From Chiridota heheva (taxonomy: Eukaryota > Echinodermata > Holothuroidea > Apodida > Chiridotidae), in the NCBI GenBank assembly GCA_020152595.1, contig JAIGNY010001912.1:111001-175000 (forward strand): DNA of 64,000 nucleotides, read 5' to 3'. Under the pieces are notes generated by a model. It had not been told where the DNA came from. It saw nothing but the letters and a program-made list of their open reading frames with translations, and searched no databases. Each line of letters opens with the position of its first letter. The stretch's first letter is position 1. Position numbers and translations under genes: made by a program. Positions 1 to 64,000 of the stretch are shown in pieces.

Positions 1-510
1 CCAACAAACATACTACATTCTAACATACAAATAACAGCTCAGCGAATTTTACCACTTGCAATTTTTTGTTCGATTACGATTTTACTTCATATTTTCTTAA
101 AGTTGTATATTTTCACCGGGTATATGAAAAGTAAATTCAACCTTAATGGCAGCTGAATGTTCGTTATACTCAGACATGTGATACAAAGCCTACATACCTG
201 ATATAAAATGCTCGCTTCAAATCCTAGTGTGAACCGTAGGTTGAAGCCGTCGCGTCGTACAGCGGGAACACACTTCGAACGTTGATCAAGATCACATGGA
301 AATCAAGAAAATGTATTTTTATTTCACGCACACATCTATTAGTGCAACAACGGCACGGCAAGATTTCGGCATAAGTATCTTGCAAAAATAATCTTGTATA
401 ACAACATGCAAACGTATGCAAGTCTAATTAAGTTTACAGCAGACGACAGTGGTTTCGCCCGACAAAATGGCAATGTAACAAAGTCATGTGACTCGTGACG
501 TCAGCTGATA
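1..510. other. No gene recognised; AT-rich flank
   Basis: No coding exon is supported here. The stretch is AT-rich with scattered CpG. A perfect TGACGTCA octamer lies at 496-503, just outside the TIR end that starts near 511. The small open frames have no recognisable domains and no convincing splice context. Confidence 0.5.
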
Positions 511-543
511 CGTAGTATAGGGCGAATGACGTCACGCTCTCTG
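511..543 (+). mobile_element. Lone right terminus of the CAGAGAG/CTCTCTG TIR family
   Basis: The sequence matches the right ends of copies A, C and D: a GTAGTATAGGGCGAATGACG core, then TCACGCTCTCTG ending at 543. The 7 bases after it, GTATGAA at 544-550, are where the flanking duplication should lie. Little similarity to the interior of copies B/C is visible upstream, so this is a truncated copy, or one whose left part lies beyond the window start. It contains a perfect TGACGTCA at 527-534. Confidence 0.6.
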
Positions 544-602
544 GTATGAACGATTACATACTAAAAGATGTACACACTTAAGCACTGTCAACAGCCAATG
601 AG

Positions 603-1505
603 CTTCAACGTGGGGTTTCAAAAACAGTTGCCCAGAAATTTTATGAAACTTCATTTTCGATATGAAGACTTCCTTATTTAAACCTGAAAATTAGCACATG
701 GAAATCTGAATTTGTTTCACACATTGTGAATATCGTGATCACTCAATTACTATTTTTAACGAATACACATTTTTTGTTCAAAATTAAAGTTTTAACACAT
801 TTTCTGTGAACGTCTTGACAAAAATGTAGCACGCACGTGAGCATTTTTTCCAACCAATAAAATGATAGGACGCTTGCGTAAAGAAAATTGTGCGTATCTG
901 AATCCTCTGTGCAGCCTTGAGCGTATGAACGCACCATTGTGCGTCCCATGTGCGTATTACTTATGTACGACGCGTACAATTTGTATGTATTAATTTACTT
1001 GGTCGGAAATGTGACCTGAGGTCATCAGACCGCATAGCAATCGCGCGCATTCACCCCACATTGGAGTGAAAATAAAGCGATCAGCTGTGTTTGTTTACAT
1101 GCCATACGTACCGCACACAGTAAGCGCATACGGACTTGCCACGTGTATCACGCAAAGGTTTGTTTTCACTCTAGAAAATGACGTCACCTCCCGGATGTGA
1201 CGTGGCACCGACCAAGTGAATATTAACAAAGAACAAGGGCGTTGTGGTAGTCAAATTCGAACGAATTTTGAATGTACTATATGCAACAACGCAATTGTCG
1301 CTTTTTTGAACAAACGCGCAATGTGGTTTTTGTTGTATCTGCGCCCGTTTTGGCCCCTCTCCTTTTCAAGTGGTACAAGGGCGTTTGCAGCATTAGTTGC
1401 AGCTTTATCATCCTGTGCACAAGACACTGGATTACTTCCATAGAATTGACCATTTGTACCCATTTTTACAGAGAATTCGGGAAATTTACCAAAACGTAAG
1501 TTGAA
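603..1505 (-). mobile_element. Dispersed repeat R1, copy 1, split by a nested MITE
   Basis: Read on the minus strand, this segment aligns by eye with 42090-42710 on the plus strand. Shared blocks include GTTGCCCAGAA, GTCTTCATAYCGAAAAT, TTTACGCAAGCGTCC, TTTATTGGTTGG, CCAAAACGGGCGCAGATACA, GCGACAATTGCGTTGTT and CAACGCCCTTGT. The copy is interrupted at 997-1218 by a small inverted-repeat element missing from copy 2. The open frames inside on both strands are not conserved between copies, so I do not call them genes. The class is unknown; it may be a non-autonomous DNA element. Confidence 0.65.
997..1218. mobile_element. Nested MITE with ACTTGGTCGG termini
   Basis: This is an insertion of about 220 bp bounded by ACTTGGTCGG (997-1006) and its reverse complement CCGACCAAGT (1208-1217). 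The matching site in the other copy of the host repeat (near 42333-42348) reads GTTAATATTAATACATTG with nothing inserted, so the boundaries are defined to within about 3 bases. The duplicated target appears to be AAT or a similar 2-4 bp sequence. It contains TGACGTCA at 1179-1186. No coding capacity. Confidence 0.65.
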
Positions 1506-2509
1506 ATAAGTGGTTCAGTTTCATGTTTGTATGGTTACATTAGGCAAAATTTTGAAGGCGTCAGTGTTAATTGTATAACAGATATATGATAAGGTAGATA
1601 CCAAACTTTGACATCACTTCCATTGGATCCCACACTAATTTGTTGTGCCAAGTTTGGAACCCACATGCTAATCTATTTACATAATCTAGGCTTTTATTTA
1701 GTCGTCTTACCTTCAGCAAACTTTTTCTACAGCCGACCAAAAGTTTCCCTAGTAAGCAAACGGCAAATGCAAGTGAGCAATGCTTATTTTCATGTTTTAG
1801 CTCATTATTCTGAAATATTTAAAAAGAAAATAATTAGTTGCAATGGTTAAGCCATATTAAGTGCTCAGAGAGTAAACTAAGCCCCGATTATAATCTCAAA
1901 TGAATCAAGAGTGAAGACATTCACTGTCTCACTAAACTTCACAGTGTGGCATATATACCTATTTCACGATGTTACGCCTTCATGCTACCATTATTTGGGA
2001 CTTGTGTCTACTAAACGTTAGGCTTACAACTTTAAAACGATACATGAATGTGGCGATTAGTTTGAAAAATCAGTATCTTATCTCAATCTCAGTTGTAACT
2101 TCGTCACCACGTACTGAGGGATGTGTATATTAAGTAAGTAATATTAGGGTGATTGAAATTCGGGGGTGGTTGAAATTTGGGTCATTAACGTTAACCATAG
2201 GCCTTGGCATGACTAAGTAAATTTAGGCCTAACGTTTAGGCCCAAATAACATAAGAAGATGACAGGCGAAGAAGGGTCATATCACATCATAGAAAGCCCA
2301 AACACAGGCCACTGCAAAAGAAAATTACAGTAAACGCAAAGATGCCCAAAGTTAGTAAAGAACTTTTATAAAAGTTCCTAATTTTTTGTTATATTGATAA
2401 ATGAATTAAACAAATTATTTGGGGCCTACCTCGCAGCATTACTAGTACCAGCAAACTTCGTGGAGTTAAGCTGATGTAGGTATACAGTTATAGGCCCAGT
2501 AATTAGCAC
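1506..2509. other. No gene recognised; short dispersed motif at 1590-1618
   Basis: No exon is supported. A motif of about 26 bp, GTAGATACCAAACTTTGAC with its flanks, lies near 1590-1618. It recurs inverted near 11456-11485 with about one or two differences. Similarity does not visibly extend beyond the motif on either side. Confidence 0.45.
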
Positions 2510-2849
2510 TACACTAACTTAGAAATCAAAGTTAACCAATGTATCAGTTTCATCTTTTCCTTATAATGCAAGATGAAGCAAGACATTGCTACATAAGTCT
2601 TACCTTGCAACAGCCTACCAAAGAGGGGAAGTATGATTTTGAAGATGCAAGAAGGCAGATTATCAAAAGTCTGATTGGTACGTGTACTGTTAGGAACATT
2701 TTCCCAGTGATTATTTCAAGTGGCGTCATATGCCGTATTCATCTTTTAATGAATATAGATTTGAAAAAATGAAAGAAATTTATTGCAACTTTTGGTACAA
2801 TTATTGAAAATTTGTGTAAGTATTAAACAATTTTTTTAACATTTCCTGA

Positions 2850-3000
2850 AAGATTTTTCTTAAAATTTCTCGGGAGATCGAAGACAATTGCCTGAAGATC
2901 AGAGAAAGTTGCACGAAAATGAAAGTAGCAGAACAAAAGTTCCTAAAAATTAAAGAAAAAATCCTGACAATTAAAGAAATTTCTGGAAAACTGAAGATGA
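2850..3000. repeat. Degenerate GAAAATT-type array
   Basis: Short irregular units built on GAAAATT/AAAGAAATT/CCTGAA. The same style recurs at 6190-6690, 32880-33110 and 55540-55740. No conserved frame. Confidence 0.5.
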
Positions 3001-3399
3001 ACCAAATTTATGATCAATTCATTTTTTATCGGTAATTTTCCTAATATGTTTTATAGCATATTGTGTTCTATAGCATATTGTGCATATTATACTCCGCTAC
3101 TTACATTTACATACATCATTTCACCGAGGGGAGGGGGTGCAAGTTTTCTGTAATAATGTGAGATCTAGTTTATCCTACTTCAGATTAGGTATCACCTGAA
3201 TCATCCTCTTTCATCACCATGTAATCACATCGTCAACATGCTTCATCAGACAGTCCAACATTATATTATAGAAACTATTACTTGTCTTACGTCTGTTATT
3301 CATTATCTGAAGTCGACGACGACGAATGAACACACAATTACAATGACGGGGTCGTCGCCTGCGTATTCGGTTATGATAGTTACAATGCTATCACAAAAC

Positions 3400-3580
3400 G
3401 CTTAATACGACCCGGACGAGAACACAGGTACGACGTACGGACAGACATAACATCGACAACCAAGTCAATGTCCACGGCCTTTGATAACCCAGTTGTGGTG
3501 CACTGGCGTTTATACCCAACCCAGGTTTGAACCCAGGGCCTCGTGGTCTGTAAACATGTATGATAACCGCTACACAACAG
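3400..3580 (-). mobile_element. tRNA-derived SINE-like segment
   Basis: On the minus strand a GTGTAGCGGTTATCA segment (3561-3575) resembles a pol III A box. It is followed about 27 bases on by GGTTCAAACC (3524-3533), a perfect B box, inside CCCTGGGTTCAAACCTGGG. The head resembles tRNA-Val/Glu-like sequences, but the anticodon stem does not pair, so this is not a functional tRNA. The body downstream on the minus strand is not recognised and its 3' limit is approximate. Confidence 0.5.
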
Positions 3581-4204
3581 TAGGTAGACAGTATCTGAAG
3601 TGGAACTCCTAATCTATTTATACCCCCATGACCCTCACTGAACACGCCACTGGTCATATGACATAAATCCAAAATGAGAGGATGCACAAGATGAAGCACA
3701 AGACGGTGAAACTATTTCTTTAGTGTATTTGGAGCTCTGAAATGAAGATCATATAAACCACTATTTTTATTTCATACTGTTGATTCTTTACAGATTAGTT
3801 GAGTGTCGTTAAATTTGTGACCGAATTTGTAACAAAATTTGAATTGAGTGTTCACATGAACCTTCAATTTTTAAAGAAACACAAAAACTTGACTCCCCAT
3901 GGAAGATTATATACAGTACCTTGTGTAAATTATGAAACAAGCAAACAAGCTTCTTATCAAACTGCCACTCTTTGTACCCACATTACAACTGACCTTTATG
4001 TGATTTATTAGAATAAATGTTTTACCTATTTTGTCGTAATAAGTAGCTTCTCCCATCCAGAATGAGACTTGATTTGATCAGGGTTTGATCTGAATATCAT
4101 AGTACACCTTGATGCACAACAGTATGCTGAATGATATATTTTAAATAAAATTGATAAAGCTATATTTAATAAATAAGCTATATTTAATAAATAACCTACT
4201 TGCA

Positions 4205-4790
4205 ACTAGAACGATGTTTAGAAATTAAAGTCAAGCAACCTATCATTTTCATTATAATGCAGGACGAAGGACATACAGCAAACAGAGCAAGATGTTACCA
4301 TAGAGGCCTAACCCTGCCATAGAGTACCAAGGACCAAGGAGGGATCTATGAAGATGCAGTTTACCAAAATTGCAAAGGTATTATAAGTACAATAGTGAAC
4401 ATTAAAGTGATGTCATATGACATAAATCCAAAATGAGAGGATGCATATTATGGTGAAATAGAAGCGGTTGAAACTGTCTTTTAGTCATTTTAGGGCAAGT
4501 TCTGACATGAAAATGATAAAAGACACACTGTTTTTATTTCACGATGCTGATTCATTTAATACTGCTGTAGTGTTGTTGAGTGTAATCAAATAGTTATAAC
4601 AGAAGATATAACAAAGTTTGATGTGTAAATGGTTTTTGAGATCATATGAAAATTAAAGTTTTATTGAAACACCAAACTTTGACTCTTTAATGAAACTAGA
4701 GTACCTTCTTTTATTAATGAAGCTATACTAGAACGCAAACTGCCACAGATTTAACCCACATTCAGTTTTAATGTACACTTTTGTTTTAGA
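4205..4790 (+). repeat. Tandem duplication, unit 2 (uninterrupted)
   Basis: This is the second, shorter unit of the duplication described at 2510-3990. It preserves the pre-insertion site GTCATATG at 4412-4419. The exon-like block (about 4263-4378) starts after TTATAATGCAG and ends before GTATTATAAG. The frame matching unit 1 is broken by a TAG, so if this was ever an exon it is now a pseudo-exon. Confidence 0.55.
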
Positions 4791-5938
<1,148 letters not shown>

Positions 5939-6189
5939 TCTACATGCCACATATATCCTCTTAGTTTTTGATGGTGGACAAGCATGTATGTCATTCAGGC
6001 CATTTCAAGCCATGCAGACTTGCAGAGGATTTATGATATATATCTTCTGTATGTAGTGGGTGGCACAAGATGCTAGAGGGGAGGGGGGTACTTCATACTA
6101 AAAGTTGTAGGGATGAGCAGCCCCATCAACTGAAATCCATATCTGCAGTATAAGAAGGTCTAATGAATTTTAAAGAGTCAGATTCTATC

Positions 6190-6690
6190 ATGGCATCCTT
6201 TTATAATTCCGAAAACCTTCAATTTTCGAGAAATCTCTTTCAATTTTCATTAAATTTGCTTCAATTTTCTTCATTTTCCGGAATTTATTTTCAGTTTTCA
6301 CGAAATTTGCTTCAATTTTCGAGGAAATTTCGTTTTGGGAAATTTTGCATCAACATTTGTAAATTTTCTTTAATTTTCGTTAAGTTATCTCCATTTTTGC
6401 AAAATTTCCATCAAATTTGTTATTTTCGTGAAATTGTATTCATTTTCAGGAATTGATTTTCAGTTTTCACGAAATTTACATCAATTTTCACAAAATTTGC
6501 TTCAATTTTCACAAAATTTTCTTTATTTTCGAGATATCTTCTTCGTTTTCAGGAAATTTGCAACAAGTCTTGTAAAATTTCCTTAATTTTCGTGAAATTG
6601 TTTTCTTTTAGGGGGAAATTTCCATCAATTTTCGGTAAATTTTCTACATTTTTTGTGAAATCTTCTCAATTTATTTTCAGGAAACTTAAT
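6190..6690. repeat. Degenerate CAATTTTC/GAAATTT array, about 500 bp
   Basis: Many irregular units of about 20-30 bp of the type CTTCAATTTTCACGAAATTT. This is the reverse-complement sense of the GAAAATT arrays at 2850, 32880 and 55540. The open frame across it gives repetitive Phe/Ser/Asn-rich translation and is not treated as a gene. Confidence 0.7.
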
Positions 6691-7974
6691 TTTAAAATAA
6701 TTTTACGACCCCTCCCCCTCCCACCACCTGACAAATAGTTTTACCATGATTAGAGACTTCTACATTTTTGTAGGTTTGTTAGGACAAATATCAAATCCGG
6801 CCCCCAATGTCAAATATCTTCCTACGTTGCTGATATATGTACCTCATATACGGACTTCCCCTCCGCCCCAAGATCAAAATGGGAGTAGTAGAGAAAGGAC
6901 AAAAAGTTCATGAACAAAATTGATGTGTTGTTTCCTGGGTATAAGATGGAAAGTTTGTGGAAAATGCATGGCTCCTCTGCTATGCATGGCTCTTTCAGTC
7001 ATTGAAGCAGTTTTAATCTTTATGTCAGTCAATTTGTGTCATGCGTAAAAAATCAATTCAAAACATTTATTATGTGTTATTTCAGAACTAAAAGTGTTAG
7101 CTTGGAAAATATCAAGACTAAACTGCTGAGATCTTTTATGTTCATTCAATCACATAGAAATTGTTATGTACATGCCCAGGCATTTTTTTTTTCAAGGGTA
7201 CAATTTTACACAAAATGAAGTCTTTCTTAGAATGTGATGTCAATTGCAGTAAAACTTACTGTCGTTTTAGGAAGATACTGATTAATTTGTTACATTATAA
7301 AAGAAGTATGGCACTTGCTCGCGTTTGGCCTGAAGAGATATGACCGTTTTACAACAGACAATTTTACACATGAGAGTAGCCTAACTTATAATTTGAATAA
7401 TTTTGTTGTTGTGTGGATATCTCAACGTGTAAAGACAAAATTAGAAAAAGTCTATTCAAATTCATGGAATACCAATATGTTGTAACTTGAAGCCCAATGT
7501 ATTGCAAGCATTTATGTTTCTACCAGACTTTTTACTACATATTAAATATAGTTTCACAAGGCTTCATAAACAAATCGTAACTTCAGCTGGAATAAAAACT
7601 TTGTTTTGATGTTTTAATCATAGTTTATGGCTAGTTGGACATAGTTGATAATAGTTGATAACTATCACCAGATATTAATTTAAAAGTTACTAATCATTTC
7701 CGATACTGACAACTTGACATGCTCATGTGCCTTGAATTTCAGGTTCAATGGAGTACTCAGAAGATTTTGATTTGCACATCTTTAAAAGTAAATGTAGTAA
7801 TATTTTTGTTTCTCTGTTATCTGTATTATAGAGAAAACCATTATTGTATCGTTAACGCTTACCCAGGAATGTTTTGAAATTAAAGAATTCCAAACTGAAA
7901 GATTGTGTTGTTACTGCTTTTTTTGTTTTTTGTAGAACAATATTTTAATTTCACCAAGGATTTAGTCAACTGGA
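6691..7974. other. No gene recognised
   Basis: No exon is supported. There are C-rich patches at 6712-6726 and about 6859-6869 in otherwise AT-rich sequence. The small overlapping frames near 7036-7343 lack splice context and recognisable motifs. Confidence 0.45.
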
Positions 7975-7992
7975 GCCATTTTTGTAGTCAAG

Positions 7993-8220
7993 ATTTGACC
8001 AAGCTGCAGTTGTCAACAGATTGACCAAGTATTAATGGTCAAATTTGACCAAGTGAGAAGTGAATTATGCACCGATCCATTTGTGGTCAATTTGACCAAC
8101 TTGACTTGGTCAAAAACATCGACCACGCTAACTTCGTCAAATTTGACCACATATGGCTCGGTGCATAATTCACTCCTCACTTAGTCAAATTTTGACCATA
8201 TTGTGGTCAAATTTGACCAT
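7993..8220. mobile_element. Inverted-repeat element built from GGTCAAATTTGACC
   Basis: Arms at about 8035-8098 and 8135-8198 are reverse complements. For example, GAATTATGCAC at 8062-8072 pairs with GTGCATAATTC at 8161-8171, and GAGAAGTGAATT pairs with AATTCACTCCTC. The loop is about 36 bp. The arms and flanks carry several TGGTCAAATTTGACCA motifs, which are themselves palindromic. This is typical of a foldback/MITE-type element; no coding capacity. Confidence 0.75.
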
Positions 8221-8235
8221 TCGTTTTTTAGAGTG

Positions 8236-11200
8236 TAGTTTTCAGTTGATGGGTTGCACATAACTACTACTTTTAGTAAAAGTCCACCCTTCCCCCTCCC
8301 CCTTTCTCCTCTACTTCCCGGTATTTGAATGTCAAATCCAAATGTGACTGAAGTATTTCTCTACGAGGCTGTGAATGTCCTTACAGGCTGTACTAAAATA
8401 ACTTGTACACTTAATTAAACAAACTATAAAAAAGCAGATGACATTACTTCATAGTTTGTGCATACCATTGAGCGCATAGAATTAAAACTTATTTACTTTG
8501 ACAGCCACAAATTATAATTTAACAATGACCATTGGAAGCAGAATCTCATTGAACAATGACAATTATAAGCTTTGAAGTAATCATTTGAACCTTTCCCCCC
8601 TCTATTGAATGCAAGTAAATGAAGGTGTGCATCCAATTTAGATGAACCTTAATAGTAGCATATTAACCTTGGCTACAAGTTTAAAAGAGAATGAACAGAT
8701 TTTGATTTAGCAACCAAATCACTTTTGAAGGACTATGGAAATCTAGAGGCAACATGGGCTAAATTGGCTGAAAATATGATATAAACCATTAAAATAGCAA
8801 AGAAGTCCACTAAAATTGGTTAAAAATTGACCAATTTACTACAGTTTTATATTTTAGCTGTTATTGCACAATAATCTGTGACATCAATGGGGGAAGGATC
8901 CTTTATTACCTTTTAAAAAAGCTTTTTTTTTATTCCTCTGTCAATGTAGTTTGAAATATAGTATTGGACTTGGAGCAACAGTTTTGGAACTTGGTCACAT
9001 CCCGAATCATGTATCTAGAAAAACACATTCTGAAATTAACAAATAGTTGAATTTGAAGAACAACATTTAAAAAATTACATCAAGATTTTGAGATGTGTTC
9101 CTCTTACTATATCACAAATTCCGCACAAATTAACAAATCTTGAAAGTTTAATTAGTCATAACTTGAAAATTCAATAAGCCTTTTACAAAATTAAAAAGAA
9201 ATATTCTTCTCAGAATTCCATGCTCTTTCATATATCTTAAATTTGCTAGTGTCCATAGTCATTTAAAAGAAGTGGTTCATCATCATCTTCGTCATAAGCT
9301 TAATTTGGTTTTGGAAAAATGTGGAAAAGATATTAGAAGCCCTGCAATGAAGGGAATGGGGATGCACAACTATACAGAAGAACAGTGAGATGGAAGAAAA
9401 TTGTCATGAGGGATATCCCATTATGACCAAGCTGTCTTAAAAATTCATAGGATTTATTTGCTTTATTAGTTCATAAAATCTCCATGAGCTATGTAGTCAG
9501 GAGAATCATGATCTGATCCAGAACTGTACTGGAAAAATGATTGGTTCATATAAAATTTAAATGTTGTAAATGAGACTCTCACCTGTGATTTTATTATTCA
9601 ACCTTTCCATGGACTGGTAAATTGAAGTGGTAGGTGAGAAGGAACCAGATATTGAAGGTTGTGAAAATGAATAAATGTGCATAACTGTTTGAAAGTTTTA
9701 TAAAAATGATTAATTAAATGTGAAAGATACCATTTTAAATTTTTCATTATATTATTTCTATGTCATTTTTATTCATTTGTAAGAAAATGTGACAATTAAA
9801 TCCCTATTATGTGGCACTGTCAACCTTTCCCCATCTAGGAAAAACATTTTTTCACCTTCTCACAAGTTAGCCTACATAATGTATTTGAAATTGACTTTTT
9901 TCATATACTTTCAGTATTATGAAGTGAATCCACTTCTTATCTTTAGCTGATTATTCTGAATTAATATGCAGTAAATCAATATGAGAAAACTATTCAAGAG
10001 GTGAATACCGCAAGAATCTAACACACACAAGAATAACAATTTTTTACCTTCTGGGAGATATACCATTACCTCGGAGCAACTTTCCTCATAATTTGATAAT
10101 CCATGGGCTATATGGAAACTATTTCTTTCAATAATGTATCAGTGACTTCAGGTAGGTTTTTTTTTGCATGTACAAGTGTTTTACTATCACTCTAAGAGTC
10201 TAGGTTTGTCTCTGGTGAGCCAGAGCATGTAGGCGTAATATGACATGTACTTGAAGACATTGACAGTGATCCTAAGGAATGACACACATTAACAAGAAGC
10301 AGTGTATGTTTTGGAGAATGAAATTGATAGGTTTTACAATTATTCATTCAAAGTCCAACAAATTGGCATTCACCCTACACTGAAAAAAAAACCTTACAAT
10401 TTCTCAGGATTTTTGACAAAAGGTATACTGTAATTTAGCTGTACCTTAACCACAACTTAGTAAAGGCTTTTGTTAAGCCTACTCTGTATACATTAACACT
10501 GAATGCCAGTAATGCGCTGTTTGTTTTTCTGCAGCGTATAGGCCCTCATGCGAGTGGCGTGACAAACTTAAAAAGACAATTTTTGAAGAATAAAATGCAT
10601 ATGGCTTGTAATGCTAGGCGAAAACAGTGCTTGCTAGGAAAAAGTTAGGCCTAAGCATGCACAAGTGCTGTTACTGCTTAGACCTCCTAACATGGAAATC
10701 GGGAACCAGTGACATCTCACGAATAATTGAACGAATTGGCCAGCATAGATAAAAACTATTAAAAAAAATTATATAATAAAACCTATTGGCAAATGTCTGT
10801 TATGATAACGTAGGCCATGTTTGAAATCGGAGAGTATAGCGATGGTATTTTAATTTAAGATGCTGAAGGCAAGCTGAGCGACAGTGGCTTCCCAAACTAA
10901 CCTTGGTACTGCCACTGGCCATACACATCATAGGCGCAGGCAGGCTAGGTCACATGTGACGTGACCTTGCCACTTGCCACCGCCGGCTCTCATTTAAGAC
11001 CTCTGTAAGACAGGCTTATATTATTAACATCTCTATTCATCTGTACACAGGATACTTATGATTTATATCATGAATTTACTCGAGCGAACGTTAAAATCAT
11101 CGACACACTGTTCCGTAGACGTATACGTGGTACCAGTACACATGTAATAACGCACTACAACACCCAGGAAATCAGCTGATCAGTCAGCTGTTTAAGTAGA

Positions 11201-11555
11201 CACGTGCTGTAAATATTTAACTTGGAAATTCCGTATATTTTCTATTTGGTAATAAAGACATAATCAAGATACAATAATCATTTTTGTTAAGCAATTACTG
11301 CATTTGTAATCAAAAGTGAATCCCAAATTAGGGAAAAGTAAGTCTACCCGAACTTGCGACTGAGTAGACTTCTATGTATGAATATCCAATGCAGATTCTT
11401 GCATATGCGCACGGTGTACGTACGCTCTAATGAGAACTCACTTTACCTCACTCTGACGTCAAAGTTTGGTATCTACTTTATTATATATGTAATTTTCATG
11501 ATATTTTGTGACCACAGTAATGTAGGAGAGGTTATGTACTAGCAATCGTGTGTAC
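8236..11555. other. 3.3 kb without a recognisable gene
   Basis: Strongly AT-rich to about 10.4 kb, then visibly richer in CpG from about 10.5 to 11.2 kb. There is no acceptable open frame of useful length, no RNA gene and no large inverted repeat that I can see. The inverted copy of the 26-bp motif described at 1590-1618 lies at 11456-11485. Confidence 0.45.
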
Positions 11556-14285
11556 TAGCCGCATCACTGGTCCTAACAAATTTTGAGGTAGGCCAAGACT
11601 ATTAAAATCCAAGCGCTGAAAGCACTGTTGATGGGTTCGTTCATACTTGTCGTTGGTGCAGTTGGTAGTAAAGAAGGAAAACCCAATTTCACATATATAA
11701 TCGGGTAAATATGTTGAAGGGGAAGGGGTGAGGGGTTTTAAATTTTGGCTTCCAGTTTAATATTTGTTGCCCTCCTAATGTATTGGAAACACCCTGAAGC
11801 CACACATGCTGTACTGACAAACTGACTTACATAAATTCCAAGTTATTCACAGTGCTGACTCACTTGAATTAGTCACTCAGTTGTGAAATGAGAGAAATCA
11901 TGTGTTAATCTACCAAAAGCCCTGAATCACCACAACATTACGATAAGATACAAAAACCTGTTCTAGATTTTTTAAACCTTTGCTCAGTTATTCCCAAAAC
12001 CTGATCCACAAAAACCTGTGTAGGCCTAGGGAGTAAAAGGCTTATTACTATTTTTGTATTTAACTAAATTATTGCATTTATTTACCAAAAACTTCAAATT
12101 ATTACCAAAACGTGTGCATTACATTTGCAAACAAAACACCAACACCAAAGAGCGAAGCTCTTTGCTAACATTACAGAGCTTTGTCCATGATCAACAAGTA
12201 GGCCCTAACTTAAATTGGATTAAGCTTGTCCTCGGCTCAATGAGTACGTCTTTTATAATGCCTAAATTTAACGTCATTGACAATCTGTAAATTATATGAG
12301 TATTACGTACTGTCATTGTCAGTAGGCTAGTGTACAGAGTACCGTTAACATTACGCGAGTAGGCCTAAGCTACACACTTTTACAGTTATACTGAAAATAG
12401 TAAGTTTTGACTAATTGAATTTAAATTGCTGTGACCTTCTGTTTAGAGATTTACACATTCAAAACAAGCCTTAATTCATACAACTATCTAATTAAAAAAG
12501 AAAGGATAGAACAAACGTCTAAGCTAGATTTCTTCTCTTGAAATGTTGAAAAGTCATGTACCTGCGAGCATCGTACAGTAATCTATATCAATCTAGTATA
12601 TGCCCACGTGACGGCAATTTTCATATCCTTTTGCTTTGCTAGAGGTTTAGCATTGTTATTCCGAGAAAAAGTCTTTTTTACAACCCGGAAATTTTCCTTT
12701 ATCTCACACTTTACATGGGTATCTTCTTTTTTAATAAAATGAAAAAAAAAGTAAATACATCAAGAACTGTAAAAAACTCTTCAAAAAGATAAAAATTAAA
12801 AGAAGGTATCGTAGACTACTTTGTTTTTGCAAAACACGATCGAAAAAGAAGGAGTTAAAGTTTTGCAAAAGTTTTTCAACTTCCGGTCGGTTCTGACAAC
12901 TAACTGACTAAGAGTCTTTGAACAAGTTCAAACCCATCAAAAATAAATACTAATGTGTGACGTACTGAGATTTAAAGGAGATATTTTCATCACGGGCGGC
13001 GGGCGTAGGTCTACTAGGTTATATGTCAGTTTAGACAAAATGAGAACTCTTTGGTCTAAATGGAATAAATCAATCAAAAAAAGAAGCTGTTACTAATAGG
13101 GTTATTTCAAAATCACTAAAGAATATTTTCGAAAGGTATCCCAATTGATTTATGAAAGGGAATGATTAGTCACAAACATTGTTCATGTTAGCTTACACCG
13201 ACTATACATTTTCTCCTGAAGGTAACTAGAGTTGTGTAAGAGTGACAAATAGTTGTAAGGTTTAACAAGAAAATGTCAGGTATTTTAGTATGCCAGTATG
13301 TGAAAAGGATTATACTGAGCATAATTTGATTTGTATCTCTTTACCACATTAGAAGCTTAAAGGTATATGGCTGTGTATAGGTAAAAACAATTAAATTGTT
13401 TTAAGATATAAACCATCATAGTAGCAAAACATTTCATCAAAATCGGTTAAACAGTTGTTAAATCTCAGGCCTCAATTTGCATACTTTATGCAGATTTTGT
13501 GATGTAGGCTTCAGGCCAGGATGACCGTGACGTGTTCTTTAGTAAATCTTTTGTTACTTAAACAATGTATTTCATACTTCATTGATGTGGTGCTTAATAC
13601 TTTGACCAGTTGAAAATTTTGAGTATAAATATTTAGTGCTAAGAAGTTTCCCATCCTTCAATTTGGGTAACAAATTAAAGATTGTGACTAACGTTAGGGC
13701 ATGCCGTGCAGTGGTTATCGAGGAAGAAGCTTCTCTGCGCCAGATAGTGGGATAAATAATACCGTAGGTTGAATATATTTGCTCCCTGCTGATTGAAATG
13801 TGAATGGCTTTAGTGGTTCTAAGATTGAGCTAAAAGGTTTAGGATACGAGAAAAAAAATCAAAAACACAATTTTTTAGCTGTATTAACTTCGGGCCCACT
13901 ATCAGACTGCTACGTGTATTAATTGTAATTTTCGAGTACATACGCATTGTTTCCTCCCGCAATGCACGCACTAGTCTCGAACAAATACACCTTCAGTTTA
14001 GCTAAACATTAAACGGCATTAAATTTAAAAAAAAATATTCAGAAAATTAATGCAAAAATAAAATCAATTAGTATACAATTTTAGACTCGTATACCAATTT
14101 TTACGAAACCCATCATTCACTTACATGTATACCGTGCTTTCTTAAAGCTTGTACGAAAATAGGCACGCTGGAATAAAATGGCTACATAAACGCATCACGT
14201 TTCCCCCACACTGTGTGTATAGGAAGTTTCGTCTGTCGGTCTTCGGCCTATATGTGGTATAAGGCGAATGACGTCACGATCTCTG
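11556..14285 (+). mobile_element. TIR family copy A, rearranged, right end intact
   Basis: Bases 12955-13235 match copy B 36305-36590 and 13229-14285 match B 39045-40587. A short block at 11565-11605 (GGTCCTAACAAATTTTGAGG) matches B 36231-36260. About 2.4 kb of the B interior (36600-39030) is missing, and 11615-12955 has no match in B, so the copy is deleted and rearranged. The right end is a full TIR with TGACGTCA at 14269-14276 and ends CTCTG at 14285. The next 7 bases are GTTAATG. No left TIR is found. Confidence 0.65.
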
Positions 14286-14934
14286 GTTAATGTGAGTTGC
14301 ATATGTTTTTTGTGCAGTAATTTTGCACGGTATATTCAGTGCACTAACCACATTGTGTGCAATACAGAGAGCAAACGAGATGAGATGCGTTATTCAGGTT
14401 CAACGTTGGGGAAGTGTAAGTACAAGATTTTGTTCTGCTTTTGGTGCTATTTTAATTTTAGAGTTGATTTATTTAAGCCTTGATATTTGGTCTAAAAATA
14501 TATAATGTTATTGTTCTACGTAACTTAACTGTAAGCGGCCCTTACTTTAAAAGACTGGTGACATGTAGCGATTTTGGTATCAGCTGATGTAATTTTAACT
14601 TGGAACAACTTTCTAATACATATGAAGTTCGAAAAATTTCTGTCTTTTACAATCTTAGAAAAAAAAACGTTTGGCCGCTCATATAAACGACTTAACTTCC
14701 TATTCTAATTTCTTATTTTTCTAATTTTGTGACGCGTCAAGTTGGAAAGTGATTTCACTGATCTCCGTACTTACGTCCTATACACATACAATCATTACAA
14801 GGCGTGCATTTTCGATCGTGCACTGCTTGAGTCCAGTTGTAGACCTAAACTTTAGCTTTTTTTTAAGTGACTTCTAGGAAATAGATCGCATGCTGGTATA
14901 GCCTAGACGAAAAGGAGAAAATTGTATGAATCGG
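14286..14934. other. No gene recognised
   Basis: AT-rich sequence between copy A and the duplicated block at 14935. The two overlapping small + frames at 14268-14505 run across the TIR end and are not credible genes. Confidence 0.4.
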
Positions 14935-15225
14935 CGCATATACCAGATGAGACTGAGAGGCATTTCCAAAATGTATTCGTAAGTTACCTTAAATCTGGGG
15001 TGTTGTGGAGGCGTTCGCGAAGGGTTTCTTGTGGCATATCTGCGTAGACCCATGGGCCTGGAACTTCGTGTTCAGCGGGCTGTGCGGCTTCCTATTGACG
15101 CACAGCTTCTTGTATGAATTAGTGCATGTACCAGATGAGACTGAGAGGCATTGAAATGTATTCTGAACTTACCTTAAATTTGCGGTGTTGTGAATGCATT
15201 CGCGATGGGTTTGTTGTGATACATG
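14935..15225 (+). repeat. Imperfect direct duplication, offset about 188 bp
   Basis: ATACCAGATGAGACTGAGAG (near 14939) recurs near 15127 as GTACCAGATGAGACTGAGAG. The following ATGTATTC, TTACCTTAAAT and GGTGTTGTG blocks are shared in the same order. Between the two copies is a CTGGAACTTCG..GTTCAGC motif, found again at 24738-24760. No conserved reading frame is evident. Confidence 0.6.
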
Positions 15226-15229
15226 TGTT

Positions 15230-15330
15230 TAGCGGCCGTAGTGGCTACAGCGTATACCACAGTCAGATCAGAGACCTGGTCAGATGTTATCTGACTAGAT
15301 ATATGTTAGTGAGATAAACACCTCACTCAG
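15230..15330 (+). repeat. Dispersed GTCAGAT / GTGAGATAA module, copy 1
   Basis: GTAGTGGCTACAGCGTATAC, then CAGTCAGAT, GTTATCTGACTAG and GTGAGATAAACACCTCAC. Related modules occur at 24650-24722, 30820-30890 (inverted), 43992-44030 (inverted) and 49055-49098. This copy sits 30 bp left of element D. Confidence 0.6.
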
Positions 15331-15360
15331 TGGGCAATACTTGCAAGGCGATACTTGCAT

Positions 15361-18300
15361 CAGAGAGAATGACGTCATTTGCCCTATACTACGTATAGGC
15401 CGAAGGCCGCGAGACGAAACTCCTATACCTACAGTGTTGCGAAATCAGTGATACTTTTTTAGGTCATCAACCCATCTTGGTTTCAAGTGAGGGCAGTAGA
15501 GACTTAAGAATTTAAAAAATAGAACATACCAAAGAAATGTGTAAATAAAGTATTCTACAGAAATTGTTGATTGAAATTGTTTTATACTACTGATTTAATC
15601 TTATCGTTACTTTTTGTGCACTTTTAGTTCAATGAACAAATAATTTTATAAATCATTAATATAACAACTTTAATTTTGACGTCATTCATGGATCAAGTGC
15701 GAAAAAAATTGACAAACAATGCACGCACAGTGCACTTACTTTACGCGATACCGGTACGGTACGATGCCAATGCGTTTATTACTCATTGAACATGACAAAT
15801 TGAAAGTTTAAAGCATTTGAAAGGAATTACTGCCTAACCTTATCGAAGCCGTTATGCATTACGCCTAGTTCCTAGCCTAGTTGGTAAAGGTCGGTCAACA
15901 CCATAGGCCTATTTAACCTTAGGGCGGCGGGCCGTGGTAATTGCTATCGGCTTTTTTGATATATTTTTTTATCAAGGCCAGCCAAATGCGTACGCAGTCA
16001 GACATCTGTGGTCCTAGAGATTTACCTTGTAATATTAACTAAGGTGGATCTAAGCCTAGTTATTGAAGCCTAGTTTAGGCTCGGGATTATCGGGTAGTAT
16101 GAAAAAAGCTAAAGAATTCAAGTTAACAACTTATCCTATTCAATTTCAGACCTAACCATTAGGCCTACAAAAAGGCTACATGCTTGCTAGTTATGGAATC
16201 ATTTACCATCCTTCGCCCGTAATTTATTTACTTAAACACATTTCTGTATGATTGCTGTAGTTTACTGGTCTGCGGCCTCATGAACGCCACCAGTAATGTC
16301 AAAAAGTGTATTGTGGGATATGACTAATAGCTACATTCTTGCAAGACTACTAGCAAGTTGGAACTTGACTAACATTAACGAGAATTTAGGCTATGACTTG
16401 CTTCTAATTAGCTTCCCAAATCTAACTTAATTCGCCTGGTGATTTGTTGTGTATACTGCTTGAATTGAAACAAATTGGCAAACAATTCATGGACACTGGA
16501 AATGAAATAACCCATATTTTGATACTTGTGATGGGAATATTATTTATGTCAAACATAAGGTGAAAGAAAATAAGTCAGGCAATACACTAGCTCTATAACA
16601 CATGCATACAATTGAGTTCATTTTATCAGGAAAAGCTATTAGCTCTTATTATCAGTTTATGTGGTTCAACTCAATAAATTGGTAGTTTCTTATGCCCATC
16701 TCAAACCTTCTGGTGTTGAAGGGGAAAACATTAAATGATTGAATTAAATCATTCAATTGTGTGTATGGTAAAGAAAGTATTATTTGTAAATAATACAGGA
16801 AATATACATCAATTAACTTAAACAACTGGTACAGGTTACATGAAATGGTGTGTAAATTCAGGTGTTTAAAACAGATCAACACATATTATTCTGCCATTAA
16901 CTTCTAAAAATTATTCCTTTAAATTTTCATGTACATTTCTGATAGAGGAATTGGGTCTTCATTGTGGAGGTGATCAATTTACAAAAAAAAGTAAGTAACA
17001 AGATTGAAATCACAATTTTGATTTACTGCAATGATTACCTGTATAAATTCAACTTTAACAACAAAACAACTGGTAATCAACTTTACAAACATTCCTGACA
17101 GTTTCCTTATAAGACATCTTCTGTGGATGACCATACTGCCATAAGTCCTCTACTTATCATTACAGCTTAAGCTGTAATCAGAATATTTTGTGATGTGATG
17201 CTAATGTAGATATACCACACTATTTCACAATATGAGTTTTTAAGAAAGAAACAGAAATCAACAAAATTTGAGGTTTTTCCTATGCAGCCTAACGACTATA
17301 GATCCTCGTGGTTGTAAAGTGTGGCCTATAGTCAACTTAGCTTAACCTAGTAAAATACATGTTGAAGTGTGATTTTTCATGTCTGTATACTGCAAATAAA
17401 AGCCTCGTCTGCTAGTTTTGATGTTGAATTTACAGTTTTGGGGTTTGTGTCTAATTTTTTTTTTGGTCAGGCAGACAAATTTGTGTTTATAAAAAGGGTA
17501 CACTAAAATTAAATTTTCATTTTCTCATAACCTAATAACAGTACATTCCACTGCCCAGAAAAATCATTATTCATGTGCCTGGAGCCAGAAAATATTTGGG
17601 CAGGGTATTGTGTACTACAAAATGATATAGAGGTATTCAGCTCACTAATATCTGGTACAAAATTAATTTACATTGCAAAAAATGTTTTTACTCTGTAGTA
17701 CAGTCAATGAATTTTAACAATCATACTACATAAAAGTTGGAATACTATTGCACTGTAATATAATTTGTTAATTGGATACCAAAGCAACAAAACAAATGAG
17801 AGCAAACTAAAGATTGCCTATCAATGAGAAGAGAAAATCCATGCAGCAAAATCTTCAAGTGAAGCTTTTTTTATCTTCCCAACTTGAAAGCTTGAGAAAC
17901 TTTTGCAAACAAATTGACTTTAATAATACACATAGATTTAAAAAAATGCACCCATGGATTGGAAGTAATTAGGCTGCAATACAACATATAGGTCTACTCC
18001 AAAGAGTTGTATGATTATTTTTGAACTTAAACTTGGTTATTTTAGGACCTGCAATTGTTGGTAAAGGATGTTGAACAGAAAAATGTGAATGAAACTAAAA
18101 ACGTATAGTTTATTCAAATATAAATTAAAGTAATAAGTGAGCAATTTGATCTACTGTATCTCTACCTATCTAAACAAGTTGGCATTTAACTTACTTTTAC
18201 TTTGTTTTATACACACCTATCTGCCAGTTGGTCAGCCTGTTTAGACTTTGTTTGATGGGTGTTTGTTGATAGACACATGCCAATTATAAAATTAATTAGA

Positions 18301-19672
18301 TCTATATTGGTCTCATGCCCATCCGACCCTAGCTAACAATTGTAATGCTGCATTTCAGGCATGGCCTTTTTATCATGACAGATATTTACTGATATTTTCT
18401 TTTGTCTTTAATTAGCTGACATTTTCTTTTTTTGTTAATGACTGCTGACATTTATTGATACACATTGGTTCTACTGTACAATGTATTCTAATCCAGTAAA
18501 CTTTGTTAGTGTACACATAACAAATGTCCCATAGTAAATGCACGTGAACAGCGAGTATGTGACTAATATTACTAAGCCTACCATAACATGTATAAATGAT
18601 CTGAAAACCATCTTTCTTGAGTCTGTGGGAAAATGGAGATGATCCCTCAATAATAAAACAGCAAACGTAAACCAACAAATTGCAAAGATATAAAAAGTAA
18701 TATTATAAGCTTGAAATGAGTATGTTGTTACAAACTCTAATTAACAAATTAATGAGGAACTTGAAGGCTTGAAGCTTTCTGAAGTCAATACCATGGTAGT
18801 GTACATACATAGGCCCTAACGTTATGCTAACAAATTGCAAATGGTTTCACACAATATAACGTTAGACCTAAGTTGAAGGAAAAAAGTTACACTAACGTTA
18901 CTGTAGCCTGGCTAGGCAACACAATGACCTATGATTACCCCGGCGACGCTTTTTGAAAACAATCAATCGCTAAATACATGTCTGAATGAAATAAGATTTC
19001 ATAAGCAACTTCTCCTTGTTCCTAAATTAGACTGCAATTATTGCCCGTATTTGTCAGAGCTTACGCGGGTCAGTAAAGGTTAAACTAACGGCGTACGTTT
19101 GGCGTTAGCTAGCTTCAGACTGTTCAACAACATGTGACACAATTAAGCACGTTATTTCAGGTTTACTGAAATTGTTTAAGACATCTAATAGTTTTGATCA
19201 TTTATCCCTTATCAGAAAGGTTGTTCGAGTAGTATTTTTCTTAAAATATACTTTTCAGTTAGGCCTAAGGTAGTAGGTGCGATACATGCCTGTCTACAAT
19301 CTAACGCTGCGCTAAAGTATTGTCGTTCTGCATGTACTGTAAAAAGAAATCGTTGTTTTGGTGTTCTTGTTAGAAATAAAATGAACGTTAATCTTGGTTA
19401 GAAAGACAAGTTATGATTAAAATCAATGAAAATATAATTAATTTTATGTAGTAAAGAATTTCATTTTTTATTTTTGAGGTTGAATTCGCAGTTTGCCTAT
19501 TTTTTTTTTTTTATTAACTCCATTTTTCGATGTACCGACATATCTGCTGCCCTTTCTTGGAACCAACATGGGTGGGGGTCGAACCAAAAAGTATCACACT
19601 GTAGGTATAGGAGTTTCGTCTCTCGGCCTTCGGCTTATAGATAGTATAGGGCGAATGACGTCACGCTCTCTT
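15361..19672 (+). mobile_element. TIR family copy D, 4.3 kb, with 7-bp target duplication
   Basis: Starts CAGAGAGAATGACGTCA and ends TGACGTCACGCTCTCTT (final G changed to T). It is flanked by a perfect 7-bp direct repeat, CTTGCAT, at 15354-15360 and 19673-19679. The TIRs are about 125-130 bp (15361-15490; 19545-19672) and share GTATAGGCCGAAGGC, GAGACGAAACTCCTATACC and GTGATACTTTTT. Both contain TGACGTCA (15370-15377; 19656-19663). Over the 4 kb between the TIRs I find no transposase motif and no long frame, and no similarity to the interior of copies B/C. It is non-autonomous; superfamily unassigned (7-bp duplications occur in P-like and Dada-like groups, and hAT normally gives 8). Confidence 0.85.
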
Positions 19673-19679
19673 CTTGCAT

Positions 19680-24640
<4,961 letters not shown>

Positions 24641-24649
24641 CGTTTGGTG

Positions 24650-24770
24650 GATTCGGTCTATAGCAGCCATGTAGTGGCTATAGCGTATACTACAGTCAGA
24701 TGTTATCTAACTAGATACACGTAGGCCTACGTATATCTGGAACTTCGCGTTCAGCCGGCTCAGAGTGACT
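24650..24770 (+). repeat. Dispersed GTCAGAT module, copy 2, with GGAACTTCG motif
   Basis: GTAGTGGCTATAGCGTATAC, CAGTCAGATGTTATCTAACT, then CTGGAACTTCGCGTTCAGC. The same two motifs occur at 15045-15300 but in the opposite order, so they probably belong to one larger repeat that has been rearranged. Confidence 0.55.
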
Positions 24771-26439
24771 AAGTTACCCTAGTAATATCTCGAGCATTTA
24801 TGATTGGATTTATGGTTGGATTGCATCTTCAGGTATACTGTGGGGATATTTATTGTCTCCGTCAAGTTCTCAAAAGGAATCTTCTGTATCAGAGGATGAA
24901 ATTTTAGTGTATTTTGATGACGACAGTTTAGGTCTGTAATTACTTTGTACGCGTTTATACAGGCAGTTCTGCGGGGGTCTAAAACTTGCGACGTCACACA
25001 TTTAAATGAATTTGCAGACGCCACAAAAAGTGGTTATGCAGAACTTCAAAATAACGCGATTTTTACACTTACAATTAATATTTTGGAGAAATAGGGATTA
25101 CTGAGCATTCACTGAGTGTCAAACATCAGTTTAAAGCAAACTTCCTTCTACATGTCACCAGTCCTTTAAGTTAGTACGTTGGCACGAATCTTCATTCCCA
25201 AATTACGTCAGCACGTAGTAACCTAAGATAATCCCCCGGCGTTGAACTAGAAACAAAATTGTATTGATGTAAACACTGCTGGAAGTACCAGGTTTTAACC
25301 TGCTGATTGTTAAATTAGACCATTTCTTTAAAATAGCCCGAAATTCAAGGGTTGCCCGTGGCAGGATTGGCATTAAGGAATTGGAATTTGAGGGGGATTT
25401 ATCTGTTTGACACACTAATCCATGATATGATTTAATGTAATGTATGTCAATAGCAAACTCACCCTGTGTAACATATTTAAGGTGGATTCCCATAATCCAC
25501 TATAATTTCCCACTATTTCCAGCTCTGTTCTTATGAGTCGAATTCAAGGGCGCATTTTCAAAAATCTCTTTGCAAAATAAAGAAAAGCCTAAAAGTAACA
25601 ACTTCCCGCAATATATGACTTAGAACTAGACCAAGATGAAGTTCCGGGCCGCGGGGTACCCATGTACCCGAAAATTTTAGTGAGATAAATATATCTCACT
25701 CTGTTTAGGGCATATACACAGACTACCATCTTGAAATCACAACAAATTCAAATTACAGTAGCCCTATCTAATTTATAGTCCTCAAAGTATCAGACATTTT
25801 CCCTCAAAATATCTTACTTATTCCTTAAAGATGTCGGTAACGGAGGTGAAGTATGGGGAGGGGGCAGGAGGAGGGAGAGGGAGACTTGCTTGGATTCGGA
25901 AATTTGTATGACAAAAAAAGTCTATAGCTTTAGCCACAGGCGTAACTTGTGTAACAGTCTTTGGGTGTTACCAATTCTAATTTTGATTATTTCGTCAGGC
26001 AAAAAAAGGCCCACTATTGAAAAGACTGTAGACAAATTAATATGGTTATACCTTAAAGTTAATGTTTTGAAAATCGTCTGCTGGATAATATCATAGTTGT
26101 TTTATGATATCCATGGTCGTATACAGTAGTACACGCCAACATTCACATGAAAGAAAACACACCTTGCCTACCCTTGATACGCTAGAGTTTCCTAATGTAA
26201 GACAGGGGTAGCGACTGTATTTTCGTTAACCTCGCATAGGGCAATATAACTCGGGCGAAATCGGGTTTAAGTAGTGCTTTGGCACGGCGCAAGGTTCGTC
26301 GACATTCCGTCGTCATGGCGGTGCTCTCCGGACAGTCCTAGACTGGTCGATATTCACAGACAACATAATACACATAATCTACATTTCATAACGTCATACA
26401 TACTTTTGTCCCATTCTCAAGGCAATGACGTCATCATCG
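24771..26439. other. No gene confirmed
   Basis: A minus frame at 25203-25493 (96 codons) encodes a plausible-looking peptide but has no domain I can name and no flanking splice evidence. An imperfect palindrome GTGAGATAAATATATCTCAC lies at 25680-25699. It uses the GTGAGATAA motif of the modules at 15311 and 48980. A purine tract is annotated separately. Confidence 0.4.
25855..25881 (+). other. G-rich tract with G-quadruplex potential
   Basis: Runs of GGGG, GGGGG, GGG and GGG separated by short loops in a purine-only stretch. The pattern fits a G-quadruplex motif with one 8-base loop. Function unknown. Confidence 0.5.
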
Positions 26440-26729
26440 CGTGTATGCAATGAAATGCCTCGCTTTTTAACCCATTTCCCTCGTTTTTTACCACTTTTTT
26501 TCTTCAAATTATCCTCTCAAAAGTTGAAGGTTGAGAAAAAAGAGCGCTCAAAAATCAAAGATTTTCAAAAACTGTTTCTCAAAGTACACGTCAAAACAAA
26601 AATTGCCTTCTCAAGTTTGACGCCCTAAATAAAGTCATTGGAATTTCAAAAATGATTTTCAAAAAGTGCATGCTCAAATTTAATGTTTGAGAAAAAAAGT
26701 TAAAGAGGCGTAGTTTTGAATCAAGTCCC
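26440..26729. repeat. Degenerate CTCAAA / TTTTCAAAAA repeat, 5' flank of the 113-bp array
   Basis: Irregular units containing CTCAAA and TTTTCAAAAA of the same style as 27150-27440, which lies on the far side of the 113-bp array. The open + frame here has no recognisable domain. Confidence 0.5.
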
Positions 26730-27140
26730 GCCCCCTTTTTTCGCGTTAAAGCGCAGTTCTGTCCTGTCATTCCCAGTTAGACGCCATTTTTCTCGTTAAA
26801 AACGTAGTTTTGTCTGATTATTCCCACGATTAAGCCCCCGTAGACCTCAGTTATTCGCATTAAAGCGCAGTTCTGTCCTGTCATTCCCCGTTAGACGCCA
26901 TTTTTGCTGTTAAAAACGTAGTTTTGTCCAATTTTCCGCACGATTGAACCCCGGAGAACCCAGTTTTTCGCATTAAAGCGCAGTTCTGTCCTGTCATTCC
27001 CCCGTTGACGCCATTTTTGCCGTTAAAAACGTAGTTTTGTCCAATTATTTCTACGATTAAGCCCTCGTAGACCTCGTTTTTTGCATTAAAGCGCAGTTCT
27101 GTCCTGTCATTCCACGTTAGACGCCATTTTTGTCCTTTCA
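26730..27140. repeat. 113-114-bp tandem repeat, about 3.5 copies
   Basis: GCGCAGTTCTGTCCTGTCAT begins at 26751, 26865, 26978 and 27091, giving spacings of 114, 113 and 113. Each unit also holds GACGCCATTTTT, GTTAAAAACGTAGTTTTGTC and ACGATTRARCCC. The minus-strand open frame at 26881-27141 is a by-product of the array, because 113 is not a multiple of three and the frame changes from unit to unit. Confidence 0.85.
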
Positions 27141-27149
27141 AATGAAAAA

Positions 27150-27440
27150 AATCAGCAAAAAAACTGCCTCAAATGACAGTGTTTCAGAAAAATTGTTTCT
27201 CATATGATGAGTGTCAGAAAAATTGTTTCTCAAATGAGGAGTTTCAGAAAAAGTGTCTTCTCAAATCATTCCCGTTTTGGAAAATTCGTCGCTCAAATTT
27301 TGCTCCCTGTGCAAAGTCTATAGAATTTGAAAATAAAATGTCGTTTTTAAATCGTACACGTTTTCAAAAAACGTCTTCTCAAATCACACCATTTACAAAA
27401 TATCGCCGCTCAAATCTTACCTATTTTGAAAAAGATGTTC
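27150..27440. repeat. 30-bp tandem units grading into degenerate repeats
   Basis: GTTTCAGAAAAATTGTTTCT-type units begin at 27181, 27211 and 27241, an exact 30-bp period, then decay into CTCAAA..TTTTGAAAA repeats to about 27440. As 30 is a multiple of 3, the frame stays open and gives a ten-residue repeat. I see no reason to call it a protein. Confidence 0.65.
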
Positions 27441-27579
27441 TCAAACATGACAAGTTTCCTATTTATTGATTGTTAAGTACACTGTCTTCTCGAATGATGT
27501 GACTCGGTGAATTGTGACGATATTATCCCAATATTATCGATAATCGTGACATGGCGATTTATCTATATTATTTTTACAG

Positions 27580-27828
27580 TTTAAACTCTTTGAAAAAACT
27601 GACGCCGTCATTGTCGGAGAATGCAAAGTGAAGTGCATCACTCTGGACAACAATGCCATTCAAATGGTTAAGTTTGAAGCGATGACAAGTATGGTCAATC
27701 ATGTGGATCCAGGAACCGGTAGGGCTTGGGACGATGATGAAGAAGTCATCGTTCCCGTCCACTACTTTCACCGCATCCAGAGAGACGGTCCCGTCTCACC
27801 AGAGGCATATCCAAGGAATATCGACTGA
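27580..27828 (+). CDS. Putative 3'-terminal exon of a protein-coding gene (partial)
   Basis: An acceptor with a pyrimidine-rich tract (ATTATTTTTACAG, AG ending 27579) is followed by an uninterrupted 82-codon frame ending in TGA at 27826-27828. If splicing is as drawn, TTT at 27580 is the first in-frame triplet. The peptide has protein-like composition unlike the surrounding AT-rich frames: FEKTDAVIVGECKVK near the start, an acidic stretch GRAWDDDEEVIVP in the middle and SPEAYPRNID at the end. The order of hydrophobic strands (AVIVGECKVKCITL, IQMVKFEAMTS, EEVIVPVHYF) and the trailing Pro-rich tail faintly recall the last strands of hotdog-fold acyl-CoA thioesterases. That is a guess, not an identification. 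No upstream exon was found; the 1.1 kb upstream is tandem repeats. A possible ATTAAA signal is at 27888-27893 and an AATAAA at 28339-28344, the latter inside a repeat. The coding strand could be wrong, since the opposite strand is also open over part of this span. Confidence 0.5.
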   Translation, partial: FKLFEKTDAVIVGECKVKCITLDNNAIQMVKFEAMTSMVNHVDPGTGRAWDDDEEVIVPVHYFHRIQRDGPVSPEAYPRNID

Positions 27829-28132
27829 TCTATACAAAACGCGTCATTAAGCCCGATCTCACAACCCTCCTGTGCGGGTATTAAACCCTTCATCCCACAA
27901 GTCCCCTTAAATGAAACGGACAGGTTCGTCAACGACAATTGGGTGATTCATTTAGACCACACTGCTGAATGCCAACATTCGTAACTCAAGATCTGATGAA
28001 ACCCTAATGAGGGCGGAAGGAGGGAAAAGAGCTACCATGGCTTGCCTTCTACGGTATCCTGCGTTGGTTGGGACAGGTCCTTTTACCCTACAATTACCTG
28101 ACACACCCAGTCAGGAAAAGCTATACACCTCG
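27829..28132 (+). other. Possible 3' UTR of the 27.6-kb exon
   Basis: No frame is open through this segment. An ATTAAA hexamer at 27888-27893 is the nearest candidate polyadenylation signal. Confidence 0.3.
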
Positions 28133-28690
28133 TTAAAAGGACTTTATGGAACAATCGAGACTATCTTGTGATGGCAATCCGATGACCCAGATGAAAACAT
28201 CTCAGGGGCCACTATACAGAGCCCGACGAATCAGAAGCTCCGTGATCGAGAATATCTTGTGACGGCAATCCGATAACCCAGATGGAAAATCTTGGGGGCC
28301 GCTATATAGGTAGTGACCAATCAAAAGTTAGCATTGCCAATAAACTATGCACTTCGTTAAAAGGACTCTGCGGAACAATCGAGAATATCTTGTGACGCAA
28401 TCTGATGATCAAGAGGGAAAATCTCAGGGGTCACTATACAGGTAGTGACCAATCAGAAGCCAGCATTAAGTATATGCAAATGAACTTTACACTTGGTTAA
28501 AAGGACTCTGCGGAACAATCGAGATTATCTTGTAACGCAATCTGATGACCAAGAGGGAAAATCTCAGGGGCCACTATACAGACCCGGACCAATCAAAAGC
28601 CAGCATTGGTATCTATGAATATTCATGAGAAATTAGTCCTATGACTGGAATGCTGGCTTCTGATTGGTCCGGGTCTGTATAGCGACCCCT
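28133..28690. repeat. Irregular tandem repeat ending in a 34-bp inverted repeat
   Basis: CGTTAAAAGGACTYTRYGGA recurs at about 28133, 28353 and 28496, each followed by AACAATCGAGA..ATCTTGT, CACTATACAG and a GACCAATCA..GCCAGCATT tail. A partial unit lacking the first part begins near 28238. The last tail is followed by its own inverted copy. Confidence 0.75.
28574..28682. repeat. 34-bp hairpin (33 of 34 paired)
   Basis: The arm at 28574-28607 (begins CTATACAGACCCGGACCAAT) pairs with 28649-28682 with one mismatch across a 41-base loop. Near-identity of the arms suggests recent origin or gene conversion. Confidence 0.85.
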
Positions 28691-28719
28691 TACTACTGTA
28701 TACACCTCAGTTGCCAGGA

Positions 28720-29300
28720 CACCGATCTTCGTCGGGCAGAAAAATAGAATGTCGGATGTACTTGTACCAGACTATTTCTCAGTCATGCCCGACTCAATTA
28801 ACTACAATTTAGCGACAAAGTACTTGGCACATTTTCCCTCGCCTCGCTTCATTGTTGGCATGATTACCACCTTAAGCATAAAGAGGCTAGAAATATGAGC
28901 TATACATTTCGCCAACATTGAAGAGGGGTAGAAGAGGGAAGAAAAAGTGCCAAATATTATTGTATGTGATTGTATCAGAAATATGTCTTCCTTTCTTTCT
29001 GACAGCCGACTCGGCATGATGCTGACAACATCGTATGCTTGGGTACTTAGTGGGGCAGTGATCAGGTGATGTAAAATGTCGGACTTACTCTTTAAATCAG
29101 AGTTAAATTCTAATCATGCCCGAATCGTCTAGATATCGGAATCATGTCCTCCCGACTCAGCATCATGATGCTGACAACATTATACTTGGGCGAAAATGTC
29201 GAATGCACTGCTTATACTGTTATATCAGTGATACATCTCAATCATGCCCGAATCGTCCAGATCTCCACTCGACTCGGCATGATACTGAGTGGGCTCGGAT
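28720..29300. repeat. Repeat array with TCATGCCCGA / CGACTCGGCATGA units
   Basis: TCATGCCCGA appears near 28783, 29115 and 29243. CGACTCGGCATGATGCTGAC and close variants appear near 28998, 29153 and 29270, the first two followed by ACAACAT. The two motifs are imperfect inverted copies of one another. Small open frames here are not conserved between units. Confidence 0.6.
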
Positions 29301-29379
29301 TTTGCAACTGGCATGACTGGAACGCGTATTTGAAAGATGCTAGATCACAAATGTTTTAAATTCAGAGCTCCGAAGATAA

Positions 29380-30070
29380 TAGGGCATTTTTGGGCATCCA
29401 AAACTAGAATTTTTTAAAAACTTTCGCCCCCTCGACCCTCCCAGAGCTGCGTCCGTAAACCCAAGAATTTGTCAATTTTCAGCAAAAACTTGTCTTCTGT
29501 TTAGATATGATATAACCCAAATGCATATTTGAGTAGATTTTAGCATTATAATTTAACATTAGAATTTTACACTAATGCGAAATTTGTTTTCATCAATTGT
29601 ATTTTCCGAACTTCATTTGGGGCAAAAAACAAGAAATATTCAGACCTAGGCTTTACCCATCCGCAACGCCTGGACAACTTTTCCCAAATTTACTCAATTT
29701 TCAGAAGAAATTTCTCCTCTACCTGTTTAGAAATAGTAATCCTATATTCAGATAGTGCTTATCTGAGTGAGATTTGAATTTGTCTTCTTATCATCATTTA
29801 AATTTTCCGAACTTTGTCAGTTTGTGTTGATTTTCAGCCATTTCGGGGCATCAATGACAAGAAATTATCAGACCTTCCCGGAGCTTCGCCCCCTGGACCC
29901 TCCCCTGAACCCTTCCATGGGGCTCTTAAGCGGGACAGCTTCCCCTGGACTCGGTCCCTAGATCCCTACCGTGCTTCACCCCAGGAACTCACGATTTTTC
30001 TACAGTCTGAAATTTTGTGTCGATTTTAAATCATTTTGGGGCATCATCACGAGAAATTCTGACATTTTCT
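29380..30070. repeat. Irregular tandem array with TTCGCCCCCTGGACCCTCCC motif
   Basis: C-rich segments CTTTCGCCCCCTCGACCCTC (about 29421), CGCAACGCCTGGACAAC (29662) and CTTCGCCCCCTGGACCCTCC (29883) alternate with AT-rich blocks containing TCAATTTTCAG, CTGTTTAGA and GGGGCA..AAGAAAT. Unit spacing is about 220-240 bp. A single related segment is near 34600-34640. Confidence 0.55.
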
Positions 30071-31179
30071 AAGATTTTGGAATAGCGCCTCCTATTATAC
30101 CCTATTTAAAATTCGGCACTCCTGTGTGTAAGAGAAACTTGCTATCGAAAAATCTTTATATTGGGGTATCCGTGTCTAGCTTGAAGTGACTACCAGGTCA
30201 CAGTTATTCACAGTATAATTTGAGACAAAGATAGAGAAGTTTTCTACATCGCCCACCTTTCCCACGTCATTATACGTGCAAACTCAATGGAGAACCCCCG
30301 GTTTCGCGAATTAATGCTCGTTAAATGTTTAGGTTTAAACGCGCTTAATCATGTATTTGCACTTTTTTTCTCAGAAAATGATCCGTATCAGAATTATTGA
30401 AGTGGATTACGATACATCAATGTATGGTACCTCAAATAGTGCAAACAAAAGATAACAAGGTAGTGTTTTTTTTTTTTACCTTTTTCTGACGCCAATTTTA
30501 ACGAAAATCCTGCAGACAGGCCTAACCTAAATTTCGCATGCGTACATGGTAAGTTTGACGTCGTGATGTACTACAACTAGAACTGTGCACTACTGAGGCC
30601 TATGTCGCTTGCGCTTAATTAGTCATACAACGTACGTACGTGTAAGGGATGGAGTGTAGTCTCTTGAATGAGGAGGTTATGTTTGTATTGGGGGTTTTCT
30701 GTAAAGATCAACTCAATTTAGCTTAGGTCTGGAAACAGCTAAAACCTTTCTGTATGTGGACATAGCTGTTTACAAAATTTGGAGCAAATTTGCTGCAAGT
30801 AGTCGGTGGAGCACATCAGACATTAGTTAGATAACACCAGTCTGCTAGTACATACTATAGCCACTACATGGCTGCTATATACAGTATACAAGTATTGCCA
30901 TACAAGTAGTGTTTATCTCCATCATCAGACAGGCCTACTTCCTTCTTTCCAGTTCATGTAATTAGTATGAAAACTAATAAGGTCTGGTGACTTTGTTCTG
31001 CACTTTCCCCAATCACCAATGACCTTTCACCTTCATTGTTAAGAATAAGTATATTAATACGCCATATCTGCATAAGGCATGGGGAAACCCCGGAAAAAAA
31101 TGAGTACCCAATCCCATTCAAAAGAAAAACAGACAAAGGCAAAGCGGCTCAAAATTCATATATTGGAAAATAGACTGAT
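30071..31179. other. No gene recognised; inverted module near 30.85 kb
   Basis: No exon is supported. An inverted copy of the GTCAGAT module lies at about 30820-30890 (TTAGTTAGATAACACCAGTC, then ACTATAGCCACTACATGGCT). A T9 tract is near 30468. Confidence 0.45.
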
Positions 31180-31505
31180 AGAGATACGATATTGAAAGAA
31201 TACCAATATACATAAGAAATTTCATTTTTCTCTTCATTCGATTTGGTGTTTGAGATTATATTTATATGTTCAATACATACAGTCGTTGGCTAGTTTAGGG
31301 TAAAAATATCCTTCCAACAATATTTTGTCTATTGATTCATAGAGACTGCAAAACAAAACAAAAACCGCTGTTGTCTAACAAGGTATTCAGATACGATATT
31401 GAAAGAATACCATTATATACTTCAGATAGGCCTAGGCGTTTCATTTTACTCTTTATTCAATTTGGTGTTTGAGATTATATTAATCAGTTTAGGTTCAATA
31501 CATGG
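31180..31505 (+). repeat. Imperfect direct duplication of about 110 bp
   Basis: ATACGATATTGAAAGAATAC occurs near 31184 and 31392. Both copies continue with CCAATATA/CCATTATA, TTTCATTTT, TTTGGTGTTTGAGATTATAT and GTTCAATACAT. The offset is about 208 bp. Confidence 0.7.
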
Positions 31506-32215
31506 TGTAGGCCTATGTAACATCAACATTTTAATTAGTGGGCCAATTTATTGCACAAATCGCAAGACAATAAATCCTTAAACTGTTAAAGCAGAACCGC
31601 AACTGCCTGACCACAGACTTCTGAGATTTTGGAAGATACTACAGATCTACTATTTGTTTTAAAGAAAATAATGACAAAAAAGAACTGTTAATTTCTCTTC
31701 AAATTGTATAAAATATAGAGCCTATATATCTAATAAAGAAGTACTGAGGCTGAAATTTAATTATGGAGGTCCGGGGAGAACCTCCACCGAAGCTTTGTTG
31801 AATAGGAAGGCATGCTGTGAATTGGTAAGGGAGGGGGAGTCTGAAGTATAAATCCTGACAAGGCTAGCGAGAGGAAAATTATAGCCAAGTTATCATAAAG
31901 AACCTATTGAAGCGTTTTGAGCCATACAAATTAGAAAATCAACCACTATGGAACAGAAAGCAAAGTTTTGTTTTCTTTCTGAAAAATGTGGACCAAGATA
32001 ATTGATTGGCCGACTTCAGCCATACAGCGTTTATCTTCAGACCATCTAGGCGCATCTAACTAATATCCTGGGCAAGTTTATTTTAACCAAGAGGGAAATC
32101 GAGGCACTCGCGGTCCTGGAGTCCAGTGATAGCCGCTTCGAGTTTGGACAGCCCTAACAATAGGAATTAAATTAGCCCCAAGCTTACAGACAACTTACAG
32201 TCCAAAAGCATCCCG
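31506..32215. other. No gene recognised
   Basis: AT-rich with no supported exon, RNA gene or clear repeat. Confidence 0.4.
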
Positions 32216-32219
32216 AAAA

Positions 32220-32667
32220 ACTGGGTACTTTGAAATACCTAAACAGTTGGGTACTTTTATGTCTTACGTCATCGCATGAGCCTACACATTTGACTAGCCC
32301 ACACCAAACATATGGGGGTTTTCATTTTCCGCTCCGGATTGTCTAAAATTTCACTGGATATCCTGAATTTTGGAGACGGATAGTAAATAGATATTAAAAA
32401 CTTTTTGCCGCTGCATTTTGAAATTCATCGTCGCCTTTTTGAGAAAATGAACAAAACAGACTGCGCATAATCTGTTTTATTGATTTTTTCAAAAAGGCGA
32501 CGGTAAATATCAAAAAGCAACGGCAAAAAGTGTTTACTATCTATTTACTACCCGTCCCCAAACTTTCAGGTTATCCTTTGAAATTTTGGACAATCCGGAG
32601 CGGAAAATGAGAAACCCCATCGTAATACACAAAAGTACCCAATTGTTTGGGTATTTTAAAGTACCCA
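32220..32667. mobile_element. Foldback element with arms of about 200 bp
   Basis: The two halves are reverse complements along nearly their whole length. ACTGGGTACTTT (32220-32231) pairs with AAAGTACCCAGT (32656-32667). GTTGGGTACTTTT pairs with AAAAGTACCCAAT, TTTTCCGCTCCGGATTGTC with GACAATCCGGAGCGGAAAA, and CGTCGCCTTTTTGA with TCAAAAAGGCGACG. The centre is AAAACAGA/TCTGTTTT around a 10-base loop at 32461-32470. Arm lengths differ by a few tens of bases through indels. No coding capacity. Confidence 0.85.
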
Positions 32668-32879
32668 GTGTATTGGGTTGCTCCTTAACTAAATAAGGGA
32701 ACCCTCTCTCCAGGCCCTATGAATAGATTAAAAGTACATGTTTTAGTTTGTCGGTGAATATGATACAAGCCGCCCACTGGGCCTCCGGGCGAAGCTAGTC
32801 TTTTTTGCAGGGGGCCAAATCTTTATAATAAAAAAAACGAATCAAGGCTACTCCTTCCCCTCCTCCTCTGTGAAAATCT
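32668..32879. other. Spacer, nothing recognised
   Basis: Sequence between the foldback and the GAAAATT array. An 18-base poly-purine/AT tract near 32828 is the only notable composition. Confidence 0.35.
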
Positions 32880-33110
32880 TAAGGAAAAAAGTCGGTTATT
32901 TTGTTGAAAAACGTCAGAAACAAGCAGTTTGGAGAAAATGTCAAATAATTTGAGAAAAATCTTGCGAATATTCATAAAATAGGATATATTTGAAAAACTG
33001 TCGAAAATATTGATAAAGTCAATTGGAGAAAAACTTTTTTAAATGAGGGAAAAGTCGGATATTTTTAGAAAAGTCTTTAGAAGTCGCTTTTCGGAAATTT
33101 TGTGATCATT
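32880..33110. repeat. Degenerate GAAAAAnTCGGAAAATTT array
   Basis: Irregular units such as GAGAAAATGTCAAATAATTT and GAAAAGTCTT. The style matches 2850-3000 and 55540-55740. Confidence 0.5.
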
Positions 33111-35620
33111 TTCTCCAATTAATTAGCTGGTATATAGGCCTAACTAAACTCTAAGACCAATCGCTTTTATCAGAACTACAAAACAATCCAACATAATGAA
33201 TTTCTATTGTGCAAACTATTGTGTAAAAATGCTGTGGTAAAAGCATATACCAAATCAGTTTTGAACCCATTATTTTCAGAATAGACGGAAAAGAATGGTA
33301 GTATCATCATTTGTCGATTGATGATTTGTAAACTGTACTGGGAGTTTTCACCCGTCACTCTCATTCACAGATTTTTTGTGAATTAACATATATATAGCCT
33401 ACGTTGCAGTTTGCGTTATAATTAGGTCAAACATGAGAGCCGATACACTTCATTGCATCTATAGATGAATCCTGCTTAACGAACTACCATACATCCATGC
33501 GTGCTTTGTGCGATAAGAAATAAAACAATTATGTACTTCATACTAAATATTAAGCTTATACAGATATACCATTGGTTAGAATTAGATTGATTCAGCCATA
33601 TATTACTTTGTCACCCCCTTCCCTTCCTTTCTCAGGCTCCCCTACCGACTTAAAAATGGTATTGAAATAGGTAGATTATTGTTACAGCCATAAGCCCTTG
33701 TGAGACGGCTGGTAAACATATAAGTGGTGTTAACCCTCTCCTAATTTTTAGTCAACCTATATACGTCCCTGTGTAACTTGCAAGGTGTCCAAGAATTGTG
33801 TTAGTATAGTTAGCCTCAGACACTACAAAAACAATAATTCCTTTTCGTTTTGTACACTTCGGTAAAACATAGCTAATTTTAGTTACTCGCCAAACAATTT
33901 GACAAAAAGTATAACTTTTGGTTTCCCACCGGTTTGATGGTGCACTTTATTTTATTTTTGTAAACGACATAAATCAGACTAGTTGTAACATCACAGCCTC
34001 AGATTTCTCAAAACATTCTATCATATTTTGTGGCTTTTGTGACTTAAAATCCATTAGATTTGTATGAAAAGGTAGGAAACCATAATTTATTACCAGAAGA
34101 AAGTTCGAGGAAAAGTAATTCAAATATTTAAATGATTCTGTAAAATATATTAATATTGTGAGGATGAGTGCACCAACCTTCTAATTTCCATAGTAGACTT
34201 ACACCAGTCATTTTAAGATATTGAAATATTTTTTCGCCATTTTGTTTCATTTCTCCATATAAGAAAAAATTGTTTGACCACTGAACTAATCCTTTAATTT
34301 TTGTGTGGAAGAAAATAGAGAAATCCCGGATTACCTGACTATACTACCCCTACGTCATTTTTCTGAACCGGTTGTGAAAAGAAAAATAATAATAATAAGA
34401 GCAAGGCAGACGTACGTTGTGACGTTTTTCAGAGTGCGAGCGTGTACTGTGAAAAACAGCTGCGCGGTGGTGAGCGTGACGGCGCGCGGTGAATAATTTC
34501 GATTTCTTTCTTGTACATGACGTTTATGTAACTTTACGCGCGCTATTTTGCATGTCTGCAATTTCTGGCTACGTAAGTGAAAAACTACACTTTTTTTAGA
34601 ACTTCCGTGAGCTTTGGCCCCTGGAAAACCCTATCAGCCATCATCAAGCGGGTACATGCTTTTTCGCAGTTCCGCGTTTGATACTTCAGTACTGTGCTCC
34701 CAATCTAAAATGTCTAACGATGCCACAAGTTCATGAGGGTGGAGAGAGCGGCTCCTCCCAATTGTTATATATTGTGTGATTGTAGACATACGTAGGCCTA
34801 ATCGTGTATAGTCGGGCAAGTGCAAATTTGTCTTACACCCCCCGCCCCCCTCCCCTCGAGCTCGAAGTCAAGTTACGCCCGTGGCTTTACTCAAAATATT
34901 ATGTTATTCAGTCTGTTGTAAACATTTTTCAAATTGACAACAACACTTGCTTTGATTCATAATAAAAAAAAAGAGCTGTCGTCGTTTACCTCATGAGGGG
35001 ACAAGTAAAACGAGCACGAGAATTGCCACCCATTGTATTACTGTATATTTTCTTTTGCTTACGCCCATGCCTATGGCCACAGAGACGTGTAGGAAGCGGA
35101 GCATGGGAGAACTAAGGGGAGTTCAGCTTCCCGGTTGTATACTTTCTTCCCAGTTGGGAGGTAAAAGTGGTATAATTATCAATATATTATTGGATTGTCA
35201 TAACTGGTCAAAATTGGGTAAAATACCCTGCTGAAATTGTAGTAATATTTGGCAACATTTTTTTGGCAACAAAAATGAAGAAAATCTTGCTAAAGGTGAA
35301 AAATAAAAGATATTTACCGAAAATTGAAGTTTGTTGGAAACTTGATTTTACCAGTGAAATTTTCCGCGTAAAATATTTTCAATTCTTCATCCTCCCCTCC
35401 CCTTTTCTATGCCCCTGCCCCTTACTAGATCCTCACAGTTTATGATATTCCGAAGTTTGGAACCCTACTCCTTGTTGCCAGAATCTCATATGGTATTCAT
35501 AACAGAGTTTGTTTTGTATTACTGCAGAGAAAGCGCGTACAACAATTGCGCGTCAACACTTGAAATGGCGAACAAATGATGCCACAGATTTTAGTACGGG
35601 CACCTTCCAGTGCATATTTA
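33111..35620. other. 2.5 kb without a confirmed gene
   Basis: An overlapping pair of frames at 34305-34561 lies in a CpG-rich patch (about 34400-34550) that could be regulatory. A 63-codon minus frame at 34634-34825 has normal-looking composition but no known motif. A C-rich tract CCCCCCGCCCCCCTCCCC is at about 34838-34855. A single segment resembling the 29.4-30.0 kb C-rich units is near 34600-34640. Confidence 0.35.
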
Positions 35621-35627
35621 ATTGAAT

Positions 35628-38600
35628 CAGAGAGCGTGATTATACTATGTATAGGCCGAAAGCCGAGAGACGAAACTTCTGTACAAAAAATTGTGATACG
35701 TTTACGGACGCCGCCATATTTGTTTCAGCATTGTCAAGTATGCGAGGCTGGTGGACAGTGCACAATGCAGCGTGACGAGTGAGTGACGAATAATTGACTG
35801 GCGGAGTGACTGAGTGATAGCGTACCGGCCGTGCCGGGTGGAGAAAACGACATAATACGATAGAGAGCGAGTTTTGAAAACATTTTTTATTCCATGAAAC
35901 TTGCTGTTTCAATATTTCCGTTTAGATTAAATGGCGTTGTGGAGAAATGAAAACCAGCCAAGCTTCTTTTAAAGATTTTATTTTTGGAGGACTGGAACCA
36001 TTAAGAAAAAATGTCATAAATTAACGTTGAATCGTTTTGTCACTAAATTTAGGCCTACCACTTGCGTTGTCCCAGTTGTGCGAGATAATTTAGAATAAGA
36101 TTAGCATAACTTTCAGACGTTGGTATGATTTAATCACAGAATAGGTCTGTTTTTACTCAGTATACATGGGTCCTGGCGTACATATAAAGAATTTAAATCG
36201 ATTTTTGGCCAAATCTTGAACATGTCGTGCTGGTCCTAACGAATTTGGAGGTAGGCCAAGACTATTAAAAAATACAAAATACTAACGTTAGACATACTCA
36301 AATTTAAAGGGGATATATACACAATGGGCGGCGGACGTAGGCCTAGTAGGTTAAATGTCAAATTTAGACAAAAATGACAACTCTTTGGTCTAAGTGGAAT
36401 AATTCAATTAAAAAATAAACTGTTACTGTTAGGGTCATACTTCAAAATTATTGAAGAAAATTCTTGAAAGGTATCCCAATTGATTTATGAAAGGGGAATA
36501 AGCTATCACAACATTGTTCATGTTTGCTTACAACGACTATAAATTTTCTCCTGAAGTTAACTAGACTGCTAGAATTAACTAGATTCACTCTACAACTTTA
36601 ACTGCTTAGTGCCACCCTGTCCATGTCTAAAACACAAATTTTTGGTATGTTTTAACCAGGAATTTTTGGAAGTAAGTTAAAGAAAAAAAATTGAAATGAT
36701 AATAAGATAAAAACATTAACTGCAGTTACTATACTTTCATCAGTTTAAATCCACATATTTTGCTGATTTTAGGTATAAAAACATCACTATCACTTCATAA
36801 ATCATTTGTGAAGTATTTTGCCTTTATAATTACTGAAAGAGAGTTCATAGTTCTTAATAAATTTGCTATTAAGAATTAATTACCTCAAAATGCAATGACA
36901 ATTTGACAACATCTATTACAATTTAAGTTTTAATGTCTTGGTTATATGCAAGTTACTGTAAATACAACTCACAGCAATGTTTTTTTTTTTTATTGTAATG
37001 TATAAACATATTATTAACACATATGTTACTTGCTTAAATTTGTGTTGTCATTATGATACTGTATATCCCAATGACTTTTATTAAGCCTAGCTGTCTTAGC
37101 AGAGTATAACTACATTGCATTAAAGCTAAAACTGTTCATGGCTTGTCATAAAGCCAACTCTCAAAAAATTTCAGTGTTTTATATTAAACATAAACAGCTA
37201 TTTTGTAGATCTTTTCAAAAAGATGTTCAAAAATAAATACCAAAAGCATTTGACACATTGAAACATGAGCAGCACTAAAATCAGAAAAGTTTTAATTAAT
37301 TTTGCACATTTCATCAGGCTGACAATAGGTTAATTCAGTGTATACAATAATTTTTCAGTAACTTAAAATTAACTTGTTAATAGAAAACTGAGGTAGGCCT
37401 ACAGCTATTGAAACAAATATATTGTAATTGAACAATTTACACTCCATATGAAATAATAAGTGTAATTATATTTCCATGTGTCTCCAAACTTTTCCGGTCA
37501 AGATGCCAAATGAGTGTAAATGGTGACAGAATGATTTTTGATAACAAGCCGATATTGGCTTTGATACTGATACTTTTGTTTTTAATTTCTATTTTATTAT
37601 GACATCAACCTCAGCCTAGATGTTTCTCAATTAATTTTCTTTTTTATCGGTAGGTCTATCAAATCTGCTTCAGATTGTAGTTCAACTTCAAAAGAGTTTG
37701 ATTCAACAAAACATCCACAATGTTATTCAGCTATTAAGCGTAGCCTAAACGTAATGCTATACGTGTTTTAATTTTGGTTTCATTTACAATTTCACAAATA
37801 TTTTCATACCTTTTATTATATTAGCCCATTATTTTGTTTAATTTCTGCATTATCAGTAAAACTTAGGAAGGTTAATCTTTTTCATTTTTATTTGAAATAA
37901 AGCTGATGGTGTGTAGTTTTACTAACTATACTGTACAATAACAACAAGTTTTCAAAGTTGTTGCCTGCATTGAGAATTACATCAAACATTTAAATAAGAA
38001 AAAAGAAAAGGTTGATGGCCTCTGTTATTGAAACAAACGTTCAGTATTACTTGCCGTGAAGCAAACTAGGGGTAACAAGTAAAAACCACAACATAGTACG
38101 TTTGTTGTGCATGATTTTTTTTTTTTTAGATAAATGTATTTTAATTTATATCAGTATCTATTTCGGCAATCATGTCTGTTTTTTGCAGAAAAAAACCAGG
38201 TTTGAAAAATTATTTGTATGGAGTAACCCATCTTGCTTTTAAAATGTGCATCTGTAAGTAGGCAACATTTTTTATGTGTAAAGGATGGCCTAATCTCTGC
38301 AAGAAATATTATAAGATTTTCACATATATTTCGTATATGACTCAATATAATTACTGAAGATAATGACTGCATATAATTACTAAAGGTTCAAATTATAATG
38401 CCTATGTAATGAACATGTGTGTAATTTACATACATAATTATAAACATGCTTTTGCATGTAGACTTTAAATTAGATGAGGATCATTTCAGGTACTAAAACT
38501 AGTATAAAAATAAATTAATTTTTACAGAAATGATAAAAAAAATTCTGCAGAAGTTCGCCATGTTTGAAGAAATTTTAATCTATCTTCATTTGGTAATTCT

Positions 38601-40587
38601 TTGTGAAGGCGAATTAACTTATTGAAAGTGTATGTGTTTTTAATTTGCTCATATGCATAATTATACATTTAACAGCTATCACTCAACACAAACAAACAAT
38701 GGGCTTTTGATATGGATCTCTACATTCACACTTTACATATTACTAGCATATACTATTTTTCTATATTACAATTGTATGACAGCCTGACAGGTAACTAAAG
38801 CAGTACTTTATACTTGTGGTTAACTGTGATGGATAGTATATATTAGACAGCTAACGAAGATGTGAATTAGACATCTAAAGATAACATCCAGTAGACATTT
38901 AAAGTAGATAAATGCGACAATTTTTTTCAGGTTTAAAAAGGTGTCAGGTAGACGTCTGAGGTAGATGCACATAAGGGTCGCAAAAAATTGTCAGGTTTTA
39001 CAAAATAATGTCAGGTATACATCTAAAGTAGATATACATGTGTAAGTGACAAATAGTTGTCAGGTTTAACAAGAAAATGTCAGGTAGACATCTAAAGTAG
39101 ATATACATGTGTAAGTGACAAATAGTTGTCAAGTTTAACAAGAAAATGTCAGGTAGACATCTAAAGTAGATGTACATACATAATAGTAACAAATACTTGT
39201 CAGGTTTGACCTGCCATATTTTAGTATGTCAGTAGGCCTATGTGAAAAGCAATATACTGTGCATAATTCAATTTGTATCTCTTTACCTCATTAGAAGCTT
39301 AAAGGAATTTGGTTGTGTATAGGCAAAAATATATAAATTGTTTTTAAATATAAAGCATCACAGTAGCAAAACATTTCATCAAAATCGGTTAAACAGTGGT
39401 TAAATTTCAGGCCTGAATTTGCATACTTTATGCAGATTTTGTGATGTAGGTTGAATACAGGCCAGGACAACCTTGACGTTTTCTTTAGTAAATCCTTTGT
39501 TACTTAAATAATGTCTTCCATAATTCATTGATGTGGTGCTTAAAATTTTGACCACTTGAAAATTTTGATTATAAAACTTTTAGTCCTAAGTAGGAACTTT
39601 CCCATCCTTCAATTTAGGCAAGAAATTAAAGATTGTGACTTACGTTAGTTAGGGCATGCAGTGCAGTGATTATCAAGAGAAGAAGCTCTTTTGCACCAAA
39701 AAATGGGATAAATGATAGGTTGAATATATTTTCTCCCTGCACTGATTAAAATGTGATAGCTTTAGTGGATCTAAGATTAAACTAAATTGCTTAGGATACA
39801 AGAAAAAAAGTCAACGAAAAACACAATTTCTTAGCTGTATTAACTTCTAACCCACTATCAGTCATAGGCCTATCGTTAGGCTACAGCTAATTAAACAGCT
39901 AAGGTTAAATAAACCTTCATTTTTTTCATTTAATCAATAATTATAGTACAATAACCGACATCAACGAGTTTTTACTGAGACTGATGACTGATTTATGTCA
40001 GATCCGTAACACTAAGTTAACCTTAGGCTATTTGATTATTGCTTCCGTGCGAAAAAATGAAACAAATTCACAATCACGGAATTGTATAAATTATTGGTTA
40101 GTACTATTTTGCGCACTAATTTTTGTTCAATTTCTGATTGAAGTATTTCTTGGAAATCTATGCATTAAGTAAACCAACATAATCCATTCTACGTGTATTT
40201 CGTGATCAATCCAAATAATTTTCGAGTAGAATTGTTTCATACACATTGCTTCTTCCCGCAATGCGCGTACTAGTCTCGAACAAATACCTTAAATTTAGCT
40301 AAACATAAAGGGCTTTAAATGAAAAAAAATTATCCAGAAAAATAAGGCAAAACAAAATCAAGTAGTATACAACTTTAGACCCACATACCAATTTCTACGA
40401 AATCCATCATTCTCTTAAATGTATACCGTGCTTTTCAAAGCGTCTACGAAAAAAAGCACGCTGGAATAAAAATGGCAACGATGGCTACATAAACGCATAA
40501 CGTTTTTCCCACACTGTAAACATAGGAAGTATCGTCTTTCAGCCTTCGGCCTATCCTTAGTATAGGACGAATGACGTCCGCTCTCTG
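35628..40587 (+). mobile_element. TIR family copy B, 5.0 kb
   Basis: Starts CAGAGAGCGTGATTATAC and ends GACGTCCGCTCTCTG. Flanking 7-mers are ATTGAAT (35621-35627) and GTTCAAT (40588-40594), 5 of 7 identical, so a decayed target duplication is likely. The TIRs are about 115-125 bp. The inner part of the left TIR (GTGATACGTTTACGGACGCC, then CATATTTGTTTCAGC) matches the reverse complement of the right. The interior matches copy C nearly throughout and copy A in part. It holds a 69-bp minisatellite (39010-39216). No transposase or long frame is seen. The right TIR has lost the TGACGTCA octamer (TGACGTCC). Confidence 0.82.
39010..39216 (+). repeat. 69-bp minisatellite inside copy B, about 3 units
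   Basis: GTCAGGTAGACATCTAAAGT-type units begin at 39010, 39079 and 39148, exactly 69 bp apart, each with GTAAGTGACAAATAGTTGTC downstream. Degenerate units extend upstream to about 38870. The minus-strand open frame across it reflects the period being a multiple of three. Copy A has a single unit and copy C a large (TA)n at this place. Confidence 0.85.
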
Positions 40588-40594
40588 GTTCAAT

Positions 40595-41811
40595 GATGCA
40601 GACTTAATTTGAACGTTCTTTTTGCATGATTTATTTTGATTGCACGAATTTCATACACTTAAGAAATTAATTTCAATATTTCTCATGAAGAAAAAATCTT
40701 TACTCCGAAAAACCTTCAAGAATTGTTTAGTTTCCCTTTCTATAATGATGATAAATTCACTGAAATTTATTGCTACCTTTCAATCGTACCATTGTTGAAA
40801 AGAGTAATGAATTCAATTGAAGCTTGGCCATCAAACAGTCGACGGCGAGTATTTTTGAAGTTGTGGGAGGGGAGCGGGTGCAACATATTGATGATAAACA
40901 TACTTGCTCAAGGCACCATATTGAGTGTTGTCGGGGAGCCAGAGACGAAGCCCTGAAGTGCCAGCGAGATATTTCGTAGGTATATAATCTTTCATTTTTA
41001 CGTGAACGAAATCATTGTGTTGTAGATTTCCCAGCTGACTAGCTGTTTCCGATGGGAATTCTACAACGCGGCTCCTTGTATCTGTGTATCGTATCCTTGG
41101 GGTAAGTTTGTACTGACTCAGGACTTCTGAGCGATATGTTTATCAGCTACCCATTTCCCCACTTTTCAAAATGTTCCTTGTCCCTAGCAGGGGTGTAAAT
41201 GCCGGGGTGTGAGAGTGAGTGTCACCGCTCCTCCCACATTTTTGAGAGTTGTTGGTAAAATTTGAGATTGATAGGTAAATCTGTATCGTGTCGGTAAAAA
41301 TTAAGGTTTAGAATACGAAACAAGACAGTCAGGCAGTTTGTAGCCAAATCGCCAAGTGATAACCGACTTTGATTAACTTTTTCCATAGGGAGGCAGACTC
41401 CCGGGTACAAAACGTCTGATGAACATTTGACGGGGAAAGTTCCGGGTTTTTTTTATAGTAACTCTGGCTTTCCTATATATACTCCAAATGTTACAAAGAT
41501 TAAATTACCTTGTAGCTAGGATGCTCAAAAACTTGATAGGCTGGTTATTTAAACAAAATTGTTCATCAAAAGTAGAAAAACAGATGATTTCTTGGCGAAA
41601 TTGACTCAAAATGCTTGAACAACACTGCGTGTTATCGTTTCTAACAAACGCGGAAACAAAATGGGTTCGAATTTTATTTTCTTTACCAATTTTTGACATA
41701 TTTTCAAGCAAACTAAGTTTTTATTTTCAGGTGAGACTGTATAAAACATATTGAAGTTAGGGTTATAAATTTTCATATATATGTTGGCGTTTATTATGAT
41801 ACTGAAATTTA
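40595..41811. other. No gene confirmed
   Basis: A 77-codon + frame at 40723-40956 is followed at 40977 by a donor-like GTAGGTATAT. The peptide (including RRRVFLKLWEGSG) is unfamiliar and no acceptor or start context stands out. The two minus frames near 41222-41711 have no recognisable motif. Confidence 0.3.
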
Positions 41812-41840
41812 AGTTGCCCTAAATTTTTAGGGCAACTTTT
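41812..41840. repeat. Perfect 13-bp hairpin at the edge of a dispersed block
   Basis: AAGTTGCCCTAAA pairs with TTTAGGGCAACTT. The block continues with TTTTTTGTACACGTGTTAAA and TCCATTGACTTT. A related block begins at 42687 (AAGTTGCCCAGAATTC, then TCAACTTTTG, ACACATGTT, ATTGACTTTAC), so the hairpin is part of a repeat rather than a terminator. Confidence 0.6.
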
Positions 41841-42089
41841 TTGTACACGTGTTAAATTCCATTGACTTTTGCTTGAGCGTGAGTTATTATATTTTTCAAT
41901 GGGCGATTTCCTATACCTCAAATCAGCAGACTTTGTGAAGTGAAGCTGATGAAGTACTGTTCTAGATGAACATTAGTAAACACGATCGCTAATACATAAC
42001 CTCTTCTACAGTACAGTGGTCACAAAAGAGCATGAAATTTAACACCGACGCCCTTAACTTTGCCTACTGTAACCATAAAGACATAAAGC

Positions 42090-42710
42090 TGAACAACTTT
42101 TTCAACTTAGTTTTGGTAGATTTCCCAAATTCCTTGAGAAAAAGAGTACAATTTGCCACGTTAGCGTTGCAACTATTGTTGCAAACGCGCGCGTTTAACT
42201 TGAAAAAGAAGGGTCCAAAACGGGCGCAGATACAACAACAAACCACAGTCTGTTCGTTACAAGACGCGACAATTGCGTTGTTACGCATTATTATAATCAT
42301 TTGAATTTAACTACCTCAACGCCCTTGTCATTTTGTTAATATTAATACATTGTACGCGCCGACATAAGTAACACGCACGTAGGATGCACATCGGTGCGTT
42401 CGTACGCTCTCTAGGTTACACAAACGATGCAGAGACGCATTCAAATTATGCCAATCATTTCCTTACGCAAGCGTCCAATCTTTTTATTGGTTGGGAAAAA
42501 TGCTTACGTGCGTATCACATTTATGTCAAGACGCTCGCCAAAATTCTGTCGAAACTTTATTTTTGAACGAAAATATGTGTCCTTTTAAGAAAGAAATTAA
42601 GCCTACGATATTTACAAGGTGTAAAACCAATTCAAGGTTTTGGGTGCTCATTTTCATGTTAAAATATAAAAGTCTTCATACCGAAAATCAAGTTGCCCAG
42701 AATTCCTAGT
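42090..42710 (+). mobile_element. Dispersed repeat R1, copy 2 (uninterrupted)
   Basis: Plus-strand copy of the repeat seen inverted at 603-1505. It holds the empty site GTTAATATTAATACATTG (42333-42350) where copy 1 carries a nested MITE. Several overlapping small frames exist on both strands, but none is shared intact with copy 1. Its ends are not sharply defined. Confidence 0.65.
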
Positions 42711-42776
42711 CAACTTTTGTTTTAAACACATGTTGAAGCCTATTGACTTTACTTAAGCCTGTAAAATTGTTATGTA

Positions 42777-43112
42777 TTCTCGAGGTCGGACATCCGCGAA
42801 TGCTGTGGTACACGGCGACGTAACAATGCTTTTTTGACAATCTAAAACTTTAGTCAAAGTTTAAAAAAAAACAGTCAGTTATCATTACAGTCAATGGGAG
42901 ATAAAACTATTTTTGTCATATTTCAACAAATGTTGGACAGAATTCATTTTTCTTCGCAAATGTTGTGTCTTAGATAATAGGTTCCAACATATATGAATGC
43001 CATTCATTTTCGCTGACTGGCTGGGGCGACACAAAGTATTCATAAAAAAAAATATCCCATTGACTGAAATGATAAAGTTTCCCCTCCAACTTGGCAAAAC
43101 CTAGTACGCGTC
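42777..43112 (+). mobile_element. GAGGTCGGACATCC MITE family, copy 1 (right end lost)
   Basis: Begins ATTCTCGAGGTCGGACATCC and runs in parallel with 44023-44394: GCACGGCGACGTAACAATGC-type, ACAGTCAGTTATCATT, TTTTCGCTGAC, ATATCCCATTGACTG and CAACTTGGCAAAACC. After the last motif it diverges into ACGCGTCCACATACCC, so the right TIR is missing or replaced. No coding capacity. Confidence 0.7.
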
Positions 43113-43115
43113 CAC

Positions 43116-43162
43116 ATACCCAAATAGTGCAGATCTCCAAATTTACCGATTTGGGTATGTGC
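43116..43162. repeat. 12-bp hairpin ACATACCCAAAT / ATTTGGGTATGT
   Basis: Inverted repeat directly after the truncated MITE at 42777-43112. Another small hairpin, AAGTTCCCAGA paired with CTGGGAGACTTT, is at 43231-43258. Confidence 0.6.
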
Positions 43163-43258
43163 CCATGTCCATTTAAAAAGTGGCGCAACACACTAATCAA
43201 AAGTCAATGGGATTTTACACGTCTCAAAAATAAAGTTCCCAGATTTTTCTGGGAGACT

Positions 43259-43990
43259 TTATTTACGATATCAAAATCAAGTTCCTTCTCACTGAAAAAT
43301 TAAATACATTTACTTCAGTTTGTTTTCAGTTCCAGTTGTAAAATTTGGAGAGAAACAACAACAATAAATGGTCAAAATTAGAAGGGAAAAGAAAAAAAGC
43401 AACTATTTTTTGTCATTTTTTCTTCAAAATCGTAAAACGCTCTTTTCAATATATGTAATACCCGCGCATGTGAATGTGCGTGCACGTATCAAATGTATTA
43501 CGCCTCACAATTAGCGTGCGCAATATTTTGAATATCTTACCCTTGTGACGCGTACGTACGCTCATAGGGCCTATGGCGTTAAACGCGTTGGAATTGCAAC
43601 ATACAATGAGTACAATCCAATTCCAGCGCTTTAAATACGCCCATGAAAAACGCCTGTGAAGTTCCTCGCCAGTGTTGCTCTTTCTCACACTCACGTACGC
43701 GTAACAATACTCAGCGTAGAAAATTCAGTTCTACGCAGAATTTTCACTGTAAAAGACCACGGAGCCAAAACTTTCAGAAAATAACGTTTTTTGATACATT
43801 TCTAGCAATAAGTTTTGCTCGATGATATCATCATTTGATTCGGAAACATCTCCTTGATACCGAGGACTAATTTTTGTCGTGTTTACAAGGTAAGGAGAAA
43901 AGTTGGAAGCCACCGAAAGTAAAAGTTTGTTGTTTTGGTGATGTTGCATAATATTGCAACAGCATTGTGTTGAGGTGTAGGCTCACTTAG
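43259..43990. other. No gene recognised
   Basis: Contains a CpG-rich patch (about 43460-43720) with repeated CGTACG. No exon is supported. The minus frame at 43446-43694 and the plus frame at 43643-43825 overlap and show no known domain. Confidence 0.4.
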
Positions 43991-43991
43991 G

Positions 43992-44030
43992 CTAGTCAGA
44001 TAAACATCTGACCGTAGTATACGCTATTGA
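43992..44030 (-). repeat. Dispersed GTCAGAT module, inverted copy
   Basis: CTAGTCAGATAAACATCTGACCGTAGTATACGC is the reverse complement of the module at 49062-49098. It abuts the left end of the MITE at 44023. Confidence 0.65.
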
Positions 44031-44394
44031 GGAGGTCGGACATCCGGGAATGTTGTGGTGCACGGCGACGTAACAATGCTTTTTTGACGATCTCGAACTT
44101 CAGTCAAACGGGAAAACAAACAGTCAGTTATCATTGCAGTCAATGGGAGGAAAACCTATTTGTTGTCATTTTGCTAAAAATACTCGACTTAATTGATTTT
44201 TCTTAACAGATGTTGTGTATTAGATAATAGTTTCTAATATATATGAGTACCAATAATTTTCGCTGACAGGCTAAGGCAACGCAAGTATTTATAAAAAATA
44301 TCCCATTGACTGTAATGATAATGTTTCCTCTTCAACTTGGCAAAACCGTACCGAGCCCGTACACGGTTACGTCGAACCGACCACCTCAATAGCC
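44023..44394 (+). mobile_element. GAGGTCGGACATCC MITE family, copy 2 (both ends present)
   Basis: The left end GCTATTGAGGAGGTCGG (44023-44039) matches the reverse complement of the right end CCGACCACCTCAATAGCC (44377-44394). Inner TIR similarity includes CGACGTAAC. Length is about 372 bp and the interior matches 42777-43105. A fragment of the right part also occurs at 48600-48655. The exact border with the host sequence, and so the target duplication, is uncertain. Confidence 0.75.
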
Positions 44395-47321
44395 ATTGCA
44401 TGACTGCGAATACTCGGTCAGACATCATCCTATGCATATAACGGTGGAAACCGCTACATTAACTCATCATAGTCGCGTCGCAGAATATTTGCGACGCACT
44501 CCTGTTTTGCGAACATTTTCCAAGAAATGTATACTTTTTTACCTCATTCATTTTAACCTGAAAAAAGTTAAGCTACATAACTAAAAAAGCTTCTAGTATG
44601 TAACTCTTAATCTTAAAAGCTTGAGCACATAAATATACATTCAATAACTATGAATTAAATCCGTAAAAAGAAGAAACTTTCACCTCGGCTACCTCGGTTG
44701 CTACCTTCTCACAATCGTGTGCGCCAAAGTGAATGTACCTAATTATTTCAAATTCTATCGAACATCGACCATGCCAGCGAAGCGTAAATGTTGAACGCGT
44801 GCGTAAAAAAACAAAACCTGCGTCTAAAACAAGTACACACTTCCATTGACTTTACTGATTGAAGATAGTATTAGTAATCATGGCATATAGAAACAAATTT
44901 AAGACATATAATTAATGAAATAAATGACAAGTATACATTCATGTTTTTTTTTTTTGCCAAATGCGTCGTAAGCAACTGGAGGTGGCAATCAAAATATTGA
45001 ATAGAGAGGATACTTTCATGAACTGTTTGGCAACCGGAAGCGTCAAAAATTCAATTGAAGCCAATACAATTTACCTCAAGTTTAGGCCTACTGTCATACA
45101 TTATCAATTAAATTTGTAGTGAACATTATTATGAGGTGTATTGAAAAATAATTAAAGATGCACAATAAAGGAGTTTCCCGTATAGTTCAATGTTGTTCCC
45201 AATCAATTTCATTCTGGTACGACTGCACGCGAAATAGGCAAGGAGCGAGTCAAGAAGAGGGCAACATGGTCGTAATACTTTGGGTGTGCATGCATTTGAA
45301 TGTGAAAAGCACAAATAATAAGAAATAAAGCTTTTATATCGAAAACATCCATTTCAAAGCATAAAAAGAGTTTTGAGTATTACAACTGTTACTTTATAGC
45401 AAGGGCGAAAATAACGCCTAAAATAGATATCACAAAGGGCACTTCTTGCCCTGTTGTTATCGTGAAATGGAGGGCCCAATTCTTGCCTCTATTGTCCCCG
45501 TGTGGAGAAGGGTAGGGGTTGCCCTCGTTGCCCCGTAATTCAGGTGTTCTTGGTTTCATTGCCCGTCTACGTCTCATACGGAAGGCTTTGATATGTTGAT
45601 CGTTTGTTTGTTTTTATTGTATTCAAATTGTAGCCTTATACTTATATAGATAGATATAGACAGAAAAACTATTCTAAATAGTCCCGATTTATTTTTTGTC
45701 GGACAAATTTGTCTAGCACCTCCTTCGCTCGTAGTCTAGTTACACCCCTGTGTGCACGATGATCAGAGGACAGAATTAATCCAGCACAGAATTACAACTT
45801 ATGAATTGCAGATACTTATAATACTTTAAGATGGAACTAAGGCTCATTTTTTCCGGTTTCAGATGCTCATTAGGAATATTAGATACAGAAAATGCTCGTA
45901 CTAAATTGTCTACCCTAATTGGCCTGAATTCTTTTAACCTCCCCTGGGTATAGCTAAAAGCGCAATTCCCTTCCCTACCGCGACTAAAATTGATTTACTT
46001 TCAATCGTCCTGAACATTGCTAATGGCCCTTTTCTTTTAATATTAAATTTGCAATCACGACAGTTAAAAAATCAGAACAGAATTTCTTTGGACAAAGCCA
46101 GGCCCGAATACGTCGAGATACGAGAAATGGATGCACTTGAAAGTCCATCCGGCGAGATCAAACTACGTTGTAAACCAGTGCTTATCCTACATCCAGAATG
46201 TTCCAAAATTATCTTTGTGTGAACCTATTCATGTACACTTTGGAAAACTAAATATGAAAGGAATTTGAGCTCCTTCAAATTGAATTCACCATGCAGAACT
46301 TCATTATTGAGGGCCGAAAATACTTGCCCCAATCAAAAATAACATTAACGGAAATGACCCATGTATCGTCCTCGCTTCAAACGCCACTGAGTTTATAAAC
46401 AAGTGAGGGGATTCATAACAGAATTCGGTCGATGGTCTCCCCTCCTTCCTTCCTCCCCTCCTCTCCTCCCGGGATCGATGACTATTTCCATACTGTCTAT
46501 GATTAGTTTGGTTGTGATGTATCTATCAACACGCACAATGAAATGCTAGGTGTCCTGTCCCTCCTGTTTTTAATCTCGTCTGTCTTTTGTTAGTTTCGCT
46601 AATTGGCATGTTTGCGTCAAAGTGTGTATGAAATGTGATATCTTTGATCATGTGCCTTTGATCTCTCATCGGGCGGAAGGTCATAATTCCCACCCAAAAA
46701 AAAAAGGCTTTTGTTATTAAAACATTTCTTGTATTTGGCTCCTCGGGCCCGTAGCGGAGAGAAAAGGAGTAAGGGGGAAGGGGGACTTCAGAACGAACGA
46801 ACCCCTTTTATTGAAAAAGTGCCCTTTTAAAATCTAAAAGAATAATAAACGTCTGGAATTTCAATGTTTGTTGTCCTGTCATGCAAAAAATGGACCACCC
46901 CTTTCTATTTCCTTGCTACGGGTCTTTCCCTGGTTCGGCGTAGATATTAGAAAGCTGTCCCCAATTTTTCTTCTAAAATCGCGTAACAGAGGAACCAGGA
47001 CCCTTCGTAAAACAACAAAAACTTTTGGAACCTTCCATGATCTGTTCTAACATACCCCAAATACTTTCTGGCAAAAGTGTCCTTAACTTCAGATCTTATT
47101 GTCCTATTCCTTCTAGATTAAACTGTTTCGGAAATACTGCTCGGGAAATACTGCTCCATCAACAAAATAGGTATCTATAATTATTCCATTTTGATTACAA
47201 AAAAATAACTGCAGTGCCATCTGTAGCCTTACAAAAATCATGCGGCGCGGCGGCGGCGACACATGTGTCCAGTTCGCTGGCGTTGTATTTATTAGTACGC
47301 GTATCGGTGTTGTGCACCCTA
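44395..47321. other. 2.9 kb without a recognisable gene
   Basis: No exon is supported. Notable composition includes a pyrimidine tract at about 46437-46475 (CTCCCCTCCTTCCTTCC) and a GGCGCGGCGGCGGCGAC patch near 47242. GGGCAC..TTGCCC-type segments at 45435-45540 look internally repetitive. Short frames on both strands lack motifs. Confidence 0.4.
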
Positions 47322-48256
47322 CAGTAGGTGTACCAATTCAGCACATGTACCAATTCCGCGTATTTTCGCATCTATTTATTCGTTTACTTCTAGTCATTTA
47401 TTGCTAAAATCTTACCATTTGTTCTTACTCTTAAAACATACAAAATTACGAATTTGTGCTGAATTTTAACTTCAAAATATTTTTCCGTTCACGAGTATAA
47501 GAAACATTTTTATCCTTTGATTTCGAGCCTACATCACTCAAGACACATGATTCTGTAAAAAGTAAAAAAAATCATACTACTTTTTTTCCGTTTTGATCAA
47601 AAACGCACGAATAAAAAAATCCTCAAAAATATGGTCAAGCTTCGCAGGTTAAATAACGTATGAAAATTATTGTAAACTTGCAAAATAAACAAAGTTTGCA
47701 CGATAAATATTGTTTTTCCATGTTTTCGCGACCTTTATCGCTTGCGAAATTCCCGTACCAGTTTAGCGTATTGTCTTCTCTTAACTACTTGACTGCGCTT
47801 GCGCCGTATGAATACGCAATTTGTTATTTTCCTATTGCAGCTGGTACATACAAAAACGATAGAAAAAGGTTCAATCTTAAAACGGATTTTATTTAATAGC
47901 CGACTGACCGACGGGTATCATTGTATGTAAACCTAATGTCAAGAGTTTATTAAGATGATTTTGTTTAATATATTTGTGAAAAGCTGTAAAATATATGTAT
48001 AAAAATGAGATAAATTGCAGAAAATCGTGTGTTTTATATACGCTCAACTGGTACACATTTCGTGGTACATGTACACCTTGTCGAAATTTCAAAATAAAAA
48101 TTAAAAAAATAATAAAACTTTTAGAGTTCAAATACTTTTGACTAGAATATTTATATCGTAAACTTTTAATCAATGATATTTTTTAGAAGTAGAAAACTAC
48201 ATATAACGAACGGAGGTAAAAACAATTCCTAATGTGCTGAATTGGTGCACCTACTG
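47322..48256. mobile_element. TA-flanked TIR element, 935 bp, mariner-like by structure
   Basis: The left end CAGTAGGTGTACCAATTCAG (47322-47341) and the reverse complement of the right end, CAGTAGGTGCACCAATTCAG (48237-48256), differ at one base, and TIR similarity continues into CACAT. TA dinucleotides flank both sides (47320-47321 and 48257-48258), as expected for Tc1/mariner-type insertion. The longest internal frame is 94 codons, with no DDE motif I can recognise, so the element is non-autonomous. Confidence 0.8.
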
Positions 48257-48527
48257 TAATTAAAAAAAAAAAAAGTTCCAAGAGCGTACGGTTGAACTAA
48301 AAGGAGTATACAATATTGGCTTACATTTTTACCCATTTTTCAATCATTTTAGGATTACCGACATGTTTATATTACTTACAAGATTAAAAGCAATAACCGG
48401 AAAAGTTAACTATATAGTTTTTTGTGCCGTAAGTATCGTAATTACAGTGTAACAGGTGACGTAAATAGACGGTGTTGTCGCGATTTTAGGACTGAGGCGA
48501 TTTCCACGTTAAAACAGATAGGACGGA
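48257..48527. other. Spacer, nothing recognised
   Basis: AT-rich sequence with an A12 tract directly after the mariner-like element. No gene is seen. Confidence 0.4.
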
Positions 48528-49043
48528 GTCTCGCTCTGTATTGCATGTAGTGCGTAGCATGTAGGGCATACAGAGGGAGATGTTATCTCACTAAGGCTCA
48601 CTAGGCAAAACCGTACTAAGCCCGTACACAGTTACGTCGATTCCGACCTCGAGAATGTATCGTTCATACTCTAAGTCAGAGATCAGAGCGAATGAGTTGG
48701 AGTCTGAAGATTTGTACTGGATGAACATAGGCCTATGCCAGATAATTAATGTTATGTAGAATTGTAAAGTTTATTCTTTATTACTTTAAAGTTGTTAGAA
48801 TTATGAGTATGGGAGATTCTGGAAATCAAACTTCACTGCAATTGCAAAATAATATTTTCTTAAAATATAAGTCCTTTTTCCGTTTGTATTCGATTCCTAA
48901 AGGCGTTTCTCTTAAAGGTCTATGGACACGTACAAAGGTTTTCTGCTCAACCACTAGTGAGAACGACAAGGCCTAACTTAGTGAGATAACATCTCCCTCT
49001 GTATGCTTTACATGCTACGCACTACATGCAATACATGCGAGTC
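48528..49043. mobile_element. Foldback element with arms of about 67 bp and a nested MITE fragment
   Basis: The left arm (48528-48595: GAGTCTCG..., GTATTGCATGTAGTGCGTAG, then CATACAGAGGGAGATG) pairs with the right arm (48977-49043) with few mismatches. Between the arms, 48600-48655 matches the right end of the MITE at 44023-44394 (GGCAAAACCGTAC, CCCGTACAC, GTTACGTCGA, CCGACCTC). The remaining interior is unrecognised. The minus- and plus-strand small frames inside are not credible genes. Confidence 0.75.
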
Positions 49044-49054
49044 TTCGCAGTCGT

Positions 49055-49098
49055 GTAATGGCTATAGCGTATACTACGGTCAGATGTTTATCTGACTA
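49055..49098 (+). repeat. Dispersed GTCAGAT module, copy abutting element C
   Basis: GTAATGGCTATAGCGTATAC, then GGTCAGATGTTTATCTGACT. It ends 8 bp before the CAGAGTG start of copy C. A related module precedes element D. Confidence 0.65.
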
Positions 49099-52096
49099 GG
49101 CCTAACCAGAGTGCGTAACGTCATTCGCCTTATGCTACGTATAGGCCGAGAGACGAAACTTCTGTACCAAATATCGTGATGCGTTTATGGACGCCATACT
49201 TGTTCCAACATGGTCAACTATGAGATCAGTGGACAGTGCATGCGTAACGAGCCAAGAGACTGAGTGATAGCGTACTGGCTGGGCCGGGCGGAGAAAACGA
49301 CAAGATACGATAGAGAGTGGATTTTTTAAATATTTTTCATTCCACTGAAAATTGCTGTTTTAACATTTCCGTGTAGATTAAATGGCGTTGTGCAGACATG
49401 AAAACCAGCCAAGTTTCTTCTAAAGATTTTTTTATTATCATGGAGCACGGGAACCATTATTATTAAGAACAAAAGTCGTAAATTACAGAATTAACGTTGA
49501 ATCATGCATTTTGTCACTAACTAAAGGCCTACCACTTGCGTTGTTCCAGTTCTGCGAGATAATTTAAGATTAGATTGGCATAACTTTCAGACGTTCGCAG
49601 GATTTCACCGTAGAATAGGTCTGTTTATACTCAGTATACATGGGTTCTGGCGTACGTATGAAGAATTTAAAACGATTTTTACCAAATCCCGAACATACCG
49701 CATCACGGGACCTAACGAATTTCAAGGTAGGCCAGGGCTATTGTTAGACGTGGGCTACTGGGGATATTTCCACCACGGGCGGCGGGCGTAGACGTACTAG
49801 GCCTACGTTAAATGTCAATTTATACAAAAATGACAACTTTTTGGTCGAAGTGGAATAATTCAATCAAAAACTAAATTGTTATTGTTAATTTATGTTAATG
49901 TCATGGTTATATGCAAGTTACTGTCAGGAACCCTGTAAATACAACTCACAGCAATGTTGTTTTTTTCATAGAAAAATATTATTAATGCATATTTCACTTG
50001 TTTAAAGTTTTGTTAAGCTATCATTAAGATATAGCCAATGACTTTTATTAAGCCTAGCTGGCTTAGCAAAGTATAAATACATTGCTTTAAAGCTAAAACT
50101 GTTCATGGGTTGCAATTGAGCCAACTCTTAAAACAAAAATATTTTTCAGTTTTTACATAAAACATTAACAGCTATTTTATAGTTCTTTCCAAAAAGATGT
50201 TCAAGAACAAATATTAAAAGCATTTGAGACACACATTGAAAGATGAACAGCGCTTAAATCAGAAAACCTTTAATTAATATTGTACATTTCATCAGGCTGA
50301 CAATAGGGTAATTCAGTGAATACAATCATTTCAGTAACTTAATTTAACTTGTTAATAGAAAACTAAGGTAGGCCTGCAGCTATTGAAACAAATTTGCTGT
50401 AATTGAATAATTTACACTTCCTATGAAATAATAGTTCATTCATACAGGGAGTTGAATGGCAACTCCCTAACTTATATCATTATGATATATTCAAGATTAT
50501 GAAGAAATAGGTGTAACTTTGTTTCCATGTGGCTCTAAACATTACCAGTCATGATGCCAAATGAATGTCAATGGTGACAGAAAGAGTTTTGCTAACAAGC
50601 ATATGACATAGACTTTAATACTGAGACTTTTTTCTATATTACTATGCCATCAACCTCGGCCTAGATGTTTCTCAATTAATTTTTTTTTAATGGTAGGCTT
50701 ATAAAATCTGCTTGATATTGCAGTTTAACTTAAAAACAATTGATTCAATGAAACAACCCCAATGCAAATCAGTTGTTAAGCTTAGCATAAACACAATGCT
50801 ATGCATGTTTTAATTTTGATTTCATTTACAATTTCACAAATATTTGTATACCTTTGAATATATCAGCCCATTATCTTTTCTTAATTTCTATATCTAAACA
50901 ACCTGTTAAATCTTAAGGTTAATCTATACATTGTTCCATATTGGATGATAAATTGTAATGTTGTGTACAGTATTCAAACTCAATAAAATGGGTCATACAT
51001 AGGCATACAATATGTAATATAGAGACTGCAAATAGGTGTGTGTTTGCAAAGGCATTTTTATTTGGAATAAAGCAAGTTTCATAAACTATATACTGTACAA
51101 TAATAACAAGTTTTCAAAGTTGTTGTCTGCATTGAGAATTACAACAAACTCTTTAAAAAAAAGGTTGATGGCCACTGTTATCAAACAAACGTTGAGTATT
51201 ACTTGGCGTGAAATGAATTAGGGGTAACATGTAAAAGCCACAACATAGTGCATATGTTGTGCATGATTGTTTTGTTTTTCAATGAATGTATTTTAGTTTA
51301 AATCAGTATGTATTTTGGCACTTATGTCTGGGGTTTTTTTGCAAAAAAAGGCCAGGCTTGAAACAATTGTTTGTGTGGAGTAATCCATCTTGTTTTAACA
51401 AGGTGCATTGGTAGGTAGGCAACATTTTTTGTTAAGGATGGCCTAAACTCTACAAGAAATATATTATATTTAATATACATTCCGTATTTAACTGAATATA
51501 ATTACTGAAGGGTAAAATGATAATGCCTATGTAATAAACACGTATGTAATGTATGTATTTACATGCTTAATTATAAACAGGCTTTTGCATGTAGACTTGA
51601 GTTTTGATGATATTCTATGAAGATCATTTTAAGGTAGTGACAGTAGTATGAAACAAAATTATTTTTTACAGACATCATTTTTTTGCAGATGTTCACCATG
51701 TTTGAAGAAATTTTATTCTATCTTCATTTGGTATTTCTTTGTGAAGGCAAATCAACTTATTGAAGGTATGTGTACTTTTAATTTGCTCACATGCATTATT
51801 ATGCATTTCTAGCAGCTATTATTCGACACAAACAAATATAGGCTTTTGATATGGAGCTCTACATTCACACTTTACATAGTACTAGCCTATACTATTTTTT
51901 TGATATTACAGTTGTATAACAGCCTAACAGGTAACTACAGTGTCACGTAAAGCATTACCTCATACTTGTGGCTAACTGTGATGGATAATATCTATCAGAC
52001 AGCTAAAGACAGGTAGACATCTGAGGTAGAGGCACATAAGAGTAGCAGATATTTGTCAGGTTTAACAATGTAATGTAAAGTTTTCATCTAAAGTAG

Positions 52097-52656
<560 letters not shown>

Positions 52657-53460
52657 GTGACAAATAGTTGTGAGGTTTAGCCACCATATTTTAGTATGTC
52701 AGTATGTGAAAAGGAGAAAACCTGGAATAATTCAATTTGTATGTCTTTACCACGTGTGTATAGGCAAAAAAAACTAAATTATTTAGAATATAAACCCTCT
52801 TAGTAGCAAAACCTTTCATCAAATTCGGTTATACATTGGTTTAATCTTATGCCTTAATTTGCATACTTTATGCAAATTTTGTGATAAAGACCTACGACAG
52901 GCCAGGACGACCTTGACGTTTTCTTTAGTAAATCTTTTGTTACTTAAATGTCTTTCATAATTCATTAAAATGGTGCTTAAAATTTTGACCTCTTGAAAAT
53001 TTAAGTATCATATTTTAGTGCTAAGATAAGATTTAAGGGTACTAACTTAGGACATGCAGTGCCGTGATTATCAAGAGATGAAGCTTTTTTGTGAAAGAAA
53101 GTGGGATAAATAATATTAGGTCGAATATATTTGCTCCGATTGAAATGTGAACGGCTTTAATGGTTTTAAGATTTAGCGAACAGTTGTAGGATACGAGGTA
53201 AAAAAAAATCATAAAGCAAAATAAAATTCATAAAGATAAAGAAAATGCTTTAGGTCTAGCTGCATTAACGCTGCATTAACTTCGGGGGCTCACTATCTGA
53301 CTATGCTCAGTTAATGTTGCATAAGTTAATTTCCTGGACAGACGTATCCAGATAGGCCTACAGCTAATTAAACAGCTTAGCCTAAAAACCTTCATTTAAT
53401 CAATAATTAAACAAAAATAACCGACGTCAATGAGGTTTCACTGGGACTGATGACTGATTT

Positions 53461-53637
53461 GGAATGGTTTTCCTGAGTGGGTAGTTAAGTCCAATTCTGT
53501 TCACAATTTCAAGATCAACATTGATCAGTTCTTTACTAATTCTGGACGTCTTTGATTTTTTTATTTGTGGTGGTGGTGTTAGATTGGGCTTTTTATGGGG
53601 TCACTAACCCTTCTTAGCCCGTAATCTTGTTATGTTA
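53461..53637 (+). pseudogene. 5'-truncated non-LTR retrotransposon 3' end (CR1/L2-like)
   Basis: From 53460 the frame reads WNGFPEWVVKSNSVHNFK and continues to INIDQFFTNSGRL, then TGA (53553-53555). This is the typical C-terminus of a CR1/L2/Jockey-type ORF2 (WNxLPxxVVxxxSVNxFK...). The 3' UTR ends in a TTGTTATGTTATG-type short repeat rather than poly(A). The insertion is flanked by TGATTT (53455-53460; 53638-53643). Copies A and B lack it: B reads through GACTGATTTATGTCAG. A second, longer decayed copy with a similar 3' end lies at 58985-59495. Confidence 0.8.
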
Positions 53638-54191
53638 TGATTTATGTCAGTTCCGTAACACTAACGTCCGTGCCAAAACAAAAAAAATCCCAATCACCAA
53701 ATTGTATAAATCATTGGTCAGTACTATTTTGCGCACTAAGTTCTGATTAAATTGAAGTGTTTTATTAAAATTTATTCATTAGATAAGCCAATATAAAACA
53801 TTTTACGTGTATTTTGTGACCAATCCAAGTAATTTTCGAGTACAACTTGTTACATACGCATTGTATCTTTCCGCAATGCGAGTACTAGTCTTGAACAAAT
53901 ACACCTTAAATTGAGTTAAATCATAAAGGGCATTAAATGAACATTTTTATCTGGAAAAATAATGCAAATTAAAATCAACAAGTATACAATTTTAGACTCG
54001 TATACCATTTTTTACGAAATCAGTCATTAACTTAAATGTATACCGTGATTTTTAAAGCTTGTATAAAAAAGCACGCTGGAACAAGTATGGCGTCCATAAA
54101 CGCATCACGTTTTCCCCACACTGTATGTATAAGAAGTTTCGTCTCTCGGCCTTCGGCTTGTAGTATAAGACGAATGACGTCACGCTCACTG

Positions 54192-55539
54192 GCGTAACTA
54201 TGCAATTTTATGTGTAAAACATTGCACCGCTTTTTCTTCTAAGCGAAAATTTATACACCTTTAAATTTCAAAACCTAATCTTAACTAGAAAGCAACTCAG
54301 TTAGTCTAAGAAAACAATTACCTTAATCATTACATTTTACAAAGCCACATTCCTGAGAAAATGAGCCTTTTTTACACACTTACTTTGCTATTTAGTTGTT
54401 CACGGCTTCAGAAATGGAACAGTAGTTAGGCATCACTGCGTAATTTGAACGTACTCGAGCGAAATCCGGACGCTCTGTCACGTGAGCGAATATGCTTTAA
54501 TGCGCGAGCGTTCCCAAGTAAAATCAGGAACAAATGGCCGAAGAAGGACGCAGGTCATCACGTTGTACGCTTGCGCTTCGATGCGTTATTAGGTTTAAAT
54601 TTTTCTTTTCATAAGACTAAAATTCGTACTTATTTTACCATATTTCCTTTAAACTTGACCAAGTTTTTGAAATTAATTTTAATAATTTCCCAATTTGACT
54701 TAACAACCGGGCAGGAAGCATTTAACCAGGAAGGTACAATCCTCTTAAGGGAAACGTCCTCCCCCTGCCCAATCGTCCTACTCCTCTGGGCCCACATTCA
54801 TTTCATAGAAAATATTTTGATATACTTTAAATGTCAAAATGTAGTATTTTTGCAAATTTAAAAGAAAATTTTATCTAAGTCGGTTTAAAATGTGCAATTT
54901 CACAGCTTTGTTATAAAAGATTTGTGTGCAAACATGGAAAAGTATGCCAATTTGTGTGTTACTCTTGTCATGTATATGAACGGGACATAGTCTCTATTGT
55001 CTTATGTAAATCCATTGTTTTTAACCCTCTGCATGCCATTTTTTTTTGAAAAAGGAAGATAATTCTAATGAAGAGGATTTGATGCCGGAGAAGGCATTTT
55101 AAACATTTTAAAATTAAATGAAAAAAAAGCAAAGAATTTTGAGACGTTTTCCTTTTCATACATTACATTTTTTTAAAGATATTTCAAAACAAATTCAAGC
55201 TTTTAAAATGTAAAGACTATGAAACTCATAATGTAATGCTCTTTTCAGTGGTTAAATAGCACAAATATTTATGCCCAAATTACGTAGTCACCTAAACTTC
55301 CGGATTAGGGCATGAAAGCATGCGCATTGAAAATCGTGTCCCACACAATATAGAAAAAAAAATCAATGGCCTACAACACGTGTCCACAAAATTCTAATCG
55401 CAAAATTATTTTCGATATAAAAACTGTATTTATTTAATCTAAAAAATCGATAAAGTGTTCCGCAAAGAATAAAATATCAAAAATTACGAAATTTCTCTAT
55501 AAAAACGGAAAATGAGCCATAAATGATGTGCGTCATTAA
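54192..55539. other. No gene confirmed; 138-codon frame noted
   Basis: The longest non-repetitive frame in the window is at 54445-54861 on the + strand. Its first third is CpG-rich and basic (RNKWPKKDAGHHVVRLRFDA) and the rest is AT-rich and hydrophobic. The abrupt composition change and the lack of a known domain argue against one protein. An exon or promoter near 54450-54580 remains possible. Confidence 0.3.
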
Positions 55540-55740
55540 GAAAAAATGAAGTATTTCCGACATGTTAAAGAAAATCCGAAAATTGAAGAAAACTTTCCAA
55601 AAATTACAGGAAATTTACCGAAAATTGGAAAAAATTGGCCGAAAAGGAAATAGATTTCTTGAAAATCGAAAATATTGTTTCGAAAATTGATGGAAAATTG
55701 GCTAAAAATATCCGAAAATGAGCAAAACTTCTCTATGATA
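55540..55740. repeat. Degenerate CGAAAATTG array
   Basis: Units such as CCGAAAATTGAAGAAAA and CCGAAAATTGGAAAAAATTGG at irregular spacing of about 20-30 bp. Same style as 2850, 6190 (inverted) and 32880. It runs directly into the CATA array. Confidence 0.65.
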
Positions 55741-55744
55741 CATT

Positions 55745-55850
55745 CATACATACATACATACATACATACATACATACATACATACATACATACATACATA
55801 CATACATACATACATACATACATACATACATACATACATACACACACATA
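55745..55850. repeat. (CATA)n microsatellite, about 106 bp
   Basis: About 26 uninterrupted CATA/TACA units ending in CACACACATACACG. The Cys/Met/Tyr/Val and His/Thr/Tyr/Ile frames through it are artefacts. Confidence 0.97.
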
Positions 55851-55913
55851 CACGTTTCTGCAATATGCTTCTTCAATGTCATGCTGGTATCCAGCCAAAC
55901 ACCCAGTCTTATC

Positions 55914-56060
55914 AACCAGAAAATTAGTATATTCATATTAACCAGAAAATTAGTATATTCATATTAACCAGAAAATTAGTATATTCATATTAACCAGAAA
56001 ATTAGTATATTCATATTAACCAGAACATTATTATATTCAAATTAGCCAGAAATTAGTATA
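55914..56060 (+). repeat. 26-bp tandem repeat, about 5.5 units
   Basis: CCAGAAAATTAGTATATTCA plus TATTAA repeats at 55916, 55942, 55968, 55994 and 56020, with a partial unit at 56046. The first units are identical and the last two are degenerate. Units are contiguous with no spacers, so this is a minisatellite. Confidence 0.92.
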
Positions 56061-56942
56061 CCGTTGTGTTGTAAATATTTCCTTAAGTTACTCTTGTCCA
56101 TGTGTATCTGTACTTAAAACAAGGTAATAGCTTTTCTGTACTGAGATGCGTATACATACCATACGGGATCTACTTACAGTTTCCTTACAGAGAAAGTTGG
56201 GAGTAAAAGTAGAGTTCTTTTGAAGTAACTTAAATCCCCTTATCCTTAACTTTAATTCCCTTATATTAGTGTGGCCATCTAGCCTTAGCTGAGAAGCAGG
56301 ATTTTGATAAAGGAGTTTTATAAGGTGATAGATGGTAGAAAAACGGTGGAAATTGAAAAACTAAGGAGTCAGTAAGAGGGAACAAAGAGAGAAGGTTATT
56401 TGAGAGAAGAAATGTTGTGAGATAACTTCAAATAGAATTGAGAAGAAATTGTAAAATTGTCCTGCGTGATTACTGGAGAACGTTTTGTGTACAAAGCTAG
56501 ATAAACATTTGATTTTTGTGGGGAACCTCTGAAAGTACGCCCTCACTTTTCGATCTGGTGCTCCTTTAACTCAATATTCTATTGTATTACTATCACGTCT
56601 TCACATCCTTGCACATGACACTTTCCGAGGCTTCGCCAGTGGGCCCTGGTTATTTGTGTGAGCCATTTGTTTTTGCCTGACATGACCATTAATATGTGAT
56701 AACAGTTTTCAATGTGCATTCAACTTAATTGCTACATATAACTTTATTTCACTCTTTTCTACACAAATCATATAGGTAGAGACATTTAAACTTCATTTAT
56801 TTAAAGTTGGGATCCTTTTTTACCTCTTTGCTTTCTTTTTGTCCTTTTTGTTTATTCAAGATGAACATGCATGACCACGGAACTTATCCTTTAAAAATCA
56901 GTATTTGATTTAATTAACACTTTTACTAGTTCTCATGAAATC
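56061..56942. other. No gene recognised
   Basis: No exon is supported. A single CGAGGCTTCGCCAGTGGGCC segment near 56625 resembles the C-rich motif of the 29.4-30.0 kb array. Confidence 0.4.
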
Positions 56943-57345
56943 TAAAAATTGGATTGTGATACAACTTGCATAATATACACGTAATTCCAAGGTTTTTTTT
57001 GACATCAGTTGGTTCGTTTTTTATTGAAATATGAATAACTACAAACATATAAAGATACAAAGCAATTAAAGGTAATGATTCATGCCTTTTTCTCCACATA
57101 ATACATGAGGAACTAGAAAAACAACAAAGAGTAAAAATAAATTAAAAATTGATTGTGATACAACTTGTATAACATACACGTAAATCCAAGGATATTTTTT
57201 TTTTTTGACATCAGTTGGTTCGTTCTTTATTGAATATGAATAACTACAAACATATAAAGATACAAAGCAATCAAAAATAATGATTCATGCCTTTTTCTCC
57301 ACATAATGCATGAAAAACTAGAAAAACAACCGAGAGTAAAAATAA
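56943..57345 (+). repeat. Tandem duplication of a 199-bp unit
   Basis: GATTGTGATACAACTTG begins at 56952 and 57151. Both units continue with CACGTAA, CCAAGG, a poly-T tract, GACATCAGTTGGTTCGTT, AATAACTACAAACATATAAA and TTCATGCCTTTTTCTCCACA. Identity is high apart from small indels at homopolymers, so the duplication is fairly recent. Confidence 0.9.
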
Positions 57346-57768
<423 letters not shown>

Positions 57769-58033
57769 TTATATTGATTTATAAATTTGAAGACAGTCAC
57801 AATGAATCATGGAAACTAATTAATGTGGGGGACACTTTTCAACATGTGTACTTAAGACCTCTTTCTTCAACTATATGTGACATTATATGTGTGGATGGAC
57901 CAAAATGAGCTTTCCTACCATGTTCTTGTTGTCTAGTTATCTGGTCATAGAAATTAACGGATTACCTTGCATTCTAAGATACTTTCAGGAAAAAACTAAT
58001 TGTAGATTGACTTTTTTTTTTAAATGACCGCAG

Positions 58034-58317
58034 ACGCGAAAGACCTACATATCTTGCTGTCTATGCATGCTACTGACACCTTCGAGCGCTGGACGAAGTT
58101 TGAATCAGTTGATATTACAAAACATTTGATTCGAAAATTGAGTCCTATTTACAGTCTGCGCATCTCAGTAAAATGGAGCATTTCTCACATTTGCTCGGAC
58201 ATCTTTCATTTGAAGTTTAATGTACATCTGGAAAGATGGAATTGCATGCTAGTTATGGGGCCAGTTGATACTTCCAAAACTCTACGGATATTATCTGATG
58301 GTTTTCAAGGAACTTAA
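58034..58317 (+). CDS. Possible 3'-terminal exon, unidentified protein
   Basis: A branch-like CTAAT near 57996, a T10 tract and CAG ending at 58033 form a good acceptor. The frame is open from there for 93 full codons to TAA at 58315-58317. The peptide has normal-looking composition (for example HATDTFERWTKFESVDITKH, LERWNCMLVMGPVDTSKTLR) but matches no family I recognise. There are no membrane segments or clear motifs. An in-frame ATG at 58024 would lie in the polypyrimidine/acceptor region and is not needed if the exon is spliced. A downstream AATAAA lies near 58574. No upstream exon was found, so this could be a chance open frame or a decayed gene fragment. Confidence 0.3.
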
Positions 58318-58984
58318 AGTGTGACTCATTAATTAAGTATTTGACATATTTGGAGTTTCCATTCGAAATGTAACACAAACTGTCAAATTTAGAGAAAACA
58401 AATTTTTACATGTCTAGTTGCAAAACATTACATAGGAATTTACATTAAAACTTGTACATGTAAAGGCAAATTGATTGTTGTCTTAGTTCAAACAAACTTA
58501 AGTCTATATAACGGACAATCAGGTATGATAGGAAGGAACAACTGTTTATTTTAAGAAGCAAATCTGCTGAGAATAAAAATGCATTTCAGTAACGAACGTT
58601 ATTTTCTTACAGTATATGGGATACACAAAAAGAAGCGTTTCAAACTGGAATAATAGTTCAGTTAACCCAAGCAAATTATAATCTCATATACTAGGCAGAT
58701 AATTGCTAAAAACAACTGTATAGCTACTGCAAAAATTACCCCTCATATAGATTATTCATCTGATCAGAAATTATTATATTATTCTAAAAGAACTTCTGCT
58801 GGAATATATGAAACAAATCATTGTGTATATGGTATAAAGTATCATACATTTGCAGCCCATTCGATACAATAATGCTTAATATATGAACATCTGGACGATC
58901 CCCTTGTTACATAATCCATAAGATGATTGGTTCTAATATAACAAAAATTGTTTTCTTGGTTGTCCTTAATTTGTATAAGCAGCC
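58318..58984. other. Possible 3' UTR, then unannotated sequence
   Basis: No exon is supported. An AATAAA hexamer near 58574 could serve the candidate exon at 58034-58317. Confidence 0.3.
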
Positions 58985-59495
58985 TAGTCAGGTCTTATTG
59001 TCAGTATGCTATTTAGGTTTAAGAATCCCTTAAATGAGAACGATAAGTTTATTTGGAACAGGTTCGACGAAGTGCCACTAGACTTCTTCCCGAAGTAAAA
59101 AATCTTTCTTATGCATCAAGGTTGCGAATTCTTGGTTGACCACGCTAGAATTGAGAAAAGTACGTGGCGATATGATTCAGATTTTTAAATTCCTATCTGC
59201 CAGTGATGACCATACCTGTAATTTTATGCATGTTTTAGGTTATCCTCATTTGACACGTGGTAATACTTTTAAGTTAACCAAATAGTTATCACGGATTGAT
59301 ATTCGGCGTTTTGGCTATTGCTTGAGTGGTTAGTTAGCTCCAATTTTATTCACATTTTCAAAGTTAACATAAATAACTTTCGAGCGTCTGATTTTGTATG
59401 TTTTTCTGCATTTCCTTTTTTGTGGTGCTAGTTTGGGATTTTTTTAGGGGGTTAATAACTTTTCATAGCCCGTCATCTCAATATGTTATGTTACC
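58985..59495 (+). pseudogene. Decayed non-LTR retrotransposon ORF2 C-terminus (CR1/L2-like)
   Basis: Frame-shifted remnants of the region after the reverse transcriptase domain. VRSY..QYA lies near 58988. ATRLLPEVKNLSYASRLRIL lies at 59074-59133. A one-base frameshift at 59136 is followed by LTTLELRKVRGDMIQIFKFL and TRGNTFKLTK. SRLD-type and WN..LP-type remnants follow, interrupted by several stops. This block order is characteristic of CR1/L2/Jockey-type ORF2 C-termini. The 3' tail (TAGCCCGTCATCTCAATATG, then TTATGTTA) matches that of the short copy at 53461-53637, so both belong to one family. No catalytic reverse transcriptase motif remains in this truncated copy. Confidence 0.85.
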
Positions 59496-61214
59496 CAAAA
59501 ATATCAAAAACATGCATAGATACAAATTTTAATTGCCTATATTTGACTTGTATGTTATATAATGTATCGTGTCAGTATAGAATCAATCAAAGTCGGCTAT
59601 TTCTGTAAGATGTGTACAACTTTTCCATTTGTTATTTATTATTAATAATGCTTGTTCAGGCATCGTCCACGATAACGCATTTGAATAAATGCAACGAAAA
59701 AATGTAACAAAACTGTAACACTGTAATTTGAAGTAAGTGATATACCTAAAATATGTGTATTATTATCTATAAAATATCTTCTTGTTACTAAAAATAAGCC
59801 TTGAAGTAAACAAAACTCTTCCTTAGAATTTGGGTTTCTGTCCACGGGAGAAAATGTGAATATTGATCGGCAATGATTTGCATTTCAAAAGAAAATGAAC
59901 TATTATTTGAACAAGTGACATATGACCAACGATATAACAAATTGTTGTGTCTGAAGTAGATGAAGGCCTAATGTAAAATTACTTAGATAAATGTATCACT
60001 TAGATGTCATTTCAGCCTGCTTTCAGGTATTCTAGAAAGCTAATAAAATGTCTTGCATAATGTTGCATTTCATAAGTGAATGATTATTATACAACAATGA
60101 TAAATGCCAATAGTTCTCTCAGTCCGTGTTAAGTTCTTAGTCAGAAAATATTGTAGCGTTTACATATTAGCCACTCTCATCCCCTTCTCTAATTCCCCCA
60201 TCCACTTTTTATTTAGACATGGTTTGGTACAGCTTCAATTCGTGAAGTTATACTTGATAAGTTTTACTTTTCAAACTAAAATACGTACAGGCTTATGAAG
60301 TGTTGATCAACCTGACGCCTGAGGTTGGGTGTTGGTTTCATGCACCTTGAGTTTTCCTTCTCGTAAATTTGCAAAGCAGATGTTCATAACAAAAAATCCC
60401 AAGAAAGCGCATGAAAAGTCTATTTACTTTTCATTCGAATTTTCTGAAGACGAAAGGAGGGGGTGCTGACAGTTACTTCGATTTCATAAACTAGAGCTCT
60501 GGTCGGGGGTGGTTATTTTATAACGGTCTTTTCAGGTTTTCACACATATCAGTACCCACTTCAATACCTGTAAGGTAAAAATTCCTGTGATGGATGAGCT
60601 TCAATGAGTGATAATGATTGTACATATTACTTACATAAAACCACGACGTGCAACTGATTTGACAAAGAAATATGAGAGTACTTTCAATCGACTATTATGA
60701 TGTGTTCAGGAAAAATCATTTTATTTCGTGCATGAATGTAAATAAGGGGTTTTATCTATATATCAACAGTGCAAAGCGCAACATAAGAGCTAGTAAATTG
60801 TAGTTGTAACCTATAGTGACGAAAACGTGAGCTGTTTATCTTTAAAGGATTTAAAAATGTATTGAACGACAGACGGTTTAACCAATTTGTGTGTTTTTTT
60901 GATATTTATGATTTGTATGCATTTTCTCCTGTTATTTGTAAATGAAAGATGTCGTTAATTCACAACTTTTCGTGTTTGCAAAGGTAAGAAATGGTAACAA
61001 TCAATTTTATGATCTTTCCGAGCCAAAAATTCAGAACCTGGTTGTATCTTTCAAACAAGCTTTTAACGATAAAAAGACAATATTCAGATCAGGTTTGCGA
61101 CACGCATGGGTACCATAAGACCTCAAGCATCAGAGACACGTGTGCGTAATGGGTGAAGCGTCTAGCTGTCACGTGTCCATGTGATGTCTTGTGAGATTTG
61201 GTATCGTTTCCTAG
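59496..61214. other. No gene confirmed; presumed intron or intergenic sequence
   Basis: No exon is supported by sequence alone. Minor frames at 59642-59845 (minus) and 60104-60298 (plus) lack motifs. If the exon at 61215 is real, at least the right part of this stretch is intron. Confidence 0.35.
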
Positions 61215-61410
61215 CCAGAAGACGACAGTTCTTATGAAACTCATTCAAGAAGAAAGAAGGAATTTGTCCCCTAAGAAAAGGAAAAAGAATGGCAGATGTG
61301 TTAAACAACTGTCATCCTGCGTGGATGGAATGCAAAATATCAAACGCAAGCTGAGTTTCAACACTGTACTGGAACAGAGACTTTCGGAACTAGGCAATTA
61401 CACAACTTAA
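61215..61410 (+). CDS. Possible 3'-terminal exon, Lys/Arg-rich C-terminus
   Basis: GTTTCCTAG ending at 61214 is an acceptor-like site. The following 64-codon frame ends in TAA at 61408-61410. The peptide is strongly basic and hydrophilic (QEERRNLSPKKRKKNGRCVK, then KRKLSFNTVLEQRLSELG). SPKKRKKNGR would serve as a nuclear localisation signal and the last 20 residues could form a short amphipathic helix. Codon use and composition differ clearly from the AT-rich surroundings. A long AT-rich segment follows, with AATAAA at 61821-61826 and a GT-rich segment just beyond, as expected of a 3' UTR. An alternative acceptor CCAG ending at 61218 would keep the frame. Family not recognised and upstream exons not found. 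Confidence 0.45.
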
Positions 61411-61840
61411 TGAAATAGAGGAAATTTGGACAAATATAGACAAAATAATTTGTAATCAATTGCAATCGTATACATTTTAGCTTAATTCATTTTATTATTG
61501 TGAACATTGCATTATGTCTTATTATTGATATGCATTTAAAAATATACATTTTTGTGTATATTTATCTAAACAAGACGTAGTTTGACATGAATGTATTACA
61601 AGTATTAATCTATTTATCAAATATAAGAGTAGGAGTTCTACTTGTACTGTTGTACTGTATTTGAACAATTACTGCACTTAAACTTTGAGTGTGAAGTTTT
61701 GACCACAGTGTTAAGCTTTTTATTCGTTATGCCTTAAAAACTCGAGAAAATATTGTATGAAATTTGTTTTGTGAATAATTCTATGTTTATATGTATCAAT
61801 GGGCAATGGTTCGGTTTGCCAATAAACTGAATGATTATTC
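61411..61840 (+). other. Probable 3' UTR of the 61.2-kb exon
   Basis: An AT-rich non-coding stretch between the stop codon and the polyadenylation signal, about 410 bp. Confidence 0.4.
61821..61826 (+). promoter_or_regulatory. Candidate polyadenylation signal AATAAA
   Basis: Canonical hexamer about 410 bp after the stop of the 61.2-kb exon, with GT-rich sequence (TTTGGTCATGTTGGTTC) about 55-70 bases downstream. Confidence 0.45.
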
Positions 61841-63223
61841 TGTAAAGACGGCGGTATTTACCTTACTGTTAACGGCTTTGTTTGGTCATGTTGGTTCTAT
61901 CTGGTTCATTTTTTTCATTCAAATGCCCATGCAATGTTTTGTTAAAGTATCATCAGTTTAAATGTACGCAATTGTTCATATATATGTGAATTACCTAAAA
62001 AGTGCCCACTAACCAAGTGTTATAAACAGGAATAAAGTTCAGTAGGAAACAATGACCGAAGCCAACCTTAGTATCTCGGTAGATGATAAACGGATTAGGA
62101 AATTAGAATGTAAATAATTGTGGTGCTCCATCATTTACCATTTACCATAATTAAGAAGACGAATCATGTGCCGATGACTATAGAACAAAAAAATTGGAAT
62201 CTCTTATTGCAAGAATTTCGGGCGGCACTTGACAAAGCGATATGGTGATTTTATAATCCCTACCTAACAACAGAAATACAACAAAATATAGAAGGGTCTT
62301 CATTTGGAATAGATGATGAATGAAATAATTCCTTTGTGTATGGATGTGTTAACAAACTCATTTGTAAGCAGTATATCATCTCTTTGAAATAAGAGTGATA
62401 GTCGCCTGCATATACACACGGGTATAATTAGCAATCCATCACGGTACTCAGTCGAAATCGATTAAATGTTTCAAAGATGAAGATAAAATGAAACAGATGA
62501 AATCTCAATTAGTAACATCGTCTTGACGGGTTTCCTGCTCAATCGTCAACTTTTATCACCCACACGATAAAAGTATATAGTTGTCTCTTGTACCTTCCTA
62601 CGGTCGAATGGTCCCAGAATGATGAGATTATTACTTATTTTGTGTCATTTTTTACTTAATTCTGTGTTCCTCTTCGCCAGTTTTATTTGTTGAGCTAGCC
62701 ATGCATGATAAGTTAACGCATCGTGAACCCGTGCTATCCTAGCTGGTTAACTGCCACGGGCATCATATATTTATGATAGAAATTCGATATGAATTAGTGT
62801 AAAATCTTTATGGAGTTGTAAGCGCATGTATCTGGAAGAATGAGCCTGCCTTAATTGATCTCATATATCATAATATGTTTAAGGGTATGAAATTGTGATA
62901 ATTTAACTTTATTGTTAATTGTAATTCTCTTTTAGTTTAGGAGTACAGGGATTTAGATTACAAGGTATTAGTAATGAGTCAGTGACAGAAATATTGGCAA
63001 TTTGTTGGTTTTTATAATTGATGTTATGATTATGACCCGATTATGCTTTTAGAATGTTCTTTCATTTCTTTGTTATCCTGTAATATGGCAGTTTATCTTA
63101 GAACATCTACAACTTGGTCCAAATGTGCAGTTTATGTTGTACAAATTAAAAGATGGTTAAAAGGAAATTTTGATAATTCAGATTTCATGTTGTACATGTG
63201 TTAATTTCCATTACTTTTAGACA
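61841..63223. other. 1.4 kb without a recognisable gene
   Basis: AT-rich, with no exon, RNA gene or repeat that I can support. Confidence 0.4.
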
Positions 63224-63547
63224 TGATGCATATAAAGTTTGCATGATGGCTTTTGCACATAGAGGATATGGATAAAGATTTTTGAGATATTTTGTTCTTC
63301 TTTGTTTCATATATACAGTATTTATTTCTTCTAGTTAAAATGAAATATATTCTACCAAATTCTACTACTTTTTTACTTTGTTTTTTTGTCGCGTAAGATT
63401 TGAAAACGTATTGTAACTTTGATACGAGAATAACAATAATGAAAGTATGTCTTTTAATTTCTTATTTTCTAATTTATAAATTATCACTGATGTTCGTAGC
63501 ACTTAACTAAGCCGTGTATATGTGAAAACATGTGTAAACATTGTTTC

Positions 63548-63549
<2 letters not shown>

Positions 63550-63636
<87 letters not shown>
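63550..63636. repeat. (TA)n microsatellite at the centre of the palindrome
   Basis: About 87 bp of alternating TA at the symmetry centre. TA arrays are self-complementary and may have grown from, or stabilised, the hairpin. Confidence 0.95.
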
Positions 63637-63642
<6 letters not shown>

Positions 63643-63950
63643 TTTGTACGTATATACATGTATATTAAAAACAATATTTATACATGTATACATGTTTTTG
63701 ACATCTACCCGTTTTAGTTAAGTGCTACGAACATCAGTGATAATTTAAAAATAAAAAATAAGAAGTTAACATACTTTCATTATTGTTGTACGCGCATCAA
63801 ACTTGCAATATCTTTTCAAATCTTTTATGACAAAAGAAAAAGTAGTAGATTTTAGTAGAATATATTAATTTAAACTATGAGAAATAAATACTGTATATAT
63901 GAAACAAAGAGGAACAAAATATCTCAACCCAAATCTTCATCTCCATATCC

Positions 63951-64000
63951 TCTATGTGCAAAAACCATCTATGTGCAAAACCCATCTATGTGCAAAAATC
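63951..64000 (+). repeat. 17-bp tandem repeat, about 3 units, at the window end
   Basis: TCTATGTGCAAAAACCA begins at 63951, with near-identical units at 63968 and 63985. The left arm of the palindrome has only one such unit, so the amplification came after the palindrome formed. Confidence 0.85.

Follow-up and report, generated by a model that had tools for sequence, protein, structure and literature searches.

Three transposon-like elements lying near one another in the genome of the sea cucumber Chiridota heheva raise the question of how DNA segments with unrelated interiors come to share the same ends, and what kind of transposase would move them all. They were found in a stretch of 64,000 nucleotides (the window), to which the positions given below refer. 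Element D (15361-19672, plus strand; 4,312 bp) has one type of interior (type 1), whereas element B (35628-40587, plus strand; 4,960 bp) and element C (49107-54191, plus strand; 5,085 bp, including an (AT)n array at 52102-52653) have another (type 2) and are 80% identical to each other. No coding sequence was detected in any of the three. The window further contains copy A (11567-14285, plus strand), a truncated and internally deleted type-2 element that has a right end and is broken by an unrelated stretch at around 11608-12938, and end remnant E (508-543, minus strand), approximately 36 bp of the family end adjoining a different, very abundant repeat. With up to three mismatches allowed, the family end pattern has six matches in the window and none in 100 shuffles.

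The terminal 32-36 bp or so that are common to D and the B/C type have the sequence CAGAGAGCGTGACGTCATTCGCCCTATACTAC, which varies among B/C-type ends (to CAGTGAG, for example), and contain an inner palindrome, TGACGTCA. Comparison of the window with itself aligned the terminal inverted repeats (TIRs) of D over 141 bp (77%) and those of C over 116 bp (76%); for the two ends of B, the left of which has an 11-bp deletion, no pair was reported at an E-value of 1e-6. A preliminary description of this DNA had assigned CAGAGAG...CTCTCTG termini and TIRs to all three. It turns out that B, C and D are all TIR elements, but that D terminates on the right in CTCTCTT and that the termini of C are CAGAGTG...CTCACTG. 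The flanking pairs described at the same time were recovered unchanged: CTTGCAT on both sides of D (15354-15360 and 19673-19679; 7/7 identical), GCCTAAC and GCGTAAC beside C (49100-49106 and 54192-54198; 6/7), and ATTGAAT and GTTCAAT beside B (35621-35627 and 40588-40594; 5/7). Together these pairs match at 18 of 21 positions, a value that none of 200,000 random triples of 7-mer pairs reached. When end offsets and lengths of 4-10 were scanned, the observed flank score was reached in one of 3,000 trials. An empty site of C was sought from the neighbouring repeat, and none was obtained.

The host assembly (1,100,099,931 bases in 3,744 contigs) contains 1,583 matches to a 21-bp portion of the end with at most one mismatch, 792 forward and 791 reverse, against none for the reversed control. 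No exact match was present in the viral_contigs and genome_contigs collections, as expected of two non-animal collections. A search with the D end gave 1,694 first-look candidates, and among the best 40 of these, the 39 outside the D element of the window were all fetched. A right end was accepted at 24 of the 39 loci; at 14 of the others no candidate for one lay within approximately 6.6 kb, and one candidate with five errors (L032) was set aside. Runs of N are present in L011, L012, L015 and L018. Among the resulting 27 both-ended elements (24 from the genome and three from the window), left-right flank identity reaches 0.79 for a length of 7 bp, as against 0.22-0.30 for lengths of 4-6 and 8-12 bp, so that the 7-bp target duplications originally claimed are borne out, and at this length only. 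The flanks match at 7/7 in 11 of these elements, at 6/7 in eight, at 5/7 in three and at fewer positions in five; L047 entered the count as 1/7, yet CCGCTAC can be seen by eye on both sides of it. Of five widely spaced end pairs that were examined, the pair on contig C194 alone has matching flanks (ATGCTAC on both sides, 7/7). The flanks differ for the pairs on C114, C569, C1442 and C2010, which may therefore be the ends of separate copies, and C569:228204-234872 was rejected as a single element because its flanks do not match.

The interiors of B and C are 80% identical over 4,208 aligned columns, and D matches B and C only at the ends in the window self-comparison, which agrees with the original view that B and C share an interior and that D differs from them there though its ends are alike. 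Six-frame searches of B, D and C against Pfam (the reverse frames of C without 49107-49299) revealed no family at E ≤ 1, in agreement with the earlier report that none of the three has a visible transposase frame; the same frame-reading approach does detect P-type domains at a control locus. Between B and C there is no clear codon-phase bias, and short indels are mostly not in threes (17 of 66). The 17 D-type copies that were aligned with D differ from the majority sequence at about 5% of positions, without a consistent codon phase, and the majority sequence has no frame longer than 96 codons. Ancient coding capacity in the interiors was rejected on these grounds, neither comparison having given a clear codon-phase signal.

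The sites into which these elements were inserted are themselves alike. The left flanks of 37 D-type copies (L029 and L047, with the end placed one base off, were dropped) have the consensus GTWNWAC, with G in 23, T in 28, A or T in 32, any base, A or T in 31, A in 31 and C in 21; at position -10, three bases further out, A or T is found in 35 of the 37. Twenty D-type right flanks (L015, L029, L038 and L047 dropped) agree with this motif. For the B/C type, 34 of 41 rows were retrieved; the other seven were the window itself, a partial second row and five rows whose match began at base 3-8. L068 was kept though its end is one base off. These 34 flanks score 4.0 of 6 on GTWNWAC versus 2.33 for 7-mers drawn at random from the window, and none of 20,000 random sets scored as high. 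The motif is close to the published consensus of the Galileo transposon, GTANTAC. Taken by themselves, the five sites within the window score 14 of 30 on that Galileo motif, a value reached by 1,467 of 100,000 random sets and suggestive only; for palindromy, 17,446 of 100,000 random sets did as well, which is not significant. That the D-type and B/C-type ends follow one target rule is the best available sign that one transposase may serve both. The common GTWNWAC target thus supports what had been proposed from the ends, namely a single mobilising system, with a putative transposase, for element types that share nothing else.

We consider, at a probability of about 0.7, that both D and the B/C type belong to a P-superfamily-like (Galileo/1360-like) group of cut-and-paste DNA transposons and that, as non-autonomous members, they are moved in trans by one transposase. 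A P-type transposase encoded elsewhere would recognise the shared ends, excise the element and insert it at a GTWNWAC-like site with duplication of 7 bp. Given such recognition of the ends, any DNA between two of them could travel, and the 64-bp form described below appears to owe its spread to the same system. The P superfamily is characterized by target-site duplications (TSDs) of 7-8 bp (7 bp in Galileo), which are found here in the long elements and the 64-bp form, and by a palindromic GT...AC target extending beyond the TSD, which is found at the copies examined across the genome. Its TIR start consensus, CANRG, is also seen here, a feature that does not separate P from hAT. The family behaves like a P-superfamily element and probably is one, an assignment that rests on the TSD and the target, both of which fit Galileo, rather than on a linked transposase.

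As judged by analogy, the architecture of the family has precedents in the P superfamily. Galileo, a P-superfamily transposon of Drosophila, makes mostly 7-bp TSDs at GTANTAC within a 15-bp palindrome, AANGT...ACNTT, and the targets of P and 1360 tend to ANAGT/ACTNT (PMC4168063, in the portion consulted). Galileo G, Newton (N) and Kepler (K) are almost identical over their terminal 40 bp, and a shared transposase has been inferred for them (PMC2775673, in part). The P-MITEs of Anopheles gambiae have P ends and interiors unrelated to any P element, and repair from ectopic templates is among the origins proposed by the authors (PMC1562414, in part). Like Galileo, Newton and Kepler, the family described here combines 7-bp TSDs, a palindromic target of the GTANTAC kind, end-sharing variants and mostly non-autonomous copies. 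In contrast, the TIRs of Galileo reach hundreds of base pairs, and the consulted portions of the two Galileo papers note no counterpart of the 64-bp end-only form (PMC2775673, PMC4168063). No Galileo-like transposase is linked to the ends here, and the likeness is one of features, not of aligned end sequences. Shared ends around unrelated interiors are common to this family and the Anopheles P-MITEs, which differ in their 8-bp TSDs and known autonomous P masters (PMC1562414). A palindromic target is also found for the Drosophila P element and 1360/Hoppel, with the halves ANAGT/ACTNT (PMC4168063). However, the Drosophila P element duplicates 8 bp and binds its transposase at internal sites in addition to its 31-bp TIR (PMC7776569, in part); the 64-bp form has no room for sites of this kind. 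The 8-bp duplications of the P elements of Drosophila, zebrafish and Anopheles argue against the P assignment (PMC7776569, PMC1562414, in the portions consulted). If that assignment is right, the 7-bp GTANTAC-type targeting of Drosophila Galileo extends to a large family in a 1.1-Gb genome. The family would also offer a natural dissection of what the transposase needs, with types that share about 32 terminal bases and one that has nothing else.

This last type consists of two 32-bp ends placed back to back with no spacer. In the first two cases the ends of a pair lay 63-64 bp apart; one pair has GTTGGAC on either side, and the second lies in a CA-rich stretch where the flanks match at only 4/7. 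A 64-bp query gave 326 first-look candidates, the best 40 of which all span 58-70 bp. We examined 22 short copies, the two initial ones and 20 that were fetched, among which L115, L116 and L119 look like duplicates of others. Their common sequence is a perfect palindrome, from which individual copies depart at one to four bases, and each half of it is identical to positions 1-32 of the majority D-type end. The flanking 7-mers match at 7/7 in ten copies, at 6/7 in seven and at 2-4/7 in five, and flank identity is 0.81 at 7 bp and at most 0.35 at the other lengths from 4 to 10. The left 7-mers fit the target motif as well (G in 13, T in 14, A or T in 21, A in 15 and C in 13 copies at positions 1, 2, 3, 6 and 7, respectively), and all element types appear to obey the same target rule.

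The 64-bp palindrome may itself be a mobile element, in which two 32-bp ends without a spacer or subterminal sites suffice for a P-like transposase, a reading that we hold tentatively and at somewhat less than even odds. A duplex of 64 bp is too stiff for its own ends to loop together easily, so that such an element would need either a second copy as its partner in trans or recognition in the form of a cruciform. Few DNA transposons would be smaller, and all that its transposase requires in cis would be contained in it. A somewhat more doubtful explanation is that the palindromes are not mobile units but excision scars, left where a P-like staggered cut, some 32 nt in from each terminus, would have removed a longer element. 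In the P element the transposase cleaves the 5' strand at a point 17 bp within the TIR (PMC7776569, in part), so that donor sites could retain both tips between the TSDs, and the halves of the palindrome do correspond to the D-type end. Joining of 3' overhangs would not readily produce an exact palindrome, however, and 19 of the 22 copies are exactly 64 bp long, although the query length favours that length. A query made from B/C-type halves found no 64-bp form of that type: all rows of at least 53 bases were at most 93% identical, and one row of 40 bases reached 95%. This is a weak test because the B/C-type ends are varied, only 20 of 34 beginning CAGTGAG and eight CAGAGAG, and the absence speaks weakly for one spreading unit rather than for scars from all types. 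As a sign of staggered internal 5' cleavage the palindromes are at most suggestive. A literature search on palindromic or smallest MITEs yielded nothing that is drawn on here.

A P-type transposase combines THAP/HTH and an RNase H domain with a GTP-binding insertion. Possible sources of the transposase were sought with PF21787, the P-type RNase H domain, which has 46 matches in the genome (best E-value 5e-28), seven of them in open frames of more than 600 codons. At 11 of these loci, on contigs C1-C577, no exact family end was seen nearby among the matches listed (100 ends, by eye). In the comparison of PF21787 matches with family ends among the matches listed (100 of 138, plus 88; by eye), none was seen to adjoin an end, and the closest is about 15 kb away (C1570). 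These comparisons take in a minority of the family ends and of the PF21787 loci. Two P-type loci examined over 6 kb contain no such TIR pair, and one loose single match falls within the open frame of L049. This frame (L049:2831-4708, minus strand; 626 codons) has a P-type RNase H domain together with matches to RAG1 importin-binding and, below the cut-off, to zf-AD, and it calls to mind the N-RAG-TP transposon of Aplysia.

The hAT superfamily normally duplicates 8 bp, with the target motif nTnnnnAn, and its end consensus accommodates CAGAG, as at the termini found here. A hAT branch making 7-bp instead of 8-bp duplications nevertheless seems unlikely as the source of the family: flank identity is 0.22 at 8 bp in the 27 pairs, and GTWNWAC, with A or T three bases beyond it, is closer to the Galileo target than to the hAT motif. 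In its favour, Repbase seems to contain hAT families with 7-bp TSDs, judging from an example query in the consulted part of PMC4455052. Mobilisation by a transposase outside the described superfamilies is less probable still. No coding copy of the family was found, and we know of no family end that matches this one with its inner palindrome TGACGTCA. The P group, however, accounts for both the TSD length and the target motif, and the absence of a partner is weakly tested. A literature search for the CAGAGAG string together with TIR terms gave no match combining all of them. Of the two groups that the 7-bp length had initially suggested, the P group fits in TSD and target, whereas Dada, which also duplicates 6-7 bp but is without TIRs and targets genes for snRNA or tRNA (PMC3706591, in part), was rejected as highly improbable, since the family has long TIRs and no RNA gene was found in the 64-kb window (no tRNA by ARAGORN, no Rfam match).

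Several copies adjoin other repeats. Remnant E is not claimed as a third long interior, because what lies on its inner side is a separate, abundant repeat. Of the best 40 of 3,450 first-look candidates for this repeat, 37 begin only at base 32-33, and four copies of it begin near (A)GGGTGT(T/A)TCAG without the family end, which makes nested insertion of the repeat into a family end likelier than a third interior. The repeat (window 424-507 and L062-L065) starts near AGGGTGTTTCAGCTGACGTCACGAGGTCACATGAC and was apparently inserted into the family end at 508-543. In L026, a D-type end gives way, farther inward, to a reversed B/C-type stretch, which may be another nested insertion. At L058 (G000:C1442:12110-12160), runs of TTAGGG, possibly telomere-type repeats, adjoin the family end.

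Elsewhere in the window, a short structured repeat, GTGGCTATAGCGTATACTACGGTCAGATGTTATCTAACTAG, and its variants occur on both strands at 15238-15268, 24663-24714, 30824-30890, 43987-44027 and 49047-49105, the last of which reaches to the left edge of element C. An open frame at 27550-27825 (plus strand) has a weak Tim44-like match (E-value 0.037, below the curated cut-off) and no match among solved structures, and is a possible host exon. Tandem arrays at 26737-27132, 28245-28607 and 56938-57346 have units of 113, 140 and 205 bp, respectively. Degenerate repeats of about 21 bp, of the TTCAATTTTC type, occupy 6217-6672, and another 21-bp array is located at 55575-55645.
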